Positions 1-64,000 of a stretch of DNA of 64,000 nucleotides are shown one piece after another (positions within the stretch are counted from its first letter, which is position 1; every line of letters begins with the position of its first letter). Source of the DNA: a virus; IMG/VR virus record IMGVR_UViG_3300021963_000060, positions 1-64,000 of that record; one strand, 5' to 3'. Under the pieces are notes generated by a model. It ran no database searches. It saw only the letters and a program-made list of their open reading frames with translations, and was not told where the DNA came from. The translations under genes and the position numbers were made by a program.

Positions 1-429
1 AGCACCCAGTCCATAATAACGAGAAGCAGAAGTAAATTGTATCAAACCATAACCTCTTCCACAATTATAGTATGAGGTTCTGCTACCACCTTCACAAATA
101 TTAGGCACGAACATAGATTCTTGCTTAATATTGCCCATGATAGTAGCAAGGGCGTTTCTGTCTTTAATTCCTTGATCTTGGAAATAATCCAGAGCAAGTT
201 GTTCATGTTGTGAACACCCTTTACAAATTAGCCTTTTCTCTTTCGGCTTTATCGGTGCAACCTCGCGGATTGCTGTCGTCTCTGGTTCAAACTCTTTGAT
301 AATTTTATAAGGTTTTTCTTCCACTGGGGGAGGAGGACCTTGCAGTTTATAACTAGAGAAAGGCAGTGATGCCGTACTGGTTGTAACCATCGCTACTAGA
401 GGAACGGCTACAGTAAAGAAGTTAAGCAT
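1..429 (-). CDS. Tail-lysozyme-like protein, 3' end cut by window edge
   Basis: The visible 143 codons begin with a hydrophobic N-terminus (LNFFTVAVPLVAMVTTSTA, possible signal or membrane segment). A proline-rich linker (QGPPPPVEEKP) and a Cys-x-x-Cys follow (CKGC). Then comes a region resembling the phage tail lysozyme family: IMGNIKQES with a candidate catalytic Glu, and later GRGYGLIQFTSASRYYGLG. Proteins of this family cut peptidoglycan, either in the tail tip or at lysis. The frame is open to base 1, so the C-terminus is missing. The start is the first ATG, and no strong ribosome site is visible. It lies downstream of a terminator (527-552), so it probably has its own promoter. The family assignment rests on motif resemblance only. 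Confidence 0.6.
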   Translation of the reverse strand, partial: MLNFFTVAVPLVAMVTTSTASLPFSSYKLQGPPPPVEEKPYKIIKEFEPETTAIREVAPIKPKEKRLICKGCSQHEQLALDYFQDQGIKDRNALATIMGNIKQESMFVPNICEGGSRTSYYNCGRGYGLIQFTSASRYYGLGA

Positions 430-526
430 TAAAATTAATTGAACTCTACATCCGTATAGAAAGGGGGTACACCCTTTTCTCAAAGGGCACTTTCCACGGC
501 TCTAAATGTCACTCAAGGACTAATAA

Positions 527-552
527 CGAAAAACCCACCATTTAGGTGGGTT
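527..552 (-). terminator. Rho-independent terminator after the small nuclease cluster
   Basis: An 8-bp perfect stem (AACCCACC paired with GGTGGGTT, five-base loop) is followed on the minus strand by a T-run. It ends transcription coming from the 600-1387 genes. The rest of the 430-599 interval holds a second small hairpin (460-477, AAAGGG/CCCTTT). A promoter for the lysozyme-like gene may lie there, but no convincing hexamer pair was found. Confidence 0.75.
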
Positions 553-599
553 CTTACATAATAAGTTATTATTTAGATTTTGTCAAGAAATGACTTGAA

Positions 600-815
600 T
601 TAAACAATATCAATTTCTTGATCTCCCCATCCAGTTTCTTCTACACAAAGATATTCTAATTCATTCAATCCTTCTGGTAGATTAATCCATTCATCAAATT
701 CCTCTGCAATTGCAATAGCATTTAACTGATCATCAAAATTACCATCAGCAAGTGTATGAATCCTATCAATGGACCAGTCTCTTAGATATGCAACTGGTTC
801 AATCTTTGTTTCCAT
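600..815 (-). CDS. Small acidic protein of unknown function
   Basis: 71 residues starting METKIEPVAYLRDW and ending in an acidic tail (ETGWGDQEIDIV). I do not recognise a family. The frame stays open upstream to 992, but the upstream residues are low-complexity Ser/Thr and lie inside the nuclease gene. The ATG at 815 is therefore preferred, giving a 17-base overlap with the gene before it. The next thing downstream is the terminator at 527-552, so this is the last gene of its transcript. Confidence 0.55.
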   Translation of the reverse strand: METKIEPVAYLRDWSIDRIHTLADGNFDDQLNAIAIAEEFDEWINLPEGLNELEYLCVEETGWGDQEIDIV

Positions 816-1242
816 AATAATCTTTTCGGAAGTACCTGTTGAGGATGTTGCTATTGTAGTACCTTGGGGTTCCGTCGTCAAGAGATTCGGTGAGGACATT
901 GTTGAAGAAGAGTTGTCTTGTTTCTTCGAAGTTAGTTTTGCCCTTTGTTTTATGTAATGATAAAATAGTGCGCGTAAAATTCTCCCTACCATACTTTTCT
1001 ACATCTTCCTTGAGTTCTGGACATGATCCATAGTATTTTTTCCAATCAGACTCTGCCTTAACTTTTCTAGATTTTCCTCTTGGTGTGCGGAAACTCCAGA
1101 AATACTTTCGACCAATATAGTCACGACCAGTTTGGTTGCAATGAATATGATATACAAAACCAAAATAATCTTGAATATCACTTGAACCAAATTCTTTTCC
1201 ATTGTAGGTCCAAGGATTTTCATAGTCAATATCTGTACTCAT
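799..1242 (-). CDS. GIY-YIG-like phage nuclease
   Basis: 147 residues from MSTDIDYENPW. The N-terminal core has the spaced FVY...YIG pair of a GIY-YIG domain (GFVYHIHC then GRDYIGRKYFW), with following Arg/Lys residues. Further on come SDWKKYYGSC and YGRENFTRTIL, as in phage GIY-YIG proteins annotated as Seg-like homing or repair endonucleases. The frame could start 39 bases upstream, but the ATG at 1242 gives only a 17-base overlap with the preceding small gene. Whether it is a mobile homing enzyme or a resident nuclease cannot be told from the sequence. It directly follows the ribonucleotide reductase genes. Confidence 0.65.
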   Translation of the reverse strand: MSTDIDYENPWTYNGKEFGSSDIQDYFGFVYHIHCNQTGRDYIGRKYFWSFRTPRGKSRKVKAESDWKKYYGSCPELKEDVEKYGRENFTRTILSLHKTKGKTNFEETRQLFFNNVLTESLDDGTPRYYNSNILNRYFRKDYYGNKD

Positions 1243-1387
1243 CAATAATATCAAGAACTTCGTTGAGATATTTATGAGCAAGTCCTTTCATGTCCATGTC
1301 GTGTCTGATATGTTCTTTATAAAGTCTGTCTTTTAATTTTAAGACACGAACTTTCAATTCATCTTTATCCAGTTGATTTTTAGGCAT
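1226..1387 (-). CDS. 53-residue charged helical protein
   Basis: MPKNQLDKDELKVR to ...DIIDEYRY: mostly charged and probably one or two helices, with no known domain. Its ATG directly follows the seven-T tail of a terminator hairpin (1388-1413). Translation therefore depends on transcripts that read through that hairpin or start inside it. A strong anti-ribosomal sequence (AGGAGG) lies in the upstream arm of that hairpin, about 18 bases from the ATG. The gene overlaps the nuclease gene by 17 bases. Confidence 0.6.
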   Translation of the reverse strand: MPKNQLDKDELKVRVLKLKDRLYKEHIRHDMDMKGLAHKYLNEVLDIIDEYRY

Positions 1388-1413
1388 AAAAAAAGAGGAG
1401 TGTGACCTCCTCT
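1388..1413 (-). terminator. Terminator abutting the next start codon
   Basis: A perfect 7-bp stem AGAGGAG/CTCCTCT with a 6-base loop is followed on the minus strand by seven Ts and then immediately by the ATG at 1387. It closes the gp61-nrdA-nrdB transcript. The upstream arm contains AGGAGG, the consensus ribosome-binding core, so folding of the hairpin would hide it. Confidence 0.7.
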
Positions 1414-1423
1414 ATCTATATGC

Positions 1424-1585
1424 TTATGAAACGTCGTTTGATGTTTTACCTAACCATTCTTTACAATAGTCATAATCTCCAAACATAAACTCGTCACATT
1501 CTGCTGCTTCTCGATATGCATTCATTATTTCTTGCTCACACCATTCATCATAATTGGAATCCTGCGAAAGTATTTTTGGTAACAT
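1424..1585 (-). CDS. Small acidic protein after nrdB
   Basis: Up to 53 residues (MLPKILSQDSNYDEW... ending KTSNDVS), rich in Asp, Glu, Cys and Tyr; no family recognised. The longer start at 1585 overlaps the end of nrdB by 38 bases and has GGAGGA upstream inside nrdB. A shorter start at 1525 (MNAYREAAEC, 34 residues) is also possible. It precedes the terminator at 1388-1413. Confidence 0.5.
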   Translation of the reverse strand: MLPKILSQDSNYDEWCEQEIMNAYREAAECDEFMFGDYDYCKEWLGKTSNDVS

Positions 1586-2732
1586 CTTGCTTGATTCCTC
1601 CGACTACGTATGATTCAACCTCCGTTTCCTGGGGAGCAACCTGGAGTCCTTTAGAAGAGATCCAGTGCTGGGTCCAAGGAAGTGGATTATTGTTTGCTGA
1701 AATATCGTATTGGGGCTTTAACCCAATTGCTTTTAGTCTTCTATTTGCAATCCATTCTACGTATTGTTGAAGAAGTTTGTCGTTAAGTCCAATCATGCTA
1801 CCATCTTTGAACAGATAATCTGCCCACTTCTTTTCTTCATTTACAGCACGATCAAACATCTTATACGTCCATTCTTCTTCCTCTTTCATAATTTTTTGCA
1901 TTTCAGGATCATCACCTTCCCTCCACTTATTCAGAATGTTCTGAGTAAGTGCTAGATGTTGGTTTTCGTCTCTTGCGATAAGAGAGATGATTTTAGCTGA
2001 TCCTTCCATGAGCTTAAGTTCACCGAATGCGAAACTACAAGCAAAACTAACGTAGAACCTAATACCTTCAAGAATGTTAACGTTGGCGACTGCTCTATAG
2101 AGTTTTCGTTTAACGTCATTTAGTGTTTCCTTTGCGTTTTTAACTCCTTCAAGTCTAAACATCCAATCATTGGATGTTCCATAAGTCTGTGCAGATTGAA
2201 TGAAGTCATCATAAGACTCTGTAACGCTCTTAGCACGTTCTAGAATACGATCATCTCCAATAATAGTATCAAACACCTCAGAAGGGTCTGAATAGATATT
2301 CTTAATGATATAAGTGTATGAACGACTATGGATCATCTCCATAAATCCCCATACTTCCATACATGCCTCAAGTTCTGGTAGAGAACAATAAGGAATGAAA
2401 GCCATACCAGGACCACGACCCTGAACAGAATCAAGCATGATCTGATACTTCAAATTGGAAGTATAGATATGCTTTTGTTCTGGGCGAAGAGTCTGATAGT
2501 CTCCACGATCCTTCTGGAGAGAAACCTCTTCAGGTCTCCAGAAGTATCCAAGTTGTTGAGACGTTAGTTTATCGAAAATTGGATATTTGTAAGAATCATA
2601 TCTCTGAATTCCCAAAGGTTTTCCAAAGAACATTGGTTGTTTTTTAGTATTCACTTGTTCCGTATTAAATACGGTCATTCCAGAAAGTTTAGTCATGTTC
2701 TGCTCTTCGGTTTTCAGAAAATTGTACTCCAT
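1548..2732 (-). CDS. nrdB: Ribonucleoside-diphosphate reductase, class Ia beta (small) subunit
   Basis: Holds the di-iron/tyrosyl-radical cofactor that drives reduction of NDPs to dNDPs by NrdA, supplying phage DNA synthesis. Iron ligands are visible as D78 (KDRGDYQ), E132 and H135 (MEMIHSRSYT), E222 (NILEGIRF), and E256 and H259 (ARDENQH). The radical tyrosine is Y139 in HSRSYT. The 394-residue length fits T4 NrdB (388). The first ATG has AGAGGT six bases upstream; an internal start at 2696 (MTKLSGM) is the alternative. nrdA ends 69 bases upstream, in the same direction. Confidence 0.96.
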   Translation of the reverse strand: MEYNFLKTEEQNMTKLSGMTVFNTEQVNTKKQPMFFGKPLGIQRYDSYKYPIFDKLTSQQLGYFWRPEEVSLQKDRGDYQTLRPEQKHIYTSNLKYQIMLDSVQGRGPGMAFIPYCSLPELEACMEVWGFMEMIHSRSYTYIIKNIYSDPSEVFDTIIGDDRILERAKSVTESYDDFIQSAQTYGTSNDWMFRLEGVKNAKETLNDVKRKLYRAVANVNILEGIRFYVSFACSFAFGELKLMEGSAKIISLIARDENQHLALTQNILNKWREGDDPEMQKIMKEEEEWTYKMFDRAVNEEKKWADYLFKDGSMIGLNDKLLQQYVEWIANRRLKAIGLKPQYDISANNNPLPWTQHWISSKGLQVAPQETEVESYVVGGIKQDVTKNTFAGFQL

Positions 2733-2801
2733 TCGGTTACCTCTATTTTAACTCCCAATCAACTGCACATTATTATTTAAATTTTTGAATTGTCATGAAT
2801 T

Positions 2802-5099
2802 TTAGATTTTACAAGATTCACAATCCTCTTCTTCTGAGTTCATAATATCATTTATCAAACTTTCCAAGTTGGGTTTTTCTTCTTTCACTTCATCAGTCTT
2901 AATATCATAAGTATTTTGATAATAACTGGTTTTCCAACCAAACTTATAAGTTGTTAGAAGATCTTGAGCCATTACGGAAGTTGGAACTTCATTATCTTTA
3001 TAATTCTCTGGATTATAAGACCAATTCCCACTAATTGCCTGATCAAAGAATTTTTGCATCACAGCAACAACATTAATATAACCACGATTAGACTCCATAT
3101 CCCAAAGAAGAGTATAGTGATTCTTGAGCGAATGATACTGTGGAACAATCTGCTTAAGGGGTCCTTTTTTACTTTTCTTAATGGACAAGTAATCTCTAGG
3201 AGGTTCGATTCCATTTGTTGCATTTGACACAACGGAACTGCTCTCCGAAGGCATCTGTGCGGACAGTGTTGAATGTCGTAGACCATGTGCCTGAATCTCG
3301 GCACGTAGAGTTTCCCAATCATGTTGAAGTTTAACTGAAGTAATTTCGTCTACATCTTGCTTATAAGTATCAATTGGAAGGATACCATCAGCATACTTAG
3401 TACGACCAAAGTATTCACAATATCCCTTTTCTTTTGCAAGTTGATTGGATGCTTTCAGTAGATAATATTGAAAAGATTCGGAAAGACCGTGAACTGCATC
3501 CCATGCTTCCTGTGAGTCATACTTAAATCCAAGTTTCGCCAAATAATGAGCTAAACCGATAAAACCTACTCCAAGAGATCTACGCGCCTTGGTGGCGATT
3601 TCCGCCGCCTCTACGGGGTATTTTTGATAGTCAATCAACTCGTCAAGACTACGAACGGAAAGTTCACAAAGTTCTTCAAGTTCTTCATCGGACTTAACTT
3701 TACCAACATTGATAGCAGAAAGAATGCAAAGAGCAATCTCACCCATCTTATCATCAATATGTTGGATTGGATCAGTAGGTAAGGTAATCTCTTGACAGAG
3801 ATTGCTCATATTAACTTTATCTTTAAATGATGAATGGGAATTACAATGGTCAATATTCATAATGTAGATACGACCCGTTTCCGCACGTTCCTTGAGAAGG
3901 TTAAGAATGAGTTCTTGCGCTTTAATAGTTTTTTTCGGAATGGACGAATCTTTTTCATATGCACAGTAGAGCTCATCAAAACCAGGGAGTCCAAAGCGAT
4001 CATAAAGCCCAGGTACATCATGGGGGGAGAAAAGCGTGATCTCACCATCCTGAATGAATCTCTCATAGAAGAGTTTGCTGATTTGAATACTGTAATCAAG
4101 TTTACGAACACGATTATCCTCCGTACCCTTATTGTTTTTGAGAACAAGAATATCTTCTATTTCTTGGTGCCAGATTGGGAAGTGGACCGTCGCGCTTCCT
4201 CCTCGTATACCATTTTGCGTGCAGCAACGGACAGTTGCTTCAAACTTTTTGAGAAACGGTACAACGCCAGTGTGCTGGACTTCGCCACCTCTAATTTTAC
4301 TGTTGATACCACGGATTCTACCTGCGTTGATACCGATTCCCGCCCTTTGTGCAACGTATCGACCAATAGCCATATCAGAGCTAAAGATAGAATCGAGGGT
4401 GTCATCAACATCAACAAGAACACAACTAGCAAATTGTCTAAGTGGCGTTCGCACTCCCGCCATGATGGGAGTGGGGATGTTGATTTTGTGCTTTGAGATT
4501 GCGTCATAATACCTCTTTACATAAGAGAGTCTTGTTTCTTTTGGATACTCAGCAAAGATAGTCAGAGCAATCATCATGTACATAAACTGTGGAGTTTCGT
4601 ATACTCCACCACTACTTCTATCTTGCACGAGGTACTTATCAACGACTTGACGTAAACCTGCATAAGTGAACAGGAAGTCACGATCATGATCAATATAGGA
4701 ATTAATCTTTTCAATTTCTTCCTTAGAATATTTACTAAAAATATCTGAGTCATATACTTCTTGAGCAACGCAGTTGTAAATATGCTCCTCTAAAGAAGGA
4801 AGTTCTTTCATCTTTCCATACAGTTGCTTACGCACAGCAAATAGTAAAAGGCGAGCGGCAACATATTGATAATTTGGATGATCAAGATCGATTAGATCAC
4901 TTGCACTACGAATTAGAATTTCTTGAATTTCTCCAGTGGTAATTCCATCATAAAATTGAATACCAGAAGTCATCTCAACTTGACTCGCAGAGACGCCTGC
5001 AAGACCCCTACACGCCTCTTCAACCATCAAATGCATCTTATCAAGGTCAAGAGACTCAATTCGACCATCACGCTTTTTAACCTTTGTACCGTTACTCAT
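2802..5099 (-). CDS. nrdA: Ribonucleoside-diphosphate reductase, class Ia alpha (large) subunit
   Basis: Catalytic subunit reducing ribonucleotides to deoxyribonucleotides. It has an N-terminal ATP-cone-like region (VKKRDGRIESLDLDKM), active-site cysteines C226 (FASCVLV) and C458 (IALCILSAIN), and the N-L-C-Q-E catalytic motif at 433-437. Near the C-terminus are the radical-transfer tyrosine pair (TSYYQNTYD) and the shuttle cysteine pair in the final CESCKI. Nothing essential is missing, and 765 residues is normal. It overlaps the primase gene by ATGA, so the two are probably co-translated. Confidence 0.97.
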   Translation of the reverse strand: MSNGTKVKKRDGRIESLDLDKMHLMVEEACRGLAGVSASQVEMTSGIQFYDGITTGEIQEILIRSASDLIDLDHPNYQYVAARLLLFAVRKQLYGKMKELPSLEEHIYNCVAQEVYDSDIFSKYSKEEIEKINSYIDHDRDFLFTYAGLRQVVDKYLVQDRSSGGVYETPQFMYMMIALTIFAEYPKETRLSYVKRYYDAISKHKINIPTPIMAGVRTPLRQFASCVLVDVDDTLDSIFSSDMAIGRYVAQRAGIGINAGRIRGINSKIRGGEVQHTGVVPFLKKFEATVRCCTQNGIRGGSATVHFPIWHQEIEDILVLKNNKGTEDNRVRKLDYSIQISKLFYERFIQDGEITLFSPHDVPGLYDRFGLPGFDELYCAYEKDSSIPKKTIKAQELILNLLKERAETGRIYIMNIDHCNSHSSFKDKVNMSNLCQEITLPTDPIQHIDDKMGEIALCILSAINVGKVKSDEELEELCELSVRSLDELIDYQKYPVEAAEIATKARRSLGVGFIGLAHYLAKLGFKYDSQEAWDAVHGLSESFQYYLLKASNQLAKEKGYCEYFGRTKYADGILPIDTYKQDVDEITSVKLQHDWETLRAEIQAHGLRHSTLSAQMPSESSSVVSNATNGIEPPRDYLSIKKSKKGPLKQIVPQYHSLKNHYTLLWDMESNRGYINVVAVMQKFFDQAISGNWSYNPENYKDNEVPTSVMAQDLLTTYKFGWKTSYYQNTYDIKTDEVKEEKPNLESLINDIMNSEEEDCESCKI

Positions 5100-6070
5100 A
5101 TTTTCTTCCAGGTAGTAAATTTAAGTTTTGCTTCTAATCCAGAGTAAGTATTTGATTCTATCACAGACTTAACGTTAAGTCCAGATAAAATCATATCATT
5201 AATATCCTTTTCCATCACATTGGATGGCCAGATAACGACTCTTTCTCCCCTATCGATTGTTCGGGAGATTCTTGATACAATTTCTGAATTTCGTGGTTCG
5301 TTATCGTATATCCAAACAGGATCGCTAATACCCCACTTACTAAGATCACCGTCAGCTCCGCAAAGAGCAATCGCGTTTGGAATGAAAGTGGAATCGAACG
5401 GACCTTCGGTGACGTAGATAGTTTTATCTTTTTGTATTTCATCGAGACCATAAATTTTTGGGGATTCATCATCGAGCATTACTGTAATGTACTTAATTTT
5501 TGATGGACCAATTGCTCTACCCTGGAATCCAACTAGGGTATCTTGATAAACAAGAGGAATAATAATCCTCGGTTCATCTTTAGTTACTGAGTCAAATGTT
5601 TGCTTTAGAGAATTGGTCCAACTCTTAAAATTTTCCGTATAATAAAATTTATAAGGGTTTAATTTTCTCCGAGTGAGATATTCATTAGCATTAGAATTTT
5701 CAGATGCTTTAGGTAAGTTTATGTTTTGTTTTGGTTTGAATTTTGGTTTTTCAAATTTGAATTCTGGTTCATCAATAACAAAATTCTTACCAGTATGTCC
5801 GTCTTTGAATTTTTCAAATGTAAATTGCTTATGCAAGTTTACATCAATTTGCTTCAAAAAATTATTAAATGATATATTAATTCCGCAATTATGACATTTA
5901 TAATTTACGTTATTTTTAACTTCATACAAATACCCTCTTGCCTTATTTCTATTTTTCTGAGAGTCTCCGCAAATAGGGCATCGAAAATTATAAAGATTAC
6001 TTTTAACTTTCTTAAACTTTTGAAATCTTGCCGAAATCAAATTAATGTATTTTACGTCAATAAAGTCCAT
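5096..6070 (-). CDS. 61: DNA primase (T4 gp61-like)
   Basis: DnaG-type primase making RNA primers with helicase gp41. The N-terminus has a zinc-binding module: CPIC at 31-34, then C59/H60 and C62 (YKCHNCG). The TOPRIM region shows E222 and D226 (YVTEGPFDS) and a downstream acidic residue D256 (WIYDNEPR). At 324 residues it is close to T4 gp61 (342). It is the first minus-strand gene after a sigma70-type promoter (6092-6119), so it probably leads the primase-nrdA-nrdB early unit. It is separated from gp41 by about 10 kb. Confidence 0.92.
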   Translation of the reverse strand: MDFIDVKYINLISARFQKFKKVKSNLYNFRCPICGDSQKNRNKARGYLYEVKNNVNYKCHNCGINISFNNFLKQIDVNLHKQFTFEKFKDGHTGKNFVIDEPEFKFEKPKFKPKQNINLPKASENSNANEYLTRRKLNPYKFYYTENFKSWTNSLKQTFDSVTKDEPRIIIPLVYQDTLVGFQGRAIGPSKIKYITVMLDDESPKIYGLDEIQKDKTIYVTEGPFDSTFIPNAIALCGADGDLSKWGISDPVWIYDNEPRNSEIVSRISRTIDRGERVVIWPSNVMEKDINDMILSGLNVKSVIESNTYSGLEAKLKFTTWKKI

Positions 6071-6091
6071 AATCTGATATAGTGTCTTGCT

Positions 6092-6119
6092 ATTCTATCA
6101 GGTTATTTCACTTTGTCAA
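6092..6119 (-). promoter_or_regulatory. Sigma70-like early promoter for primase-nrdA-nrdB
   Basis: On the minus strand TTGACA (6114-6119) is followed after 16 bases by TAGAAT (6092-6097), about 20 bases before the primase ATG at 6070. A perfect -35 and a 4/6 or better -10 make this one of the clearest host-type promoters in the window. It fits early expression by host RNA polymerase. Confidence 0.7.
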
Positions 6120-6136
6120 GGCATAAGGAGGTCATT

Positions 6137-6268
6137 ATGGCCGTCCACTTTACGACTGAGTTAGTAATCTTATGTAACGAATATAAATTCGTTTTTTTAT
6201 TCTTTTTAATTTTCATTGGCATCTCATGCCAACACTTGAATTATTTAGATTGTAGTTTTTCTATTTGA
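6137..6268 (+). CDS. Possible plus-strand single-pass membrane peptide
   Basis: 43 codons (MAVHFTTELVILCNEYKFVFL ... DCSFSI) with one strongly hydrophobic segment of about 18 residues. The ATG is preceded by AAGGAGGT with five-base spacing, one of the best ribosome sites here, and it is on the strand that carries almost nothing else. It is divergent from the primase promoter and overlaps the 3' end of the convergent 6241-6660 gene by 28 bases. No plus-strand promoter is obvious. It may be a real antisense-strand gene or a chance ORF. Confidence 0.35.
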   Translation: MAVHFTTELVILCNEYKFVFLFFLIFIGISCQHLNYLDCSFSI

Positions 6269-6660
6269 GACTGTTGATTGTCTGGAGTAAGTATATCAAT
6301 AACAAAACTTGATTGAGAAATCATAAAGGTCATAACCGTTGCTATTCCAATTAAAATCCAGCGAAACTTAGATACTTCTTCTAATTTTGTCTCAACCTTT
6401 TCTATTCTTTTAGAAAAATTATCATACTGTTCTTTATTTTCTTCTTTTAATTCATTATTTGCACTGGAAATAATATCATTATTTCTATTGCATTGATCAA
6501 TTCTTTCCTCATGAACTGCAAGCATCTTACTAATGCTCTGACTTGTTTTTCCCATAATCTGTATTGCTTCATCAATCTTATTCATCATAAGTTCATATGA
6601 TGATAATCTTTCCTCAAGAACTGCGATCTTTGTATCCGTAGACAGATTTTGATTAAACAT
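6241..6660 (-). CDS. Coiled-coil protein with C-terminal membrane anchor
   Basis: 139 residues. The first about 95 are heptad-like and charged (IAVLEERLSSYELMMNKI, KEENKEQYDNFSKRIEKVE), predicting a coiled coil. They are followed by one transmembrane helix (FRWILIGIATVMTFMIS, about 98-115) and a short polar tail. Similar small coiled-coil/TM proteins are common in T4-like cyanophages, without assigned function. A lysis-related (spanin- or holin-like) role is possible but unsupported. Confidence 0.75.
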   Translation of the reverse strand: MFNQNLSTDTKIAVLEERLSSYELMMNKIDEAIQIMGKTSQSISKMLAVHEERIDQCNRNNDIISSANNELKEENKEQYDNFSKRIEKVETKLEEVSKFRWILIGIATVMTFMISQSSFVIDILTPDNQQSQIEKLQSK

Positions 6661-6718
6661 CTTTCTATTGAGTCATTTATTTTATACTACTAAACAAATA
6701 ACTCAAGTAGTTTTAACA

Positions 6719-6913
6719 TTATTTATTTTTTGTCATCTTTATGAGATTCCTATAAAAGATTGGAAATTTCTTATATTTCTTCTTTCTAAAATCTACTGGA
6801 GGTTCATCTCCTGCCTGTGGAGTTCCTGCTATTTGGCCACCAGAGAGACCCATAGTAGGGCCATCTTCCATAAGACTTCTTACTCTCTGAATTATTTTAT
6901 CAATCTTTTCCAT
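6719..6913 (-). CDS. Small conserved-type protein with basic C-terminus
   Basis: 64 residues from MEKIDKIIQRVR. A short N-terminal helix is followed by a Gly/Pro-rich linker (SGGQIAGTPQAGDEPP) and a basic, aromatic tail (DFRKKKYKKFPIFYRNL). The ATG at 6913 overlaps the preceding gene by 14 bases and is preferred over the longer frame. No function is recognised; this architecture recurs in cyanophage genomes near structural genes. Confidence 0.65.
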   Translation of the reverse strand: MEKIDKIIQRVRSLMEDGPTMGLSGGQIAGTPQAGDEPPVDFRKKKYKKFPIFYRNLIKMTKNK

Positions 6914-7292
6914 TTTTGTTATATATTTTTTGTAGTTCGGATAAACAAAATATATCAACAGGAATATCGTGTAAATAGCACTTTGGATACTGAGGGAGTT
7001 TATTCAAAAACATTATAAAAGTTTTAATAGGAGACCAAAGTTCTTTTTCTATTTTAAAAAATAACATTGGCGTCGCAGCATCACCAAATATATTATAGAG
7101 AACTATGAAATGATTTATTAACAGGTGAGTTTTAAGCTCACCTGTATTTTTATATCTTTTCAGTAATCTTTTAATATATTTGAATCTATTTAAATCGTTA
7201 TCAAAATCGTCCTTAGTGACTGCCTGAGGATTCTCATAGTTCTTAATAGCAAATAAGAGGAAATTGTCCTCATTCAGTTCATTAAAAAACAT
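6900..7292 (-). CDS. Uncharacterised 130-residue helical protein
   Basis: MFFNELNEDNFLLFAIKNYENP..., with many aromatic residues and Lys/Arg stretches (FKYIKRLLKRYKNTG) and no transmembrane segment. It ends IYNKNGKD. No family is recognised. It sits between a structural gene transcribed from a late promoter (8158) and two small genes, so it is probably expressed late with them. Confidence 0.7.
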   Translation of the reverse strand: MFFNELNEDNFLLFAIKNYENPQAVTKDDFDNDLNRFKYIKRLLKRYKNTGELKTHLLINHFIVLYNIFGDAATPMLFFKIEKELWSPIKTFIMFLNKLPQYPKCYLHDIPVDIFCLSELQKIYNKNGKD

Positions 7293-7304
7293 ATATTCAA
7301 TTTA

Positions 7305-8120
7305 TCAAGAAACGGTCATTACAGCAGCGTCTGAAGTTGCGGTTGCACCACCATCAGCAGTAATAACAACTCTATAGTAGTATCCATTTAGAGATGCATT
7401 GGTATTGGTTACACCAAGACCAGCAGTTGTTGTTCCAGAATAAGTTCCATTATTAGTCAGTGATGTATAGGCAATTCCAGTACTAGAATACTGCCATTGA
7501 TAAGAAAGTGCTGCTGAAGGTGTAGCAGATGCTACTACAGTAAATGTTGCGGTTGCAGTTGTTCCTACACCAACACTCTGAGGTTGAGTTGTAATGGTGA
7601 TAGATCTATCTGGTAGGATAGTATCATCATCAGCATCTCCACCAGAAGTATAAGAAGCAGTTCCAGTAGTGATACCAGACATTGCAACTAGAGTTTCTGT
7701 CTTAACTCTTAGATTACCGTCTGCGTCGTTATATGTCTTGATTCCTACCCAACCAGAATGTGTTACTGCATACTGAGTAGTAACATTAGATTGTGCTTCT
7801 ACTTCAGATACACCATAAATTTGTGATGCAGAGTAGTTGCTATCGCCTAGAGTATATTTTGGTCTTTGAGAGATAGTATATGCTACACCAGAAATAACAG
7901 CACCACTGAGATAATCTGTAGATGCAATTGTTACTGTAGAATCAGAAACGATAGTTTCAATTACGGCCTGACCAAAGGTATTTCCTGCTCCAATACTAAT
8001 TACATCGCCAACACTTGCTGCAGTGAAGGAAGTTGCGGTTCCAGTGATAGTTTTGGTTGAATAATCAAGACCAATAACCCCAATAGAATAAACACTATCT
8101 TTTGTTCCCCAGAGTGCCAT
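7305..8120 (-). CDS. Virion structural protein with C-terminal Ig-like domain
   Basis: 271 residues, Ser/Thr/Gly-rich and beta-predicted. Residues about 1-165 are a cyanophage-type structural domain starting MALWGTKDSVYSIG. Residues about 172-271 look like a bacterial/phage Ig-like fold (ITTQPQSVGVGTTATATF, YQWQYSSTG, YYYRVVITADGG). Ig-like domains on virions often bind carbohydrate or strengthen capsid attachment. A perfect TATAAATA lies about 40 bases upstream of the ATG, so this is a late gene with its own promoter. Confidence 0.75.
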   Translation of the reverse strand: MALWGTKDSVYSIGVIGLDYSTKTITGTATSFTAASVGDVISIGAGNTFGQAVIETIVSDSTVTIASTDYLSGAVISGVAYTISQRPKYTLGDSNYSASQIYGVSEVEAQSNVTTQYAVTHSGWVGIKTYNDADGNLRVKTETLVAMSGITTGTASYTSGGDADDDTILPDRSITITTQPQSVGVGTTATATFTVVASATPSAALSYQWQYSSTGIAYTSLTNNGTYSGTTTAGLGVTNTNASLNGYYYRVVITADGGATATSDAAVMTVS

Positions 8121-8157
8121 TGTGATTACCTTTCTATAAAAATTTATTTTCTAAGAA

Positions 8158-8165
8158 TATTTATA
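8158..8165 (-). promoter_or_regulatory. T4-type late promoter octamer
   Basis: Exact TATAAATA on the minus strand, 38 bases before the ATG of the Ig-domain gene and immediately after the T-tail of the terminator at 8165-8196. This is the gp55-type late consensus. Confidence 0.8.
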
Positions 8166-8196
8166 AAAAAAGGAGACCTTACTTTTTGTCTCCTTT
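8165..8196 (-). terminator. Terminator overlapping the end of the 54-residue gene
   Basis: A 9-bp stem AAAGGAGAC/GTCTCCTTT with a 10-base loop and T-tail. The hairpin covers the last codons and stop of the 8179-8343 gene and runs straight into the late promoter. Confidence 0.8.
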
Positions 8197-8343
8197 ACGT
8201 AAAACTACTTTTAAAAAGTGAGTCGTTAGGTCGAGTATTCCATTTTCTTCAAATCTTTTTGTTTTTGCTAACCACTCAGAGGCGGTTAACAAAAGACCTA
8301 AAACAATGGTTACTCCCCAGTTAGTTAAAAAACAAGTTATCAT
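8179..8343 (-). CDS. Small membrane protein, 54 residues
   Basis: Has one hydrophobic helix (WGVTIVLGLLLTASEWL, residues about 9-25) and a basic tail ending LRKGDKK. It starts within the stop of the preceding gene (ATGA overlap). Its 3' end encodes the terminator hairpin. No function is recognised; a membrane role at lysis or in the virion is only a possibility. Confidence 0.65.
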   Translation of the reverse strand: MITCFLTNWGVTIVLGLLLTASEWLAKTKRFEENGILDLTTHFLKVVLRKGDKK

Positions 8344-8513
8344 GCTTCAGGTGTAAAGAGTTTATCCTTTACAAGTTCATAAACAACATTATCAATACTA
8401 TTATCTGTACTATCGACATACTTTTTGAGTAGGTCAAGAACAAGATTCTTAACTGCTGGATGTGTCGCAATTGAAATTAGAAGTGGTTTTACCACTGCAA
8501 CTACTGCGTTCAT
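8340..8513 (-). CDS. 57-residue helical protein
   Basis: MNAVVAVVKPLLISIATHPAV... then KNLVLDLLKKYVDSTDNS..., ending LFTPEA. An amphipathic N-terminal helix is followed by a charged helix. A good ribosome site (GGAGG, five-base spacing) precedes the ATG. Paired by ATGA overlap with the membrane protein downstream, so the two probably work or are dosed together. Function unknown. Confidence 0.7.
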   Translation of the reverse strand: MNAVVAVVKPLLISIATHPAVKNLVLDLLKKYVDSTDNSIDNVVYELVKDKLFTPEA

Positions 8514-8549
8514 GATGTCCTCCGTAAAGAGTATCCAAAAGTATTTAGA

Positions 8550-11306
8550 TCAATCAAACCTTGAAGACATATTATCTTGCGATCTTTTGGCATCAGCACG
8601 TCGTTTTGCAACTTTTTGTGCAGGAGATGCTGGAGCCCCATACTGACCAGCAGTAGGAGGTTTCTTGCCCGGAACTTTTTTACGTTGTCCAGCAGGTGTT
8701 CCTTCCATCTTACGAATTGACTTCTTCACATGAATATATGCTTTATCATCCTTAGCACCACCAGTTTGAGTTGGTCTATTAGTTTTTGTATTAATACCTT
8801 TCTCCCTTTCATAACGATTTAATTCATTAACAATATCTCCTTCTGGTTGATAAGAAGCTGTGATTGATGGATCACTTCCCCTTGGAGCAGATCTTAAAGC
8901 CTGAAGTTTTCTTTGAAGAATTTGAACTTCTTGCTGTCTCATTTTATCTTTCTGAGCAGAAAGTTTCTTTTTCTCTTGATTTTGTTGTTGGTTTACAGCA
9001 CTAGACTGCTTTTGTCTAACATTATCATCTGCTGAAGTTTTTTGATCGACAATTTTTGTATTGATTGCTTCATCAAAAGAAACTTCTTCGGACTTGGTTT
9101 TATTATATTGCTTCCATGCTGTTGCATAAGCAATACCTTTTTCTTTTTTGGTCAATCCACCTTCAGCATATCCTTTCTTAACATGTTTTACCATTCTTTC
9201 AAACTTTGAACCTGGAGGTGCCTTTTCAATAATGGTATCTTCACCTAAACGAGATGCAACTTTTTCTGCTCCCTTAGAAATTGAGCGAGCAGTTTTTCCT
9301 ACAGCTTTCTTTAGATTTTTCTTTAGATGTGATCCAATCTTATGAAGAATACCTTGCTTTTTCTCGGATTTCTGAGATTCCTTATACTTAATTCTATAAG
9401 ATCCACTACTTTGTGATTTTTCATCACCAGATCCAGATTCATATCCAGACTTAGCGGCGGAAGTAACTTTTTTAGAAACCTCTTTTGCCTTTTCTCCAGC
9501 AGACTTAATTGCGGAAGTTGCTTTTTTAGCACCACTTACAGTTTTTCCTGCAGCATAACCAGCACCATATGCAGCAGACTTTACTGCTTTTTTAGCGCCA
9601 GATTTTAAATTTGATGCAACTTTTCTAACTGTATCCTTTACTTTTTTAATTTTTTCAGCTCTTCTTTGCTGAGCATTTCTTTTAGAAATAACAGCAGCAT
9701 TCTTTTTAGAAGTTTCTACCGCAGAAGCATATCTATCAGCTTCAACTAATACCTCATATGATTGATCTAAAGATTCAATTAGAGTTTCCTGAATATGATC
9801 AATTTCATATCCCTCTTCAATATACTCAAAAAATACTTCTGTTACAATCTCTTCGATCAAATCATCACTTAAGAAATAAAGTTCAGCATTTGTGAGTCCC
9901 TCAAATATATCATCATTTATTTCCACTTCTTCTCCAGTTAAAACTTTTTTACCTACTTTAGCAGCAGTTCCAACCCCAGAAGCAAACCCCTTTGCAACAT
10001 GACTTGCGCCTTTTGCAGCTTTACCGATAGTCTTACCAGTTTCACGGGCAGCACTCATCGCTGCTCTATGTCTCTCCATACCCTTATTGACTTGTCTAGC
10101 AATCGCATCTAGTACAGGTCTCTTCTTTGGTTGATTCTCTTTTGCTTTTTGTACTGCAGTTTTAACCTCAGGTTTTGCTTCTACTTTTCTATTTTTCTTA
10201 ATAGTAGATGAAGGAGAATCTGAATCAATCTTTCTGGTTAATCCATGCTTTTTGAGGGCGGCATTAGTTGCACTTTGCACTTTGCTACCTTTAGGACCTT
10301 TGAGAGCCTTTCCTGCCTTTTTCTGAAGACGGGTTTCTAATTTTTCAACTAGAACTTGCTCGTTAAGATCAAAAATAAACTCAACAAAAGAATCTAATCC
10401 AATCTCTTCAATTAGTAAATCAATACCATATTCGTTTAGACCTTCTTCGTAAAAATATTGTGATGAGTTGGAGATTACTTGGTTAATAATATCATCAGTG
10501 ATCTCCAATGATTCAACTACAAATCCTTCAGAAATTTTTGGATTGATTACTACTTTATTATTGACTTTTTTTTCTACTACTTTATTTTTTTTTTCTTCAC
10601 TCTCAGAAGCGTTTGGAGTGTCCACAACTTCTGATAATTCTTGTCTCCAATTAGACAAATTTTCCTTTACATTATTTTTAGAAATAGCAGCACCACGAAC
10701 CTTTCTACGGTTTAAAAGATACTTATCACTCTTATCATGATCACCATCATTATCAATATCTTTATCTTCACGCCCAACTGGATCTAGACCTTTTCCAGAT
10801 GCAACCTTTGCAGTTTGCTTACCCTTTTTCTTTTCACCCTCATATGGATCACCATATGAAGTCATTTCTACTGATGAGATATTCTTATTAGATCTTAGTT
10901 GATTAATTTTTTCTCTAGTGGCCATACGTACATATGACTTACCACTCATTTTATCAGTCACTCTGACCTTATACTTTTTCATTTCAGATTCTTCTTTAAC
11001 CGCGCCACCAGATGCTTTTCCTGGTCCGATTCCCAACTTCTCTTTAACAGAATCTTTCTCAACAGCATTCATAGATGTGTTAGACATATATTGACTAAAA
11101 GCTTGCTCCAGAGGAACATCTTCCCTACGTGCTCTATATCTAATATCATATACAGCTTGTCTAACTCTTTTTTCTGAAGACTCTCCAGGTGCTCCAGATC
11201 CAGAATCTCCAGAAGAAGACTTTGGTTCTTCTTTTTTGCCTAATTTTGGTTCTATAACCTCATTAACATAAACTTGTTTTAGTTCATCGAAAATATTAGA
11301 CGCCAT
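8550..11306 (-). CDS. Large lysine-rich virion protein with an EF-hand-like loop
   Basis: 918 residues, alternating acidic helices (e.g. LNEYGIDLLIEEIGLDSF) with long Lys/Ala/Ser-rich stretches (AAKVGKKVLTG, KKAVKSAAYGAGYAAGK) resembling histone-like tails. Residues 183-194 (DIDNDGDHDKSD) match the spacing of an EF-hand/dockerin calcium loop. Residues near 700 (KGYAEGGLTKKEKGIAYATAWKQY) recur in cyanophage structural proteins. It is probably a virion or internal head protein contacting DNA; that is inference from composition and position. A CATAAATA late-like octamer lies at 11335-11342. Confidence 0.7.
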   Translation of the reverse strand: MASNIFDELKQVYVNEVIEPKLGKKEEPKSSSGDSGSGAPGESSEKRVRQAVYDIRYRARREDVPLEQAFSQYMSNTSMNAVEKDSVKEKLGIGPGKASGGAVKEESEMKKYKVRVTDKMSGKSYVRMATREKINQLRSNKNISSVEMTSYGDPYEGEKKKGKQTAKVASGKGLDPVGREDKDIDNDGDHDKSDKYLLNRRKVRGAAISKNNVKENLSNWRQELSEVVDTPNASESEEKKNKVVEKKVNNKVVINPKISEGFVVESLEITDDIINQVISNSSQYFYEEGLNEYGIDLLIEEIGLDSFVEFIFDLNEQVLVEKLETRLQKKAGKALKGPKGSKVQSATNAALKKHGLTRKIDSDSPSSTIKKNRKVEAKPEVKTAVQKAKENQPKKRPVLDAIARQVNKGMERHRAAMSAARETGKTIGKAAKGASHVAKGFASGVGTAAKVGKKVLTGEEVEINDDIFEGLTNAELYFLSDDLIEEIVTEVFFEYIEEGYEIDHIQETLIESLDQSYEVLVEADRYASAVETSKKNAAVISKRNAQQRRAEKIKKVKDTVRKVASNLKSGAKKAVKSAAYGAGYAAGKTVSGAKKATSAIKSAGEKAKEVSKKVTSAAKSGYESGSGDEKSQSSGSYRIKYKESQKSEKKQGILHKIGSHLKKNLKKAVGKTARSISKGAEKVASRLGEDTIIEKAPPGSKFERMVKHVKKGYAEGGLTKKEKGIAYATAWKQYNKTKSEEVSFDEAINTKIVDQKTSADDNVRQKQSSAVNQQQNQEKKKLSAQKDKMRQQEVQILQRKLQALRSAPRGSDPSITASYQPEGDIVNELNRYEREKGINTKTNRPTQTGGAKDDKAYIHVKKSIRKMEGTPAGQRKKVPGKKPPTAGQYGAPASPAQKVAKRRADAKRSQDNMSSRFD

Positions 11307-11317
11307 CTTTAAAAAAG

Positions 11318-12496
11318 TTATTTTTTCTTATACTTATTTATGAAATTCTTTATTTTCTTTGTTCCGGTCATTTTCATAGCATACTCTCTATAAGAGTCTG
11401 TTCCAACTTCTCTTTCTTTTGCAGGAACTCCAGATACTTCTGTCCATTCGGAAACATCTTTGATCCATGGTTTAAACATAATATTATTTTCAGTAACACA
11501 TATTAAATAATTCGCTCCTCGACGAATAATTTTTCCAACTAATCCAGTATTTAAATTTTCAACAAACTCACCAACTTTGTATATTTCATTTCTAACATAT
11601 AACTCACGAAGTCCTTCAATATCTTCCTTAGGACATATTTCCCACAGATTCCATCCTTCCTCAATTTTCATCGACTTTCGGATAGTTAAAAATAATTTTC
11701 TTGCCTCTTTATCATCAAGTGTTTTAGGTGTTCCCTTTCTAAAAGTTTCAAAATCATTTTCAGCGGCTGCTTTACGCATTTTTGAAGCGGACATCCCACT
11801 CACATCATCAGCATCAGGATCTCTTTCTCCAGCAGAAACTACATTTAATTCAGCAAAGTCATAAAGATCTCCATTATACTTATTAGCTAGCTTTTCAAAT
11901 TCTGCTTGACGATCTGATCCAACAACAATATTAACTCCACTGTATCCATCCGCATGTGCTTGTTTTAATACATCAAAGATTGTTCTTGAATTTGCATCAT
12001 TAACAATTCTTTCACCATGCTTTGGATACATCTGACGCATCACAGATATTTTAGTATCAGGATCTAAAGGATTTTTCTTAGGATCATTAGATCTTGAAGG
12101 ATATATTTTATACTCTCCTCCCTTTCCTGCTACATTTGCAACAGTATCCAACAACTTCTCATGTCCAGTTGTTGGTGGATTAAATCTACCAAAAGCAATC
12201 GTCAAAACACCTTTATCTTCTGGTTGCGTTTCTTGCTCTGGTTCTTGTTGTGTTGGTTGAACTTGCGTCGCAACTGGTTGTTGATTTGCAACCGTTCTTT
12301 GTTGGGGAGGATCTTGCTCACCTGTGACTTGATTTTGATTATAAAACTTTAGTTTTCCACCGACAGTTTTAGCTGTAAATTCTCCATTTTTATCATACCA
12401 ACCACCATGACCATCTCCAGTCAAGCCAAGCCTTTTCGCTTGCATAACTGCCTGCGAATCTCTTACCTCAGATAAAAATCGTGAAAAACTTTTCAT
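11318..12496 (-). CDS. Cytidylyltransferase/NMN-adenylyltransferase-like protein with capsid-targeting-like N-terminus
   Basis: 392 residues. Residues 1-11 (MKSFSRFLSEV) resemble the T4 internal-protein capsid-targeting peptide, including an L-x-E site after residue 10. A Gln/Pro linker (about 60-93) leads to a nucleotidyltransferase core: AFGRFNPPTTGHEKL with the T/H-x-G-H motif at 109-112, and SGMSASKMR (233-241), equivalent to the ISSTxxR motif. Such enzymes join a nucleotide to a phosphorylated substrate (NMN, pantetheine phosphate or glycerol phosphate); the substrate here is unknown. A C-terminal beta module (about 290-350) follows. AATAAATA at 12516-12523 may be its late promoter. Confidence 0.75.
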   Translation of the reverse strand: MKSFSRFLSEVRDSQAVMQAKRLGLTGDGHGGWYDKNGEFTAKTVGGKLKFYNQNQVTGEQDPPQQRTVANQQPVATQVQPTQQEPEQETQPEDKGVLTIAFGRFNPPTTGHEKLLDTVANVAGKGGEYKIYPSRSNDPKKNPLDPDTKISVMRQMYPKHGERIVNDANSRTIFDVLKQAHADGYSGVNIVVGSDRQAEFEKLANKYNGDLYDFAELNVVSAGERDPDADDVSGMSASKMRKAAAENDFETFRKGTPKTLDDKEARKLFLTIRKSMKIEEGWNLWEICPKEDIEGLRELYVRNEIYKVGEFVENLNTGLVGKIIRRGANYLICVTENNIMFKPWIKDVSEWTEVSGVPAKEREVGTDSYREYAMKMTGTKKIKNFINKYKKK

Positions 12497-12525
12497 ATGT
12501 ATCTTGATATACTTATATTTATTGA

Positions 12526-14043
12526 TTAAAATAATCTTGGATCAATTCCTAATGCCCCATATCCAAGTGTAGAAGCAGTGTTCTTACTCCTCAGACTCAT
12601 CCAATTTTTTCTCTTAGTAAAAGTATCCCAATTATACATACCTATTGTTTCAAAATAGATTTTTACATTGTTACCCACTTTCACATCTTTTGCGGTTGAA
12701 TAAATTACTTGCTTTTCATATATTGCTTTATCATAAAACATTTTTATAAAGTTCATCTCCCCATTTTTTCTAGAAGCATATTCAAATATCTTTTCACACA
12801 AAAAGGAAAGAGCCGTCACATTTGTTTTTGCTTGACTTTGACTTTTTGTATTTTTTAAAATCGTATTAGTTAAATAATTTTTAATTTGTATATCATCAAT
12901 GTTGGATCCCTGTCGCAAAGATCTAACATTTAATTTTTTTATATAATCATATAAGTATTCAGTTTCTTTTCTTAACGGTTTACCATTGATTTCTCTAACA
13001 CCATAAGAACGTAAAAAGTTTTCAGCTAAATTTACAAAATCAGATTTGCTAAATTTTTTAACAGATTCTAATGGATATATGTTTGAAGTTTTTCCTGCAG
13101 ATGCTGGTAAAGATACCCCTCCCCAAAAAGTTTTTGTTTGATAAGATTGTGACCTATTATTTTTATACCAATCAGTCAATTCTTTAGTAGTTTCAAATAA
13201 ATTTTTTGGAGTTATAGTATTTGGTGTTTTTCCCTTAAAAGCATTTTTTACTGATACTTTTATTCGTTGATCATCTCTAGCACCAGGAAAATAAAGATAA
13301 TAATCAACTAATGGTAGATTCTGTTGTCTAGGGAATAAAATATACCACCCATCTTTCTTGTTCGTTTCTATTCCTAATTTTTTTCTCAGTTGAGTTTTTC
13401 TTGTTAACTCGTGCGCTAAAGAATATGCAGAAAATATTTCCAAAGATTCGCTTCCAAAGTCAATCATAGAAACATGTTGAGAAACTGTTGTTTTCTTCAA
13501 ATCATCAAAATAAGAATCAAATAAAGGCACCAAATCAGGTTCAACTGAATTAACATACTTTACAGTCAATTCTCTCAATTTTTCTGGTGTTAGTTTATTC
13601 TCAACCAACCCAGGAATTGATGCGGGTCTTATCTGAAAACTTTTTTCTGCTGAAGATTTTGGTTTTAAAGTTAAAATATAAGTAGGAGATCCTTTGGTCC
13701 ACAAAGTTTCTTCATCTAAAGAATTTGCTTTGATTTTATCAAAATCTTGGTCAGATATCCCAATCACAAATCCAATTTCACTGGACATTGTTATTTGTCT
13801 ATATCTATACTTATATCTAAAACTTTTATCAGAATTTATATAAAAAAATCTATATCCAGGAACATTAATAGATTTTGATATTTTTTCTAGTTCTATTCTT
13901 CTAATTGCTCTTGTGCTGGGACCTCCAATAACATAGATAAATTTATTAGTCCCACCTTTTGCAGTTACTTGGTCATATTCAGTTACTATCTCATATCCAG
14001 GAGACAGGCAACCATTAATAGTTGATACTATACTTGCCGACAT
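12526..14043 (-). CDS. 505-residue orphan protein, possible nuclease fold
   Basis: Not recognised. It is soluble, rich in Lys, Tyr and Phe, with no membrane segment. One stretch, VDYYLYFPGARDDQRIKVSV followed by KNAFKGKTPNT, resembles an Asp...S-x-K arrangement seen in divergent PD-(D/E)xK nucleases, but this is weak. It lies between tRNA-Ala and the nucleotidyltransferase gene and is AT-richer than its neighbours, suggesting an acquired gene. Alternative: a structural protein, given the neighbouring virion genes. Confidence 0.6.
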   Translation of the reverse strand: MSASIVSTINGCLSPGYEIVTEYDQVTAKGGTNKFIYVIGGPSTRAIRRIELEKISKSINVPGYRFFYINSDKSFRYKYRYRQITMSSEIGFVIGISDQDFDKIKANSLDEETLWTKGSPTYILTLKPKSSAEKSFQIRPASIPGLVENKLTPEKLRELTVKYVNSVEPDLVPLFDSYFDDLKKTTVSQHVSMIDFGSESLEIFSAYSLAHELTRKTQLRKKLGIETNKKDGWYILFPRQQNLPLVDYYLYFPGARDDQRIKVSVKNAFKGKTPNTITPKNLFETTKELTDWYKNNRSQSYQTKTFWGGVSLPASAGKTSNIYPLESVKKFSKSDFVNLAENFLRSYGVREINGKPLRKETEYLYDYIKKLNVRSLRQGSNIDDIQIKNYLTNTILKNTKSQSQAKTNVTALSFLCEKIFEYASRKNGEMNFIKMFYDKAIYEKQVIYSTAKDVKVGNNVKIYFETIGMYNWDTFTKRKNWMSLRSKNTASTLGYGALGIDPRLF

Positions 14044-14075
14044 AAATGCAAAGCATATTTCAAATATTTAGTTTA

Positions 14076-14148
14076 TGGAGATAAGGAGACTCGAACTCCT
14101 GACATCAGCCTTGCAAAGACCGCGCTCTACCAACTGAGCTATATCCCC
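14076..14148 (-). tRNA. tRNA-Ala (anticodon TGC)
   Basis: A 73-base cloverleaf: acceptor GGGGATA/TATCTCC with one G-T pair, D-arm GCTC/GAGC, anticodon loop TTTGCAA, T-arm AGGAG/CTCCT around TTCGAGT. The anticodon stem CGGTC/GGCTG uses two G-T pairs. Discriminator A is present and no CCA is encoded. It reads GCA (and GCG) codons, which are frequent in the structural genes around it. Confidence 0.95.
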
Positions 14149-14166
14149 AAGTTTGAATATTATAAA

Positions 14167-14192
14167 ACCCCTCAACTAAAAAGTCAAGGGGT
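14167..14192 (-). terminator. Terminator between the 293-residue gene and tRNA
   Basis: An 11-bp stem (ACCCCTTGACT with AGTTGAGGGGT, two wobble pairs) and TTTT loop, then TTTATAAT on the minus strand. Confidence 0.7.
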
Positions 14193-14216
14193 AGAATCAA
14201 CTTCTTAAGTTATTTA

Positions 14217-15098
14217 TCAGAGACCTTTGCCGTGTCTTGTTTTTCCAGAAGAATCAGTATAAGTTTCTTTTTCACGTCTAGGAGTTACATAACCAACACC
14301 AGGGACTGCTCCAGTTTTACCTGCATCTCTAGCGGCATTTCTCGCTGCTGCTCTTTGTGCTGCTCTCTTACGATTTGCATCATATTTTTTGTTATTAGCA
14401 GCAATTCTATCTTCATAAGAACCTTCAAGGATTGCTTGAATATCTTCAACATCTAATTCATTTGCCATCATCCACTCTGCTTCTTCTAGAGTTTCTGCGT
14501 ATCCTTCTACACAAAGAAACTCAAGAACTGTTTCAAAAATATCAAACTCTTCTCTATTGAGTTGCTTTTTCTCTGCAGGAGTTAGAACACCTCTTTGTGC
14601 TCCTCTTGCCGCTTGCTTTGCTTTTACCTTAGGATCATCAGACTTGTGAGCGTAACCATGAAGACCAGGAGATGATGAAGTTGTCTTACGGAAATCACCT
14701 CTCTGTTTTCTAGCAAGATCTTGTCTCTGCTTTGCTTTCTTAGCATCACCGTAAGTTGGTTTATTCTCTAGTTTAGTTGCTCTATCTGCTGCTGCACCAC
14801 CACCAGTAGACTTAGCAATCTTTTGTCGAATTGCAGTTTCATCATGACCACGCTTGGCCATTGCGGTTGCTTCATCTACATTCTCTTCACCGAGATGAGG
14901 TGCTGCCTTATATCCCTTATGTCCTGCTTTGTAATTTTGATATGCCTTGGTATTTGCCTTCTTATCAGCAGCAGTTACGGTCATTCTAGTATCTTCAGGC
15001 TCTTTCTTTGCCCCACCATAAACTGCTTCATCAATCTCTTGAGAAGCATAAACACCAGAATATGCTTCCATCAAACCTTTGAGTTCTTTGATATCCAT
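14217..15098 (-). CDS. Basic virion structural protein
   Basis: 293 residues, Ala/Lys/Arg-rich and mostly polar. N-terminus MDIKELKGLMEAYSG contains an L-M-E-A site resembling a gp21 prohead-protease cleavage site. The middle is disordered and basic (KKAKQRQDLARKQRGDFRKT). A helical acidic segment (FETVLEFLCVEGYAETLEEAEWMM) is followed by an Arg-rich tail (RKRAAQRAAARNAARDAG). It is preceded by a perfect TATAAATA and followed by a terminator, so it is an independent late gene. A role as an internal or head protein is inferred. Confidence 0.7.
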   Translation of the reverse strand: MDIKELKGLMEAYSGVYASQEIDEAVYGGAKKEPEDTRMTVTAADKKANTKAYQNYKAGHKGYKAAPHLGEENVDEATAMAKRGHDETAIRQKIAKSTGGGAAADRATKLENKPTYGDAKKAKQRQDLARKQRGDFRKTTSSSPGLHGYAHKSDDPKVKAKQAARGAQRGVLTPAEKKQLNREEFDIFETVLEFLCVEGYAETLEEAEWMMANELDVEDIQAILEGSYEDRIAANNKKYDANRKRAAQRAAARNAARDAGKTGAVPGVGYVTPRREKETYTDSSGKTRHGKGL

Positions 15099-15126
15099 TA
15101 GAAAATTTTTTATATTCTTCTAAGGA

Positions 15127-15134
15127 TATTTATA
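15127..15134 (-). promoter_or_regulatory. T4-type late promoter octamer
   Basis: Exact TATAAATA, 28 bases before the ATG at 15098 and directly after the T-tail of the hairpin at 15141-15157. Same terminator-then-late-promoter arrangement as at 8158-8196. Confidence 0.8.
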
Positions 15135-15157
15135 AAAAAAGACCCTTCAAAAGGGTC
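15134..15157 (-). terminator. Terminator after the MazG/helicase transcript
   Basis: A 7-bp stem GACCCTT/AAGGGTC with a 3-base loop, then seven Ts on the minus strand. It ends the transcript running through gp41, mazG and the 58-residue gene. Confidence 0.8.
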
Positions 15158-15162
15158 TAAAA

Positions 15163-15339
15163 TCAAACAATTGCTTTTTCTAATTCTCTATCCAATTGAA
15201 TCATTACATCACGAAGTCTGATGATTCTTTCTGGGGCAAATTCTAAACTATATCCATCAGTAGCAGTATCAAGTACTTGAAGAACTTCAAGTGCAGATCT
15301 TACATCTAGTTTGATACTTACCTGCTTTTCTTTACTCAT
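15163..15339 (-). CDS. 58-residue helical protein after mazG
   Basis: MSKEKQVSIKLDVRSALEVLQ... FAPERIIRLRDVMIQLDREL...: two amphipathic helices, no membrane segment. It overlaps the end of mazG by 4 bases, so it is probably co-translated. No family is recognised. Confidence 0.65.
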   Translation of the reverse strand: MSKEKQVSIKLDVRSALEVLQVLDTATDGYSLEFAPERIIRLRDVMIQLDRELEKAIV

Positions 15340-15761
15340 AGGTCACCTTCTACACGATTTTCAGATCGATAAACATCAAAAGATCCTTCTGGATAACGAG
15401 CACTCAGTTTCTCAAAATTCATTTGGAGAACTTCATCAATTGAAGTATCAAGAGCCATACATGCTTGAGCGAGATACCAACAGATATCTCCGAGTTCTCG
15501 TTTTAGATGAAACGCATTCTCATCATTATAAGGTTTTCCCTGAAGAACAATTTTCTTTACAACTTCAGTAAACTCACCACACTCTGCACTCATTCCTAGA
15601 GCAGCAGTTAGTAGACGAGGAACATCAGCATCAGCAGATGTTTCTAGTTCGGTCATACGAGCAAGGAGTTGTGCAAAATCACTACTTGCAGGACTTGTAG
15701 TTTGACGAACAAAATCAATATATTTGTTAGTATCAATTGTCTTATTAAGAGTCATAGTCAT
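15336..15761 (-). CDS. mazG: MazG-family nucleotide pyrophosphohydrolase
   Basis: 141 residues, all-alpha, with the MazG metal-binding residues E60, E63 and E66 (SAECGEFTE) and a second pair in LKRELGD (E89, D92). These enzymes cleave (d)NTPs to (d)NMP and pyrophosphate. Cyanophage MazG has been linked to hydrolysis of dGTP/dCTP, recycling host high-GC DNA nucleotides. It lies in the replication operon. The start is M1 or M3. It is shorter than tandem bacterial MazG, having a single domain. Confidence 0.85.
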   Translation of the reverse strand: MTMTLNKTIDTNKYIDFVRQTTSPASSDFAQLLARMTELETSADADVPRLLTAALGMSAECGEFTEVVKKIVLQGKPYNDENAFHLKRELGDICWYLAQACMALDTSIDEVLQMNFEKLSARYPEGSFDVYRSENRVEGDL

Positions 15762-15985
15762 ACAATAAAAGGTTGAAGTTCAGATTGTGGTAAAATTTGT
15801 TGTGCTGGAAGTTGAAAATCATCATCCAGTCTAATATGAGGCACATTAATTGTTTCTGGATTAATGTGTTTAACTTGACGATAAGTTCTTGTTGAATCAA
15901 ATTCAACTAACATAATAGCATCTCGGATACTTGCACAGTCGGCAATTTTTTTACCTTCTTTATTGAATACCGAGTAATAATTCAA
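15758..15985 (-). CDS. Small protein linking gp41 and mazG
   Basis: 75 residues (MNYYSVFNKEGKKIADCAS..., ending QPFIV), a mixed alpha/beta prediction with a Pro/Gln-rich C-terminus. It overlaps both neighbours by 4 bases, so it is translationally coupled to the helicase and MazG. No domain is recognised. Confidence 0.65.
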   Translation of the reverse strand: MNYYSVFNKEGKKIADCASIRDAIMLVEFDSTRTYRQVKHINPETINVPHIRLDDDFQLPAQQILPQSELQPFIV

Positions 15986-17364
15986 AACTTAAATCCCTCA
16001 AATGATTTTTTTAGTTTGGGTTTTGTTTCTTCTTCATAATCATACTCTTCTTCTTTACCAGAGTCAAGTATGTTGTCTTGTGCTGACTGCTCAACATCAT
16101 ATAGTCTCATCTTAGCCCTATCAATACCAATCACAAATCTCTTATAAACTGTAGGATCATTGTAACGATTCTTAAGTTGCTTAACTAAGATTTGACCAAT
16201 TTCTTCAAGTTCTTCTGTAGAAATAAGTGCAAACATTAAGTCAGCAGTTGCAGGCAAACCAAATGATTCCGAGGTATCAGTTAGTTCTACATCAGAAGAA
16301 CCATAACCAGAACGAGTAGTCTGAGTAGCACTGACGATTGGAACATTAAACTCAACAGCAAGACCACGAAGTTCTTCTGCAATTGCTTTCACAAAAGTAT
16401 AGGAATTAATATTACTATTTCCTTTATACCTTGAAGAAGCACAAATATTCAGATAATCAATAAAAATGATATCGGGTTTAAAAGACTTCTTAAGTGCAAG
16501 TTCATTCAGAAGAGACCTAAAATGTCCTGCATGTGCAGAGGCAGTAGGATACTCTTTAATAATTAAAGTACCTTGAGTCTTCTTTGCAAGATTATTAATC
16601 TTACTCTCGAACATACTCTTAGGTAGATCTCCAATATCTTGGATATTTACGTTCAGTAAGTTTGCGTCAATTCGTTCAGCAATTTTCTCTTCTGCCATCT
16701 CCATTGTAATGTAGAGAACGTTCCGTCCTTGCAACAACACGGAGCTAGCAACGTGGCACATGAATAGAGATTTCCCGACACCTGTACCAGCAAGCGCGAC
16801 GTTAAGAGTCTTGTTAGGTAAACCACCTTTTGTGATTTTGTTAAAGTATTCGAGATCAAATTCAATTTTATCCTCCGTTCTGTGATACGATTCATATCTC
16901 TGTTCATAATCTTGCAAATAATCATGTCCAACATGATTATCAAAACTCACTGCAAGAGCATCTTGCAAAATTGATGGTATAGCATCTCTTGATTGTTTTC
17001 CATTACCATCAGCAAGTTGAATCGATTCCATAAGTGCAATATAAATTGCACGGTCACGACACCACTTTTCTGTAGTATTAATCAACCATTGAAATTCTAC
17101 CGTAATATCTTCAAGGCATTGGATTAGATAAAGAATATCTTTTAGGTTAGATTCATTAAGATCTTTACGGTTTTCAACTTCGATTGAAATAATTTCTTTG
17201 TTGGGAAGTTCATTATACTTTTCAACAAAGTTGGAAATTTCTTCGAATACTACTTTTTGATTTTCATCTTCAAAGTATTCTTTTTTTAAGAATGGAATTA
17301 CCTTTCTAAGGTATTCTTCATTAAATAAGAGGTTTCTAAGGATTAGAAACTCAACTTTCTCCAT
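15982..17364 (-). CDS. 41: Replicative DNA helicase (T4 gp41-like)
   Basis: DnaB-type hexameric 5'-3' helicase that unwinds the fork and activates primase gp61. Walker A is at 193-199 (GTGVGKS) and Walker B is IIFIDYLN near 290. A DnaB-family arginine-finger region follows (KQLKNRYNDPTVYKRF). 460 residues compares with 475 in T4. The acidic C-terminus (KEEEYDYEEE) probably contacts partners. It overlaps the uvsX gene by 14 bases. Confidence 0.94.
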   Translation of the reverse strand: MEKVEFLILRNLLFNEEYLRKVIPFLKKEYFEDENQKVVFEEISNFVEKYNELPNKEIISIEVENRKDLNESNLKDILYLIQCLEDITVEFQWLINTTEKWCRDRAIYIALMESIQLADGNGKQSRDAIPSILQDALAVSFDNHVGHDYLQDYEQRYESYHRTEDKIEFDLEYFNKITKGGLPNKTLNVALAGTGVGKSLFMCHVASSVLLQGRNVLYITMEMAEEKIAERIDANLLNVNIQDIGDLPKSMFESKINNLAKKTQGTLIIKEYPTASAHAGHFRSLLNELALKKSFKPDIIFIDYLNICASSRYKGNSNINSYTFVKAIAEELRGLAVEFNVPIVSATQTTRSGYGSSDVELTDTSESFGLPATADLMFALISTEELEEIGQILVKQLKNRYNDPTVYKRFVIGIDRAKMRLYDVEQSAQDNILDSGKEEEYDYEEETKPKLKKSFEGFKF

Positions 17365-18358
17365 AACTAAATTCCTTACGTGCGATTTCGTCTAGTTGTT
17401 GCATCACTTCTTCAGTGAAATATTCTTCAGGTTCTTTTAGAATCTGCTTTGCATAAATCTTTTTACCATCTATCTCATAACGCCCTGCTACATTCTTCCA
17501 GAGTCCACCAATCTCACCAAGTTCCAGAAGACCATAGTAACGATCAAGGCCGCGCTCATCATAATACAGACGGACTTCAACATCCTTATTCTCCTTACTC
17601 AAACGCGATTTAGCAGTCTTAGCCTTGATAATATTTCCGACCACTTCCGTTCCATCCTTTTCTTTCTTTTTGCTGAGATAAATGATCGAACTTGCTGCGT
17701 ACTTGAGTCCGCTGCCTCCACCCATTTCCTTAGTTGGTACGTAAGCTCCGATAACGTCATAAGTGTGATTAGTAACTATCATTGGGATGTTTGCTTGACC
17801 AAGTTTGAGCGTAAGCATTCTAAATGCTCCTTTCACAAGTTGTGATTTGGTCATATCACGAACTTGCTTATCGTTCAGTGCATCGGTGATTTCTTTTTCG
17901 GTAGAAAGCATTCCTAAAGAGTCTAGCACAAACATGCAAGGCTTGCGCTCACCTTCAGGTTTTTTTAAGTAAAGATCTACCGCCTTGAGCGCCTTTCCAC
18001 GAAACTCTTCGATAGTAACAACATTAACAACAACCAGGCGAGAAGTATCAATTCCACGGGATTCTAGAAGCGATTTAGTAATAGCAGCCTCAGTATCAAA
18101 GTAGAGGCAATAACCATCGGGGTTAGAATCAAGAAAATTCTTAACCACAGCGAGAGAGAAGAAAGTTTTTCCAGTAGAAGACTCTCCAGCAATAGCAGTA
18201 ATCTTGTTCCCAGATACACCACCAAATATGCTACCTGAAACCAGTGCATTAAAAATGTACGAACCTGTATCAACATACTTTTCAGTTTCATCAATATCTG
18301 AGGCAAGTTGTGTGTACTCACCACCAATTTCTTTTACAATATCTTTAAGAAAATCCAT
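17351..18358 (-). CDS. uvsX: UvsX RecA-like recombinase
   Basis: ATP-dependent strand-exchange protein for recombination-dependent replication. From the ATG at 18358 (MDFLKDIVKEIGG) it has 335 residues, with Walker A GESSTGKT at 58-65 and Walker B in PCMFVLDSLG. An RecA loop region (MGGGSGLKYAASS) is also present. The frame continues upstream into the DNA polymerase gene, but those residues are not family-like. No clear ribosome site precedes the chosen ATG. It works with UvsY (37678) and gp46/47. Confidence 0.94.
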   Translation of the reverse strand: MDFLKDIVKEIGGEYTQLASDIDETEKYVDTGSYIFNALVSGSIFGGVSGNKITAIAGESSTGKTFFSLAVVKNFLDSNPDGYCLYFDTEAAITKSLLESRGIDTSRLVVVNVVTIEEFRGKALKAVDLYLKKPEGERKPCMFVLDSLGMLSTEKEITDALNDKQVRDMTKSQLVKGAFRMLTLKLGQANIPMIVTNHTYDVIGAYVPTKEMGGGSGLKYAASSIIYLSKKKEKDGTEVVGNIIKAKTAKSRLSKENKDVEVRLYYDERGLDRYYGLLELGEIGGLWKNVAGRYEIDGKKIYAKQILKEPEEYFTEEVMQQLDEIARKEFSYGES

Positions 18359-18389
18359 AATTTTTTTAATCAATAAAAACAGTATACCA

Positions 18390-20885
18390 TCATAGGAAAA
18401 AACTATCAAGGGTTGTTTTCCTTTCAGCAGACCAACCAATAGAATTTAGAATTATTTTCAAAGGTTCCAAAAATCCCTTTTCAAACTGAAGATCATGATC
18501 AATATATCTTTCCAAATTCAATTCTTTAGGAAAATCCTGAATGAATGAAATAACATTTTCATGAATAGAATTTGGTTTTTTTAGATAACAAAACTTGATC
18601 TTTTCCCCATTCTGAATCAATGAATACTTATGGTCTAATTTATTCTTCTTAATATAGAAATTAAAAAGTAATGCCCCTCTAACATGAATTGGAGTTCCTT
18701 TATCATAAATGTTACTAGAACACTTATGCTTAACAACATCTGATACTGATCTAGGAAAAGCTATTTGCTCGGGAGGTAATTTCTTAAACTCCTTTCTACA
18801 ACTTTCGATAAAATCAATAACGTTTTCTTCTGTACCATTCATAATTAGTTTTAGCGCATCCTTAATCATTTTGCGACAAGGTGCTGGAGTAGAAGACTTT
18901 ACCGCCTCAATACCCATAATCTTAAGTTTAGGTTCAGAGTATCGAACTCCTTCACTATCCCATACATTCATAATGTATCGCTTTTTAGCAGTCCAGATTC
19001 CACGATCGGCAATATTCTCTCGCTTCATCTGCATCTTTTGCTCATATGAATTTAGGTATTCCGCCAATTCTTGGTAAGAACTTTCAATATACTTTTCAAG
19101 TTCCACTTTAGCGACCTTATCAAGGAAGTTGACAATGCTCTCAGTAGTTTTCTCTCTGCCTTCGTATACACGGTCAACCAAAGGACCCATATGCATATAA
19201 ATGGAATCAGTATCTGAAGCAATAACATAATCAACATCCTTTGTCTTAAGAACATTATTCATATACTTATTCAGTTTTCTTTCAATCCACCGAATTGCAA
19301 CTTGACCAGATAAAGTAATTGCTTCAGCATTCTCAAGTTTGTAATACCTGAAGTATTGATTACCAATCGCACCATAAGCAGAGTTGAGAGAAATCTTTTT
19401 CGCCATCTGAATATTATTACACCTAGCGATTTCTTTTTCTAATTCCTTTGTAGGAGTCTTCTCATACTGCTTTTTAGCTTCAATCATTTTCTTTTTAAAA
19501 ATGACCCTCTCCTGATACATTTTTTCCATAAGTTCAGGAAGAATTCCTTTAATGTCTTTCCTATACATTGCTCCATTTGGAGTAATTGCATAGTCTTTAT
19601 ACATTTCAAAGGTAACCTTTTGATCAAGAATTCTTTCTACAGAAACATTAGGGCATCTCTCATCAACCAGTGTTTCTGGACTGATGTTTGATTGCATAAT
19701 CAAATGAGGATATAGTGAGTTAAGGTCAAAGTTAACGATCCAATCATAAACACCTGGAACTGGTTCTTTAACATATGCTCCAGCATATTTGTCGTTCTTT
19801 TCAGTCTTATCCTTTTGTGGAATAACTACATTTCTCTTCTTAAGATAATTGTAGATAATATTGTCCCACATTCGAACCTGATAGAAAACATCATTGTAAT
19901 TTACCTTAGCATCATAAGCCATGGTAATTGCAAGTTCGATGAGTTTCATCTTGTCCTCAAGACGATCAACAAGTTCAACGTCAACAATATTGTAATCTAC
20001 AAATTTTTTCCACCCTTTAGTGTAGAAATCCTTGAATGTATCAAACTCAGAGTGATCTAGTTTCTTTTGACCAAGTTCAACTTCAGCAATATAGTCAAGT
20101 CGATATGATTCTTGTGCTTTGTAAGTAAACTTCTTATAGAGATCAAGATAATCTAATTGAGTTATACCACCAATATCATATGCAACTTGCTGTCGGTTAT
20201 TTACCCATACTTCATTTTGAGTAACAAGTCCCCAAGGAGAGAAAGTTTTTAATTTTTTCTCACCAAGAACCCTAGATAAACGTCCACAGATATAAGGAAC
20301 GTCGAAGAATTGAATGTTCCATCCAGTAATAACATCAGGAGTATTATTACTCCAATAGTAAATAAAAGAATTTAGAAGTGCAAATTCAGATTCACATTCA
20401 ATGTATTTGAATTTTTCTTTTTTCCCACTGTAAGGTTTTGTACCCCAAGTAATGATTTCTTTTGCTGAATAATCCTGAATGGTAATTAGCAAGATCTCTT
20501 CATCGCAAACTTTTGGATCAGGAAATCCATATTCAGATTGCGTTTCAATATCAATAGTCACCAATCGAATCTTGCTGATATCAAATTTGATTTCATCCTC
20601 AGGATACTTATCAGAAATATACTGATAGATATACCTTTCGTTACCATAGATTTTAAAGTTATCTACACCGTCGTACTTTTTATAAAATTCCCTACAATCA
20701 CGAACGGTTCCAGGTTGAACTGACTCAACATAGTCACCTTCTAGAGTTTTATATTCAGTTGGTTTATTTGATTTTACAAAGAGAGTTGGGAAATACTCAT
20801 CTTTAAACATTACATGTTTACCATTTTCATAACCACGAACGAGAAATTGATTCCCGATCATTTGCACATTGGTATAAAACTTCAT
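18390..20885 (-). CDS. 43: DNA polymerase, family B (T4 gp43-like)
   Basis: Replicative polymerase with proofreading. The 3'-5' exonuclease motif is at 112-119 (DIETQSEYG). Polymerase motifs are DLNSLYPH (A), KKISLNSAYG (B) and ASDTDSIY (C, the two metal Asp). The C-terminus ends TTLDSFFL, probably the clamp-binding tail that contacts gp45. 831 residues against 898 in T4 is typical of cyanophages. No intein is seen. It overlaps the small gene upstream by 4 bases. Confidence 0.96.
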   Translation of the reverse strand: MKFYTNVQMIGNQFLVRGYENGKHVMFKDEYFPTLFVKSNKPTEYKTLEGDYVESVQPGTVRDCREFYKKYDGVDNFKIYGNERYIYQYISDKYPEDEIKFDISKIRLVTIDIETQSEYGFPDPKVCDEEILLITIQDYSAKEIITWGTKPYSGKKEKFKYIECESEFALLNSFIYYWSNNTPDVITGWNIQFFDVPYICGRLSRVLGEKKLKTFSPWGLVTQNEVWVNNRQQVAYDIGGITQLDYLDLYKKFTYKAQESYRLDYIAEVELGQKKLDHSEFDTFKDFYTKGWKKFVDYNIVDVELVDRLEDKMKLIELAITMAYDAKVNYNDVFYQVRMWDNIIYNYLKKRNVVIPQKDKTEKNDKYAGAYVKEPVPGVYDWIVNFDLNSLYPHLIMQSNISPETLVDERCPNVSVERILDQKVTFEMYKDYAITPNGAMYRKDIKGILPELMEKMYQERVIFKKKMIEAKKQYEKTPTKELEKEIARCNNIQMAKKISLNSAYGAIGNQYFRYYKLENAEAITLSGQVAIRWIERKLNKYMNNVLKTKDVDYVIASDTDSIYMHMGPLVDRVYEGREKTTESIVNFLDKVAKVELEKYIESSYQELAEYLNSYEQKMQMKRENIADRGIWTAKKRYIMNVWDSEGVRYSEPKLKIMGIEAVKSSTPAPCRKMIKDALKLIMNGTEENVIDFIESCRKEFKKLPPEQIAFPRSVSDVVKHKCSSNIYDKGTPIHVRGALLFNFYIKKNKLDHKYSLIQNGEKIKFCYLKKPNSIHENVISFIQDFPKELNLERYIDHDLQFEKGFLEPLKIILNSIGWSAERKTTLDSFFL

Positions 20886-21133
20886 TTAGTCAGCGTTTGA
20901 TACTTTTCTAGGATGGTTGGTTTTGGATCGGAAATTGTTAGGATATTATCAGAACGAATCATAACTGTAGATTCCATAGTATATTCAAATAACCATGGTT
21001 GTAAAGTTTCTCCAGTGATCAAATAAGGATCAACAAGTTTACAATCAGGTTCTCCTAAGTCAGCAGCTACTTCTTCTATCTTTGAAACTAGAACTTGATT
21101 ATTTGTTAGTACAAGCAATTTAATATTTTCCAT
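20882..21133 (-). CDS. LSm-like small protein, paralogue A
   Basis: 83 residues, probably a small beta-barrel: LVLTNNQVLVSKIEE..., then LQPWLFEYTMESTVMIRSDN and ILTISDP. The motif [LI]-x-PWL...E...(M/F)I...N(I/V)(L/M)T is shared with the 35774-36166 protein and more loosely with 21139-21525. This suggests an in-genome LSm-like family. Possible RNA binding is inferred only from fold resemblance. It sits directly before DNA polymerase with ATGA overlap. Confidence 0.6.
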   Translation of the reverse strand: MENIKLLVLTNNQVLVSKIEEVAADLGEPDCKLVDPYLITGETLQPWLFEYTMESTVMIRSDNILTISDPKPTILEKYQTLTK

Positions 21134-21138
21134 CTATA

Positions 21139-21525
21139 TCACCTACAAGTTTTACAATCGCCATCCTCATCCTCCTTTCGGTTAAGACCTTCTCCCCATT
21201 CTTTCTCACCAGAAAGTACGTTATTAACGTACATTTCATAAAGCATATCTACTGGATCGGTAAAAGTAATTACCCAATCAATTGAAATAGGAAGTGTTGT
21301 TCCTTTTGCTAGTGGAATCCATGGAAATAGACTGATATCAAAACTGGTTTTTTCTTCAGGAGGTCTTGCTTTTTGAGGTCTTTGTGGTTTTTCTCCACCA
21401 CCCATGATCCTTACAATACATGCTTTTTCCAGATAAAAACCAACGGTTTTATCTTCAACAACCATTTCATTCATATCTGCAATGATGTTTTCACCAGATT
21501 TTAATACAATGAGTTTAATAGCCAT
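21139..21525 (-). CDS. LSm-like small protein, paralogue B
   Basis: 128 residues. N-terminus MAIKLIVLKSGENIIADMNEM matches the first strands of an Sm-like barrel, as in the paralogue at 35774-36166 (LKSGEEVFAKV). The C-terminus is acidic and ends in CKTC, a potential metal or disulfide pair. It is adjacent to paralogue A with a 5-base gap and lies after a strong terminator (21558-21599). Function unknown; an RNA-binding regulator of replication genes is one possibility. Confidence 0.6.
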   Translation of the reverse strand: MAIKLIVLKSGENIIADMNEMVVEDKTVGFYLEKACIVRIMGGGEKPQRPQKARPPEEKTSFDISLFPWIPLAKGTTLPISIDWVITFTDPVDMLYEMYVNNVLSGEKEWGEGLNRKEDEDGDCKTCR

Positions 21526-21557
21526 AAATACAATTCATCTCTTACTAGTTTAACAAG

Positions 21558-21599
21558 AAAAAGGGGAGGCGTCAACTGGATTGTGCCAGTTGCCTCCCC
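21558..21599 (-). terminator. Strong terminator upstream of the LSm/polymerase unit
   Basis: GGGGAGGC and CAACTGG arms pair with CCTCCCC and CCAGTTG (15 bp with a 2-base bulge), then TTTTTC on the minus strand. It isolates the Hsp20/small-gene transcript from the polymerase operon. Confidence 0.85.
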
Positions 21600-21626
21600 G
21601 TCTGCGCCGACGATATTCAATACTAT

Positions 21627-21806
21627 TTATTCTCCACCATCTCCACCACTTCCATCACCAGAATCTCCATTACCACCAGCACTTGAACGACTTCTTACTG
21701 GAACCGCTTTTCCTTTTGAAATACGTTTTTGTTTTCCTTGAGAATATACAGTATGCGGAATTGCATTTTTATATGCAATTTCTTTGAATTCGTCGAAAGA
21801 TTTCAT
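21627..21806 (-). CDS. Small basic protein with capsid-targeting-like N-terminus
   Basis: 59 residues: MKSFDEFKEIAYKNA, then a basic segment (QGKQKRISKGKAVPVRSR) and a Gly/Ser/Asp tail. The first ten residues match the MKSFxxF pattern found on three other proteins here and on T4 internal proteins. It lies between the Hsp20 gene and a terminator. A packaged head peptide is an inference. Confidence 0.6.
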   Translation of the reverse strand: MKSFDEFKEIAYKNAIPHTVYSQGKQKRISKGKAVPVRSRSSAGGNGDSGDGSGGDGGE

Positions 21807-21819
21807 TTTTTATTTTTAT

Positions 21820-22260
21820 TTAGAGATAGTCCTTTCGCTTATGATGCTCAGGAACAATCCTACCAAGTGTGATAGTCAAAAGCCCATCCTCAAAATCAAC
21901 TGATCTAACTTCCGTATCATCAGAGAGCGTCCACGCTCTCTTAAAACTCCGTTGAGCCAAACCTTTGTGGATATAGTTGGACTCCGATTCTTTATCCTCT
22001 TTTTGGCCTTCCACAAAGAGTTTACCGTCTTGAGTGTAGACATAAACCTCCTTCTTCTTAAATCCAGCAAGAGCAAGTTCTAGTCGTGATTCTACATTAC
22101 TGACTTGAACAAGATTATATGGGGGATAGTTAGTAGTGGTCTCATGTAGATGGAATAAGCGATCAAAATATTCATCCATTCCAATACTGTACTTACTGAT
22201 CCTTTCCATCAAAGCAGGAAGATCTGCAGAGTTGAACCTTGAAGTTGCAAGATTAGTCAT
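21820..22260 (-). CDS. hsp20: Small heat shock protein, Hsp20 family
   Basis: 146 residues. An alpha-crystallin domain spans about 45-135 (YNLVQVSNVESRLELALAGFK, GLAQRSFKRAWTLSD, FEDGLLTITL), ending in a short tail with an I-V-P element (GRIVPEHHKR). ATP-independent chaperone. Hsp20 is a regular cyanomyovirus gene, thought to help scaffolding or virion assembly or to protect host proteins. The ATG at 22260 has AAAGGAG eight bases upstream; the longer frame is rejected. Confidence 0.9.
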   Translation of the reverse strand: MTNLATSRFNSADLPALMERISKYSIGMDEYFDRLFHLHETTTNYPPYNLVQVSNVESRLELALAGFKKKEVYVYTQDGKLFVEGQKEDKESESNYIHKGLAQRSFKRAWTLSDDTEVRSVDFEDGLLTITLGRIVPEHHKRKDYL

Positions 22261-22335
22261 TATAGTAGCTCCTTTAAAAGCGAGTTTGTGTTGTATGGAC
22301 CCCGAAGGCATCCATTACTAATTATACAAGAAACG

Positions 22336-22368
22336 AAAAAAAGAGGAGGGGTAAAAACCCAACCTCTT
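22336..22368 (-). terminator. Terminator downstream of regA
   Basis: A stem AGAGG/CCTCT plus inner GGGT/ACCC is followed by seven Ts on the minus strand. The 22370-22419 interval holds another small hairpin (GAGACC/GGTCTC). Confidence 0.75.
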
Positions 22369-22419
22369 TTTAGGGTGTTCCGACTTTTGTAGAGACCGCA
22401 CGAAAGGTCTCAGTATTAT

Positions 22420-22860
22420 TTATTCAGTTTCTACTGCCTTTCCTTTCTTACCAATATTGTACTTCTGTTCGAGAATCCAGTCACCCTTATCTTTATAAGA
22501 AAGTACCTTAATTTGATTTAGTGGGGCGATATCAAGAATTTTATCCTGATTCACAACCGTAATTAGACCCCAATCAGACAATAGACGAATAATTCTATTT
22601 CTGCGTTGAACATCATTTACAGTCAGGTTAGCATGTTTACCATCAAGAGCAAACAGTTCTTTAAAGTGAGTAATATAATATCTACCCTGCTTATGAAGAA
22701 TATGAGCACTCTGATAGAGTTTTTTCTCCTTCCTTGATGCTACTCCGATACGAGTCAATGTTTCACGTACTTTTAAGAAGTCATCTGGTTCATTCAGAAC
22801 AACTTCTACCATCATTTCAGGAGACCAGTTTACCTGTGGTTCAATAGTTTGATTAGTCAT
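22420..22860 (-). CDS. regA: RegA translational repressor
   Basis: 146 residues. Residues about 15-140 align by eye with T4 RegA: LNEPDDFLKVRETLTRIGVA, LYQSAHILHKQGRYYITHFKE and DVQRRNRIIRLLSDWGLI. It binds start regions of early phage mRNAs and blocks translation. The N-terminus is about 20 residues longer than T4. As in T4, it lies next to gp62/gp44/gp45, whose expression it is expected to control. Starts within the last codons of gp62 (4-base overlap). Confidence 0.93.
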   Translation of the reverse strand: MTNQTIEPQVNWSPEMMVEVVLNEPDDFLKVRETLTRIGVASRKEKKLYQSAHILHKQGRYYITHFKELFALDGKHANLTVNDVQRRNRIIRLLSDWGLITVVNQDKILDIAPLNQIKVLSYKDKGDWILEQKYNIGKKGKAVETE

Positions 22861-23246
22861 TTTTTTCCGCCAGTTTCAAGTCGTTGTTTAATAAAATCGA
22901 GTTGAGATTTTGATAAGATTTTCAAAGCCTGAAATGCTTTTTCATTACTATAACCATAGTATTGCTTAACGCACTCTAAATCTTTGATTTTATCTTTTCG
23001 GATCCAAGGAGAAAATCTCTTCTTTTTCCTTAGACTATTTAGATAAAATGAATATTGTAGATCTTTATCCAAGTGATGATTAATATTCATCTCATTTGCA
23101 TAAAGAATACAATCAATATGTCCAGAAAGGCATCTGTTTATAATATAAGACGGATATTCTTTTTTAAGATTTACTGAGGAATCCTCTGCAAGATTTTCCT
23201 TAGTAAAGTTGATGGAGTTTAACCAATCTTTAAGTTCGTAAGTCAT
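22857..23246 (-). CDS. 62: Sliding-clamp loader small subunit (gp62-like)
   Basis: 129 residues (MTYELKDWLNSINFTKENL...). Matches the short cyanophage form of gp62 in size, helical content and position between RegA and the clamp-loader ATPase. With gp44 it loads clamp gp45. Much shorter than T4 gp62 (187), so the call rests on synteny and cyanophage resemblance more than motifs. Confidence 0.8.
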   Translation of the reverse strand: MTYELKDWLNSINFTKENLAEDSSVNLKKEYPSYIINRCLSGHIDCILYANEMNINHHLDKDLQYSFYLNSLRKKKRFSPWIRKDKIKDLECVKQYYGYSNEKAFQALKILSKSQLDFIKQRLETGGKK

Positions 23247-24358
23247 CGTATAATTTGAATTTCATCTTCATCGGTCCAAAGTTCAACTTTGGTTCTAAAC
23301 CTTCCCTCTTCCTTTAACTTCTCATATCTCTTTGCTGATTTCTTTTTCCACCAAGAAATAATATTCTCAAGATGAAATTTATCCCAATTCTGACCACGGA
23401 TCAATTTATCCTGTTCGCCAAGAATTACTTCACGAACATTTTCATAACCATAGTCTGAGATATAAAACCTCTTCTTTTGCGTAAGAGCAAAGGCAGTATC
23501 AATGACTTTATTAAAGTCTGCTAGTTTTTCTTTATCTTGTAAAGAATTCCTAATGATAGAAATCATTTTAGTTTGCCTTTTCATCTTTTTTGATGAGGCT
23601 TTGTTATCAGTTAAAGGAGTGTTGTTATTCAAATAGGTGAATCTATCATGCAACTTATGAAATACATCGTCATGCAGTAACGGAAGAAATTTACTTTCAG
23701 TAAGTCCTTTGTATCTCATGTATGGTTTAAGTCCATCATATTGTGATGCATCTGTTGTTGAACCATAAAGAGATGTGGTTTCAAAAAGAGCGATATCCTT
23801 TTCAAAAACTTCATTAAGAGTCTCACGAGCAAAATGAGAACAGCACAGTAAAGCAAGAAGTTTTCCCCCAAGATAGTTGTATCCAAAGGGTTGGGATGGA
23901 ACAATCACAAATCCCATTGCAGCATGACGATTAAAAATAGAAAGGTCAGGTGTTCTACCTAACCATTCATTTCTTGGTTTTGAATTAATTGTAGGAGAAC
24001 CAAAACGAATAAACCCTAATATTTTACTTGTATTTTTTTCAAATACCATCCAACGAAGTTCTCTTCCTGGAATATTAGATTCATTATTATGAGATGAAAC
24101 TACTTGTAAAAGATTATTATAATGTTCCTGAGGTAGAGATTGTTGAAAACGATCTCCTATAAATTTAATATCAAATTCCATGTCTTCTGGATGAATATCT
24201 TCATTAAAGAATTCATCATGAAGAGGAGCGATGGTATTTGTTCCTTTAACAAGTTTCTTTTTAACAAAGCGCAAATAGTCTTCAATACTTCCCATATGTG
24301 AGAAGTAATCAATAAACTCATTTGCTGCCCATAAAGCATCTTGTTCAGAAACTATCAT
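23243..24358 (-). CDS. DruA-like (DUF4338) protein in the clamp-loader operon
   Basis: 371 residues. The core at about 100-240 resembles DUF4338/DruA: LRWMVFEKNTSKILGFIRFG (101-120), RNEWLGRTPD then a FNRHAAMGFVIVP block, YNYLGGKLLALL (160-171) and ETTSLYGS (193-200). DUF4338 was named for the Druantia anti-phage defence protein DruA; its biochemical activity is not known to me. Here it sits between gp62 and two small genes, coupled by 4-base overlaps, so it is expressed with the replisome. A role in host takeover, superinfection exclusion or replication is open. Confidence 0.7.
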   Translation of the reverse strand: MIVSEQDALWAANEFIDYFSHMGSIEDYLRFVKKKLVKGTNTIAPLHDEFFNEDIHPEDMEFDIKFIGDRFQQSLPQEHYNNLLQVVSSHNNESNIPGRELRWMVFEKNTSKILGFIRFGSPTINSKPRNEWLGRTPDLSIFNRHAAMGFVIVPSQPFGYNYLGGKLLALLCCSHFARETLNEVFEKDIALFETTSLYGSTTDASQYDGLKPYMRYKGLTESKFLPLLHDDVFHKLHDRFTYLNNNTPLTDNKASSKKMKRQTKMISIIRNSLQDKEKLADFNKVIDTAFALTQKKRFYISDYGYENVREVILGEQDKLIRGQNWDKFHLENIISWWKKKSAKRYEKLKEEGRFRTKVELWTDEDEIQIIR

Positions 24359-24561
24359 TCAAACTCACCTTTTCTATTTTGTTTTGGGGGAACGATATAT
24401 TGCGGAACACATGTAACAGAAATTGATGTATCTTTAGTTGCTTCCGCCATTTTTCTATAACCCATACCAACATAAATTTGACCACCAACAACAGATACGG
24501 CCATAATTCCCCAGAAAATGTAATACCACTGAGATTTAACTTGATGATGTTTTGTTTTCAT
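24355..24561 (-). CDS. Small single-pass membrane protein
   Basis: 68 residues, with a positively charged N-terminus (MKTKHHQVKSQ), one transmembrane helix (YYIFWGIMAVSVVGGQIYVGM, about 13-33) and a Pro/Lys-rich tail. It overlaps both neighbours by 4 bases. The function is not recognised; such membrane peptides in early operons could act on host membrane proteins. Confidence 0.7.
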   Translation of the reverse strand: MKTKHHQVKSQWYYIFWGIMAVSVVGGQIYVGMGYRKMAEATKDTSISVTCVPQYIVPPKQNRKGEFE

Positions 24562-24752
24562 TTTTCATCCACCATACCTAAAAATTCAATGTCTTCAAAT
24601 TGATCTACAGATACTTCATGCTCTCCGCCGACAAGATACCAGTGTTTACCATCATTACGAATACCAAGATATTTCATTTGATCTTCGGCAAAAGTATGCT
24701 CACGCATCAATGCTTGAATACGGTAGTGCATTAATTCACTTCGACTAATCAT
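24558..24752 (-). CDS. 64-residue protein before gp44
   Basis: MISRSELMHYRIQALMREH..., an N-terminal helix followed by a small beta part (KHWYLVGGEHEVSVDQFEDI). No family is recognised. It overlaps gp44 by 4 bases. Confidence 0.65.
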   Translation of the reverse strand: MISRSELMHYRIQALMREHTFAEDQMKYLGIRNDGKHWYLVGGEHEVSVDQFEDIEFLGMVDEK

Positions 24753-25693
24753 TTAAATTCACACTCACACATAATTTCAGTTAATGCTGCTAGAAGGTTA
24801 ATTTCTTGATCAGCCACGAACGCACATTGGTATTGATACTTAGCAATAACAAGAACGGCAGCAGGGATAGATGCGGGAACCAGGCTATCATAAGCGGCGT
24901 CATAAACCCTGCGAAGAAGACTAGAAGCATCGTTATCCAAGTTGGAGACCACCCACTTTCTAACTTCTGAGAAGTTTTTATCCTTAAGATTTTTGATAAG
25001 TTCATTTACATTAATATCAGAAAATGTTGCAAGAATTGCAGAATCAATTTTTCCACCAGAAGAATATCTCTGACATTCATTAAGGACTCGCCTCCAATCA
25101 GGAAAGTGCTTATTGATCAGTTCAATTAGAACTTTTTGATCATACTCAACGTTTTCGATTTGAAGGATTTCAAGGAGGCGATTATAAAACCCAGCGGCAA
25201 GTTGGGCCTTTTCTTTTCCCTTGATCCCAAATTCAATGACTGCACATCTTGAGTGCAGTGGTTCAATGATTTTGTTCTTGTAATTGCAGGTGAGGATGAA
25301 TCTGCAGTTGTTAGCAAATTCCTCAGTAAATGCCCGTAGGAGGAGTTGTACGTCGTTTGTTGTGTTATCTGCCTCATCAATGATGATGACTTTGTGTTTA
25401 GCAGTTGACGAAAGCGATACGGTCGAAGCGAAGTTTTTCGCATTGTTTCGGACAGTATCGAGGAATCTACCCTCGTCGGATCCATTGATGACATAAAAAT
25501 CTACTCCAAGTTCATTGCACAATGCTTTTGCAACTGTAGTTTTTCCAATCCCAGGAGGACCAGAAAGAAGCATGTTAGGAATTTCTCCCCTATTTAGGAA
25601 ATCTTGGAATGTTTTTTTAGTACCTTCGGGAAGGATACATTCTTGAATTGTCTTTGGTCGGTATTTCTCAACCCAAATAAAATCACTATTCAT
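24749..25693 (-). CDS. 44: Sliding-clamp loader ATPase (gp44-like)
   Basis: AAA+ ATPase that, with gp62, opens and loads clamp gp45. It starts at ATG 25693 (MNSDFIWVEKYRPKTIQEC); the longer frame needs a TTG start. Walker A GPPGIGKT is at 45-52, Walker B in VIIIDEAD, and the arginine-finger SRC motif in PLHSRCAVIEF. 314 residues against 319 in T4. Confidence 0.95.
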   Translation of the reverse strand: MNSDFIWVEKYRPKTIQECILPEGTKKTFQDFLNRGEIPNMLLSGPPGIGKTTVAKALCNELGVDFYVINGSDEGRFLDTVRNNAKNFASTVSLSSTAKHKVIIIDEADNTTNDVQLLLRAFTEEFANNCRFILTCNYKNKIIEPLHSRCAVIEFGIKGKEKAQLAAGFYNRLLEILQIENVEYDQKVLIELINKHFPDWRRVLNECQRYSSGGKIDSAILATFSDINVNELIKNLKDKNFSEVRKWVVSNLDNDASSLLRRVYDAAYDSLVPASIPAAVLVIAKYQYQCAFVADQEINLLAALTEIMCECEFK

Positions 25694-25695
25694 AA

Positions 25696-26205
25696 TCAAA
25701 TCCAATCAGGTTTACGTTGGGGCATACGAAGATAATTATCTTTTACCCAAGTCTTAGAAGCAATATACCTTTTATATGCAGTAAAGGTATCAATACTCTC
25801 ATCAAATTTCCACTCTTCAGGCATAGCACGAGCAAATGGTGTTACATCAGTAATTTTACCTTTAGGAAAAAGGTAGTATGCATCAACAAGTGTTTTGTAG
25901 CAAGAATGTTCTTTATTATATCTTACAGTATATTCATCGCATAAGTTCATTCCCCATTTAATCAACCAATAAGCATTGTGTATTGATTCCGCTGCCCACT
26001 TTGTACATGGGTGATTACGAAATGCACCCTTCTCAGTCGCATATGGAGTTCCATCGGACTTGGGAAGGGTGCCGTAGTTATGATACCATTTAGATGCAAC
26101 AATAGAAAGCATTTGACAGCATTCTAGAGGCATCTTAACGATATGTTTATCTGGGAGACAAATAGCACTTTCTGCTGGCCAAGGAGAAGTAACAAAAATA
26201 TTCAT
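25696..26205 (-). CDS. Conserved phage protein with DKH motif, possible DNA glycosylase relative
   Basis: 169 residues starting MNIFVTSPWPAESAICLPDK. The order DKHIVKMPLECCQMLS, NHPCTKWAAESIHNAYWL and LCDEYTVRYNKEH defines a family frequent in phages of cyanobacteria and other marine hosts. The N-terminal DKH and small helical build loosely recall pyrimidine-dimer glycosylase (DenV type), which would suit sunlit-water phages, but I could not confirm this. The ATG at 26205 is preferred over a TTG start 18 bases upstream. Confidence 0.6.
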   Translation of the reverse strand: MNIFVTSPWPAESAICLPDKHIVKMPLECCQMLSIVASKWYHNYGTLPKSDGTPYATEKGAFRNHPCTKWAAESIHNAYWLIKWGMNLCDEYTVRYNKEHSCYKTLVDAYYLFPKGKITDVTPFARAMPEEWKFDESIDTFTAYKRYIASKTWVKDNYLRMPQRKPDWI

Positions 26206-26219
26206 GATATAAAATGAAT

Positions 26220-26366
26220 TCAAATTGGTTGGGGTCCACCCACAATTATAGCAGATGGAACCTGTGCCTGTGCAATCTTTTTAGCCTGGGATTGACTGCT
26301 AGCATCAACAACCATTTCTAGATACCTATTGTCCCCAGGCAATTTATATTTTACTGAATACTTCAT
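26220..26366 (-). CDS. 48-residue protein between clamp and glycosylase-like gene
   Basis: MKYSVKYKLPGDNRYLEMVVDASSQ... PSAIIVGGPQPI. A small beta-alpha-beta unit with regular hydrophobic spacing. Its ATG overlaps the end of gp45, indicating coupled translation. No function is recognised. Confidence 0.65.
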   Translation of the reverse strand: MKYSVKYKLPGDNRYLEMVVDASSQSQAKKIAQAQVPSAIIVGGPQPI

Positions 26367-27028
26367 CCAAAAGTAGAATCGGGTTCTAGAGCAATATGAT
26401 AAATCAGATCATAATCAGTATGACTGAATTTAGATAGTAGTTTCTTAGAAATAACTACCTCATATGAACCAGGAAGAATCTTGATATTTTCTACCTTGAA
26501 GTTGAAAACAAACTCAGAGTCAGTCTCACCAACAACAATAGAAAAGTCGTTTGAAGTGTCGTTCTTTTTGTCACGAACAACAAGTTTAACTACTCCATTT
26601 TCACCAACAGCAGAAAGATCTGGAAGTTGACCAACAGCAGATGCCTTCAGAAGTTTATCTAGTTGCTGAGTACTGAGTTCGAAACAAACATCTTCACTTG
26701 GAAGAACAATATCTTTTTCTGGAGGGACAACAATTACATTAGGATCAGCAAAGAAATATTTTGATCGATTTTTACCTTCTTTGATGACCACATAATTATC
26801 ATTCTCAAAGTCCAACTCAGCAGGTTGGTAAAGAGCAAGAAAATTAAGGAATTGGTTCAGGTCATAGATACCAAAATCTTTTGTGAAATCTTCAGTAATT
26901 TTTGCTTCTGCTAGAATGTTTTTCATAACAGAAATTGTCCTAAGAGTATTTCCTTCCTTAAAAAGAATTGATTGATTGATGGAAGAAAAATTCTTTAGGA
27001 GGTTGAGAGTTTTATCAGATAGTTTCAT
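26363..27028 (-). CDS. 45: DNA polymerase sliding clamp (gp45-like)
   Basis: 221 residues of alternating beta-sheet with two-domain clamp character (MKLSDKTLNLLKNFSSINQ, VMKNILAEAKITEDFTKDFG, FELSTQQLDKLLKASAVGQ). It forms a trimeric ring that tethers gp43 and, in T4, also activates late transcription with gp55. Length equals T4 gp45 (228) within a few residues. It lies next to the clamp-loader genes, as expected. Confidence 0.93.
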   Translation of the reverse strand: MKLSDKTLNLLKNFSSINQSILFKEGNTLRTISVMKNILAEAKITEDFTKDFGIYDLNQFLNFLALYQPAELDFENDNYVVIKEGKNRSKYFFADPNVIVVPPEKDIVLPSEDVCFELSTQQLDKLLKASAVGQLPDLSAVGENGVVKLVVRDKKNDTSNDFSIVVGETDSEFVFNFKVENIKILPGSYEVVISKKLLSKFSHTDYDLIYHIALEPDSTFG

Positions 27029-27033
27029 AATAA

Positions 27034-27489
27034 TCAGCGAAAGAATTCAGAAAGGCCATTGTCTTTGCGAGTATAGTGCCCGTCAAAGTGTAGTAGAAGC
27101 ATAGCATAGTGAATAACTTTTAGGAGGTCACGCTTATTGCGACCATCCTTATCACCATACCGACTACCATATTTTAGGATATTTGCTTGACAGAAACCAG
27201 GGGCAAGATCCTTTGCCGCCATAAGATCAATTGTTTGAATATCTTTGTGGTCTTGATTATGACCACAATAGTGACTTCCATAGGTACTAGTCACATAATC
27301 CTGAATATCTTTCAGGATTTTATCTTCATTATATTTCCAAAGATGGTTCTTTGTTTCATTCATAATCGATGAGGTCACTGGAGTTTTTTTAATTTCAATT
27401 TGATCATTAGAGTTCAAAGAAAATACATAACTGTCTAATAGGTTAGGCGTTGATTTGAAATCATTATCAGAATAAGGATACTCGTCCAT
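27034..27489 (-). CDS. DUF3310-like protein
   Basis: 151 residues. The C-terminal part has the family pattern HYCGHNQDHKDIQTIDLM, FCQANILKYGSRYG, then NKRDLLKVIHYAMLL. DUF3310 proteins are common in phages and sometimes labelled nucleotide kinase-like, without firm evidence. The N-terminal about 60 residues are not recognised. It lies between the clamp and CobS-like genes. Confidence 0.65.
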   Translation of the reverse strand: MDEYPYSDNDFKSTPNLLDSYVFSLNSNDQIEIKKTPVTSSIMNETKNHLWKYNEDKILKDIQDYVTSTYGSHYCGHNQDHKDIQTIDLMAAKDLAPGFCQANILKYGSRYGDKDGRNKRDLLKVIHYAMLLLHFDGHYTRKDNGLSEFFR

Positions 27490-27521
27490 AATAAAAAGAA
27501 GATATGTCTTTTGTTATTTTA

Positions 27522-28649
27522 TCAGAAAGGAGTAGGTTGGTCAATATTGGGGTTGTAGTCAACCTGCTCAGTAGGCATTTGGAAGTCAGCATCTACTTTA
27601 TCATACAGTTCCAGGAATGCTTGCTTGGTTTCGTCATCAAAACGATTCACACAAACTTGAATTGCCTTTGCCTTATCTTGGAAAATGCTGTAAGCACGGA
27701 TGATATGAACGAGTCGGCGGGTGCTGATGATTTCCTCAATCCCACCATCATAGAACGTTTTACGAATGATATCTGCCCAGTCAACCAGGCGCTTGCAGAA
27801 GTTGCGGTCTTCCACCTGCAGATCCAGCGCAACGCCTTCTAGGATCTTCTGCTCGGTACTGGGAGCGGGATAGGACTGCTCAAAGGTCACAGGGAAACGT
27901 TCAAGGAATGCTTCGTTGAGAACATTAGTACCGATAAAGCGGCCATCGTCAGAACCCTTACCCTTAGTGTTAGCGGTAGCGATAACATTGAAACCTGCGG
28001 TAGGTTTCACGAAACGACCAATCTTTTTAAGAAAGACGCCTTTACCTTCTAGGATGGATTGCAGACATAGAATTTTGTTAGAAGCAAGGTCAATCTCATC
28101 CAACAAAAGAACAGCACCACGCTCAAGTGCTTCTACAACAGGACCATTATGCCAAACAGTTTCACCGTTCACAAGGCGGAAACCACCAATTAGATCATCC
28201 TCATCAGTTTCGATCGTAATGTTTACACGAATTAGTTCACGCTTAAGTTGAGCACACGCCTGCTCAACAGAGAACGTTTTACCGTTACCCGAAAGACCCG
28301 TAATGAACGCAGGATAAAAAATACGGGACTGAATAATACGTTTAATATCTTTAAAGTTACCAAACTGGACGAAGGTATCATCTTTATCAGGAATTAGATT
28401 TTGTTCCACAGCAGGAAGAACTGAAGGAGCTTGATATGAACGTTCGATCTCTTCTACTCGTTCACGAGTGATCTCCATATTCCAACGACCACGACCAACT
28501 TTAAATTGTTCCAGTCGCTTAGTTACAGTTGGATAGGAAATACTTTTAGAAGCACAATAACCACGAACATCAGCAGCAGTAAATTCTGTACCGAAAGTAT
28601 TTTTGAGATCAATAAGAATTTGGTCGTCGGTCATTTTAAGGCGAGACAT
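27522..28649 (-). CDS. cobS: CobS-like MoxR-type AAA+ ATPase
   Basis: 375 residues. A small N-terminal helical domain (1-60, ADVRGYCASKSISYPTVTKR) is followed by an AAA+ core: Walker A GLSGNGKT (118-125), Walker B VLLLDEIDLA (about 186-195), sensor 1 NVIATANT, arginine finger in LNEAFLERFPV. Cyanophages carry this gene as cobS, named for the cobalt-chelatase subunit. No CobN is in the window, whereas a VWA partner lies 0.8 kb downstream, the usual MoxR-VWA pairing. Remodelling of a host or phage complex is therefore at least as likely as cobalamin synthesis. Confidence 0.88.
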   Translation of the reverse strand: MSRLKMTDDQILIDLKNTFGTEFTAADVRGYCASKSISYPTVTKRLEQFKVGRGRWNMEITRERVEEIERSYQAPSVLPAVEQNLIPDKDDTFVQFGNFKDIKRIIQSRIFYPAFITGLSGNGKTFSVEQACAQLKRELIRVNITIETDEDDLIGGFRLVNGETVWHNGPVVEALERGAVLLLDEIDLASNKILCLQSILEGKGVFLKKIGRFVKPTAGFNVIATANTKGKGSDDGRFIGTNVLNEAFLERFPVTFEQSYPAPSTEQKILEGVALDLQVEDRNFCKRLVDWADIIRKTFYDGGIEEIISTRRLVHIIRAYSIFQDKAKAIQVCVNRFDDETKQAFLELYDKVDADFQMPTEQVDYNPNIDQPTPF

Positions 28650-28715
28650 GAATGGGTCATTTGTTTCAACAGAGTCATTATAAGGGAAAAAAGGTCTTGG
28701 TTTCCCACCGAGTGG

Positions 28716-28901
28716 TCAGTTCGCCAACTGGTTGCGCCACTTATTCAAATATTCTTCAGTTACAATTTTTGCAGTGTATCCTGGGTAATACTTATTCACT
28801 AATGAAGAAAGTCCCATAGCAGTGATACTGCTATTACATTTAATCCAAACTTCTTTACTATCATATTTTATAATGTGGTCAAATGGAAATTTAGTCTTCA
28901 T
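28716..28901 (-). CDS. 61-residue protein upstream of the CobS-like gene
   Basis: MKTKFPFDHIIKYDSKEVWIK..., ending WRNQLAN: a compact alpha/beta sequence with no known domain. It lies between the basic DUF5872-like gene and cobS, same strand. The 66-base interval after it contains TATAAT (28677-28682) without a good -35. Confidence 0.6.
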   Translation of the reverse strand: MKTKFPFDHIIKYDSKEVWIKCNSSITAMGLSSLVNKYYPGYTAKIVTEEYLNKWRNQLAN

Positions 28902-28904
28902 AAT

Positions 28905-29441
28905 TTACTTTTTCTTTTTGGATTTGTTCCCCCAGTTTGCTGCACCAACTTTACGGCATTTTGATAATGCTCCAGAAGCATATGCACTTGGCCAAACACT
29001 ATACCTAGATTTTACTTTTTTGTAGCAGGCATCTTTTTCACCTGCCTCTTCCTGAGTCACTATTTTTGCAGCGCCAGATCTATTTGGATTTGGATCTTCT
29101 CTACGCTTCTTAGCGGCTCTCTTATTTCTCTCATCCTTATCCATTGCAGCACGATCGTCTGCGTCTCTACAATAAGGTTTAGTTTTTTGTCCAGGTTGCT
29201 TAGCACAAGGTTTCCCATCATACTTTCCGCCAGCCTGAACCCATCCACCGCCCTTAAACCAATCTCTTAGAGAATATCCAGGATCTTTTGCAGATTTACC
29301 ATCAAGTGCTTCTTCTACTTTTTTTCTTCCAGCACAATGCGCTCTCTGACTGAATCCTTTAGGGTTATTGCAGTCTATTGACTTTTTATATTTTTGAGAC
29401 CAGCTCTCACTAGTCTCCATAAACTCTCTAAAAGATTTCAT
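28905..29441 (-). CDS. Basic DUF5872-like protein with capsid-targeting-like N-terminus
   Basis: 178 residues, strongly basic, six or more Cys. It starts MKSFREFMETSESW, matching the T4 internal-protein pattern. The middle resembles DUF5872-type repeats: GGGWVQAGGKYDGKPCAKQ, GQKTKPYCRDADDRAAM, then KDERNKRAAKKRREDPNP. The C-terminus has CYKKVKSRYSVWPSAYASG and KCRKVGAANWG, a small Cys motif widespread in cyanophage and algal-virus proteins. A CATAAATA late-like octamer (29453-29460) precedes it. A packaged DNA-binding role is inferred. Confidence 0.7.
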   Translation of the reverse strand: MKSFREFMETSESWSQKYKKSIDCNNPKGFSQRAHCAGRKKVEEALDGKSAKDPGYSLRDWFKGGGWVQAGGKYDGKPCAKQPGQKTKPYCRDADDRAAMDKDERNKRAAKKRREDPNPNRSGAAKIVTQEEAGEKDACYKKVKSRYSVWPSAYASGALSKCRKVGAANWGNKSKKKK

Positions 29442-29455
29442 TTTTTTACAAATAT

Positions 29456-31672
29456 TTATGCTACCAAAGAAATAAACTCACCGAGAACTTTTTTATTGAG
29501 TTTTTTGGTTTTCAGAGATTTAGCAAACGCGGATTTAATTTGTGCTTTAGTTGCATGTTCATGAATATCAAACTCAGTATCCTGAGAAAGTGCCGATGAA
29601 GAAAGACCAAAATACGCATCATATCCAGAGTTGGTGATAGTAAAACTCTTTAGTTTCTTCCAGTCACTCTGGATTTTTTCATACTGCTTATCATTATGGG
29701 AGTGATACATCTGAACAAATCGACTCATATTGCGGCCATCAAGAACACGGATACCAATAAAGTTTGTATTGGAAAACTTATCTTTTAGGTTTCTTAGGAG
29801 AAGATCAGTAAACTCATGGTATGCATATCTAAACTGATATGTAGTTCCAAGTTTACGATCACGCAAAAATGTACTCATTGGATTGATATATCCATTTCCA
29901 ATATAAGGTTCTTTCTCCCAGCGACGATGAACCTCTTTATGACATACTAGTTGATTTGCTTCACCATCGGTAAGAACAATACACTGAACTTTTTGCAGTT
30001 TGTTCTCCTTTTGAAACTTTGGAAGAATCTGATGAAGTGCAATCAAAGACTCATTAAGAGGAGTACCAGAAAGACTCATGCGACTAGAATAAGTATAAGG
30101 AGAACTGTAACTCCTACCAAAACAGTAAGCAAGACGCCAAATATTAAGCATCTGATGTTCAAGAATGCTACCAGAAACTTTACTAGTAAGAATGTTCATC
30201 ATAGAGAAAGTCTCATCAACAACTAGAAGACCATCCTTCTTTTGATAATGGGGGGTACGGTCTGCAGCAAGATATCGATCATTTTCATAATCATACTCAC
30301 CACGCCGCCATTCATTAGTAAAAGCATAAACTTCAAAAGGAATAGAGACCTTCTTACAGAACCAAATAAGGTTGAAGAGTTGCTTACAAGTATCAAGCAT
30401 CACTTCGGCCATGGAACCACTCCAGTCCAGAACAAATACCAGACCATGATTTTTACCATCAGGAATCACAGATACTTTTTTGAACAGATCTTCATTGTAT
30501 TTGTAAGTGTGAAGACGGGCAGTATCAAGAACTCCTGTACGAGCAGTAGATGCACGAGAGTATTGATCTGCTGCTTTGCGACATTCAAATTCTTTTACCA
30601 AATAGTTAACTTCTTTCTGAGCAGAAGACTTGAACTTTCTATACTCAAGGTCAGACTCCTCATAAAGATTTACTGCTCCATATCCTTTATCTTTAGCATG
30701 TTCATTATGAATTTTCTGTTGATGGGCAAATGAATCATCAATATCTTTATGGACATTGAAATTTTTCCCAATTACAGTTTCAAGATTTACCTGAGGAATT
30801 TCGAGATAAACATTATCATAACTATCATTACCCACAAGATCTCGAATCTTATCTTCAAGAGATTCTGCAGTACGAACCTCAGGATCTTTATCTGATTCTT
30901 GTGATTTTACGGTAGTGTCTTCACCTTGAGCATTACCAGTTTCCCCATTATCATTTTGTGGTTGAGAGTTATCACTATCACCATCTTGTTCAGAAGATGA
31001 ATCATTACTTTCTACAATCTCATTTGATTGAGATTGTGATTGAGAATTTCCTGGAGTTTCATGAGAATCTAGATCAGCAACCTTTTGTTGCTTCTCCTTT
31101 TCTTTCTTACAATATTTGTAAAGTTCCTCAGCAGCAATTAGTGCATCTGCGAAACTTTCACATGCACCAATCATATTAATAATTTCTTTTTCCTCAGAAG
31201 AGAAATCCAGAGTAATAAAGTTACCAATCTTGAAATATAGATTGGCTCGGTCAGCAAGATTGAATGTAGAAATATCCTCTTCTTCGAGTTGGAAGAAATC
31301 TTCTTCGTTCAGTTCTTTGTAACCATTGAAGAAAGTCTTAGCAAGACCAGCATACTTACGCTTCATCAGTTTCTCAATGCGAGCATCTTCAACTACATTC
31401 ACAAACTGTGCTGGGATCTTATATTTTTTCAACCAATCCTCATCTGGGGTAAACAAAGCATGACCCACCTCATGACCCACCAGAAGGTCATATACGAGAC
31501 TGCTTGCCTTTTCCCACATAGGAAGCGTAAGAACACGGGTATGAACGTTAAAGCAAGCAGTAGGAACTTTCTTATGCTCTACCACAAGATCCTCAGTGGC
31601 TAGAAGTTTAGCGAGTTGAGATTTAATTTCGTGACGGACGGCCATTGGGTTTGTTTCGTATGAAGACATCAT
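29456..31672 (-). CDS. Metallopeptidase-VWA protein, CobT-like partner of the AAA+ ATPase
   Basis: 738 residues. The N-terminal domain has a zincin motif HEVGH (67-71), followed 23 residues on by VVEDARIE, a candidate third ligand. An acidic low-complexity linker (about 200-270, SQSQSQSNEIVESNDSSSE) separates it from a C-terminal von Willebrand A domain with a complete MIDAS DWSGSM (416-421) and downstream LTDGEAN. This architecture matches CobT/VWA proteins that pair with MoxR/CobS ATPases. Partner ATPase at 27522-28649. The start follows a short terminator-like hairpin. Confidence 0.85.
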   Translation of the reverse strand: MMSSYETNPMAVRHEIKSQLAKLLATEDLVVEHKKVPTACFNVHTRVLTLPMWEKASSLVYDLLVGHEVGHALFTPDEDWLKKYKIPAQFVNVVEDARIEKLMKRKYAGLAKTFFNGYKELNEEDFFQLEEEDISTFNLADRANLYFKIGNFITLDFSSEEKEIINMIGACESFADALIAAEELYKYCKKEKEKQQKVADLDSHETPGNSQSQSQSNEIVESNDSSSEQDGDSDNSQPQNDNGETGNAQGEDTTVKSQESDKDPEVRTAESLEDKIRDLVGNDSYDNVYLEIPQVNLETVIGKNFNVHKDIDDSFAHQQKIHNEHAKDKGYGAVNLYEESDLEYRKFKSSAQKEVNYLVKEFECRKAADQYSRASTARTGVLDTARLHTYKYNEDLFKKVSVIPDGKNHGLVFVLDWSGSMAEVMLDTCKQLFNLIWFCKKVSIPFEVYAFTNEWRRGEYDYENDRYLAADRTPHYQKKDGLLVVDETFSMMNILTSKVSGSILEHQMLNIWRLAYCFGRSYSSPYTYSSRMSLSGTPLNESLIALHQILPKFQKENKLQKVQCIVLTDGEANQLVCHKEVHRRWEKEPYIGNGYINPMSTFLRDRKLGTTYQFRYAYHEFTDLLLRNLKDKFSNTNFIGIRVLDGRNMSRFVQMYHSHNDKQYEKIQSDWKKLKSFTITNSGYDAYFGLSSSALSQDTEFDIHEHATKAQIKSAFAKSLKTKKLNKKVLGEFISLVA

Positions 31673-31674
31673 AC

Positions 31675-31699
31675 AAAAAAAGGAGGCATTTCAACCTCC
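31675..31699 (-). terminator. Short terminator just before the VWA gene
   Basis: GGAGG/CCTCC stem (5 bp, 8-base loop) with a seven-T tail, ending two bases before the ATG at 31672. Similar to the arrangement at 1388-1413; weak stem, so possibly partial. Confidence 0.5.
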
Positions 31700-31726
31700 G
31701 AATAGACAGTTTAAAAAGTGTCCTGG

Positions 31727-31957
31727 TCAATCTTTGGTTGCCCTAGCAAAATCTTCTACACCCTTTCTAAATTTTTCTTCCTTGTCGGATAGATCATTAA
31801 AACGTTTTCTAGCAAGTTGAGCGGTTCTTTGTGCTTTCACATCAGTTGTTGCACTACGTTGCTGAAGATCTTTAAGTCTATCACCAAAATCTTTTACGCG
31901 ATTTTCATTTATATTATTTGCAGTCTCTATAAATTCGTTAAAGGTTTTATATTTCAT
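31727..31957 (-). CDS. Small basic helical protein with capsid-targeting-like N-terminus
   Basis: 76 residues. MKYKTFNEFIETANN resembles the MKTYQEFIAEA start of T4 internal proteins. The rest is a basic, Arg/Lys/Asp-rich helix (RLKDLQQRSATTDVKAQR, ARKRFNDLSDKEEKFRKG). A perfect TATAAATA lies 20 bases upstream of the ATG, so it is a late gene on its own promoter, ending at the hairpin 31675-31699. Confidence 0.7.
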   Translation of the reverse strand: MKYKTFNEFIETANNINENRVKDFGDRLKDLQQRSATTDVKAQRTAQLARKRFNDLSDKEEKFRKGVEDFARATKD

Positions 31958-31969
31958 TTTACCTTCTTT

Positions 31970-32119
31970 TTAAAAAATATTTATACAAAAAAAAACACCC
32001 CTTTCGGAGTGCTTTTTCTTAAATGCTTTGAGTCGTGCTTTTGCTTGTCTTAGTGCTTGTGGTTTAAGTTTTCTCTTCTGTTCTTTTTTAGAATGATGTT
32101 TCCAGTTTGGGACTTGCAT
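31970..32119 (-). CDS. Very basic 49-residue protein whose 3' end encodes a terminator and late promoter
   Basis: MQVPNWKHHSKKEQKRK, then ALRQAKARLKAFKKKH; net charge above +15, probably nucleic-acid binding. The last about 12 codons (HSERGVFFCINIF) overlap the GAAA-loop terminator and the TATAAATA of the next gene. It lies at the end of the gp46 transcript. No family is recognised. Confidence 0.55.
   Translation of the reverse strand: MQVPNWKHHSKKEQKRKLKPQALRQAKARLKAFKKKHSERGVFFCINIF
31978..31985 (-). promoter_or_regulatory. T4-type late promoter octamer inside a coding end
   Basis: Exact TATAAATA, 20 bases before the ATG at 31957 and inside the final codons of the 31970-32119 gene, right after a terminator T-run. 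Confidence 0.8.
31986..32013 (-). terminator. GAAA-tetraloop terminator
   Basis: An 8-bp stem AGCACTCC/GGGGTGTT closed by GAAA, followed by nine Ts. Terminates the gp47-gp46 transcript. Confidence 0.85.
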
Positions 32120-32133
32120 TGTTCTTGGGTAGA

Positions 32134-33846
32134 TTAGGCTACCATATGTGAAAAACCTTTGACCTTCTCAAATCTTATGACACTTTGGAATCTGTCCTCA
32201 AGACCAGTCTTGTGGGAGATAACGAATATGTTAGCATCTTTAACCACATAACGAATGATCTTTAAAAATTCTTCAGTACCAGTGCTGTCTAGAGATGAAT
32301 CGAAAACTTCATCCATAATTAACAAATTGGTATTTGTTGAATTTTTAAATTTAGCAACTTCTCTCCAAGTAAAAAGAAGTGCTAGATCGATTCTTTGCTT
32401 TTCTCCTTCGCTAAAAGAAGAGTATGAAAAATCTTCATGAATGGGAGATTGGACAGTTTCATTAAATTCTTCATCAAGAGTAAAGTTGATGTAAAAATCC
32501 ATCATTTGAAGATAGCGATTTACCTGCTGATTAATAAGAGGCAAATACTTCTTAATAATTTTAGTTTTTACACCACCATCTTTGAGCAAAGAATATGAAA
32601 AATCATGATATGAAATTAACTCTTTTTTCTCAGACAAATTATCAAAGGCTTCTGATAGATCTGTTTTAAACTTTTCTAGTTTTTCATGTTCAGAATTTTT
32701 GTTTTCAAGTTGAGAGGTAATTTTTTGAATTTCAGATTCCAGATCTCTGATCTGTCTCTGGTGTCCAGATACTCTTGTATTATTTTGAGAAATTTCATGG
32801 TTTAGGTTAGTTATTTCTTTTGAAATACGTAGAAAATGACTTTCTCGAATTTCTTCATCACGAATTGCTTGCTCAAGTTCTTCATAACCACTACGAAGCT
32901 CTTTTGCCTTTAATTCGGCTTCACTAATCTTATTTAACCGAAATTCTTCATCAATATTTTGAGTACATGTTGGGCAAACCGAATTCTCAGTGAAAAATTT
33001 ATGCTCAGTTGTAATTGTTGATACTTTTTGAGAAATTTTTCCTTTGAGATTTCCTAGTTTTTTAAGTTTACTAGTAGAACCAGATACTTCTTCTAAATCT
33101 TTAGATAAGGATAATACTTGTTCTTCGATTTTAGAGTTATTAATCTCGTAATCTTCACACTCTGATAAAAGTTGAATTATTGTACTTTTTTTAGTGTCGA
33201 TAGTTTGTTTTCCTTCCTTTTCCAACTTATTGATAAAGTTGGTTTGCATTTCGACTTTATCTTTAAGCGAATCTCTTTTAAGATCTAATGTGCGAATATC
33301 TTCTTTCAGACTTCTAATTTTCTCTTTAATAAGAGTATTCATCGTAGAAAAGATTTTGATATCTAAAAGATCTTCAATAACTTCTCTACGACTTGCAGCA
33401 GAAAGTTGCATGAATGGAACAAAGTTACTGCTTCCTAGAATTACAATTTGGGTAAATGATTTATAATTCATTTTTAGAACAGTCTGCTCTAACCATTTTT
33501 GCTGATCTACTGCTGATGAATTTTGATCTAATAGAGATCCATTCCTGTATATTTCAAAAATACTCGGTTTAATTCCACGAACTACTTTCCAAGAAATAGA
33601 TCCCGTCTTGAATTCAATTTCAACTAAACAATCTTTTTCATTAATTGAATTTAATAGTTGTGGTTTATTAATTTTTCTAAATGCTTTTCCAAATAGAACA
33701 AATGTTAAAGCATCAAGAATAGTGCTTTTACCTGCACCATTATGACCCACAATAAGAGTAGTTGATTTTTTATCCAGTTCAATTTCTGTAAATTGATTTC
33801 CAGTTGAAAGAAAATTTTTCCAACGAATTTTTTCAAATAAAATCAT
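32134..33846 (-). CDS. 46: Recombination nuclease ATPase subunit (gp46, Rad50/SbcC-like)
   Basis: SMC-like ATPase that with gp47 resects DNA ends for recombination-dependent replication. Walker A GHNGAGKST (34-42), long coiled coils either side of a zinc hook CPTC (291-294), C-terminal signature FSEGEKQRIDLAL and Walker B NLLIMDEVFDS. 570 residues against 560 in T4. Overlaps the DUF3110-like gene by 14 bases. Confidence 0.96.
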   Translation of the reverse strand: MILFEKIRWKNFLSTGNQFTEIELDKKSTTLIVGHNGAGKSTILDALTFVLFGKAFRKINKPQLLNSINEKDCLVEIEFKTGSISWKVVRGIKPSIFEIYRNGSLLDQNSSAVDQQKWLEQTVLKMNYKSFTQIVILGSSNFVPFMQLSAASRREVIEDLLDIKIFSTMNTLIKEKIRSLKEDIRTLDLKRDSLKDKVEMQTNFINKLEKEGKQTIDTKKSTIIQLLSECEDYEINNSKIEEQVLSLSKDLEEVSGSTSKLKKLGNLKGKISQKVSTITTEHKFFTENSVCPTCTQNIDEEFRLNKISEAELKAKELRSGYEELEQAIRDEEIRESHFLRISKEITNLNHEISQNNTRVSGHQRQIRDLESEIQKITSQLENKNSEHEKLEKFKTDLSEAFDNLSEKKELISYHDFSYSLLKDGGVKTKIIKKYLPLINQQVNRYLQMMDFYINFTLDEEFNETVQSPIHEDFSYSSFSEGEKQRIDLALLFTWREVAKFKNSTNTNLLIMDEVFDSSLDSTGTEEFLKIIRYVVKDANIFVISHKTGLEDRFQSVIRFEKVKGFSHMVA

Positions 33847-34108
33847 GATTTTCTATATTCGGAGGTACAACAATATCATCAGAAGTAATTACGACATATT
33901 CATAGTCGTGGAATTCACAGGCTTTTAGTATTACTTTATCTTCAACTTCCATTACATGCATTTGAGGATAATTCATATCCTCCAACATCATAGCATATCT
34001 AAAGGCATCATCTTCTTCTTCAAATAAAAGAAGAACTTGTTCTCCTTCATCATTTGTTACTGAGTATGCTCCTTCTTCTTCCCTACCCTCTATCGTAAGA
34101 ATAAACAT
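33833..34108 (-). CDS. DUF3110-like protein between gp46 and gp47
   Basis: 91 residues resembling the cyanobacterial DUF3110 family: an N-terminal strand (MFILTIEG), then VLLLFEEEDDAFRYAMMLEDM, the hallmark FE-EDDA-RYA-MLE block. DUF3110 is essentially a cyanobacterial/plastid family of unknown function, so its presence supports a cyanobacterial host and an ancient host-to-phage transfer. It is positioned inside the gp46-gp47 pair, suggesting it may affect that nuclease complex. Confidence 0.7.
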   Translation of the reverse strand: MFILTIEGREEEGAYSVTNDEGEQVLLLFEEEDDAFRYAMMLEDMNYPQMHVMEVEDKVILKACEFHDYEYVVITSDDIVVPPNIENHDFI

Positions 34109-34109
34109 T

Positions 34110-35150
34110 TTAGACCAGTTCGCAAGCTTCCTGATATATCTCTGATACTATCTTCCTAATAATGTTCTTATCAAGTTCAATATCAGATTCTTCAATATAT
34201 CTATCAAGAATAGAAAGAGTGTCTTCTGATTCAAATGCTTCAAATTCTTCTTTTTCTTGAATTTGAAAGTTCTCTACGATTTTAAGTTCTGAAATATTTG
34301 ATGAATAAAGTTTATCAATAAATTTTTCAAACTTTTTAACATCAGTCTTTTTACGAACTACTACCTTTACAATTTTATTCTCATATTGACGAGTATCAAA
34401 TGTTTGATAGTTTGTATCCTCATAGTAAATGTTGTAGAACATTTTATAAGGATTATCAATTGGAGTATGCTCTAATGTTTCAGTATCAAAAATAGTGAAT
34501 CCACGAGTATCATTTACATCTGTCCAATAAATCTCATAAGGATTTCCTAGATAGAAGACTGTTCCGTTAGTCGATCGAGTGTGATAGTGTCCCGAGAAGA
34601 CACGTTCGAACTTTTCAAATAACTTGCTTTCCAAACCATGCTCCATGACGATTTGGCGATTAACTCTAAATCCTTGGAGTTCAAGGTGCCCCATCGCACA
34701 CGGGCAAGTTGTCTTTTGAATAAGTTTGAGAGTGCTTTCTTCATTTTCTTGATTAATCCATGGAATAAAAAGTGTTGGAAGTTTATCCAACATCACTTCA
34801 GTTGGTTCTGAATATACTGTTACATTATTATATTCACGCAGAAGAAGATCAACTGCGTTTACATTATTTGTATTCTTATAATAGGCTGTATGGTTCCCTA
34901 CAATTGTATGAACCTTTACTCCCATTTCTTGGAGACGATCGTAGTAATTATTCTTTGCCCAGGATAGGGCAGAAAAATCAATACCCTTTCGACTATCAAA
35001 AGTATCTCCCATATCCACAACAGTAGTAATCCCTTGCTCTTCGAGTGCAGGGAAAAATACGTTGTTATAGAACTTTAGAAAATAATCATGAAAGAGTTTA
35101 GAATTCTTTCTTGCCCCAAAGTGCTGATCAGTAATAATTGCTACTTTCAT
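34110..35150 (-). CDS. 47: Recombination nuclease subunit (gp47, Mre11/SbcD-like)
   Basis: Metallophosphoesterase acting with gp46. Phosphodiesterase motifs: TDQHFGARK (8-16), MGDTFDSRKG, TIVGNHTAYY and SGHYHTRS, supplying the two-metal ligands. 346 residues (T4: 339). It ends one base before the DUF3110-like gene and starts directly after gp55, so gp55-gp47-DUF3110-gp46 form one unit. Confidence 0.95.
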   Translation of the reverse strand: MKVAIITDQHFGARKNSKLFHDYFLKFYNNVFFPALEEQGITTVVDMGDTFDSRKGIDFSALSWAKNNYYDRLQEMGVKVHTIVGNHTAYYKNTNNVNAVDLLLREYNNVTVYSEPTEVMLDKLPTLFIPWINQENEESTLKLIQKTTCPCAMGHLELQGFRVNRQIVMEHGLESKLFEKFERVFSGHYHTRSTNGTVFYLGNPYEIYWTDVNDTRGFTIFDTETLEHTPIDNPYKMFYNIYYEDTNYQTFDTRQYENKIVKVVVRKKTDVKKFEKFIDKLYSSNISELKIVENFQIQEKEEFEAFESEDTLSILDRYIEESDIELDKNIIRKIVSEIYQEACELV

Positions 35151-35648
35151 TCAATAACGAAGTTTAGAGTGTACAGCGTCCTTAATGCTATTATAGTCGC
35201 TGTAATTCGATCCGTCAACCGTATTGTTGTCCACGAACACTTCGTCAAATCCAGTCTTTTCTAGGATTTTGTTTTTGATTTCTAGTTGACGCTTTTCTCT
35301 TTGAATCCTGCGAAGGAAAGCGTAGTGAATGATTTGAGTAAAGTATGCAAAAGGGTTTTGTGACTTCTCTGGATTAAAGTTGTGAATATACTGAACGCAG
35401 TTTTCAATACCATCACAAATCATGTCATCCTTAAACATGTAATTTACAAAATTTGGCTTAAAGGATAGGTGAGTTGCAATCTTTAAAAAGCACTCACCAA
35501 GATAATTCGTAATCCTTGGTTTTGGTTCTCCACGAATTGCAGCAAGATCAACACTTTCACGATAAGCAATAAGTGCTGCTAAAAACTCTTTGTTGTTTAC
35601 GTAATGCTCGGATCTCTTTCTTTTGGTCATTACCGCTGTCGTTATCAT
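35151..35648 (-). CDS. 55: Late-transcription sigma factor (gp55-like)
   Basis: 165 residues, Lys/Arg-rich helical protein: FLAALIAYRESVDLA, CDGIENCVQYIHNFNPEKSQ, FAYFTQIIHYAFLRRIQRE, the last resembling sigma region 2 (NPFAYFTQI). Replaces the host sigma to recognise TATAAATA late promoters, which are present in this window. It is preceded by a good sigma70-type promoter (35675-35703), consistent with early/middle expression. Confidence 0.92.
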   Translation of the reverse strand: MITTAVMTKRKRSEHYVNNKEFLAALIAYRESVDLAAIRGEPKPRITNYLGECFLKIATHLSFKPNFVNYMFKDDMICDGIENCVQYIHNFNPEKSQNPFAYFTQIIHYAFLRRIQREKRQLEIKNKILEKTGFDEVFVDNNTVDGSNYSDYNSIKDAVHSKLRY

Positions 35649-35674
35649 AAGTATCTCTAATTTAATATGTAGAG

Positions 35675-35703
35675 ATTATAACATTTTCAAAAATAAAAGA
35701 CAA
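35675..35703 (-). promoter_or_regulatory. Sigma70-like promoter for gp55-gp47-gp46
   Basis: TTGTCT (35698-35703), 17-base spacer, TATAAT (35675-35680) on the minus strand; the consensus -10 lies about 30 bases before the gp55 ATG. Confidence 0.7.
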
Positions 35704-35704
35704 C

Positions 35705-35733
35705 TTGACTCACCTCCAAATAGTGTGTATAAT
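35705..35733 (+). promoter_or_regulatory. Plus-strand sigma70-like promoter, antisense to the LSm-like gene
   Basis: TTGACT (35705-35710), exact 17-base spacer, TATAAT (35728-35733), on the plus strand. It abuts back-to-back the minus-strand gp55 promoter. A transcript starting near 35740 would run antisense into the LSm-like and UvsW genes; no plus-strand ORF of note follows. The 35649-35773 gap otherwise holds nothing recognised. Confidence 0.5.
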
Positions 35734-35773
35734 ACCTTTGTTAGGGTTGATAAGTAATATATTAATTAATAGC

Positions 35774-36166
35774 TTAAGAATTCTTATAGATCTTTTCTAA
35801 GAGCTCTTTAGCATCATTAACATTTGAGATGTAGCCCATTTTCTTGGTTACAATCGTTTTATCACTTTTTACATTGTTCGTTTTACGAACAAATGTCTGA
35901 TACATAGAAATAATTTCAATATCATTTGATTCAGTCATAGTCATTACATTTTCCATATCTAAAATAAACATATCTTCAGTTGTTGTTTTTAGCCATGGCT
36001 CTATCTTGTATCCATTGACTCCATTCCTTCCTTTAATTTCACTTATAACAATAGGATTTGTAAGTAGAAGAATGGTTCTATTGTTTTCTTCAGAAGCTGC
36101 TACTTTAGCAAATACTTCTTCTCCGGATTTTAACTTTAGGGTTGCATAAAAATCGTCTTCTATCAT
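35774..36166 (-). CDS. LSm-like small protein, paralogue C
   Basis: 130 residues. N-terminus FYATLKLKSGEEVFAKVAA, then IEPWLKTTTEDMFILDMENV and MTMTES, the same layout as the proteins at 20882-21133 (LQPWLFEYTMESTVMI) and 21139-21525 (VLKSGENIIADM). A C-terminal helix (SNVNDAKELLEKIYKNS) follows. Probably an Sm-type barrel; RNA-binding is inferred. Overlaps uvsW by 4 bases. Confidence 0.65.
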   Translation of the reverse strand: MIEDDFYATLKLKSGEEVFAKVAASEENNRTILLLTNPIVISEIKGRNGVNGYKIEPWLKTTTEDMFILDMENVMTMTESNDIEIISMYQTFVRKTNNVKSDKTIVTKKMGYISNVNDAKELLEKIYKNS

Positions 36167-37626
36167 GATTTTAAATTAATAGTAATTATTTCATAATTAA
36201 ATTTTTCTTCGTTATAAATTTTTATTCTTTCTATCAGATGATTTAAAGTATAATTTTTTCTTGAATTATGAGTACAATCATCAGATATATCATAAAGCAT
36301 TGCTTTTGTTTTATTTTTTCCTTTTCTAAGGACTCTTCCAATACTTTGTAAATTTCTAATTCTTGATTTACTTGGAGAGGCAAAGATTACATTATGGAGA
36401 TTTCTTATATTAATACCAGTAGAAAAAACACCATATGATGCAATGATAATTGCATTTTCTTCACACTCAGTTATAGCTCTAACTTCCTCTCTTTCACTTG
36501 TTTCAACACCACCATGAACAAAAAATACCTTTCTGTTACTATCAACACTATTATTTATTAGGTTGTATAGTGGTTCTCCATGTGTTTCAATTCTAGAAAA
36601 AAGAATAAGACTGTTTCCTTTTAAATCTAATACTAAATTTTTAATAAAATTATTTCTTTTCTCGTGATTGATAATAAATTGAATCTCATCTTCATAAGTT
36701 TCAAATCTTTGTGGACTATGTTTTAGTATTAAACACCTAATATCCAATTTAGTTAGATGTCCTTGTTCCATCAATTCTGAAGTTCTTGTAACTTTATATG
36801 ATGGTCCAAACAGGCCTTCAAGAACCCATTTATGAGTTTGTGACCCATCTAGAGTTCCAGTGAAACCAAATCTATATTTTGCATTATGTAATTTGGTCAT
36901 AATACCAATCAAAGATTTGCTCTTAAATAGATGAGCCTCATCTCCAATAACTACATCATAGTCTTCAAAAAAATTCTTATCTAATTTATAAATTGATTGC
37001 CATGTAGTGATTGTAACTGGATGACTATTATCTTTTTCTTTACCACCATATATTTTATAACAATATGAATCAACATCCCAACCATAATCTCGGAAGTCCC
37101 CGAACATCTGCTCTACTAGACTTGTCGTTGGAACAACTAAAAGAATTTTTTGGTTCTTATCCACATAGTAACGCACGAGGGCGTAGATCATCAGACTTTT
37201 TCCTGACGCAGTGGGACTTATCAGCAACTTTCGATTATATCGTAGGGCATCATATACTCCCTCTATTTGATAAGAACGTGGAGAATGTGAACAAATAGAG
37301 GTCATGTAATCTTTTACGCCTTCCATTGAGATTTCCTCGTTAACTTCGAATGGAAGACCGTAATATTTGTTTTCTGAAAAACTATAAGTATAATTGTGTA
37401 ATTTTAATTTAGATATTAATTTATCCAATAATCCAATATAAATTTCTCCAGTATGAATGTTTAATAAACGAATCATACCATCCCAATATTTACTTCTCAT
37501 TTGAGGCATAAACTTTGCCCCAGGAACCTCAAATGTAAAGTATTCTTGAAGCTCATACAAAATATGAGGTTCACATTCTAACTTGATGTAAACCTCATTC
37601 TTTTTGTGTATTATTACGTCACTCAT
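36163..37626 (-). CDS. uvsW: UvsW RNA-DNA/recombination helicase
   Basis: Superfamily 2 helicase. N-terminal substrate-binding domain, Q/Walker A region ISPTASGKS (136-144), DEAH box as GDEAHLF, motif III FTGTLDG, and motif VI QSIGRVLRKG. It unwinds R-loops and branches, switching origin-type to recombination-dependent replication. 487 residues (T4: 503). TCTAAATA at 37649-37656 could be a divergent late promoter; in T4 uvsW is also late-transcribed. Confidence 0.95.
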   Translation of the reverse strand: MSDVIIHKKNEVYIKLECEPHILYELQEYFTFEVPGAKFMPQMRSKYWDGMIRLLNIHTGEIYIGLLDKLISKLKLHNYTYSFSENKYYGLPFEVNEEISMEGVKDYMTSICSHSPRSYQIEGVYDALRYNRKLLISPTASGKSLMIYALVRYYVDKNQKILLVVPTTSLVEQMFGDFRDYGWDVDSYCYKIYGGKEKDNSHPVTITTWQSIYKLDKNFFEDYDVVIGDEAHLFKSKSLIGIMTKLHNAKYRFGFTGTLDGSQTHKWVLEGLFGPSYKVTRTSELMEQGHLTKLDIRCLILKHSPQRFETYEDEIQFIINHEKRNNFIKNLVLDLKGNSLILFSRIETHGEPLYNLINNSVDSNRKVFFVHGGVETSEREEVRAITECEENAIIIASYGVFSTGINIRNLHNVIFASPSKSRIRNLQSIGRVLRKGKNKTKAMLYDISDDCTHNSRKNYTLNHLIERIKIYNEEKFNYEIITINLKS

Positions 37627-37677
37627 AGTTAATGATATTTTCTATGAGTATTTAGAGACATTTAAAAATATTATATT

Positions 37678-38115
37678 TTACCCTAGTCCTGATTGAAATC
37701 TCATATATTCTATTGAGTTCTTAATTTGATATCCTCTATTATGAATCATTTTAATAATGTCTTCAATATAATTAAGCATTACATCATAGTATTCTACTTT
37801 TAAATTTATTTGTGCTAATTTTGAATCGGCATCCATATACTTTTGAAGAGAATCTTTATCTCTTACTTTTTTAGGAAATGGATTTTCAATATAAACTTCT
37901 GGATCAGCCTTTCCTGTATAATATTCATATCTATCATGTTTTATATTTTTTCTATTTTGTTCTGCTTTCTTTCTTAGAAGTAGAATATTATTATAAAGAT
38001 TATAGTACTTTGAATGTAGGATTGGTATATTTAAAGATTCTGTATGTAAGTTATCAATATCAATTTTGGAATCTTTTTCCCACATACTTTGGATCATATC
38101 AAGATCAATACTCAT
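37678..38115 (-). CDS. uvsY: UvsY recombination mediator
   Basis: 145 residues, helical and basic, ending YQIKNSIEYMRFQSGLG, which matches the C-terminal IKHIQDMRAFEAG part of T4 UvsY. It also has KHDRYEYYTGKADPE, like T4 ARLDYYSGRGD. Loads UvsX onto gp32-covered ssDNA. Synteny with uvsW agrees. Confidence 0.9.
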   Translation of the reverse strand: MSIDLDMIQSMWEKDSKIDIDNLHTESLNIPILHSKYYNLYNNILLLRKKAEQNRKNIKHDRYEYYTGKADPEVYIENPFPKKVRDKDSLQKYMDADSKLAQINLKVEYYDVMLNYIEDIIKMIHNRGYQIKNSIEYMRFQSGLG

Positions 38116-38675
38116 AAATTATTTCCTTTCTTATCAGTTATATTATACATCAAATACTTAAATGTTACATCTGCAGTAAAGTATTCAACATCAGTTTGAG
38201 TTGCGTCAAATTGCAATGCAGACAAACTGTATGGGAACATTGATCTGAATACAATTTGAAAATTACTATTTTGATTGCTATTTAATACTAATAATGTTCC
38301 ATCAGAATACAAATTCATTTGAGACTTATATGGTTGCTCAAACTTTTCATTAGATTCTTGAAACTCATATATTTGATTTAAAGATTCTGGATATCCTATT
38401 CCCCTAATCCAGTTTTGGATTTCCATATAATTTTCTAGATTTTCATCAACTAGAAATCTTAGTGTGAAATCTTCAAATTCTACTTTATCTCCAGGGACAG
38501 GTATATCTCTAAGATAACTTGGTTGATTTGCAATACCTAAGGTAATTCCTGGTATATTAGCACTATTTGAGAAGAATGCGACTTTAGGAGACCTGTTAAT
38601 AGTAAACTTAAATCCAACAGGTGCTAAAAAGTTTCTATTCTGAATTTGATTTTTGAAGGAATTTCCAACAGACAT
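38112..38675 (-). CDS. Tail-tube-fold protein (tail completion/tube-associated)
   Basis: 187 residues: FKFTINRSPKVAFFSNSANI, PGITLG, IPVPGDKVEFEDFTLRFLVD, ENYMEIQNWIRGIGYPES, and FPYSLSALQFDATQTDVEYF. The pattern (PG-I, E-F/FLVDE, nWi.g.GyP) is that of contractile-tail tube-type proteins. In cyanophages the gene after gp23 is often labelled gp3 (tail completion/sheath stabiliser); that label fits but is not proven here. TCTAAATA (38685-38692) precedes the ATG. Confidence 0.7.
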   Translation of the reverse strand: MSVGNSFKNQIQNRNFLAPVGFKFTINRSPKVAFFSNSANIPGITLGIANQPSYLRDIPVPGDKVEFEDFTLRFLVDENLENYMEIQNWIRGIGYPESLNQIYEFQESNEKFEQPYKSQMNLYSDGTLLVLNSNQNSNFQIVFRSMFPYSLSALQFDATQTDVEYFTADVTFKYLMYNITDKKGNNL

Positions 38676-38693
38676 TTTTTTAAATATTTAGAT

Positions 38694-38717
38694 AAAAAAA
38701 AGGTGCCTTTCGGCACC
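38694..38717 (-). terminator. Terminator downstream of the major capsid gene
   Basis: GGTGCC/GGCACC stem with GAAA tetraloop and an eight-T tail. Ends the abundant gp23 message and is directly followed by a late-like octamer. Confidence 0.85.
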
Positions 38718-38739
38718 CTTGAACTTTATGGAATTTTGA

Positions 38740-40143
38740 TCACATAAGGTTCTTGATTTGTACTCTTCTGTAGTAACGGTTTGCGTTAGTTGTAAGAGCA
38801 CCAAGACCCTTGTTAGCGCCTTCTGCGAATGGGTTAGCAACAAGACCATAACGAGTCTTGAAGCCGATCTTGGGCTGGAAGGTGTTCTCGCCAACAGCAC
38901 GTACCATCTGGAGAGGTACATATGGGCAATAGAAGAGACCAGCATCATAAGGGGAAGAACCCTTATAACCTACAACGTAGTACTGGTTGCTGCTTACGTT
39001 TGCAGCATAAGGATCGATATAAACACGATACTTACCCATTAGAACACCAGCGAAGGTGTTACCAGTGTCGTCAACGTTGAGGTTTGCATTTAGAGCAGGG
39101 GTGTAATCAAGTACACCAGCCATGCTTAGTGCGGAAGCAACGTCTGCAGAACACATGATAACGTTGCCCTTTCCTCTACGAGTTCTTTGTGCGATTGCGT
39201 TAGCGTCGCGCTCGATTTGGAAGAGTAGACCCTTGAACTTCTCAACGGACCAACGACCATTGGAGTCAACGTCAAGGTCAAATACACCCTGAGTTGCTAC
39301 GTTAGCAGCAGCACCTTGCTCAGCAACCTTATAGATGGTTCTGATAACTTCTCTGTTGATTTCTGCGAGGATCTCAGTGGAGAGAATGTTAGCAAGTTCT
39401 GCTTCTGCATTTAGACCGTGGATTGCCTTGAGGTCTTGAGCGAGCTCTAGGGAGTACTCAGCCTTAAGTGCTCTGGACTTTGCTTCAACAAGAACTTTCT
39501 CGATTGAGAAAGCCATTTCGTTGAATTGATTACCAGAACCGTTTCCGAGATTCTCAGAATCGGTGGTCTTCATGCCCTGACCAACGTTATATGCAGCTTC
39601 GCTTGCAGTTGCAGTTGGGTTTAGGAGACCAGGGTTGCTGCCTGCTTGTGCAGTAGTACCCATACCAACAGCAGCATTAGTTGCTGCAGTTGTGTTGTAA
39701 CCGCTGTCCTGACCAGAGAATGCAGTATCTACTTCATTGTAGAAGCTTTCTGCACCAGTCTGGTTGTTGTAGCGGGAGCGCATTGCGAAGATAAGTCCAG
39801 TAGGACCGTTCATTGGTTGAACACCAGCGAGGTCATAAGCGACCAGGTTAGGCATTGCACGTCTGATTAGTGAAATCAGAACAGGGTCGAAACCTGCAAC
39901 TGGACCACCAGCATCGGCACCAGCACTAAAACCTGCTGATCCGTTACCAGTAGAAGTGTTTACAGTTGGGGATTCAGTTAGGAGACCAGTGCTTGAAAAA
40001 GACTGCTGCTCTCTTAAAAATCTTTCTTGGTTCTCTAGCAGGACGGCGGTTACTGCCTTTCTGTGGGGATCTTTGATAGGATCAAGACCTTCATAATTTA
40101 GAAGGGGTGCCCACTTTTCCTGCAGATGCTCTGCGTTGAACAT
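38740..40143 (-). CDS. 23: Major capsid protein (gp23-like)
   Basis: 467 residues. HK97-fold capsid hexamer subunit. The N-terminal segment (MFNAEHLQEKWAPLLNYEGL) is a scaffold-interacting propeptide likely removed by gp21. Conserved T4/cyanophage stretches follow, including GFDPVLISLIRRAMPNLVAY and MNGPTGLIFAMRSRY. GC content is visibly higher than in neighbours, as usual for this highly expressed gene. It is flanked by gp22/gp21, and no gp24 vertex protein appears in the window. Confidence 0.97.
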   Translation of the reverse strand: MFNAEHLQEKWAPLLNYEGLDPIKDPHRKAVTAVLLENQERFLREQQSFSSTGLLTESPTVNTSTGNGSAGFSAGADAGGPVAGFDPVLISLIRRAMPNLVAYDLAGVQPMNGPTGLIFAMRSRYNNQTGAESFYNEVDTAFSGQDSGYNTTAATNAAVGMGTTAQAGSNPGLLNPTATASEAAYNVGQGMKTTDSENLGNGSGNQFNEMAFSIEKVLVEAKSRALKAEYSLELAQDLKAIHGLNAEAELANILSTEILAEINREVIRTIYKVAEQGAAANVATQGVFDLDVDSNGRWSVEKFKGLLFQIERDANAIAQRTRRGKGNVIMCSADVASALSMAGVLDYTPALNANLNVDDTGNTFAGVLMGKYRVYIDPYAANVSSNQYYVVGYKGSSPYDAGLFYCPYVPLQMVRAVGENTFQPKIGFKTRYGLVANPFAEGANKGLGALTTNANRYYRRVQIKNLM

Positions 40144-40196
40144 TTGCGTTTACCTTTTACTAAGTGTGTGTGTGTTTTATTTGGATAATATTAAAT

Positions 40197-41423
40197 TCAC
40201 TTTTTAGCAACTGCTGAAAGAGTTCTCAAGTAAGCATTCATTGTATCTGAGTGATACTCAGTTGCAACGTCTACTCCTTCAGAAAGAGTTTCAGTTTTTG
40301 CTTGAGGAGATACTACTCTTGAAGGGAAATAAGATTCCTTCAAAGTCTCCAGCTTTTCACGATATTGTGCTTCACTCTCAAACTCAACACTTTCGGCAAG
40401 TGAAGCGAGCTTGTCTTTCTGAGAAAGTGCTAGACCCTCAGAAATCTCATCAAAGATTCCTTCTGCAACCGACTCTGCGAGACGCTTGTTTAGGGAAATA
40501 TTTCTTTCGATCTGCTCGTTGAGTTTTGTCTCCATTTCATCAAGTTTTTCTACCATGCTCTCTAGCACATCATATTTATCTTCAGGGATTGATACATAAT
40601 GATCTTCAAAAAGTCCTTTCAGACCAGTCATGAAGGACTCAGTGAGTTCTTCCTTCAGACCTTTCTCGATTGATAATCTATTTTCGTTAACCCATTCCTC
40701 GGAAACATATTCCAAGTATGCGTCAACACGCTCTTGAAGTTCAGACTTAATTTCTTCGACTTCTTCAAAAAGTCTCTGTTCATATTGAACTTCAAGAGAT
40801 TCTTTGATTTCAGATACTTTTGATCTGAGTGCAGATTCAAAAATAATTCTTGCTTTATCCTTAAACTCTTCGGAGAGTTCTTCTTCATCACCAGTGTTTA
40901 GGAGAGCATTCATATCTTCTTCGATATCATACTCTTCTTTCTGGGTCTTAGACTTTTCTTCGTCTTCGTCCTCATCCTCATCTTCTTCTTCGTCTTCGTC
41001 CTCATCATCTTCTTTCTTAGAAGCTTCAGTGACTAGATCCTCTTCATCTTCGCCTTCGGTTTCAATCTCCTCATCATACTCTTCTTCTTCATCAATTTCT
41101 TCATCAATTTCTTCAACTTCTTCTTTTACAGCATCAGACTTCTTAAGTGACTTCATTGAGTCAGCAGCTTTTGCTTTATTATTGACTACATTACTTACAG
41201 ACTTAAGACCCGTAGCTGGATCCTTAAGTTCTGCAGAACTATCATCAGGTCTATAATTATCTGGAGTAGGACCACCCAGATCTTCCCAAGAACCAGTCTG
41301 TCCATCAACAGCACCGGGCGCTAGTTTACCCATTGGCTCAGCTGCTTTTGCTCCAGCATTAACAGCGGTACGGGATTGCTTTGTGCCTACTTCCATTTCT
41401 TGTAGATTGTTACCACGAGACAT
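40197..41423 (-). CDS. 22: Prohead core scaffold (gp22-like)
   Basis: 408 residues. N-terminal Gly/Ala/Lys-rich part, then an extreme Glu/Asp tract (about 105-170, e.g. EEIDEEEEYDEEIETEGEDE), then long amphipathic helices (EVQYEQRLFEEVEEIKSE). Scaffold cleaved by gp21 during maturation. Longer than T4 gp22 (269), mainly through the acidic tract. Position directly before gp23, with TATAAATA at 41460, fits. Confidence 0.9.
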   Translation of the reverse strand: MSRGNNLQEMEVGTKQSRTAVNAGAKAAEPMGKLAPGAVDGQTGSWEDLGGPTPDNYRPDDSSAELKDPATGLKSVSNVVNNKAKAADSMKSLKKSDAVKEEVEEIDEEIDEEEEYDEEIETEGEDEEDLVTEASKKEDDEDEDEEEDEDEDEDEEKSKTQKEEYDIEEDMNALLNTGDEEELSEEFKDKARIIFESALRSKVSEIKESLEVQYEQRLFEEVEEIKSELQERVDAYLEYVSEEWVNENRLSIEKGLKEELTESFMTGLKGLFEDHYVSIPEDKYDVLESMVEKLDEMETKLNEQIERNISLNKRLAESVAEGIFDEISEGLALSQKDKLASLAESVEFESEAQYREKLETLKESYFPSRVVSPQAKTETLSEGVDVATEYHSDTMNAYLRTLSAVAKK

Positions 41424-41459
41424 TTGAACTCTCCGATTTACCTTTATTAAATCTATATT

Positions 41460-41467
41460 TATTTATA
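41460..41467 (-). promoter_or_regulatory. T4-type late promoter octamer (gp22)
   Basis: Exact TATAAATA, 36 bases before the gp22 ATG; no other element lies between. Confidence 0.8.
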
Positions 41468-41486
41468 AAATGACAATTTAGACATA

Positions 41487-42134
41487 TTAAAGAGAATTTA
41501 AAAAATCATTAAATAATCTAATCTTATTCTCTTCTAGTGCTTTTTGATCAATTAAAGTGTTGATTCTTTTTTGGAAATTAGAAACTTTTTGCTCAAGAAT
41601 TCCATTATTCCAAACCCACTCAACACCCTCCATAATTCCTTGAACAAATGCATCAGGCGCTGAAGGATCTGCGACAATATCAGCAGCTGTTGCTAACATA
41701 AAATCTTCACCTACTTCACTATAACCTTCTTTTGTTTGTCTTAATGAACCAATTCCTCTAGAAGAAACACCAAGAGTTACTCCATCTTTAAGAAGTGACT
41801 CGGCAATTTTTCCCATGGGAGTTGAAAGAATTTGTGCCTTACCTACAAAGTTATTTCCATCACGATATAATTCTGTAATTTTATGAGAGACCCTATCTAA
41901 ATTTACAGTAGGTCCATCTGGATGGCCTAGTTCACCAAGAGCTCTACCCTTTTTAACATACTGCTCACTATATCTTTTAACTTCTCTTTCCATTACGGGC
42001 ATACGGTAAACCCTTCCATTACGATTTACCTGCTCAGCTTGAAGAAAAATTCCTTTAATAAAAAGATTTTTCTTACCATTAGTTTCTTCGGTAAGAACTT
42101 CTACTTTTTCGATTTCCTCTCTGATTAATTTCAT
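41487..42134 (-). CDS. 21: Prohead core protease (gp21-like)
   Basis: 215 residues from MKLIREEIEKVEVL. Serine-type prohead protease: catalytic His likely H71 in GELGHPDG and Ser in GVSSRGIG (124-125), with conserved TAADIVADPSAPDAFV. It cleaves gp22, gp23 propeptide and internal proteins after L/I-x-E. A few upstream residues exist in frame but the ATG at 42134 matches the family. Starts one base after the end of the structural gene upstream. Confidence 0.93.
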   Translation of the reverse strand: MKLIREEIEKVEVLTEETNGKKNLFIKGIFLQAEQVNRNGRVYRMPVMEREVKRYSEQYVKKGRALGELGHPDGPTVNLDRVSHKITELYRDGNNFVGKAQILSTPMGKIAESLLKDGVTLGVSSRGIGSLRQTKEGYSEVGEDFMLATAADIVADPSAPDAFVQGIMEGVEWVWNNGILEQKVSNFQKRINTLIDQKALEENKIRLFNDFLNSL

Positions 42135-42135
42135 T

Positions 42136-42684
42136 TTAAGCTTGCCCCGTAAATTGTACTTGTTGGATGTATAGTGTTCCAGAACCAGTTCCATAATTAG
42201 AAACTTTTAGTGATTTTCTAAGATCACCATCTGTAGAAAATGCTGTTACAATACCACTAGTATTTGCGCCAACTGTTATTCTTGTTGAAAAATAACCATC
42301 ATAATCAGAACTTCTATCTACAGATAAAACTGGGACATGAGTAAAGTTATAATATGGTTGTTGAACTGAAGTAAAAGAAACATAATCACCAATATCAAAT
42401 GGGGATCCAGTTCCCTGAAGAAAATCTATAGTAGTTGTTGTTCCTGTAGTAATTCCAGAAACAGCATGTGAAGCAGGACTTAATGCTAAAGTTGCTTGAG
42501 ATCCTGCTGGAATATAATAATCAGACGTAGTTGCTGTTGGTTCAGTTCCAATAGCGACATGAGTACCTGCACTAACTGCAACAAATCTTATAGTATCAGA
42601 ATATACTGGAAATGATGTTGAAAGAGTTGCTGATCCCGATGCAATTGCGGTTGAAAAACCACTACCAACTGGTTTATGAGCCAT
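42136..42684 (-). CDS. Virion structural protein, Ser/Thr/Gly-rich
   Basis: 182 residues of beta-predicted, Thr/Ser/Gly-rich sequence (AVSAGTHVAIGTEPTATTSD, SGTLYIQQVQFTGQA). Looks like a small capsid decoration or minor head protein; this position between gp20 and gp21 commonly holds such genes in cyanophages. No catalytic motif. AATAAATA-like sequences lie just upstream. Confidence 0.65.
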   Translation of the reverse strand: MAHKPVGSGFSTAIASGSATLSTSFPVYSDTIRFVAVSAGTHVAIGTEPTATTSDYYIPAGSQATLALSPASHAVSGITTGTTTTIDFLQGTGSPFDIGDYVSFTSVQQPYYNFTHVPVLSVDRSSDYDGYFSTRITVGANTSGIVTAFSTDGDLRKSLKVSNYGTGSGTLYIQQVQFTGQA

Positions 42685-42717
42685 TATTCCTATAATACAC
42701 TTTTATTTATTTATTAT

Positions 42718-43974
42718 TTAATAAATTTCTCTCCATCTCATAGAAACACCAACATTAGAAGGATCATTTCCTATATTGCTTACTCTCACTGAAAAAATTT
42801 CAGAATCTGTAGAATCAAAATTTTGAGACAAAAAGTTTTTCTTTGAAGTTGGCCCAGTTTGAACTTGTGCAGTTGTTGCTGATGGTTTAACTATATTTTG
42901 ACTATCTCCTGCAGCATAACCTCCCATAAAGTCTTCAAAGTAAACTGTGCTAATACCAGTTGCTGTTTGGTTGTATTCAACTACAGACTCATCATTTTCA
43001 GAAATCCAAGTACCAGTAGTATTAATTCCAACAGAACTTCTTAGTTTTACAACTTCATATTTTACATTTGATCCACTACTGAATACTGTAATATCTTCAA
43101 GTTTTACTGTTGCCCTATTTGGATATCCTTTGAAAGAATTTTTTAATCTTATTGCAATAATAGGAACAGTAGTTCCAATACCAACAGATCTAAGTGGAGT
43201 TGTATGTGAAAATTCTCTTCCTGCTTCTGTATATCCACCCTCACTCATAACTGTGGAGCAAATTTGAACGAATGATCCACCGGCACCAACTTGTGTTCCA
43301 CTGTTTCTAATTTCGCATCTTACAGGAAGATTTGGATTAGACATATAGACAGTAGGCAAAACATTTGAATTATAAAATTCATGTGCGACAATATTGAGTC
43401 CATCTATACTAAAACCACAACGAACTCTACCAACTCCTAACCATTCAAAGTCTGTAAAAAATAGTTGAGATTTTGTGATATCTAAATTAAATCCAGATAC
43501 ACCATTCCCATCAAGTTTATCTTTGTTCCATTGAGATTGTGGAATTCTTCTTTCTGATACTCCTATTCCTGCAGTAACATAAGATCTAATTACAAAACTT
43601 AGAGTTCCATCTGGAGATTGTTCAAAGAAAATTCCGTCTCTATCGTCAAAATATCCAGTTCTTTTAGTAACATTCTGTTGCGCAGGACCAAAATTAAATG
43701 TCGAATAAATTAACTGAGATTTACCGGGCATATAATGATGATATCTTTTAGTCTGATGGATACAATATCCATTAGTACTAATTCCAGATTGAAGTATAGC
43801 CGCTGCTTGATTTCTATCAAAAGAAACAGTAGCTCCAACACCAGATTTAACATCAATAAAATCAGGATCAATTGAATATAGATGTTTATAATCACCCAGT
43901 GTAAATGGGTCTGATGTTCTTAATCTACCAAAAGCATCTATTTCTGGTTTAAATGGATCATATAAGTGAGACAT
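42718..43974 (-). CDS. Virion structural protein (conserved tailed-phage type)
   Basis: 418 residues beginning SHLYDPFKPEIDAFGRLRTS. Long beta-rich sequence with HQTKRYHHYMPGKSQLIYST, TGYFDDRDGIFFEQS and FEWLGVGRVRCGF, motifs shared by structural proteins of many marine phages. Probably a decoration or fibre-like virion protein. It overlaps the next upstream gene by one base. Confidence 0.7.
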   Translation of the reverse strand: MSHLYDPFKPEIDAFGRLRTSDPFTLGDYKHLYSIDPDFIDVKSGVGATVSFDRNQAAAILQSGISTNGYCIHQTKRYHHYMPGKSQLIYSTFNFGPAQQNVTKRTGYFDDRDGIFFEQSPDGTLSFVIRSYVTAGIGVSERRIPQSQWNKDKLDGNGVSGFNLDITKSQLFFTDFEWLGVGRVRCGFSIDGLNIVAHEFYNSNVLPTVYMSNPNLPVRCEIRNSGTQVGAGGSFVQICSTVMSEGGYTEAGREFSHTTPLRSVGIGTTVPIIAIRLKNSFKGYPNRATVKLEDITVFSSGSNVKYEVVKLRSSVGINTTGTWISENDESVVEYNQTATGISTVYFEDFMGGYAAGDSQNIVKPSATTAQVQTGPTSKKNFLSQNFDSTDSEIFSVRVSNIGNDPSNVGVSMRWREIY

Positions 43975-44774
43975 TAGATTACCCTCCAGGAATTACCTTT
44001 CCAAATAAATGTTAAACTTCCAAAATTAAAAGCAAGAATTGCTCTATCCCTACCATCAATTTTATCTGATCCTGTTGGTAGAATTGTTATATGTCTGTTA
44101 GTTCCTTTTGCTGCTTCTCCAAGTTCATCTTTAACAACAAATATTTTTCCTTCTCTGTCTGCTTTAGGTAGAGTAATAGTTACTGCACCTGCATAATTAA
44201 CCCCAATATAGTAATCTTGAGGTCTTATTGTATAAGATGAAGTTGTTACGGATGTTATTGGAACATCCATATACGTTAGATTTGTTTCACCACCTCCACC
44301 AAATGTGGAAATTTGTTGTTGAATCCTTGAAAGAAATAGTTTATAATGCTTATTTAAATCTTCTAAAGTAACAAAATTCTGATCTAAAGGAGTTAATGGA
44401 TCACTTTGCTGTTTTACATTAGAAGGTTCAGAAAGAAGTCCTAAAGATTTTTCTTTAATTTCTTCTGGTTCTTTTAATTCTAATACGTCTTTTTTATCTT
44501 CTACATTTTCTATAATATTCTCTTCTTTTGGTTCCTTAGGAACCTCTAAGTCAATATTATCTTCAAGTAAAATATTTTCAAGAATTTCTATTTTTCTTTT
44601 TGTCTTTTCTTTTATTTTTTTACTTTTCTTTTTTAGAGAACCTACCTCTTCAAAGATAGAGTTTAAATCCAAATCACCAACAATAGATTTAAATTGTGTT
44701 TTTTCTTTCTTTTTTTCTTTGTTTACCTCAGAAAAAAATGAAGAAAGACTTAAATCTAAATTGATATCATCCAC
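43974..44774 (-). CDS. Structural protein: charged N-terminus, beta C-terminus
   Basis: 266 residues. Residues 1-130 are disordered and Lys/Glu-rich (LKKKSKKIKEKTKRKIEILE). Residues about 145-266 form a beta domain (YMDVPITSVTTSSYTIRPQD, AGAVTITLPKADREGK) like glycine/Thr-rich phage surface domains. It is encoded in the head block between gp67-like and gp21. Function unknown. Confidence 0.65.
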   Translation of the reverse strand: MDDINLDLSLSSFFSEVNKEKKKEKTQFKSIVGDLDLNSIFEEVGSLKKKSKKIKEKTKRKIEILENILLEDNIDLEVPKEPKEENIIENVEDKKDVLELKEPEEIKEKSLGLLSEPSNVKQQSDPLTPLDQNFVTLEDLNKHYKLFLSRIQQQISTFGGGGETNLTYMDVPITSVTTSSYTIRPQDYYIGVNYAGAVTITLPKADREGKIFVVKDELGEAAKGTNRHITILPTGSDKIDGRDRAILAFNFGSLTFIWKGNSWRVI

Positions 44775-44779
44775 TTACA

Positions 44780-44962
44780 TTATTCCTCTTCCGAATTGAA
44801 ATTAATTTGATCAGTTCCGCTATTATTAAAAATTGAATCTGCTACTGAAGGTCTCAAATCATCTATTTTATCAGATGCTTTTGAGAACAAAATTTCTTTA
44901 ATCCTATCACTAATCTGAGAAGGTGATTCATCAGAAGCGATCATGTCCATGAGTTCGTCCAT
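44780..44962 (-). CDS. Prohead core protein, gp67-like
   Basis: 60 residues starting MDELMDMIASDESPSQISDR. T4 gp67 begins MEELIEAIKSNDLV and lies right after gene 20, before gene 21, the same place as here; the acidic C-terminus (NFNSEEE) agrees. T4 gp67 is a prohead core protein. Assigned by short similarity plus synteny. Confidence 0.65.
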   Translation of the reverse strand: MDELMDMIASDESPSQISDRIKEILFSKASDKIDDLRPSVADSIFNNSGTDQINFNSEEE

Positions 44963-44990
44963 AGTAATTATAATTTAATTAATCTTTGGT

Positions 44991-44998
44991 TATTTATA
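44991..44998 (-). promoter_or_regulatory. T4-type late promoter octamer on the gp20 stop codon
   Basis: Exact TATAAATA covering the gp20 TAA (44994-44996), 28 bases before the gp67-like ATG. Confidence 0.75.
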
Positions 44999-46670
44999 TT
45001 TCTCCACCTTTGGGTTCTTTAACTTGGGTGACTTTTCCATCTGCCTCCAAATCTGGTTCCATAACTGGTTGACCTAAATCCATTCCAGCAGCTCCTGGAT
45101 CCATTGGAGCTCCTGTTTGAGGATCTATAGGTGCATTTGGATCCGCAATAATTCCTTCTTCAATTTCATTTTTAATTAGTTCATCTTGTTCAATTATTTC
45201 TTGATCAGTTTGACGAAGAATCTTACTTCTTACATAATTTTGAGAGAAATACTTCCCAACATAAGGTTCTGCAGTTGCTACTAAGTTTAGTCTTTCCGTT
45301 AGAAGTTCAGCATCCTTCAATTCTGAAAAATGATTATCATATAGGAAGTCATACTGAATATGATCTGCCATTTTCTCCCAATCTTCTGGAGTTATGATAT
45401 TCTTCAAAATCAATTGAGTTTTTAACATGTCGTTAAACATGTTAGAGAATCTCTTTCTCAATCTTCCCACAAATTTAGTGAACTTAAGTTCATCTCTTAA
45501 AATTTCTGAAGAGCGACCAAGATTAAAACCGCCTTCACCGTCCATTCTAGATGGTGGAACATTTAGAGAGCGATATAATTTCTTCTTAAAATATTCTACG
45601 TCAGTGAGTTCTCCAAGATTTTGACCTCCGGGAAGTGTAGTGATTTCAGTTCCTCTACCACCTTCACGACGAGGAAGCCAGAAATCCTCAAGCATACTCA
45701 TGAACTTCTTATCATCACGAATCTCACCAGTACTTGCATCATAAACAAGTTTGTTACGATAACGCATCATAACATCTCTGAGATATTGTTCTGCTTTTAC
45801 CTTGGGAAGATTACCTACATCGATGTAGAAGATTCTTCTTTCTGGCGCTCTAGAAAGTCTATAAATTACAAGAGAATCTTCAATCATACGAAGTTGATTG
45901 AGAGATTTAATTGCTTTGTTTAAATATGATAAACAAATTCCTTTGTTTCTGTCTACTAATCCTGAAGTGCAATATGTTACAGCATCTCTAGAGATTTTAA
46001 CTCCACCTCCTCCAGTAGAAGATTGATTTCCTCCTCCAGGGCCAACGGGATATGATGCTTTTGGAGTATAAACAAAATACTCCTCAATTTCTGGGAACTC
46101 GAAATCATCAGAGTCAAAACCATTTTTTATAGTTCTTACTCCAGACTTATTTTCCTTTTTCTTTTCTTTTCTGATATATCTCATCTTTAGAGAATCAATA
46201 TATCTTAATTCTTGAATACCATCATGTGGATTCTTAAAATCAATTACCTTATGATAATAAAGTCTTCCATCAATATACCAGTTTCTATAAATTTCGTGAG
46301 CTTTTTTATCGAAATCTAGTAGTTCTAGTAAGTATTTGAATTCTTCTCTTATTTTCTTTTTGATTCCATCACTCGCATTCAAATTAGAAAGTTCTATCTG
46401 AACGGGAGTATCATTTGAATCTGATACTATTGCTTCGTTTACGATATCTTCAATGGCGCTATCTACTTCTGGATGAAGCGCCATTTCTCTGTATCTTTTA
46501 ATTAAATCAAACTCTGATCTATATACACCTTCTATATCAACATAAGACCCAAAAAAACCACTTGTCAAATAATGATCAACCCCATCCTCATTATTTTGAG
46601 GGATGGGGGATACTACCGATGGTGATTGAGAATTTGTGTCCTCTATAGAGAAACCAAATAATCTAGACAT
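44994..46670 (-). CDS. 20: Portal vertex protein (gp20-like)
   Basis: 558 residues. Portal core visible: YREMALHPEVDSAIEDIVNE, RLYYHKVIDFKNPHDGIQEL, VDRNKGICLSYLNKAIKSLN, and RLSRAPERRIFYIDVG, all T4-family. Forms the dodecameric DNA channel at the head vertex and initiates prohead assembly. The C-terminus is acidic and Pro/Gly-rich. Length matches T4 gp20 (524). Confidence 0.96.
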   Translation of the reverse strand: MSRLFGFSIEDTNSQSPSVVSPIPQNNEDGVDHYLTSGFFGSYVDIEGVYRSEFDLIKRYREMALHPEVDSAIEDIVNEAIVSDSNDTPVQIELSNLNASDGIKKKIREEFKYLLELLDFDKKAHEIYRNWYIDGRLYYHKVIDFKNPHDGIQELRYIDSLKMRYIRKEKKKENKSGVRTIKNGFDSDDFEFPEIEEYFVYTPKASYPVGPGGGNQSSTGGGGVKISRDAVTYCTSGLVDRNKGICLSYLNKAIKSLNQLRMIEDSLVIYRLSRAPERRIFYIDVGNLPKVKAEQYLRDVMMRYRNKLVYDASTGEIRDDKKFMSMLEDFWLPRREGGRGTEITTLPGGQNLGELTDVEYFKKKLYRSLNVPPSRMDGEGGFNLGRSSEILRDELKFTKFVGRLRKRFSNMFNDMLKTQLILKNIITPEDWEKMADHIQYDFLYDNHFSELKDAELLTERLNLVATAEPYVGKYFSQNYVRSKILRQTDQEIIEQDELIKNEIEEGIIADPNAPIDPQTGAPMDPGAAGMDLGQPVMEPDLEADGKVTQVKEPKGGEI

Positions 46671-46697
46671 TATTTAAAAATTATCGTAACCTTCTTC

Positions 46698-46705
46698 TAT
46701 TTATA
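46698..46705 (-). promoter_or_regulatory. T4-type late promoter octamer overlapping the gp19 stop
   Basis: Exact TATAAATA including the gp19 TAA at 46701-46703, 27 bases before the gp20 ATG, inside a small palindrome (CTTCTAT/ATAGAAG). Confidence 0.8.
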
Positions 46706-47351
46706 GAAGACTTCCAGGACCATCACCGATTTCAAAGTATTGAACTTGGAATTCAACAGTGAATTCTTCGATGGTGTCTGAAGTATCGTATGATAAGTCA
46801 ATCTGTGAGATATTTGTTGGGAAAATATCGTAGAACTTGTATGATCTTAGTACAGTTGCTTGACCTTCTCCAGTAGCACCAAATCCAGGACCTTGTGCAT
46901 TAACTGAATTGATTACCTTTGTTCCTTCTTTCTTGTCGCTTCTTCCTAGTTGATAAACACTAGCATTTCTCATATAAGATGCTGGGTTGGTAGCACCTGT
47001 AGCATTATCTAGTTTGCTGAGTAGGTTCATCCATGCCTCAAAAGCATGTCTTAGTTTGAAGTCTTCGTCATTGATTACAGTAACAGTCCAAGTATCGAAA
47101 GTTCTATCACCAGCAACTTTAAGAATTCTTCCTCTAAAGGGAACATCAATTGGTGCTACGTTTGATGCTGGGAGAGCAGCAGACTTGCAGAGAAATCTGA
47201 AGTCAGTTTGTGCCTCACTATCCCAGATAGCACCAATTTCTGCGGGGAAATCATCGAGAGCAACTTCGAATAGATTAGGTCTAGCACCGCCTCCAGCTAA
47301 TCTTGTCTTGAAGGCGGAAATATTTTTGATTGATGGTCCGTTAGCAGCCAT
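46701..47351 (-). CDS. 19: Tail tube protein (gp19-like)
   Basis: 216 residues. Tube-fold pattern: RPNLFEVALDDFPAE, FLCKSAALPASNVAPIDVPF, FEAWMNLLSKLDN, and a C-terminal FTVEFQVQYFEIG. Forms the inner tail tube. 216 residues is somewhat longer than T4 gp19 (163), normal for cyanophages. It lies between sheath gp18 and portal gp20, as in T4. Confidence 0.94.
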   Translation of the reverse strand: MAANGPSIKNISAFKTRLAGGGARPNLFEVALDDFPAEIGAIWDSEAQTDFRFLCKSAALPASNVAPIDVPFRGRILKVAGDRTFDTWTVTVINDEDFKLRHAFEAWMNLLSKLDNATGATNPASYMRNASVYQLGRSDKKEGTKVINSVNAQGPGFGATGEGQATVLRSYKFYDIFPTNISQIDLSYDTSDTIEEFTVEFQVQYFEIGDGPGSLL

Positions 47352-47390
47352 TTTAGGGTCCTCCTATTGTAATTAATTTAGAATTTAGAA

Positions 47391-49595
47391 TTAAACTCTT
47401 CCAACAACTTCTTCAAATGAAACTCCTGTTCTAGTAGCAACAAATGTTAGTGTTACATAGTTAATTGATTTAGCTGGTTTTAGGAAAATATCAGCTCTGA
47501 ATTCATTATTATCGATTACGTCAGGAGTATTGTTTGATTCATCACATACAACTAGGAAACCGTATAGGCCTCTCTTAGCTTGAACCTCTCTCAGATAAGG
47601 TTCTACTATGTTAACAAAGTTTGCTCTGGTGATTTCATCGTTCAACTCAAATAGTTGTGCTTGTGCAGTTCTCTCTAGAGCCTGCTCAACTGTTAAGAAT
47701 AGTCTTCTAACGTTAATTCTATCAAAGGCAGAAGAATAACCGAGAGCGGTCTTATCACCGAATAATATAATTCCAATTCCTGGTTGATTAACTATTGAAT
47801 TAATTCTCTTAGGATAAAGTTGATCTCTCTGTGCCTTCGATGGGTTATATGCAAGTTTAATTGCATTATTGAGGACACCTCTTTGTTGTCCTGCAGGAGA
47901 GAACCATGGATAAGAATTAATACTTGTTCTTACGCATAGACCCGCAATATCTGCATTGCATGGTACATATCTGAATAGATTGTTGAATCTATCGTAAGTG
48001 TACTTATATCCAGTATCGAAGATTGCGTATGATGAAGAGGATAGAGGACTAAAGAACTCAATGATATTATCAGTTTGAGTATCTGCATTTCCTACATCAA
48101 TTACGTCTCCTCTGTGAGGAGAAATAACGGCCATACAATCTTTTCTATTAGATGCTAGGGAAATCAGTTCGTTTGCTTTTGCCTGACTTTCAAACTTGTT
48201 TGTTAGGCCAGGACCCATGATTAAGTAATCAACTTCAATATCTCTATTTCCAAATAACTTGTATGAAGTAATTAGGTCACCTAGAGTTGCCTTCATTCCA
48301 CCTTCATTATTAGCACCAGAGTAATCTTTACCACCCTGGAGAGAATAAGTTACGTTTCCGATGGAACTGAATGTTACTCCTTGTGCAGGTTGGTTCCAAG
48401 AACCATCTGCTTCTCCGATTCTTTCCCAAGTAGTTTTTCCATCAACAACTTCAAAACCACCAGGTACTGGTGCAGTATTGTTGTAAGTATCTACTCCAGT
48501 AGAAGGATTATCACCTGCATAAATGAAACTTGAGTAGTTTGCTATGTAATTCTTCCACCATGTCTTTTGTGGAGCATTTACTTGTGATACTGAGTCAAAT
48601 GCCTTTGAGATGAAGAGATGCTTCTCAAGAAGGTTACCTTGAATTCCAGTTACCTTTCCTTCGTCATCAACGATTACAACGTGCATTGCATCGTTCTTAC
48701 CACTTCTCTCTAGAACATAATTATTAGTGATTGGTTTTGGTGCAATAGACTTCCAGAATAAAGTCGTATTGCTTAGTGTTAGAGTCTGTTGATCATACCA
48801 ATCTACAACATCGGTGACTGTTTGAGCCATTCCGACATATGAACCAAGTTGGTCACGGAATCTTAGAGTATCACCTTCTAGGAAAGAATTAGTTCTGCTT
48901 CTTTCTGCATAATCTACAAATGTTTCTGCACCACTTGAAGAAACTCTAGAAATGATTCTTACATCAATCTTTGATTTTCCAGTAGCAGAAGTTGTTACTC
49001 CAGTAACAATACCTTTGATATAACCACTGAAGAGTTCTGTTGCACCTACTCCAGCTCTTACGCTATTGATCCCTACAGTTACACCAGCACCAATAACTGC
49101 ACCAATTCCTGCTGGGTTAGTAGTTGCAATCCCGATTGTTTGGTCTGCTAAATCGTCAATTACACAAATCTTTAGGGAATTTGCCCAAGTTCCTGGGTTC
49201 TTAGCAGCAAAGATGTAGTCTGCTACGTCATCTGCCCAATTTGAGTTATAATCGTCAAAGTTCTTAATCTTAACAGCATCTGAGTAGGAAATTCCTACAC
49301 CAGCGTTTGCGTTGTTTAGAAACTCACCATCAGTTCTTACTACTTTTAGAACACCACCATAACTAAGGAATGAGGAAGCACTCATCCAGTATTCGTATTG
49401 TGCATCTACTGAGCGTGGCTTACCGAATACATTAATTAGTTCTTGCTCGGTGGTAATATCAACTGGCTCATCGACTGGACCTTGTGCATATGGACCAGCA
49501 ATCGCTCCGATGTTATCTAAAACATTATCAGCTCTTCCTACCGTTAAATCAACTTCTCTGACGAGTACGCCCGGAGATAATTGAGGAGTCGCCAT
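47391..49595 (-). CDS. 18: Tail sheath protein (gp18-like)
   Basis: 734 residues. Starts MATPQLSPGVLVREVDLTV (PGV-x(2)-E-x-D sheath signature) and ends with FVATRTGVSFEEVVGRV, typical of contractile sheath subunits. KDCMAVISPHRGDVIDV and RVVCN-like regions mark the conserved domains. Contracts to drive the tube through the host envelope. Upstream holds the hairpin at 49623-49654 with AATAAATA inside. Confidence 0.95.
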   Translation of the reverse strand: MATPQLSPGVLVREVDLTVGRADNVLDNIGAIAGPYAQGPVDEPVDITTEQELINVFGKPRSVDAQYEYWMSASSFLSYGGVLKVVRTDGEFLNNANAGVGISYSDAVKIKNFDDYNSNWADDVADYIFAAKNPGTWANSLKICVIDDLADQTIGIATTNPAGIGAVIGAGVTVGINSVRAGVGATELFSGYIKGIVTGVTTSATGKSKIDVRIISRVSSSGAETFVDYAERSRTNSFLEGDTLRFRDQLGSYVGMAQTVTDVVDWYDQQTLTLSNTTLFWKSIAPKPITNNYVLERSGKNDAMHVVIVDDEGKVTGIQGNLLEKHLFISKAFDSVSQVNAPQKTWWKNYIANYSSFIYAGDNPSTGVDTYNNTAPVPGGFEVVDGKTTWERIGEADGSWNQPAQGVTFSSIGNVTYSLQGGKDYSGANNEGGMKATLGDLITSYKLFGNRDIEVDYLIMGPGLTNKFESQAKANELISLASNRKDCMAVISPHRGDVIDVGNADTQTDNIIEFFSPLSSSSYAIFDTGYKYTYDRFNNLFRYVPCNADIAGLCVRTSINSYPWFSPAGQQRGVLNNAIKLAYNPSKAQRDQLYPKRINSIVNQPGIGIILFGDKTALGYSSAFDRINVRRLFLTVEQALERTAQAQLFELNDEITRANFVNIVEPYLREVQAKRGLYGFLVVCDESNNTPDVIDNNEFRADIFLKPAKSINYVTLTFVATRTGVSFEEVVGRV

Positions 49596-49622
49596 GTTTT
49601 TCTCCTGAAATTCTCAGTTTAT

Positions 49623-49654
49623 CTGAAAATATTTATTAAAACCTATATTTTCAG
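49623..49654 (-). promoter_or_regulatory. Palindrome enclosing a late-like octamer before gp18
   Basis: Perfect 10-bp inverted repeat (CTGAAAATAT/ATATTTTCAG) with AATAAATA (49630-49637) spanning one arm and loop. Also resembles the hairpin at 62161-62188. Either a late promoter in a cruciform or a processing site; no U-tract. Confidence 0.45.
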
Positions 49655-49676
49655 GTGATAAAACAGTGCATGAACA

Positions 49677-49904
49677 TCACCAGTCAGGATATTCCCACAT
49701 TACTTCTTTATTTTTCTTTTTTCTTGAGCTTATTACCCTTTTTATAGAGCAAGATTTGCATTCATATGAATATGAAGATGGTTGATATTTATTTTTTCTT
49801 GTTCGATAAAATCCATCAATAAGATCTTTTACTTCACCACATGTTCTACATGTTCTTTCTGTGAGGTATAAGTGTTCTACCTGAAAATGATCATCGACAT
49901 CCAT
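49677..49904 (-). CDS. Small zinc-ribbon protein after gp17
   Basis: 75 residues from MDVDDHFQVEHLYLTERTC. Two Cys pairs, CRTC and CKSC, about 30 residues apart, form a likely zinc ribbon, with basic residues after (KRVISSRKKKNKE). Resembles the zinc-ribbon part of phage HNH/endonuclease VII proteins but lacks a catalytic domain. Start overlaps the gp17 stop (TAATG). Confidence 0.6.
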   Translation of the reverse strand: MDVDDHFQVEHLYLTERTCRTCGEVKDLIDGFYRTRKNKYQPSSYSYECKSCSIKRVISSRKKKNKEVMWEYPDW

Positions 49905-51547
49905 TAGACATAATCCCACATATAAGACATGTTTCCATATTCATCGGAATACCAGCGATCTCCATTATCATCCACAAAACTATCATTTTCTGTACCATTA
50001 ACAATAAATCCAAATGGAGACATATCTTGTTCTATTTGATTCTTTTGTTCTTCATATAGTCTTTTTCTTATGTCTTGATCAGTCAGTTCTTTAAAATAGT
50101 CTTGAGCAACTAACCAAGCATAGATTACTAGACACATAGCAAGGTCATCATTACAACCATCTTCTGCTTCAAATGAATTTCCCTTTTGAATAAAAGTCGT
50201 TAGTTCACTTATGATCTCATAATCTGAGAATAATAATTTACCTTCTTCAATTAATGTTTTTAAATTTAAGCATCCAACTTTCTTAACGGTCTTGGACATC
50301 TTAACTCCAAGTTGAGTTTTCTTTCCAGAAAATCCCTGACCAACAATTTGACCTGCCCTACCTCTCATAGAGCACATAAGAACATTTTGATATTCTAGAT
50401 CATAGTTTAAAATTGAAGCCACCTGATCTCCAATATCATTTACTTCGCATAGTATATAAGCATTATTGTAATTTTTAGCTACTTCGTATATAATTGAAGG
50501 AAAGAGCATAGGTTTTATTTCATTATTCCTATACTTTGCTACAACTTTATGGGGGAATTGAGTTATATCGGTAACTACGAAAGCAGAATAATCATTTCCA
50601 ACTCCCCTAGCAACGTCCACCGTAATTATGTAATCATGCTCTTCATTTCTTTCTTCATAAACATCAAGTCCAGCATTTCTTAAGATTGGGTTATCATAAA
50701 CCATCGTTCTAAGTTTGGATGGTGATATTAGAGTATCAACTGATCCCAAAAATTCACACTCAAACTCTACTTTAAACTGTTGTTCAGAAGTATTAGCTAT
50801 AGTCTGCTCTTTCCACTTAGCATCCCTACCAGGAACTTCACTCCAATGAACATCGGTGGGAATATATTCATTCTTACTTCTTTCAGCATCATGCCATATT
50901 TTATAAAAATGATTCATCCCATGAGGGGTTGAAACAATAATTACCTTAGTGTTTTTACCAGATGAAATAGTAGGATAAACAGAACTGAAAAACTGATCAG
51001 CAATGTGGTTAGGAATAAACGCAAATTCGTCCAGGAATATAATATTATAAGAGCCACCGCGTACCGCAGAGGCGCTAGTAGAAGCAGCAATAATTTTTGA
51101 CCCATTTTCTAACTCCAGAGATGCTTTGTTCCAAGTCATTACACCCTGTTGTAACCACTTGGGTAAATTTTCGTATGCAGTTTGTAAACGATCTAATAAA
51201 TCTTTTGCAGTAGATGCCTTGTTAGCAAGAATAGCAATATTTACATTATCATTAAAAATTGCATAGTGAAGGAGATATGATACAACAATAGTTGACTTAC
51301 CAGACTGTCTAGGTAACTTGCAAATATTGAAACGATGATTATGAAATCTATCGATCATCAACTCTTGGAATTTATATGGTTTAAACGGTTGTAGACCATA
51401 ATCCAAGGTAACGATCTGAATATAATTTTTTGCAAAGTATATTGGATCGTCCTGACATTTAGCAAATTCTAAAACTTGCTCTTCAGTAAATTCTACAACC
51501 GTATTCGCCTTCTTTAATAAGGGATTACCAAGATAATGATCAGCCAT
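49904..51547 (-). CDS. 17: Terminase large subunit (gp17-like)
   Basis: 547 residues. ATPase: Walker A LPRQSGKST (78-86) and Walker B NIIFLDEFAF. Nuclease: TVDVARGVGND with catalytic Asp, DIGD and NDDLAMC. Packages DNA through gp20. The partner gp16 is at 63422-63871, about 12 kb away rather than adjacent as in T4. No intron or intein. Confidence 0.96.
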   Translation of the reverse strand: MADHYLGNPLLKKANTVVEFTEEQVLEFAKCQDDPIYFAKNYIQIVTLDYGLQPFKPYKFQELMIDRFHNHRFNICKLPRQSGKSTIVVSYLLHYAIFNDNVNIAILANKASTAKDLLDRLQTAYENLPKWLQQGVMTWNKASLELENGSKIIAASTSASAVRGGSYNIIFLDEFAFIPNHIADQFFSSVYPTISSGKNTKVIIVSTPHGMNHFYKIWHDAERSKNEYIPTDVHWSEVPGRDAKWKEQTIANTSEQQFKVEFECEFLGSVDTLISPSKLRTMVYDNPILRNAGLDVYEERNEEHDYIITVDVARGVGNDYSAFVVTDITQFPHKVVAKYRNNEIKPMLFPSIIYEVAKNYNNAYILCEVNDIGDQVASILNYDLEYQNVLMCSMRGRAGQIVGQGFSGKKTQLGVKMSKTVKKVGCLNLKTLIEEGKLLFSDYEIISELTTFIQKGNSFEAEDGCNDDLAMCLVIYAWLVAQDYFKELTDQDIRKRLYEEQKNQIEQDMSPFGFIVNGTENDSFVDDNGDRWYSDEYGNMSYMWDYV

Positions 51548-51578
51548 GATTTAATTTTTTTTATGTTTTTTTATAGTA

Positions 51579-53270
51579 TCAGCAATTCCAAGCTCTAAGT
51601 GACTTATTGATTCTGCTATCGGGATCGTTAGCAGTTTTTGCACTTGTTAGTTTTGATTTCATTCCCTTCATTCTGGCGCAAAATGACGCCCTGCGGGGAT
51701 TTCCAACCTTCTTTGAAGGTGCCTTAAGGTCGCTTCCAGGATTCTCACGCTCATAAGATTTGCGTCCTTTTTCATTTAGACCGCCCTCTTTATTTTTTCC
51801 CGATTCACGAGTCCATGCGGCAGATTCTCCTAATTCTCCAAGTGCTTTTGCTTTGCGAATCTTCTTAGGATTCTTAAGTTTACCACCAGGATAGTTTCTT
51901 TCATCATTACCCTCAAAATCAGGATCTACATTAGCACGATGTCTTGCTGCTCTTTCAGGAGATGCTTTATCTGCGTGAATACCCGCTCTACGATTAGGAG
52001 CAATCTTATCTGCTGCTCTCTTTTCCTTCTGCTTCTGACGACTTCTTTGCTTTTTGAAGTCTTTTATCGTCATACCTTCTTCAATTTCAAACTCTTCTCC
52101 CATTGGTCTTATATAACCTTTACTTGGTTTTGGGTTAGCACTGCTTCCTCCCTGAGGACCAACTGCTTGAATGAGAGCCTGTCCAGGTTGAATTTGAGAA
52201 ATTGAATGATGAACTAAGCTGCAACCTGGATATACTTTTTGTAATTCATCAGTGACTTCTTTTCTGGAAGGTAATTTAGTTTGTGGGAAAAACATATTCA
52301 TTGAATAATATTTTCCTCTCCAAAGCACAGTTGCTAGAATTACATTACCATTTTGCGCTTTCATTCTTGTTGTTGCCTCAGATACCATTGTTTTTTTGAT
52401 ATCTTCTGGTTTAATTAGATCAATAAATTCTACAAACTTATTACCAAACATATCTTCAATTTCTAAACTTTCTGACTTAGTTTTTTTAGATTCTACTTTT
52501 TTTAACTTAGTGTAATAATCAGGAACTTCGTCCAAATGTTGTAATGCGGTTATTCTTGCTGCAGTTTTATCTGAAGTGTGCTCACCTTCAACTTTAATAC
52601 CCATCTCTAATTGCTTTTTAATTGCTTCTAGAGATACTCCATGCTTTTTAGCAATTTCTTTTGGTGACTTATATGCTTGTACAGGACCTTTTGGATCCTT
52701 TTCTTCTTTTACAGAACAATCTTTATAACCATGAACTGGACATCTTTTTTCTTTCTTAGATTTATTGCATTCACAACCTTCTTCTTGTAGAATCTTTTCA
52801 ACTAAAGATAGTTCCTCTTTTTTAACAGTAGGCAAACTAACTGCTGCTGCTTTTTTCTTTTGAAGTTCTATTGCCTTTGGTCCCAATTGCTTAGCTGCAT
52901 CTGGTGTTAGTGCTCCTGCACCAGAAGATTTTTTAACAGCAAAACTAATATCTTTTCCTTCAGGTACACAGTTAGGAACAGTTTTTTTACCTTTTTTCTT
53001 CATTCCAATCTGTTTGTATCCTTTCCAACATGCCTCATCAATTTCTTCATCGCTATCCAAATAGTCGGCCGCAGTATCAATATAGTCTGCTGCTTTAGTA
53101 ATTTTCGATTGTACCCATGCAGGTAGTTGGGTATCTCCACTTTTTATTACTTTTTTTAATCTTTTTACAGATTTTTCAATTGTATCCATCTCATTATGAG
53201 CCATATATCCTTCATCATCCTTCCTTTTACCACTAGCAATTTCTTTGTGGTCTTCAGATAATCTTTTCAT
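51579..53270 (-). CDS. Composite structural protein with DUF5661-like and DUF6321-like parts
   Basis: 563 residues. An N-terminal helical domain (MAHNEMDTIEKSVKRLK, ADYIDTAADYLDSDEEIDEA) leads into CWKGYKQIGMKKKG. A Cys-rich stretch (CECN, CPVHG, CSVK) could bind metal. Then a DUF5661-like unit (about 215-265: GVSLEAIKKQLEMGIKVEGE, LDEVPDYYTKL), a beta middle (about 300-375) and a C-terminal DUF6321-like unit (AAWTRESGKNKEGGLN, SFCARMKGMKSKLTSAK). Individual modules are seen in many phage virion and host-take-over proteins; this fusion looks like a modular virion protein. Confidence 0.7.
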   Translation of the reverse strand: MKRLSEDHKEIASGKRKDDEGYMAHNEMDTIEKSVKRLKKVIKSGDTQLPAWVQSKITKAADYIDTAADYLDSDEEIDEACWKGYKQIGMKKKGKKTVPNCVPEGKDISFAVKKSSGAGALTPDAAKQLGPKAIELQKKKAAAVSLPTVKKEELSLVEKILQEEGCECNKSKKEKRCPVHGYKDCSVKEEKDPKGPVQAYKSPKEIAKKHGVSLEAIKKQLEMGIKVEGEHTSDKTAARITALQHLDEVPDYYTKLKKVESKKTKSESLEIEDMFGNKFVEFIDLIKPEDIKKTMVSEATTRMKAQNGNVILATVLWRGKYYSMNMFFPQTKLPSRKEVTDELQKVYPGCSLVHHSISQIQPGQALIQAVGPQGGSSANPKPSKGYIRPMGEEFEIEEGMTIKDFKKQRSRQKQKEKRAADKIAPNRRAGIHADKASPERAARHRANVDPDFEGNDERNYPGGKLKNPKKIRKAKALGELGESAAWTRESGKNKEGGLNEKGRKSYERENPGSDLKAPSKKVGNPRRASFCARMKGMKSKLTSAKTANDPDSRINKSLRAWNC

Positions 53271-53289
53271 TTCTTGGCTATACTTTTTT

Positions 53290-53658
53290 TTATTTATTAT
53301 AAAACTTTATCTCAGAGTACTCTGACTCTGTTTCTTCATTTATTTTTCTCTTTATCTCAGATCTTCTATCATTATTTTTATATACACTTCTAGCTAAAGA
53401 AATAAATTCATCCCCAAAACTATTCTGATCTTCAAGAAGTCTTATTCTATCTTCTATCGCCCATAGTGTTCTATTAATTTGCAACAACTCAGTTACATAT
53501 TTTTCAATATAAACGTTTTCTTTTTTTGCAATTTTTATAAGATCATTTAATTCCTTCATTACATTTTCATTTTTGGTATGTTGATACTTAATAGAAAGAA
53601 TTGATATCTTATCTAATAGTTCACCAATTGATATTGGAATTAATGGGCATGAATTCAT
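53290..53658 (-). CDS. DUF6165-like protein
   Basis: 122 residues: CPLIPISIGELLDKISILSI, then LLQINRTLWAIEDRIRLLE, and FISLARSVYKNNDRRSEIKR. Closely follows the DUF6165 pattern, a helical family often found near glycosyltransferases in bacteria. Coupled by 4-base overlap to the glycosyltransferase-methyltransferase gene upstream. Function unknown. Confidence 0.7.
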   Translation of the reverse strand: MNSCPLIPISIGELLDKISILSIKYQHTKNENVMKELNDLIKIAKKENVYIEKYVTELLQINRTLWAIEDRIRLLEDQNSFGDEFISLARSVYKNNDRRSEIKRKINEETESEYSEIKFYNK

Positions 53659-55190
53659 AGTGGATTATCTAAATTGAAATTATTTTTGATTAGGTCAATC
53701 AATTCTTTATTTTTAGAAGCAACTCCAAGTCCAAAAGTGTGAGTAAAAGTTACTTTTGGTAAATCTAGTTCTTCAAAAAATCTTTTAACTCCATATTGAT
53801 TACCATTTAGTTCTTCAACACAAGTATCATGGAAAAGTATTACTCCATTTTCTTTTAAAAATGGAACCCATTTCTCATAATCATTTTTTACTGATTCATA
53901 AGCATGATCTCCATCGATATGAAGTATATCAATTTTTTTATCCCAATCTTTAGCAACGTCATCAAATAAACCTTTGATAAAAGTCACGTTATCTTGCATG
54001 AAAAGTTTTTCTCTTTTACTTAAAACATACTCATAAGATCCATGATTACCACCTGTGAATTTATCTCCTTCAAATGTATCAATACCATAAACATGCCCAA
54101 TACGAGGCATTGCAAAACAGAATGTAGAGAATCCCCAATCAACTCCAAGGTCAACAGTAACTTCTGGTTTGATATAAGAAACTAACCACTCTGCAAAATT
54201 TCTATGACCTTTCCAACATGAAGGAATATCTTCCAAGTTAGTTAAGAATAATTTATCAATAGCAGCACTTCTTTCTGGAGAAGAAAGCATATTTGGATTA
54301 AATCCAGTTGTGAAAATTGTAAGGTTTGGATTATTTACTTTTTGCGAAAGTTCAAACATATATCCAAATGCTTGTGATAAATGAGAACCTCCCATATTCA
54401 TAGATTCGCTTAATGCATGAAATGCATAGTTCATTCCACTTTGAAAATCTCCAAGAGAGAACAAGATCTGACTGCATCGAATGAAAGTTGGTATTCTAAA
54501 ACTATTAAAATATGGTTTTGATACGTTCAAAAATTCTTGGCCATATTCCAATGATTTTTCTAAATTTTGTACACTAAAATAGTGATTAAAAATAAACCAA
54601 ATATAGTACCAATTGTTTGGATCTTTTTTATATTCTCTCTCACAAATAGAAAAATAAAAAAGTTCTTTATCAACCGTTTTATTGAGTTTTTTAGTAATTT
54701 TGATAGTCGTATCTACACTTACTTGATTTGGATATTTTTCTGTAGAAACAAAGTTTGGAACTTCGTGTACAGCATTGACCCAAGTGTAATTATTGGTTCT
54801 ATGAAAACGAGGATGAACTTCATTCGATTGGACTGGTTCATTTTTTCCATTATCATCAAATCTCAAATGATTAAAAGTAGTAAATTCTTCCGCAATTACA
54901 CTAAATCCTTCTGGATGAAATTCATCAACATCTTCATTAAAATCCAGTGCGAAAGCCCAATCAGTTTCCACATAAGAAAGTGCCTGATTTCTTGCTACAG
55001 AGAAATCAAACTCTTCCTTTGTTTGTGGATGCTCGTAAACTTTAATATTAGATTCTTTTAATAGTTCAATTGTTCTATCAGTACTTCCAGTATCGACTAC
55101 GACTACATCATCAAACTTTTTTGCATTTTGAAGAAATTTTTCTACATTCTTTTCTTCGTTTTTACAAATAGAATATAATGTTACTTTCAT
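53655..55190 (-). CDS. Glycosyltransferase 2-methyltransferase fusion
   Basis: 511 residues from MKVTLYSICKNEEKN. Residues about 1-200 are a GT-A/GT2 fold: SICKNEEKNV, VVVVDTGSTDRT (29-40) and D-x-D-like DFNED (83-87). The middle resembles a TPR-like repeat region. Residues about 340-510 are a class I SAM methyltransferase (VDLGVDWGFST, DILHIDGDHAY, ILFHDTC). Likely adds a methylated sugar to a glycan. An upstream TTG start is not favoured. Confidence 0.8.
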   Translation of the reverse strand: MKVTLYSICKNEEKNVEKFLQNAKKFDDVVVVDTGSTDRTIELLKESNIKVYEHPQTKEEFDFSVARNQALSYVETDWAFALDFNEDVDEFHPEGFSVIAEEFTTFNHLRFDDNGKNEPVQSNEVHPRFHRTNNYTWVNAVHEVPNFVSTEKYPNQVSVDTTIKITKKLNKTVDKELFYFSICEREYKKDPNNWYYIWFIFNHYFSVQNLEKSLEYGQEFLNVSKPYFNSFRIPTFIRCSQILFSLGDFQSGMNYAFHALSESMNMGGSHLSQAFGYMFELSQKVNNPNLTIFTTGFNPNMLSSPERSAAIDKLFLTNLEDIPSCWKGHRNFAEWLVSYIKPEVTVDLGVDWGFSTFCFAMPRIGHVYGIDTFEGDKFTGGNHGSYEYVLSKREKLFMQDNVTFIKGLFDDVAKDWDKKIDILHIDGDHAYESVKNDYEKWVPFLKENGVILFHDTCVEELNGNQYGVKRFFEELDLPKVTFTHTFGLGVASKNKELIDLIKNNFNLDNPL

Positions 55191-55873
55191 AAGTATGTAC
55201 TCCAATCAATACAAGGTGATAAAAAATCTTTGTGGCAATGTGTAGAATAACCAGGAATGCTTGAGATTAAATTGCGTCCTCTCCTATGTAGTTCTAAAAA
55301 TTTTCCATGGTCCGCTGAAGGCTCGAAACCAGTAGAAAAATGTCTATGAACTTCTTGATCTTCTTTTAATGTTTTGAACTTTACGGCAAAAGTATTAGTA
55401 GTTGATGGTGTGGGCATCCAATGTGAATATTTTGTCCTAAGAACTTTAGTCATGAAGTCTTTATACATCTCCTGATACTTGTCTCCGTGGTCGTACAAGG
55501 TCACATAATGAACTGGAAGACTAAACCCATCAATTAAAACCTTATCCCATTCGGAACGATGTACATAATCATCTTCTAAGAAATAAATGATAGTTTCATC
55601 ATCAAAATCTTGAGAAAGAATATAGTCTAAAGTCTTACAAAAACTAAGACTTTCTTTACCACAGTTGATTGTAATTGAACTCTCATCTTTGAGAAAAGTG
55701 TCCTTCTGCTTCCCATAACACTCATCAAAGATTATCGTATAATTTGTAGTCTTTTGATTTAATGTTTTCTTAAAATTATTAAATACTTTTTCTTTATCCC
55801 ACCAATCTGGACGATTTGCTCCAGATAAATTGACTTTGGATGTATAACAATGTCTTAAAAATACTTCAATCAT
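55187..55873 (-). CDS. Glycosyltransferase-like protein
   Basis: 228 residues. Contains FLEDDYVHRSEWDKVL with a DD/DxD-type acidic cluster after a hydrophobic strand (ETIIYF), as in GT-A enzymes, and IVPGYST-like ending. Sugar and acceptor unknown. Chained by overlaps to the sulfotransferase and GT-methyltransferase genes. Confidence 0.55.
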   Translation of the reverse strand: MIEVFLRHCYTSKVNLSGANRPDWWDKEKVFNNFKKTLNQKTTNYTIIFDECYGKQKDTFLKDESSITINCGKESLSFCKTLDYILSQDFDDETIIYFLEDDYVHRSEWDKVLIDGFSLPVHYVTLYDHGDKYQEMYKDFMTKVLRTKYSHWMPTPSTTNTFAVKFKTLKEDQEVHRHFSTGFEPSADHGKFLELHRRGRNLISSIPGYSTHCHKDFLSPCIDWSTYL

Positions 55874-56652
55874 ATATTAAATTTATCATAAAGTTTTACA
55901 TTTTCTATACCAATTACTTCTTCTGCTGGAGGAGAAGTTCTTTGAAGTTTTGGACGAATCTGATGCAGATTATTTATTCCCCATGCATAATCCTTATCTT
56001 CAGAACAAGTGTTGAATATATTAGAAAAATCATGAGAATAAGATTCTACTTCTAAAAATTCATAAATTTTTAAAAGTTCTTTTTCTGGATTTTTTGTTAA
56101 ATCGTTATAGTCAACAAGATGAATATTATCTCTATAATTTGTTAATCCATAAACTAAACTTTCATATGGATCCGAAACATAATTTCTCCATAAGCATTCT
56201 AAACGATTATCAGTCGTGATCATTTTTCCTTCCATTCTCAAATGAGCGTCTACAAAATTATCCTGCTCATTATTTTTTTCTATTAGTAAAATATAAGATG
56301 CTAAAACTTCACTAACTCTTCTATTTGTTGCAATAATTTTTGGTTTTTGTTTAAGAAATTTTTCAATAGAAGAAATATTCTTACACCAAGCTCTGTGTTT
56401 ATCAATAACACAGGGTTTTTCTATATGATTATAAAAATTTTCAAGAATTGAATTATAAGTGTTATAAACTATATTTTTTTTATCGTAAGTATATTGTAAA
56501 TCTATTTTAGAAAATCCATCATCAATAAAACAGAGTAAATCTGAAAGTGGAGATGTTGGAGTTGTTTGTAATTTTGGATGCTGAGAGAGAATTGATCCAA
56601 GTAAAGTAGATCCAGATCTTGGAAGACCTGAAAGAAAAAATAATGTTTTCAT
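55870..56652 (-). CDS. PAPS-dependent sulfotransferase
   Basis: 260 residues. Strand-loop motif FFLSGLPRSGSTLLGS (5'-phosphosulfate-binding, 5-20), and an IIATNRRVSEVLASYILL segment (3'-phosphate-binding). Transfers sulfate from PAPS to a hydroxyl, most likely on sugar. Sulfotransferases occur in a few cyanophages but are unusual in T4-like phages. Overlaps its neighbour by 4 bases. Confidence 0.82.
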   Translation of the reverse strand: MKTLFFLSGLPRSGSTLLGSILSQHPKLQTTPTSPLSDLLCFIDDGFSKIDLQYTYDKKNIVYNTYNSILENFYNHIEKPCVIDKHRAWCKNISSIEKFLKQKPKIIATNRRVSEVLASYILLIEKNNEQDNFVDAHLRMEGKMITTDNRLECLWRNYVSDPYESLVYGLTNYRDNIHLVDYNDLTKNPEKELLKIYEFLEVESYSHDFSNIFNTCSEDKDYAWGINNLHQIRPKLQRTSPPAEEVIGIENVKLYDKFNI

Positions 56653-56668
56653 AATTAATAGTAATTAT

Positions 56669-57856
56669 TTACGGATAGTTATCCTCATAAGTTATAGACA
56701 TAATTTGTTGATTTGAGTGTCCAGCACTGACTCTCTTCCAGTTATTTTTACCAGCAAATGTTGTAACCGGTGTTAAAACATTCACATTAACATCTCTTAC
56801 TCCTAACTGACCTAGTTGATTTCCTCCCCAAACCCACAAAGTTCCATCAGTTTTAATTGCTGCAACATGATCAACACCACAAGCAACTTGTTTCCAATTT
56901 GAATTGGTTCCTACCCTTAGAGGATCTACAGCAACTCCTCCTACTTGATTCAGACCTAATTGGCCATTACCATTATATCCCCATGTCCACAGTGTTCCAT
57001 CAGTTTTAATTGCTGAGGCATGTAAATAACCCATGGAAACTTGCTTCCAATTGTTTCCCCCAGCAGTTGTTGTAACTGGTGTAGAACGATCTCCAGATCC
57101 AGCACCAAATGTTCCTATACCACAAGCATAACTAACACCCCAAGTCCATAAAGATCCATCAGTTTTAATTGCAGCACTTCCGTATGATCCTGCGGTAACT
57201 TGTACCCAATTATTTCCCCCTGCAAATGTTGTTACTGGTGTTGATGCATCAATTGCGTTTATATTATTTCCTAATGCCCCATAAGTGTTCAGTCCCCAAG
57301 CCCACAACGTTCCATCAGTTTTGGTAGCAATTGTGTGCTTGAACCCTGCAGATACACTTTTCCAGTTATTTCCTCCAGTAAAAGTAGTAACAGGAGTAGA
57401 TCTTTGAATTATGGTGTTATCGCCAAGTTGACCAGCATCATTCTGCCCCCAAGTCCATAAAGATCCATCAGTTTTAATTGCCGCTACATGACCTCTCCCA
57501 GAAGAAACTGTTCTCCAGGTTCTTTCTGTACCAACCTGTGATATTTGCAATAGGTTACCAGCTCCAAGATTTAATCCAAGTTGACCAAAAGAATTATTTC
57601 CCCAAACCCATAAAGTTCCATCTGTTTTTATTGCAGCTGAACTTAAAAGTCCTGGAGAAACTTCTTTCCAACTAGATCCTGCTGGTACAAAATCAGGAAC
57701 GCTTCTAAATTCAGAAGTAGACCCAAATCCAAGTTGAGCATGTGCATTCCTTCCTGCTGCCCATAAACTCCCTTCTCTAAACAAATCGGAAGATACTAAA
57801 ACATCATCTAGAGAATATACTACTCCGTTCTCTGTATAATTGTAAAAAGTAGGCAT
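56669..57856 (-). CDS. RCC1-type seven-blade propeller protein (diverged copy)
   Basis: 395 residues with seven RCC1-like units, each containing (T/S)LW.WG.N..GQLG followed by W..VS.G..H..AIKTDG. Units are diverged at DNA level relative to the other copy. The N-terminus (MPTFYNYTENGVVYSLDDVL) is a short collar sequence. RCC1 propellers in cyanophage genomes lie near tail-fibre genes and are suspected receptor- or chaperone-type virion proteins. Overlaps the CxxCxxCC gene by one base. Confidence 0.85.
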   Translation of the reverse strand: MPTFYNYTENGVVYSLDDVLVSSDLFREGSLWAAGRNAHAQLGFGSTSEFRSVPDFVPAGSSWKEVSPGLLSSAAIKTDGTLWVWGNNSFGQLGLNLGAGNLLQISQVGTERTWRTVSSGRGHVAAIKTDGSLWTWGQNDAGQLGDNTIIQRSTPVTTFTGGNNWKSVSAGFKHTIATKTDGTLWAWGLNTYGALGNNINAIDASTPVTTFAGGNNWVQVTAGSYGSAAIKTDGSLWTWGVSYACGIGTFGAGSGDRSTPVTTTAGGNNWKQVSMGYLHASAIKTDGTLWTWGYNGNGQLGLNQVGGVAVDPLRVGTNSNWKQVACGVDHVAAIKTDGTLWVWGGNQLGQLGVRDVNVNVLTPVTTFAGKNNWKRVSAGHSNQQIMSITYEDNYP

Positions 57857-58224
57857 TAGAGTATTTCCCAGGAATTATTATTTGAATAAATCACAGGAGT
57901 ATTCATTATACTACTCCAATTTTTAAAATATTTTAATATATCCTTATTTATTTCATCTTGAGTTGAAACCAATTTGAGATATTGTCCGTTCTCATTATTT
58001 TCTACAGAGACGAGAACTCCACATTTATCAGGTCTCATTTCTTCAGATATAAGTTCTTGAGCCCATGCACAGAAATATCCTTCACATACTTTGGGTCTTA
58101 CCTTATGAATACTGCATCCAGATTCGCATAAGAACTTACAGGACTTTCCACCACCAAACTCATATCCATAAGCAGAACCTTGTAACCAAGTACAGCAAGC
58201 AGTACATTCTCCACATTCCCTCAT
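57856..58224 (-). CDS. YkgJ-type CxxCxxCC metal-binding protein
   Basis: 122 residues. N-terminal CGECTACC (C4, C7, C10, C11) is the CxxCxxCC motif of the zinc/iron-chelating YkgJ family; further Cys in CKFLCESGCSIH and CEGYFCAW. Binds metal, possibly an iron-sulfur cluster. In phages it occasionally accompanies glycosylation genes. Role unknown. Confidence 0.7.
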   Translation of the reverse strand: MRECGECTACCTWLQGSAYGYEFGGGKSCKFLCESGCSIHKVRPKVCEGYFCAWAQELISEEMRPDKCGVLVSVENNENGQYLKLVSTQDEINKDILKYFKNWSSIMNTPVIYSNNNSWEIL

Positions 58225-58925
58225 AAGTATTCCACCTCACTAAAGTAATGAGTATAAGGTTCATAATCACTCATACCTTTCTTTAATGGAATGGGATGAT
58301 TATCGGCAATATAATCATCATCAGTATATTCCATAAATGATTTTGCCTTCACATTCTTATTGGTTCCAATCCAAAATTCTCTATCAAAACGATAATCGGT
58401 ATTCAAATAGTTGTGGTCTAATGTTTGTATATATGAAGCATTTGCCCACCAGAAGTTCCCACAGTAGCACCCAAGACCTTCATTACTCGTCATAGTCCCA
58501 TCACCCCATAAGGTTGGTCCTAGAGGTTTGTAGGTCTGTCCTACACAGTCATAATCATTTAAATATTCAATACATTCTTTCCAGCGATCAATCACAAAGT
58601 ATTCCATCATCAATCTCCAAGAATTTGCAACGAGAGTTTCTTTACTAGTACCCTTCATATGAAAATATAAAATCTTATGTTCTGGATTTTCGTATGCAAA
58701 GTTTTTTAATGCTATAAGTGTTTCTGTTTCTTCTTTCCAATTTGTATTGTAAAAAACCCTTGCTTTTTCTGGTACATTGAATAATTCTTTATCACCATTA
58801 ACACCAATATGGATATGATCGGCAGCGTCAACTAATCCAGAACAATATAGTCTATGAATTTGTTGCTGGTAGACAAACGCACTCATTCCAGATTGGAAAG
58901 TATGATAAAAAATTGCTATTTTCAT
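58221..58925 (-). CDS. Glycosyltransferase-like protein
   Basis: 234 residues: IFYHTFQSGMSAFVYQQQI, HMKGTSKETLVANSWRLMME and CYCGNFWWANASYIQTL, a pattern shared with GT-type proteins of capsule and LPS clusters that carry KGxS...W and GNFWWA. Probably a sugar transferase, though the catalytic type is not certain. 4-base overlaps with both neighbours. Confidence 0.5.
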   Translation of the reverse strand: MKIAIFYHTFQSGMSAFVYQQQIHRLYCSGLVDAADHIHIGVNGDKELFNVPEKARVFYNTNWKEETETLIALKNFAYENPEHKILYFHMKGTSKETLVANSWRLMMEYFVIDRWKECIEYLNDYDCVGQTYKPLGPTLWGDGTMTSNEGLGCYCGNFWWANASYIQTLDHNYLNTDYRFDREFWIGTNKNVKAKSFMEYTDDDYIADNHPIPLKKGMSDYEPYTHYFSEVEYL

Positions 58926-59689
58926 AATGAGAACCTATCTCCATCCATACCTTTAATTAAATCAAATCCAAGAACTGGAACATTTAAAATTTTATCTCTA
59001 TCGATAAAATGATAGAAAGAATGTTCTATATCAATTCCAGCAGTTAATTGAATTGCTCTTTCCATATACATAAAACTTTTTTGAAGAACATTAAAAATAT
59101 CATTAAACAAGAATCTATCAAAAGACCACAGACCAGTTACAATACTTCCTTTACATCCATAAAGAAGTGAGTAAATATTTTCAATATCTTCAAATCTTTC
59201 TTCATAATCATAATACTTCATTACATATTTGTTTGTTAAAAATTTTGTTTTATAGTCATTAATATCAAAATATTCATTTAATTTATATCTACCACTTAAT
59301 TTAAATACTCTATTAACATCACTAAATGTATTATTTTCTTGCATGTAATCTAAAACTAATTCTAAGCATCTACACTCAAGCATAGACTTTACAAATGTAA
59401 ATTTATTAGGATCTCTATGTAGATTTTCGTATAAAGCTTTGATATAAGGATCATCATAGAATTCTAAAAATAAATCAGATTGTTCTATGAATTTATTTTT
59501 ATATTCTTCTTTGATAGGTTTTTCCGAGGCCTCATAGATCAAGATATATGCATCTGGAACTCTATCTTTAATAGATTTTATTGTATCTAATGTTTGTTGA
59601 TATCTCTCTTCTGCATTAAAAGCACTTAAATCATCTTCTTTGAAATGATTAACTGCAGATCCAACTAAAAATAAAAACTTATAATTCAT
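58922..59689 (-). CDS. Glycan-cluster protein, glycosyltransferase-like
   Basis: 255 residues. VNRVFKLSGRYKLNEYFD is a motif recurrent in sugar-transferase-like proteins of marine viruses. Other parts (SFMYMERAIQLTAGI) suggest acceptor contact. No classical DxD found, so the assignment is uncertain. Confidence 0.45.
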   Translation of the reverse strand: MNYKFLFLVGSAVNHFKEDDLSAFNAEERYQQTLDTIKSIKDRVPDAYILIYEASEKPIKEEYKNKFIEQSDLFLEFYDDPYIKALYENLHRDPNKFTFVKSMLECRCLELVLDYMQENNTFSDVNRVFKLSGRYKLNEYFDINDYKTKFLTNKYVMKYYDYEERFEDIENIYSLLYGCKGSIVTGLWSFDRFLFNDIFNVLQKSFMYMERAIQLTAGIDIEHSFYHFIDRDKILNVPVLGFDLIKGMDGDRFSL

Positions 59690-60359
59690 AAAAACAAGAA
59701 GAATGATGTGAAATAATTTTTTGATTATTTAATATATTATTTACTCTGGTTGTCCAGAGATCTGGAATAGAATCCTTAAACTTACTAATCCTAAACCAGT
59801 GATAAGTTGCTGGATATAAAGTTCCTGTTCCGTATATTCCATATCCAGAGAGTTTATATTCTTCAGGACCATCATAACCAATTGGATACATTAATTGATA
59901 AGGCATTCCAATTTGGTCTGCTCTTAAGGTAAGAAGTTGTGCAGTATCTATTTGAACTCCATTTTGCATAAACCAAGCAAAGTCTGAATTACCTAAAGTA
60001 TTCCAAGCATCTTTAGTTACAATTAAACAAGAAGCAGCAGCATAGATATGATTTCTCATTTGTGTATGAGAAATATTTTGTGCATTACCAACAAAAGATT
60101 TATTTTTTACCGCCCAGTCATATGCTCTTTCTATCAATTCTTTATTGTGGGGAAGACAATCAATATCTAAAAAACAAGCAACTTCTTCCTTCTCCATAAC
60201 AGAAGTCATAAATTTCCCATGAGACGTATAAACATCATCATAATCAGTAAAATCTTGATGATGATAGGTAACATCAATACCTACATGATCACAGACTTTT
60301 TTATGATTTTCTATAAGTTGTTCTGGAAGATTGTTTGTATAAAATGTATGAAATTTCAT
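59679..60359 (-). CDS. Glycosyltransferase-like protein with DxD
   Basis: 226 residues. VACFLDIDCLPHNKELIERA gives a DxD-type metal-binding motif (D-I-D) at the end of a strand, then AAASCLIVTKDAWNTLG, typical of GT-A folds. Substrate unknown. Overlaps the neighbour by 11 bases. Confidence 0.55.
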   Translation of the reverse strand: MKFHTFYTNNLPEQLIENHKKVCDHVGIDVTYHHQDFTDYDDVYTSHGKFMTSVMEKEEVACFLDIDCLPHNKELIERAYDWAVKNKSFVGNAQNISHTQMRNHIYAAASCLIVTKDAWNTLGNSDFAWFMQNGVQIDTAQLLTLRADQIGMPYQLMYPIGYDGPEEYKLSGYGIYGTGTLYPATYHWFRISKFKDSIPDLWTTRVNNILNNQKIISHHSSCFYEL

Positions 60360-60814
60360 GAATAATCGGTATTAAAACTAATAATAATTCTTTCTTCTGT
60401 TTCTTCCTCTGTATAATGAACTAAATCGCTTGAGAAAATAACTAATAATCCAGGATAAGGTTGAATTGAGGTTTCTGGGAAAATGAGTGGAGTTCTTCCA
60501 GAAATATAAAATGCCCCACTTATAATACTTTCTTCATGTCTATGTGCTTTAAGTTTATTTCCTGGTTGTGAAATATTAAACCAACTATTAATAAACTTGA
60601 GTGGTGGAATATTATATTTCTCACAATAGATTATAATATATTCATTGATAATAGTTTTTAATCCTATCAGTTCTGGATACATCAAAACAGGCATTCCATG
60701 ATTATAAGTAGAAGTGCCTCTTGTTACTAATCCATGAGAAGCAGTTTCTATTTGTAAAAGTTTTTTCTTTATAGAATTGAGATTGAGAAAAGATAAATTA
60801 TACTCTTCTATCAT
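60356..60814 (-). CDS. 2-oxoglutarate/Fe(II)-type oxygenase
   Basis: 152 residues. A jelly-roll dioxygenase pattern: HxE iron pair in HRHEES (H93, E95), distal His in LVHYTEEE (H133) and Arg in ERIIIS (R142), the 2OG-binding residue. Common in cyanophages (many encode several 2OG enzymes), acting on sugars, nucleic acids or proteins; here it sits in a sugar cluster. Confidence 0.75.
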   Translation of the reverse strand: MIEEYNLSFLNLNSIKKKLLQIETASHGLVTRGTSTYNHGMPVLMYPELIGLKTIINEYIIIYCEKYNIPPLKFINSWFNISQPGNKLKAHRHEESIISGAFYISGRTPLIFPETSIQPYPGLLVIFSSDLVHYTEEETEERIIISFNTDYS

Positions 60815-62147
60815 TCATAAACTCCCAAAATTCTTTAGTTGGTTCATCCCAAGTTCTTGGTTTCTTTTGGCGGAATAGATGAACATTATCTCCATACCAC
60901 ATACATTTTCCTGTGGATGATGTCCAAACATAATATTCCATAATGGGTACAAAGACACAGACTTCTTTTCCCAGTGATGCTGCAACATGAGCAACAAAAC
61001 TGCAAGAAGTTACAACTAAATCTAAGTTCTGGATGATGGAAAATGTATCAGCAAACTCTCTATTAGGAACTGATAGTGATTGTTTGATTTCTGGATAATC
61101 ATTCGCATCTTTATTATCACTATGAGTTTGAAGTGAATATAATGAGTATCCTTTATTTCCCAGAACACTCATATAATCTTTTAGTTCTACTGATCGGAAA
61201 GAATTTTGCTCAAATCCAGAACTGGAAGCCCAAAACATTCCAACCTTATATTCAGTATCTTCTTTCATCCATTCCCATTTTTTATCATAATCAGGAAGTG
61301 TTTGAAGATAAGATTCTCTTCCAATATCTTTCAGTTCTAGATTAAGATAATAAGGAAGTGCAAGACCATATACCCAGCAAGCATCTTTTGGAAACTCTGG
61401 TTTATCCCAAATACAAACGGCATCATAACCATTGTATTTAAAGAGTTCCACAAGTTCTTTTCGTGTAGAACTCCAAATTGGTTTCATTCCCAAATCTTTA
61501 AGATGTTTCATAAACCTGATATGAATCACCTCATCACCAGCACCACACTGATTATCGATAATAATCGTTCTTCCTGGAGTGATAGTTCCATCCCACTTCT
61601 CAAAATCAGGATGCTTTTGATTCTTGTATGCTTCTACTTCTCCTGCTTTGAGAAAGTGTTGAAGTCCTGTATGAATATCATCCTTACGGAAATAGTGTCC
61701 TGATAGATTATGATATGCTTTTCTTTCAATCTCTTCTGGTAGATTCTTTTGAATAAGATTGAATAAAAGTTTTTCAGACTTTTCTTTTTGATTCAGTGCA
61801 GAATATGCAAAAGTTTCTTCCAAAAGAAGTTCAGGATCTTGAGGATTTTGTTTTTTCAGTTTTTCAATTTGAGTTATGGATTTCTCTGGATGATTTGACT
61901 GATTATAAGCATTAATCAAATTCATAGAGGTGGTATATTTTTCCTCTTTTGTTTGTGCTAGTTTAAGAGACTTTTCTCCATATTCAATTGCTTTGGAGAA
62001 GTTTTTAAGTTCAAAAAATATCTTTGCTACATCATCATATTGCGAAAATACTTGGGATTGTTTTCCAAAAGCATCAAGAAGTTCAAAAGTTAATTGTTGT
62101 TCTTTAAATGAATATAGTGTCTTTGCAACCAGTTCAAGTGGGTTCAT
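60798..62147 (-). CDS. TPR-glycosyltransferase (GT9/GT41-like)
   Basis: 449 residues. About five TPR-like helical pairs in the first 180 (AIEYGEKSLKLAQTKEEKYT, KSEKLLFNLIQKNLPEE). Then a GT-B-like region: IIIDNQCGAGDEVIHIRF and SVELKDYMSVLGNKGYSLY, and FSIIQNLDLVVTSCSFVAHV, close to heptosyltransferase (GT9) signatures. TPR-linked transferases often modify proteins. Likely acts on a phage or host glycan/protein. Confidence 0.75.
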   Translation of the reverse strand: MNPLELVAKTLYSFKEQQLTFELLDAFGKQSQVFSQYDDVAKIFFELKNFSKAIEYGEKSLKLAQTKEEKYTTSMNLINAYNQSNHPEKSITQIEKLKKQNPQDPELLLEETFAYSALNQKEKSEKLLFNLIQKNLPEEIERKAYHNLSGHYFRKDDIHTGLQHFLKAGEVEAYKNQKHPDFEKWDGTITPGRTIIIDNQCGAGDEVIHIRFMKHLKDLGMKPIWSSTRKELVELFKYNGYDAVCIWDKPEFPKDACWVYGLALPYYLNLELKDIGRESYLQTLPDYDKKWEWMKEDTEYKVGMFWASSSGFEQNSFRSVELKDYMSVLGNKGYSLYSLQTHSDNKDANDYPEIKQSLSVPNREFADTFSIIQNLDLVVTSCSFVAHVAASLGKEVCVFVPIMEYYVWTSSTGKCMWYGDNVHLFRQKKPRTWDEPTKEFWEFMNDRRV

Positions 62148-62160
62148 ATTGAATAATTTA

Positions 62161-62188
62161 TTTTGTAGGTATTTAGATACCTACAAAA
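62161..62188 (-). promoter_or_regulatory. Perfect 12-bp palindrome after the RCC1 gene
   Basis: TTTTGTAGGTAT/ATACCTACAAAA with a 4-base loop; the loop and arms contain TCTAAATA, a one-mismatch late octamer, for the gene at 60798-62147. It overlaps the RCC1 stop. Resembles 49623-49654. Confidence 0.5.
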
Positions 62189-63371
62189 TGTCTGAGGATT
62201 TTATTGCTACTGTATGAGAAGCTCCACAAGCAAGTTGTTTCCAGTTGGTTCCTCCTGCGAATGTAGTGACTGGAATGGATCTATTGGTTTGTGTATTGTC
62301 TCCTAGTTGTCCAATATGATTACGACCCCAAGTCCATAAGGTTCCATCAGTTTTGATTGCTAATGTATGTAGACTTCCTGCACTTACTTGTTTCCAGTTA
62401 GTTCCTCCTGCGAATGTGGTGACTGGAGTGGATCTATCAGTTGTTGTATTGTCTCCTAGTTGTCCACCAATATTATAACCCCAAGTCCATAAGGTTCCAT
62501 CGGTTTTAATTGCTGCTGTATGTTCTTGTCCACAAGCAACTTGTTTCCAGTTAGTTCCTCCTGCGAATGTTGTTACTGGAGTGGATCTATCAGTTGCTGC
62601 ATTGTCTCCTAGTTGTCCACTACTATTACGACCCCAAGTCCATAAGGTTCCATCAGTTTTGATTGCTACTGTATCATTTACTCCAGCAAAAACTTGTTTC
62701 CAGTTAGTTCCTCCTGCGAATGTGGTGACTGGAGTGAATCTTTGGGTTGTTGTATTGTCTCCTACTTGCCCACTAAGATTACGACCCCAAGACCATAAAG
62801 TTCCATCAGTTTTGATTGCTGCTGTATGAATTTGACCACAAGCAACTTGTTTCCAGTTGGTTCCTCCTGCGAATATAGTGACTGGAATGGATCTATTGGT
62901 TGATGTATTGTCTCCTAGTTGTCCATAAGCATTACTCCCCCAAGTCCATAAGGTTCCATCAGTTTTGATTGCTAATGTATGTAGAAAACCTGCACTTACT
63001 TGTTTCCAGTTAGTTCCTCCTGCGAATGTGGTGACTGGAGTGAATCTTTGGGTTGTTGTATTGTCTCCTAGTTGTCCACCAATATTATAACCCCAAGTCC
63101 ATAAGGTTCCATCAGTTTTGATTGCTGAAACGTGATTAGCTCCACAACTAACCTGTTTCCAGTTTGCTCCGCCAGATAATGTTGTGACCGGAGTGGATCT
63201 ATTGATTGTTGTATTCTCTCCTAGTTGTCCAGAAGAATTATTACCCCATACCCAAAGTTCTGGAGTGATTAATTGATTAGAAATATTGGGATAAACTGAA
63301 ATTAAATAATCTTTCGATATAAATTTATCGCCCAAATCTATCCCATCAGATCCTCTGAAATTTATACTCAT
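62181..63371 (-). CDS. RCC1-type seven-blade propeller protein (near-identical repeats)
   Basis: 396 residues: short N-terminal part (about 1-38, [19 protein letters not shown]) then seven 51-residue units with near identical [19 protein letters not shown], [13 protein letters not shown] and HTxAIKTDGT. A closed seven-blade RCC1 propeller is predicted. Repeats differ mainly at surface-loop sites (N-terminal LWTWG-x-N-xx, and QRF/DRS/NRS). A paralogue lies at 56669-57856. Possibly a virion-associated binding protein. Confidence 0.85.
62187..63257 (-). repeat. Seven tandem 153-bp coding repeats
   Basis: Seven direct repeats of 153 bases (51 codons each), high DNA identity, encoding the blades of the RCC1 protein. 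Such identity makes slippage or recombination likely and can confuse assembly. Confidence 0.85.
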
Positions 63372-63421
63372 ATTTTACAGAAAATGTTGGAGATAATAAT
63401 ATTATTTAGAACTAGAATCTA

Positions 63422-63871
63422 TTAATCTTTTGATTCTAATTTTGTAGATTTTAGTAGTTTAGATAATTCTGCAGTAGAACCTACAAAAAGTGCATTTGTA
63501 ACATTTGTTGGCCCTTTACTTTGTTTATTATCATCAATATCCTTAAGTTTTTTCTGAAGATCCATTAACTTATCAGTAGCATCTGCAACATTTTTTATCA
63601 ATTGTCCAGCAACCTCGTAAGCTCTGGGCATATCACTTTCTTGTGCTAACTCTAAAATACCATTTATAGCTTCTTGTCCTTTTTCTATAATAGAATATAA
63701 ATTTCCTCTAGTATATTCATAATCTTTTACTATATCATCTTTTATTGATGATTTATTTTCATTTTGATCCGATGGAATTATTTCTACGGAAGATTCTTTG
63801 ACTTCAACTAATTCAGAAACTTCGGAATTAGTATTAAAAATATCATCCAATTTTTCATACTTTTTAGTCAT
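63422..63871 (-). CDS. 16: Terminase small subunit (gp16-like)
   Basis: 149 residues: YEYTRGNLYSIIEKGQEAIN, ILELAQESDMPRAYEVAGQL and IKNVADATDKLMDLQKKLK, the conserved core of T4-like gp16. Recognises DNA ends for gp17. 149 residues against 164 in T4. Detached from gp17 by the accessory island. Confidence 0.88.
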   Translation of the reverse strand: MTKKYEKLDDIFNTNSEVSELVEVKESSVEIIPSDQNENKSSIKDDIVKDYEYTRGNLYSIIEKGQEAINGILELAQESDMPRAYEVAGQLIKNVADATDKLMDLQKKLKDIDDNKQSKGPTNVTNALFVGSTAELSKLLKSTKLESKD

Positions 63872-63876
63872 GATAT

Positions 63877-64000
63877 TTAAAATCCTCCACTAAAACCAAA
63901 ATCATCTCCCAGTTTTATCTGTTCGTTATCTTGACTTGTTATTAATTTAACATCAGTTCCAGAAACATGAGTTGATATAATTGTATTATATGAACCTCTC
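63877..64000 (-). CDS. 3' end of a structural gene running off the window
   Basis: The last 40 codons, ending LGDDFGFSGGF, are visible on the minus strand. Glycine-rich and beta-like. Position upstream of gp16 corresponds to gp15/gp14 in T4-like genomes, so a tail or neck protein is likely, but too little is present to name it. Confidence 0.5.
   Translation of the reverse strand, partial: RGSYNTIISTHVSGTDVKLITSQDNEQIKLGDDFGFSGGF

Follow-up and report, generated by a model that had tools for sequence, protein, structure and literature searches.

The N-terminus of a nucleotidyltransferase encoded by an uncultured marine cyanophage is, as judged from its amino acid sequence, a complete T4-type capsid-targeting sequence (CTS) with a gp21 cleavage site, and we consider it very probable that its first 10–11 residues serve for docking into the prohead, cutting by gp21 and delivery of the enzyme. 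The gene lies in positions 1 to 64,000 of the IMG/VR record IMGVR_UViG_3300021963_000060, the whole stretch analysed here, which we call the window. A first-pass annotation had proposed the enzyme as tagged cargo, and this proposal gained support from the complete and conserved tag, from the presence of relatives in the virions of three cyanophages and from the phage's own genes for gp21, gp22 and gp23 (Table 1). Proteins are named below by the first coordinate of their genes.

Table 1. Features of the window discussed in the text; arrows mark the cut positions of candidate gp21 sites.
Coordinates	Strand	Feature	Basis
7305..8120	-	homologous to virion-detected S-SCSM1 ORF95, with a match to head protein phrog_613	sequence comparison
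8550..11306	-	918-aa mosaic protein, partial match to virion-detected S-SCSM1 ORF92	34% over 187 columns, E 9e-15
11318..12496	-	nucleotidyltransferase of 392 aa with a CTS tag and an adenylyltransferase fold	PF01467 E 3e-6, phrog_395, model and Foldseek
12341..12448	-	second N-terminal module of the nucleotidyltransferase, residues 17-52, ..AKRLGLTGDGHGGWYDKNGEFTAKT..	blastp, conservation 0.84
12464..12496	-	putative capsid-targeting sequence MKSFSRFLSE↓V, predicted gp21 cut after E10	conservation in relatives
12526..14043	-	gene lying between those of 14217 and the tagged enzyme; place corresponds to virion-detected S-SCSM1 ORF90	position only
14217..15098	-	homologous to virion-detected S-SCSM1 ORF89; besides the N-terminal L-M-E↓A, three more [LI]xE[AG] sites	sequence comparison
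21627..21806	-	MKSFDEF N-terminus, F4 and F7, no gp21 site	best 80 relatives
28905..29441	-	partial tag MKSFREFMETS on a mosaic module	matches to virion-detected proteins
31727..31957	-	partial tag MKYKTFNEFIETA, longer by two residues	6 relatives
38740..40143	-	gp23-type major capsid protein; LTE↓S at residue 57 is a candidate gp21 site	sequence comparison
40197..41423	-	gp22-type scaffold (core), 8 [LI]xE[AGS] sites	PF25623 E 1e-74
41487..42194	-	gp21-type prohead protease	80% to S-SCSM1 prohead protease

All five open reading frames named in the first-pass annotation were present where it had placed them, every one on the minus strand. Four of them start with similar sequences, namely MKSFSRFLSEV (11318), MKSFDEFKEIA (21627), MKSFREFMETS (28905) and MKYKTFNEFIETA (31727), while the fifth (14217) starts with MDIKELKGLMEAYSG and indeed carries the L-M-E↓A site ascribed to it. 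The N-termini were scored with a position profile built from 205 N-termini of IMG/VR proteins among the matches listed, in which K2, F4 and F7 were preset by the search patterns and E10 was left free in 94 of the 205. The four similar proteins scored 21.7, 6.9, 16.4 and 15.6, respectively, and the next-best of the 71 window genes −6.4. Because, of the 1,104 possible starts in the window (reading frames of at least 40 aa), only these four reached the profile threshold of 5, their likeness is far from chance; outside the window, none of 381 possible starts in the other 35.5 kb of the record did so. The strict DNA pattern K2 F4 F7 x8 E10 occurred once in the window and in none of 100 shuffles, so the reported likeness of the four N-termini was borne out as more than chance. 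Their reading as T4-type cleavable tags is supported for 11318 and was rejected for the set as a whole, because the gp21 consensus L/I-x-E stands in the T4 register in this one protein and is missing there from 21627, 28905 and 31727.

According to T4 mutagenesis (PMC9026906), targeting depends mainly on residues 4 and 7 and processing on residues 8 and 10. The window nucleotidyltransferase carries the aromatic residues F4 and F7 and, as L8-S9-E10, a gp21 site in the T4 register. The first-pass annotation would have given up its claim if the N-termini of orthologues were not conserved; among the best 80 relatives, K2, F7 and E10 proved invariant (80/80), position 4 was F in 78, position 8 was L, I or F, and position 11 was A in 51 and S in 24. 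The conserved residues thus cover the T4 residues for both targeting and processing, and positions 5, 6 and 9 were variable in a 53-row alignment taking in 52 of these relatives. The residue after the predicted cut is V in the window enzyme and in just one of the best 80 relatives. Codons 2, 4, 7, 8 and 10 of the tag vary synonymously, which places the constraint on the protein; a DNA-level signal behind the tag was therefore rejected.

Behind the tag, the protein contains the motifs GRFNPPTTGH ... SASKMR, and both the (H/T)xGH motif and the superfamily fold are present. The best solved Foldseek matches were PPAT and NadD, ranked alike (prob 1.00), and a sequence search of solved structures returned a single chain (E 0.93). 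An NMNAT in the strict sense would act on NMN or NaMN; the Foldseek ranking favours neither PPAT nor NadD. The enzyme shares the fold and the TxGH and SxSKxR motifs with the nucleotidylyl transferase superfamily (CoaD/PPAT, NadD) but differs from PPAT and NadD by an identity of only ~15% and by the added N-terminal tag, second module and C-terminal part. The second module (residues 17-52) also occurs in the Cas9-like protein and the kinase of cyanophage S-CREM2 (blastp E 8e-6 and 1e-4).

A T4-type CTS requires a gp21 protease and a gp22 core, and both are encoded in the window. Because the alignment with the S-SCSM1 protease begins at residue 21, the gp21 start is probably located there (MKLIREEIEK).

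Published mass spectrometry places relatives of the nucleotidyltransferase in the virions of S-SCSM1 (ORF91), S-CREM2 (ORF154) and S-SZBM1 (S-SZBM1_140). These NMNAT/cytidylyltransferase proteins are homologous to the window enzyme, and all three carry the tag, which is not named in the accessible parts of the three publications; the window phage, in turn, is known as an uncultured IMG/VR record. A kinase of S-CRM01, reported in virions according to PMC10665884, starts with MISFDQFLSE. In S-CREM2, profile scores of at least 5 were reached by 5 of 52 virion-detected proteins and none of the 167 others (p 6.5e-4), which means that all five proteins above the threshold were detected in virions. 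S-SCSM1 alone showed no link between tag and virion by profile or strict motif (1/48 vs. 1/234; we used the 48 CDS marked as virion proteins in the record, the paper giving 45). Pooled over three phages, the counts were 6/130 vs. 3/589 (p 0.0016), with those of S-SZBM1 taken from Table 1 of its paper, which lists 30 proteins (six further detected ones are named in section 3.4), and from an all-ORF-start scan hand-matched to annotated genes. S-SZBM1_140 reaches the threshold only from an upstream TTG, its annotated start leaving the tag one residue short, and using this upstream start changed the pooled counts to 7 vs. 3 (p 4e-4). The strict motif in S-CREM2 (3/52 vs. 0/167, p 0.013) and a relaxed pattern in the pooled set (7/130 vs. 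4/589, p 9.5e-4) pointed the same way, although these regular expressions were shaped partly after sight of S-CREM2 and the profile is the cleaner test. Strong tags without reported virion detection occur in S-SCSM1 ORF30, S-SZBM1_191 and S-SZBM1_192, the latter two having no mention in the main text of the S-SZBM1 paper.

The tag was also followed across IMG/VR by pattern scans, which are samples rather than censuses, so that all figures given here refer to the matches listed. With E10 left free, 81 of 99 hits (reading frames with 40 aa or more, or cut off by the contig end) had E at position 10, followed in 50 of the 81 by A, S or G. With E10 fixed, A or S came next in 63/119 as against 16/103 in a shifted control (p 3e-9). 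T4-like core genes amounted to 20.6 per 100 kb in tagged loci and 3.9 in control loci; this density was used because the records differ in size, and the presence of gp23 in whole records was discarded as an argument (4/50 tagged vs. 4/50 control). The 111 tagged proteins listed, mostly from T4-like phages, fell into 44 clusters without detectable mutual similarity by single-linkage blastp of the bodies (E 1e-4, no low-complexity filtering). Distant kinship may go unnoticed among short singleton clusters, and different mosaics are visibly merged in the largest cluster (31). Pfam matches on the tagged proteins listed comprised nucleotidyltransferases, adenylate kinase, zeta-toxin-like kinases, RimK ATP-grasp and SAM lyase as well as HicA, DnaJ, SET, GNAT and HAD domains. 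In S-CREM2, the tagged proteins include a virion-detected SAM hydrolase and a kinase, together with a Cas9-like protein with a displaced tag. As a control, the pattern applied to the whole T4 genome matched ipII, ipIII and gene 61.1 only, with no match to internal protein IPI, and the profile gave one false match in 50 kb of T4.

In the mechanism we propose, aromatic residues 4 and 7 would dock the precursor into the prohead core around the gp22-type scaffold, and the gp21-type protease encoded by the phage itself would cut after L8-x-E10 as the head matures, which would free the enzyme inside the head. The enzyme would then be delivered with the DNA at infection and could act before phage gene expression. 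It is very improbable that the motif instead serves as a common element for translation initiation or expression, or that it is a linker carried along with gene starts by recombination: its location at gene starts and the frequency of Shine-Dalgarno-like sequences (50/124 tagged vs. 19/120 control loci among the matches listed) would fit, but this excess may just reflect that tagged hits are real genes, and the synonymous codon variation, the coincidence of the constrained residues with those named by T4 mutagenesis, the preference for A or S after E that emerged unprompted among the matches listed and the enrichment of tagged proteins among virion proteins all speak for a packaging signal.

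Quite unlikely, too, is an enzyme that is abundant late and merely co-purifies with virions, its N-terminus having a cytoplasmic role such as partner binding. Contamination is raised by the authors of two virion proteomes with regard to detected enzymes, and the unique peptides for the relatives are few (3 in S-CREM2, 2 in S-SZBM1). Against this, relatives were detected in three phages by separate studies, and unrelated tagged proteins of S-CREM2 were detected as well, with no undetected protein of that phage reaching the threshold. Unlikely in our estimate is that the tag sends the protein to the prohead as a core assembly component which is consumed or retained rather than injected. The T4 core proteins gp22 and gp67 are likewise cut by gp21, and many sites occur in both gp22 and the 14217 protein, but the nucleotidyltransferase has conserved catalytic motifs and, with just one further [LI]xE[AGS] site (IEE↓G at residue 280), hardly resembles a protein destined to be cut to pieces. 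No report of a cut N-terminus or of injection was found in the accessible parts of the cyanophage virion literature.

Docking, cutting and delivery as proposed would closely resemble the fate of the T4 internal proteins IPI, IPII and IPIII. The window tag agrees with MKTYQEFIAE↓A of ipII and ipIII at positions 2, 4, 7, 8 and 10 in place and nature, with F instead of Y at position 4 and V instead of A after the cut, and both systems share a gp21-type protease, a head core and dissimilar bodies behind one tag. Unlike the small restriction inhibitor of T4, the window cargo is a large multi-domain enzyme. Like the packaged and injected ADP-ribosyltransferase Alt of T4, it is predicted to travel inside the head and to act immediately, although it belongs to a different enzyme class. 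The T4 tag is already known and was previously proposed as general; a tie to cyanophage cargo was not found in the accessible parts of the literature.

We think it likely that T4 and marine cyanophages have one conserved N-terminal address code in common, by which T4-like heads are loaded with a large hidden arsenal, the same tag being a portable address for many cargo proteins that are dissimilar. For what marine phages deliver in the first minute of infection, virion proteomics covers few isolates and, according to its authors, does not separate cargo from contamination, whereas a tag with known genetics offers a test that needs the genome alone. Because the tag is found on many dissimilar proteins, it can help to predict what related viruses inject. 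If true, the code would predict injected proteins directly from sequence, make the product of T4 gene 61.1 a further packaged protein and bring scattered cyanophage virion enzymes (NMNAT-like, kinase, SAM hydrolase) under one mechanism. In an abundant virus group, it would also point to proteins that may counter host defences or take over the host early in infection.

The tag is complete on one window protein, and three others keep the docking residues without a site in the T4 register. For these three, the proposal of cleavable tagged cargo stands as to the aromatic spacing and falls as to the cleavage site. The motif MK[ST][FY]xEF was kept in 80/80 of the best 80 relatives of 21627, none of which had L/I-x-E in the first 20 residues, and neither 21627 nor 28905 contains L/I-x-E anywhere. 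By eye, 21627 resembles the fully tagged proteins L049, L089 and L113; tblastn of 21627 and 31727 against the phages collection gave no match. In 28905, residues 8-10 are M8-E9-T10, which is not a gp21 site, and its module occurs behind many different N-termini, including in virion-detected proteins, with blastp matches to S-CREM2 gp160 (63%) and S-SCSM1 ORF29. A tag-like start was assigned to 4 of its best 80 relatives and a full site to 2, the relatives L400 and L401 starting with MKSFAEFIDES, but starts were set by rule and are unreliable for this protein, as matches often begin inside longer proteins. In 31727, I-E-T directly follows the aromatic pair, and the sole L/I-x-E lies outside the T4 register, as I-N-E↓N at residues 16-18; four of the six relatives of this protein have kept it, and in the remaining two the N-terminus differs and carries I-I-E↓S at 12-14. 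Because a T4 tag can still target when processing is blocked, packaging of all three in the head is possible by analogy; 21627 and 28905 would then stay uncut, and 31727 might be cut a few residues later.

The 14217 protein stood up as cargo in outline, with a tag of another type. A T4-type tag was rejected for it on the basis of its profile score of −9.5, and the aromatic residues at positions 4 and 7 are missing. Besides its virion-detected homologue, an alignment reaching the N-terminus was obtained for 33 of its best 80 relatives, 29 of which have [LIM]xE[ASG] close to that end. The best explanation for this gene and its neighbours is a head-cargo block with a different type of N-terminal site. 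Within this region, the product of 12526..14043 gave no blastp match at 1e-3, and the 918-aa mosaic protein holds five [LI]xE[AGS] sites.

The 99.5-kb IMG/VR record of which the window covers 64 kb belongs to a T4-like cyanophage, and its gp23 gene shares 79% DNA identity with that of Synechococcus phage S-SCSM1. The five ORFs singled out by the first-pass annotation proved to be genuine and are all encoded on the minus strand. Because a gp21-type protease, a gp22-type scaffold and gp23 are present, the phage has the machinery needed for a T4-type N-terminal capsid-targeting sequence (tag) with its L/I-x-E cleavage site. The scaffold contains eight [LI]xE[AGS] sites, the top density among the 22 window proteins counted. 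At 42136-42194, the gp21 ORF as listed runs into its neighbour, and since the S-SCSM1 homology begins at residue 21 of the gp21 ORF, the true start is probably MKLIREEIEK. Near the structural genes, we also observed two similar proteins built of repeated 11-residue units, which we take to be RCC1-like.

Coordinates of the features discussed in the window
Feature	Position	Strand	Remark
Nucleotidyltransferase	11318-12496	minus	N-terminus MKSFSRFLSEV
Second module of the nucleotidyltransferase	12341-12448	minus	residues 17-52
ORF with L-M-E-A site	14217-15098	minus	homologue of S-SCSM1 ORF89
p21627	21627-21806	minus	tag-like
p28905	28905-29441	minus	tag-like
p31727	31727-31957	minus	tag-like
gp23	38740-40143		LTE-S at residue 57 (candidate cut between E and S)
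gp22-type scaffold	40197-41423		
gp21-type protease	41487-42194	minus	80% to S-SCSM1 prohead protease
RCC1-like protein (presumed)	56669-57856		
RCC1-like protein (presumed)	62181-63371		

In the T4 internal protein IPIII, targeting depends mainly on residues 4 and 7 of the capsid-targeting sequence and processing on residues 8 and 10, where D blocks processing and still allows targeting, and T4 propeptides are 10-19 residues long (excerpts of PMC9026906). The conserved tag positions of the nucleotidyltransferase agree with these residues. Among its best 80 relatives, K2, F7 and E10 are invariant, position 4 holds F (78) or L (2), position 8 holds L (68), I (8) or F (4), and position 11 holds A (51), S (24), N (3), V (1) or T (1), with positions 5, 6 and 9 variable in the alignment. 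Codons vary synonymously at the constant positions, which indicates that selection acts on the protein. Non-conserved N-termini in orthologues, the outcome that the first-pass annotation gave as refuting its reading, were not found for this protein. Judged by its sequence, the nucleotidyltransferase is a candidate T4-type tagged cargo protein.

The predicted model of this protein contains a nucleotidylyl transferase fold at residues 97-275 (mean pLDDT of 74.6 for the whole model and >85 over most of the domain), and the motifs GRFNPPTTGH and SASKMR are conserved. Because its best solved structural matches are both PPAT and NadD, naming it an NMNAT would exceed the evidence. One idea is that a delivered enzyme might restore NAD after its depletion by host defence, in line with published phage NAD pathways (excerpts of PMC9503650; PMC12774641). 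The second module following the tag is also present in two proteins of cyanophage S-CREM2, its kinase and its Cas9-like protein, and this stretch of about 36 residues (..GLxxDGHGxWYDxxGxFxAKT..) was seen in several tagged cargo proteins of differing function, including S-CREM2 gp12 and gp14. The virion-detected Cas9-like gp12 (L007:7704-10313, minus) carries a tag-like FASFMAE-A (cut mark after E) at residues 19-26, placed between an SRWxxW stretch and the DGHG module, a layout common to its relatives in S-N03 and S-CRM01 (L707:8243 plus, L706:8422 plus). In S-SKS1 (L011:11998-13175), the tagged nucleotidyltransferase gene matches in two pieces and is unannotated in the record.

Chance expectation was assessed with a profile of residues 2-11 built from 205 N-termini in IMG/VR contigs, in which the weights at K2, F4 and F7 derive from fixed pattern positions, with E10 unconstrained for 94 of these N-termini. 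Among the 1,104 possible starts in the window with an ORF of 40 aa or more, the threshold score of 5 was reached only by the four tag-like N-termini (nucleotidyltransferase, p21627, p28905 and p31727). It was reached by none of 381 in the remainder of the record, and by 14 genes among 15,854 possible starts when three cyanophage genomes were added to the whole record. The first-pass claim of four tag-like N-termini is therefore upheld by the profile, but not fully for the cleavage site, which is missing in p28905 and in p21627 and its relatives, and for which p31727 has a candidate only past the T4 register. For p21627, MK[ST][FY]xEF is kept in all of the best 80 relatives, and L/I-x-E is absent from residues 1-20 of every one of them; by eye, the protein resembles L049, L089 and L113, which are short and carry a full tag. 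Four of the six relatives of p31727 keep its N-terminus and the I-N-E-N at residues 16-18 also seen in the window, so that cleavage could fall slightly beyond the T4 register, with N in this window at the unusual P1' position; the other two have a different N-terminus with I-I-E-S at 12-14. The p28905 module occurs behind many different N-termini, among them four tag-like inferred starts in the best 80 relatives (of which L400 and L401 have the full site and L357 and L358 do not), and is present in the virion-detected S-CREM2 gp160 and S-SCSM1 ORF29.

The ORF at 14217, whose S-SCSM1 homologue is virion-detected, shows [LIM]xE[ASG] near the N-terminus in 29 of 33 relatives aligned there and contains three further sites of that kind. 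Its N-terminus belongs to another, second type (MDxKELxGLMEAYxxVY or variants of it; L-x-E-A at residues 9-12; relatives L619-L698), which recurs before differing bodies. The window ORFs 7305, 8550, 11318, 12526 and 14217 are the counterpart of ORF89-95 in S-SCSM1, a block whose members are all marked as virion proteins except for ORF94; homology to the block was found for 7305, 8550 (partial), 11318 and 14217, and none for 12526.

Published proteomes link the tag to virions. S-SCSM1 ORF91, an NMNAT starting with MKSFLQFLKEA, was detected in virions (excerpts of PMC9602691). Table 3 for S-CREM2 comprises 52 virion proteins (excerpts of PMC10665884), and all five S-CREM2 proteins reaching the threshold are virion-detected, namely a cytidylyltransferase (MKNFSSFLTEA), an APH/ChoK-like kinase (MKRFDAFLTEE), a SAM hydrolase (MKDFDSFLEEF), gp136 (MQTFSMFFSED) and gp13 (MKDLHSFLTEQ), compared to none of 167 undetected proteins (p = 6.5e-4). 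The S-CRM01 kinase, present in virions according to the same source, starts with MISFDQFLSE (profile 12.1), with a body only 32% identical to the S-CREM2 kinase. Table 1 for S-SZBM1 includes a cytidylyltransferase (excerpts of PMC9146016), whose N-terminus, read from the start given in the annotation, is MRFRQFIIEA and thus lacks one residue. Against this link, S-SCSM1 ORF30, S-SZBM1_191 and S-SZBM1_192 have strong tags, yet are unreported in the excerpts of those phages' virion proteomes. Pooling the three proteomes, 6 of 130 detected proteins are above the threshold vs. 3 of 589 others (p = 0.0016), a result carried mostly by S-CREM2.

We then considered the tag across IMG/VR. With residue 10 unconstrained, E10 occurred in 81 of the 99 matches listed (ORFs of 40 aa or longer, or continuing past the contig end), 50 of these 81 having S, A or G at residue 11; with E10 fixed, A or S followed at 11 in 63 of 119 listed matches vs. 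16 of 103 for a one-codon-shifted control pattern. The cleavage site thus emerges without being asked for by the search pattern. Homologues of 36 T4-like core proteins amounted to 20.6 per 100 kb in tagged loci vs. 3.9 in control loci, and at least one was present in 73 of 120 tagged vs. 23 of 120 control loci listed. In S-SCSM1 (229 kb), 36 genes of this kind come to about 16 per 100 kb; by this comparison, most tagged loci probably derive from T4-like phages. The 111 tagged proteins of at least 45 aa among the listed matches form 44 clusters by body. The Pfam families matched (33, of which 25 were listed, several overlapping on one protein) included cytidylyltransferase-like (17), DUF6267 (8), adenylate kinase (4), zeta toxin (4) and RimK (2), and SAM lyase, HicA, DnaJ, SET, GNAT, HAD acid phosphatase and WYL_2 had one match each. 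A family of about 105 aa (MKSFKQFISESVNIAGDFNGNLYINS) was frequent among tagged matches (L014, L026, L028 and others), with members at S-SCSM1 44215-44535 and S-SZBM1 122311-122628 that are unreported in the two virion proteomes.

Earlier publications cover both the T4 tag and the detection of NMNAT-like proteins in virions, and one sentence in the excerpts of PMC9026906 suggests that T4-like phages may generally use the tag to bring diverse proteins into their capsids. Our search of the literature outside subscription journals, where the proteomes of S-CRM01, S-TIM5 and S-CBWM1 first appeared, found no publication in the text covered that ties the tag to cyanophage cargo; 'capsid targeting sequence' and 'cyanophage' occurred together only in PMC9026906, the latter in its reference list.

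In the T4 genome, the pattern matched only ipII, ipIII and gene 61.1, and IPI, the third known internal protein, gave no match. Within the initial 50 kb of this genome, two starts score at least 5, gene 61.1 and an unannotated ORF counted as a false match. Gene 61.1 (NC_000866.4 18966-19130, minus; L699) codes for a hypothetical protein of 54 aa starting with MKTFKEFIKED, which the profile, at a score of 21.9, rates as a complete capsid-targeting sequence. At L067:3736-4529, two tagged genes stand in tandem, the first showing by eye a YHGT motif, presumably as in ADP-ribosyltransferase-like proteins.

Follow-up and report, generated by a model that had tools for sequence, protein, structure and literature searches.

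Marine T4-like cyanophages have cobS among their core genes, and published work discusses it as an auxiliary gene for B12. Together with its partner it has already been published as the viral 'cobST' pair (Liu et al. 2021, PMC8651126); in that study cyanophage cobST is counted in the core genome, the annotation of cobT as a peptidase is deemed mistaken, and a hijack of host CobN is proposed. A second described system of relevance is NorQD, which in the part of PMC13036017 on which we draw is a metal-insertion machine that puts iron into nitric oxide reductase and is driven by twisting rather than by cutting. The locus analyzed here encodes the published viral CobS-CobT pair, a link missed in the initial annotation of this DNA. 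On the basis of sequence and predicted structure, the best reading is that CobS and the CobT-like protein would form a NorQD-like remodelling machine that carries a ligand-complete metallopeptidase domain.

The window, i.e. the whole stretch of 64,000 nucleotides that was analyzed, is a portion of a 99.5-kb cyanomyovirus record. A check of the open reading frames placed the genes for the ATPase, the basic protein and the HExxH-VWA protein on the minus strand, at the positions initially reported for them (Table 1).

Table 1. Positions of the genes, domains and motifs discussed in the text.
Feature	Position in window	Strand	Basis or remark
Class I ribonucleotide reductase	1548-2732 and 2802-5099
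CobS-like MoxR/CbbQ-type AAA+ ATPase, 375 aa, T4-GC 150, phrog_249	27522..28649	(-)
Walker A GLSGNGKT of CobS, residues 118-125	28275..28298	(-)	alignment
CobS N-terminal extension, residues 1-84	28398..28649	(-)	kept among cyanophage CobS
Basic protein, 178 aa, phrog_727	28905..29441	(-)
CATAAATA, T4-type late promoter-like motif 5' of basic gene	29453..29460	(-)	overlaps final codons of CobT-like gene
CobT-like protein, 738 aa, T4-GC 146, phrog_459; annotated 'peptidase' in cyanophages	29456..31672	(-)	locus and partner shared with Ochrobactrum phage OC 'CobT'
VWA domain with complete MIDAS, ~residues 405-690 (D416, S418, S420, T537, D569)	29603..30460	(-)
Long helical hairpin N-terminal to VWA domain, residues 304-379	30536..30763	(-)	AlphaFold model
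Acidic linker, predicted disordered, residues 201-265	30878..31072	(-)	pLDDT, composition
N-terminal zincin-like domain, residues 16-200	31073..31627	(-)	AlphaFold2, PDB and BFVD matches
NVVEDARIE, residues 92-100; E95 putative third ligand, H71 + 24 residues	31373..31399	(-)
HEVGH, residues 67-71; putative metal ligands H67 and H71, putative catalytic E68	31460..31474	(-)
Late-motif gene sharing phrog_727	51579-53270

The ATPase matches AAA_5 (6e-18) and phrog_249 (4e-140) and contains all catalytic motifs of a MoxR/CbbQ-type AAA+ ATPase. Walker A, Walker B (LLLDEID), sensor 1 (ATAN), the arginine finger (NEAFLERF) and sensor 2 (STRR) are conserved across 80 aligned CobS proteins, and the domain matches and this alignment bear out the initial description of a CobS-like ATPase with Walker A/B motifs and an arginine finger. 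The score against the CobS model TIGR01650 is 70 bits (1.7e-19) at a curated cut-off of 558.6 bits, and the protein is therefore CobS-like and not an equivalog. It resembles midasin AAA modules (E 3e-46), solved CobS (over 240 residues), NorQ and CbbQ. Its N-terminal extension has a weak helix-turn-helix-like similarity (DUF2089-HTH, E=0.037, sub-threshold).

The CobT-like protein matches the phrog_459 'peptidase' family at 9e-266; searches of Pfam and NCBIfam, and a phmmer search of the PDB, gave no matches. H67, E68, H71, N92, E95, D96 and R98 are invariant in all 101 full-length relatives, as are the key residues of the complete MIDAS (D416-x-S-x-S, T537 and D569). Given that identity among these relatives goes down to ~21%, this invariance rules out that HEVGH and MIDAS are chance motifs, and the initial proposal of a zincin HEVGH joined to a MIDAS-complete VWA domain within a single protein holds. 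The arrangement follows the gluzincin-type pattern, with HExxH and a later Glu on the following helix (predicted helices 58-74 and 88-106). The AlphaFold2 model of the N-domain (pLDDT 85) suggests a minigluzincin-like fold, and it matched viral CobT N-domains in BFVD. Its leading PDB matches are mostly zinc metallopeptidases, the best including jannalysin, abylysin and selecase (probability 0.63-0.99; E 0.07 to 0.95) as well as ArdC and PprI; all have E values of at least 0.07, and hence the putative zincin fold rests on the motif, the order of secondary structure elements and the probability values. These data suggest that the 'peptidase' label of phage cobT may be correct after all. In the CobT of Pseudomonas phage ZY21 the ligands are lost (DSEISK) and the pairing with CobS is retained, suggesting that a CobS/CobT machine is possible without the peptidase site.

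The linker that follows the N-domain has a pLDDT of 24-37 over most of its length, and residues 196-285 comprise 23 acidic and six basic residues. Searched against the PDB, the full model is closest to NorD in the NorQD complex (E 1.3e-4, with further values of 7.9e-4 and 8.8e-4), and it also matches the MIDAS domain of midasin (8ql1, E 3.8e-3). By analogy, we infer that the helical hairpin is the counterpart of the finger that NorD inserts into the pore. Thus, in sequence and model the locus has three features of a MoxR/VWA machine: ATPase motifs, a linked MIDAS-complete VWA protein, and a predicted VWA fold resembling that of NorD.

Co-occurrence, synteny and correlated divergence strongly support the linkage between the ATPase and the VWA protein. 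By tblastn, 463 phage records have the VWA protein and 716 have CobS; when a match has to span 80% or more of the query, the number is exactly 458 for each, with identical counts for Synechococcus, Cyanophage and Prochlorococcus records (365/61/24). CobS adjoins the VWA gene on the same strand in 93 of 94 testable loci, which are mostly from related cyanophages and hence not independent (median gap 246 bp; order reversed in two loci), and in the sole exception the protein is truncated and its contig chimeric. A VWA protein without a conserved ATPase linkage, which had been named initially as an outcome that would speak against the pair, is therefore not what was found. Pairwise distances of CobS and CobT correlate even when four neighbouring core genes are accounted for (partial r 0.61; leave-one-out 0.60-0.69), and this value exceeds that for CobS or CobT with any neighbour. 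The pair sits between gp46 and gp45 in the T4-like replication cluster, and the order gp46-CobT-CobS-gp45 is shared by six annotated cyanophages, two pelagiphages and Ochrobactrum phage OC. No late-promoter-like motif was found upstream of CobT or CobS, and our search of the literature found no transcript-timing study of cobS.

Phages that infect Salmonella, E. coli or Vibrio cholerae also have related CobS/CobT pairs. The SSU5-type phage-plasmids represent a second lineage in which HEV[AG]H is kept in 27 of 27 loci with a readable N-terminus, CobS is next in 31 of 32, and DNA polymerase III alpha lies thereafter in 29 of 32. We searched 257 billion bases of genomes for a cellular origin of cyanophage-type CobT. 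Almost all strong matches sit inside MAG or isolate assemblies and have T4-like phage neighbours, with a few too short to judge; only weak matches (four loci) resemble other CobT-like elements. OC-type CobS gave no matches in viral contigs. Kayvirus, Microbacterium and Enterococcus phages have CobS-like ATPases without a directly adjoining VWA gene, and therefore the CobS-VWA pairing is not general to CobS-like phage ATPases.

Combining these lines of evidence, we consider it probable that the pair is a two-component MoxR/VWA machine like NorQ/NorD that most likely binds zinc and probably acts before virion assembly. In this machine, CobS would form an AAA+ ring on which the CobT-like protein would dock by means of its VWA domain, with the helical finger in the pore, and the MIDAS or the N-domain would grip the target. 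The VWA domain and the N-domain, the latter hanging on the flexible acidic linker, would then be twisted against each other by ATP hydrolysis; this twisting is taken from NorQD as described in the portion of PMC13036017 used here. With a complete zincin site, i.e. HExxH and the downstream Glu, zinc binding by the N-domain is the most likely case, and the remodelled protein may be cut or tightly held there. The target could be a host complex or one of the phage's own protein complexes, for replication, recombination or transcription; the location in the replication cluster and the lack of late-promoter-like motifs suggest that the machine probably acts before virion assembly.

The basic gene between the two was initially included in a possible module of three genes. 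In such a module, the basic protein would be a substrate or partner. The gene lies physically between the ATPase and VWA genes and is real (phrog_727, 5e-45), and by eye its N-terminus, MKSFREFMET, resembles the T4 capsid-targeting type; the DUF5872 likeness was not supported, as no match to DUF5872 came up in Pfam at E<=1. Among 110 loci, only this window has the basic protein at this site, whereas a relative lies elsewhere on the same contig at one locus and relatives in other phages lie tens of kilobases from CobS. Moreover, the basic gene is preceded by a late-promoter-like motif and shares phrog_727 with another late-motif gene. We therefore dropped the three-gene module, which is hardly credible, and regard the basic protein as probably of a late, virion-associated type; in the co-occurrence check proposed initially, the linkage of CobS and the VWA protein stands and that of the basic protein does not. 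It is also very unlikely that the VWA protein is itself a virion component with CobS as an accidental neighbour. The protein is large and peptidases take part in T4-like prohead maturation, but the CobS linkage, the replication-cluster location and the missing late motif argue against this, and the virion-detected cyanophage-core proteins named in the cited part of PMC3037559 are T4-GC 15 and 190, not 146 or 150.

According to a published proposal (PMC8651126), viral CobST takes the place of ChlID or CobST in driving the host CobN cobaltochelatase and raises the cobalamin supply during infection. The Prochlorococcus and Synechococcus assemblies examined and the S. elongatus control carry CobN, and no chelatase CobT was found in the former two; because the genomes of candidate hosts contain CobN, and with phage CobS similar to solved CobS, a chelatase role keeps some plausibility. 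Against it, the CobS score is far below the cut-off, and neither the CobT-like protein nor anything else in the record matches TIGR01651 (cut-off 759 bits). The zinc site kept in phage CobT is missing in chelatase CobT, with HExxH at the aligned place in none of 30 alphaproteobacterial chelatase-type proteins. The profile-profile comparison of the two CobTs is weak (probability 19%, E 0.0012), and their homology therefore rests on bridging phage CobT and structural matches. The phage also has its own class I ribonucleotide reductase, an enzyme that works without cobalamin, and the related pairs in Salmonella, E. coli and V. cholerae phages belong to hosts that are not known to have CobN. Thus, the doubt initially expressed about a cobalamin role gains from the low chelatase-model scores and the retained ligands and loses from CobN in cyanobacterial genomes, and the absence of a cobN-like gene noted for the window extends to the 99.5-kb record, which may be incomplete. 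We conclude that a cobalamin role of the pair is the less likely one, and that the CobN-motor model is unlikely. Since the partner keeps a zinc-peptidase site lost by the B12 enzyme, the pair probably remodels or cuts proteins. That it is purely a remodelling chaperone, with an N-domain that holds structural zinc or grips the substrate but does not cut, is a real possibility, though not the one we favor: NorQD is twist-driven, and ZY21 CobT and chelatase CobT lack the ligands, but the presumed catalytic E68, which would be dispensable in a structural zinc site, is invariant in all 101 relatives.

Returning to the metallopeptidase-bearing machine, we tentatively suggest, as an idea that may well fail, that viral CobST, instead of being a B12 pair, is a metallopeptidase machine of phage replication that is ATP-driven and VWA-guided and is common to T4-like cyanophages, pelagiphages, enterobacterial phage-plasmids and other tailed viruses, and that chelatase CobT would be a relative from which the peptidase site was lost. 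Should the partner prove to be a ligand-complete metallopeptidase and the pair a remodelling machine, the B12 metabolic reading would become doubtful for a very abundant virus group. The choice between the peptidase reading on one side and the chelatase and pure-chaperone readings on the other would then come down to a single residue, E68.

Among known systems, NorQ/NorD shares with the phage pair an AAA+ ring protein and a VWA protein with an N-domain, a flexible linker and a MIDAS, but a peptidase site is not described for NorD in the cited part of PMC13036017. The minigluzincins jannalysin, abylysin and selecase share HExxH and the downstream Glu and are the best fold matches of the N-domain, but they are ~105-residue chains without a VWA domain or an ATPase partner. 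Midasin (Rea1/Mdn1) differs in being one giant chain that acts on ribosome precursors, and we know of no zincin domain in it. The aerobic cobaltochelatase CobN-CobS-CobT has the same domain order in its small and middle subunits and the extended CobS similarity, but the phage pair lies far under the equivalog models, its record is without CobN, and HExxH is missing from chelatase CobT at the aligned place. Finally, the pair of PMC8651126 is the same as that described here, and its conserved zinc site argues against the CobN-hijack view.

The virus record (99,522 bases) has the gene content of a T4-like cyanomyovirus, and all motifs initially listed for the CobS-like ATPase and the HExxH-VWA protein were found and are conserved. 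Near gp44, a 371-aa protein (23243-24358) matches PF14236 (E 3e-10), the DruA family of the Druantia defence system.

Gene order around the CobT-CobS pair in the window
Feature	Position	Strand	Remarks
gp47	34110-35150	minus	synteny with annotated phages
DUF3110 protein	between gp47 and gp46	minus	
gp46	32134-33846	minus	synteny with annotated phages
small ORF, 76 aa	31727-31957	minus	MKYKTFNEF start; TATAAATA 21 bases upstream
HExxH-VWA protein (CobT-like)	29456-31672	minus	
basic protein	28905-29441	minus	
61-aa ORF	between basic protein and CobS-like ATPase	minus	
CobS-like ATPase	27522-28649	minus	
DUF3310 protein	between CobS-like ATPase and gp45	minus	
gp45	26363-27028	minus	
pyrimidine-dimer glycosylase	between gp45 and gp44	minus	
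gp44	after pyrimidine-dimer glycosylase	minus	synteny with annotated phages

The pairing of CobT and CobS is real, and the proposed linkage of ATPase and VWA protein is borne out by (i) adjacency, CobS lying beside the VWA gene on the same strand in 93 of the 94 testable loci from viral contigs, annotated phages and genome assemblies (two in reversed order; median gap 246 bp), (ii) a shared gp46-gp45 site, which holds the pair in cyanophages S-SM1, P-SSM2, S-SRM01, S-RSM4, S-CAM1 and S-PM2, in pelagiphages HTVC008M and Mosig and in Ochrobactrum phage OC, where the genes are annotated CobT and CobS, and (iii) correlated pairwise distances in 32 loci (partial r 0.61 with the mean of gp44, gp45, gp46 and gp47 removed, stated without a P-value because the distances are mutually dependent), the correlation exceeding that of either protein with any of these gp proteins. 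The sole unpaired case, L112, encodes a truncated protein, and its contig runs on into bacterial genes. By tblastn, 463 phage records match the HExxH-VWA protein and 716 match CobS; matches spanning 80% or more of the query occur in exactly 458 records for each, and cyanophage counts by first word of the record name agree for both (365, 61 and 24). T4-like phage contigs with the pair also occur in public assemblies labelled as bacteria or archaea (L097-L116; Nonlabens xiamenensis, a Euryarchaeota MAG and others), and distant CobS and HExxH-VWA pairs lie on Clostridiales and Planctomycetota MAG contigs (L117, L120).

Because position and partner are shared and tblastn matches are mutual, the cyanophage 'peptidase' is likely an ortholog of OC CobT. 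Its predicted N-domain matches N-domains of CobT-annotated or VWA proteins of bacterial and archaeal tailed viruses (BFVD, E 1e-5 to 2e-2). The gene pair itself is not new, since Liu et al. (PMC8651126) previously identified the 'peptidase' as CobT; our contribution is the metal site. The usual functional label is doubtful, for a reason that is clear and testable.

Across 101 full-length relatives, H67, E68, H71, N92, E95, D96 and R98 never vary, nor do the MIDAS residues D416, S418, S420, T537 and D569. HExxH is found at the corresponding place in none of 30 alphaproteobacterial chelatase-type CobT proteins (TIGR01651, L121-L150); the eight aligned carry DSYALR, DSFALR or the like there and retain the downstream glutamate, and the single HEPAH string in one chelatase-type protein, L131, lies off the aligned site. 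SSU5-type CobT combines a clear PF06213/PF11775 match with HEVAH and so bridges the phage ligand-complete and chelatase-type groups. Among 32 loci of the SSU5 lineage, HEV[AG]H is present in all 27 with a readable N-terminus; 31 have CobS as the next gene, and 29 have DNA polymerase III alpha after it. HExxH is also kept in RHEph10 (HEVAH), an ICP2-like phage (HECYH) and a Gordonia phage (HEIGH), and is lost in ZY21 (DSEISK). CobT therefore occurs in ligand-complete and ligand-less forms, chelatase CobT being the latter.

In SSU5-type phage-plasmids (L151-L182) the pair directly precedes DNA polymerase III alpha, and Pseudomonas and Rhizobium phages (L095, L013, L094) place it similarly. This neighbourhood is a second replication-linked setting for CobT-CobS.

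For the viral pair, Liu et al. (PMC8651126) put forward a hijack of host CobN. The search for this partner in host genomes, recommended initially, did find CobN in cyanobacterial hosts, and the two such hosts tested show no chelatase CobT; however, we consider it unlikely that viral CobST serves cobalamin synthesis with host CobN, given that CobS scores 70 bits against a required 558.6, that the VWA protein does not match the CobT model, that the phage encodes its own class I ribonucleotide reductase and that CobN was not found in the 99.5-kb record, which extends the initial observation from the window to the whole record. Even cellular genomes often seem to carry CobST and no CobN, because in the class of G002, an assembly labelled Rhodobacteraceae, CobT is matched in 186 of 240 genomes and CobN in only 93, the genomes being of uncertain completeness, and because the Caulobacter control has CobT and lacks CobN. 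Many genomes of this class with strong CobT have no CobN, CobT being about twice as frequent. A function of cellular CobST beyond cobaltochelatase is possible.

The initial annotation counted the basic protein, called DUF5872-like, as a third member of a possible module. The label is without Pfam support, and membership is contradicted by its occurrence between CobT and CobS in the window and in none of the other loci examined, by relatives elsewhere in cyanophage genomes and by a late motif absent from the pair. On the coding (minus) strand of the window there are 24 copies of this T4-type motif, NATAAATA, against a single one on the opposite strand. Short intervals ahead of gene starts, 4% of the window in all, hold 13 of the 24 (binomial 1.5e-12, with the genes and the interval width chosen by the analyst). 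The motif precedes genes for portal, tail sheath and scaffold and others that are partly structural, as well as the gene of the basic protein and the small 31727 ORF, whose proteins both start MK..F..F; it does not precede CobT, CobS, gp43, gp44, gp45, gp46 or gp47. A cytidylyltransferase (11318-12496) starts in a similar way, also has this motif upstream, and by name belongs to a class that PMC3037559 reports in S-SM1 virions. Motif, start, this parallel and the unique position together make it most likely that the basic protein is of a late, virion type, its gene inserted between two that are not late. The 76-aa ORF is likely another late, packaged-type protein.

In the N-domain model (pLDDT 85), a helix and three strands come before the HExxH helix, which the glutamate helix follows. 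Its top PDB matches are mostly zinc metallopeptidases (jannalysin, abylysin, selecase, ArdC, PprI), and since E-values start at 0.07 this fold is likely, not proven. What the sequences show for CobT-CobS is their pairing and the conservation of their motifs; that they form a complex, bind zinc and cut protein, as well as when and on what they act, is inferred. The N-terminal extension of cyanophage CobS is weakly similar to a helix-turn-helix, whereas a Ros/MucR-like zinc finger occupies the N-terminus in other lineages (L013, L094, L095 and L120, 7078-8238; PF05443 just at threshold in L120, weaker or by eye elsewhere), and nucleic-acid targeting of the ATPase is possible. In the full CobT-like model (pLDDT 78), the acidic linker is disordered and a long hairpin of helices precedes the VWA domain; the model's closest PDB match is NorD in complex with NorQ (E 1.3e-4). 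In NorQD, according to PMC13036017, a VWA finger sits in the AAA+ pore, the linker is flexible and the VWA domain rotates against the N-domain; by analogy, the VWA finger of CobT would enter the AAA+ pore of CobS, and its VWA domain would rotate against the N-domain.
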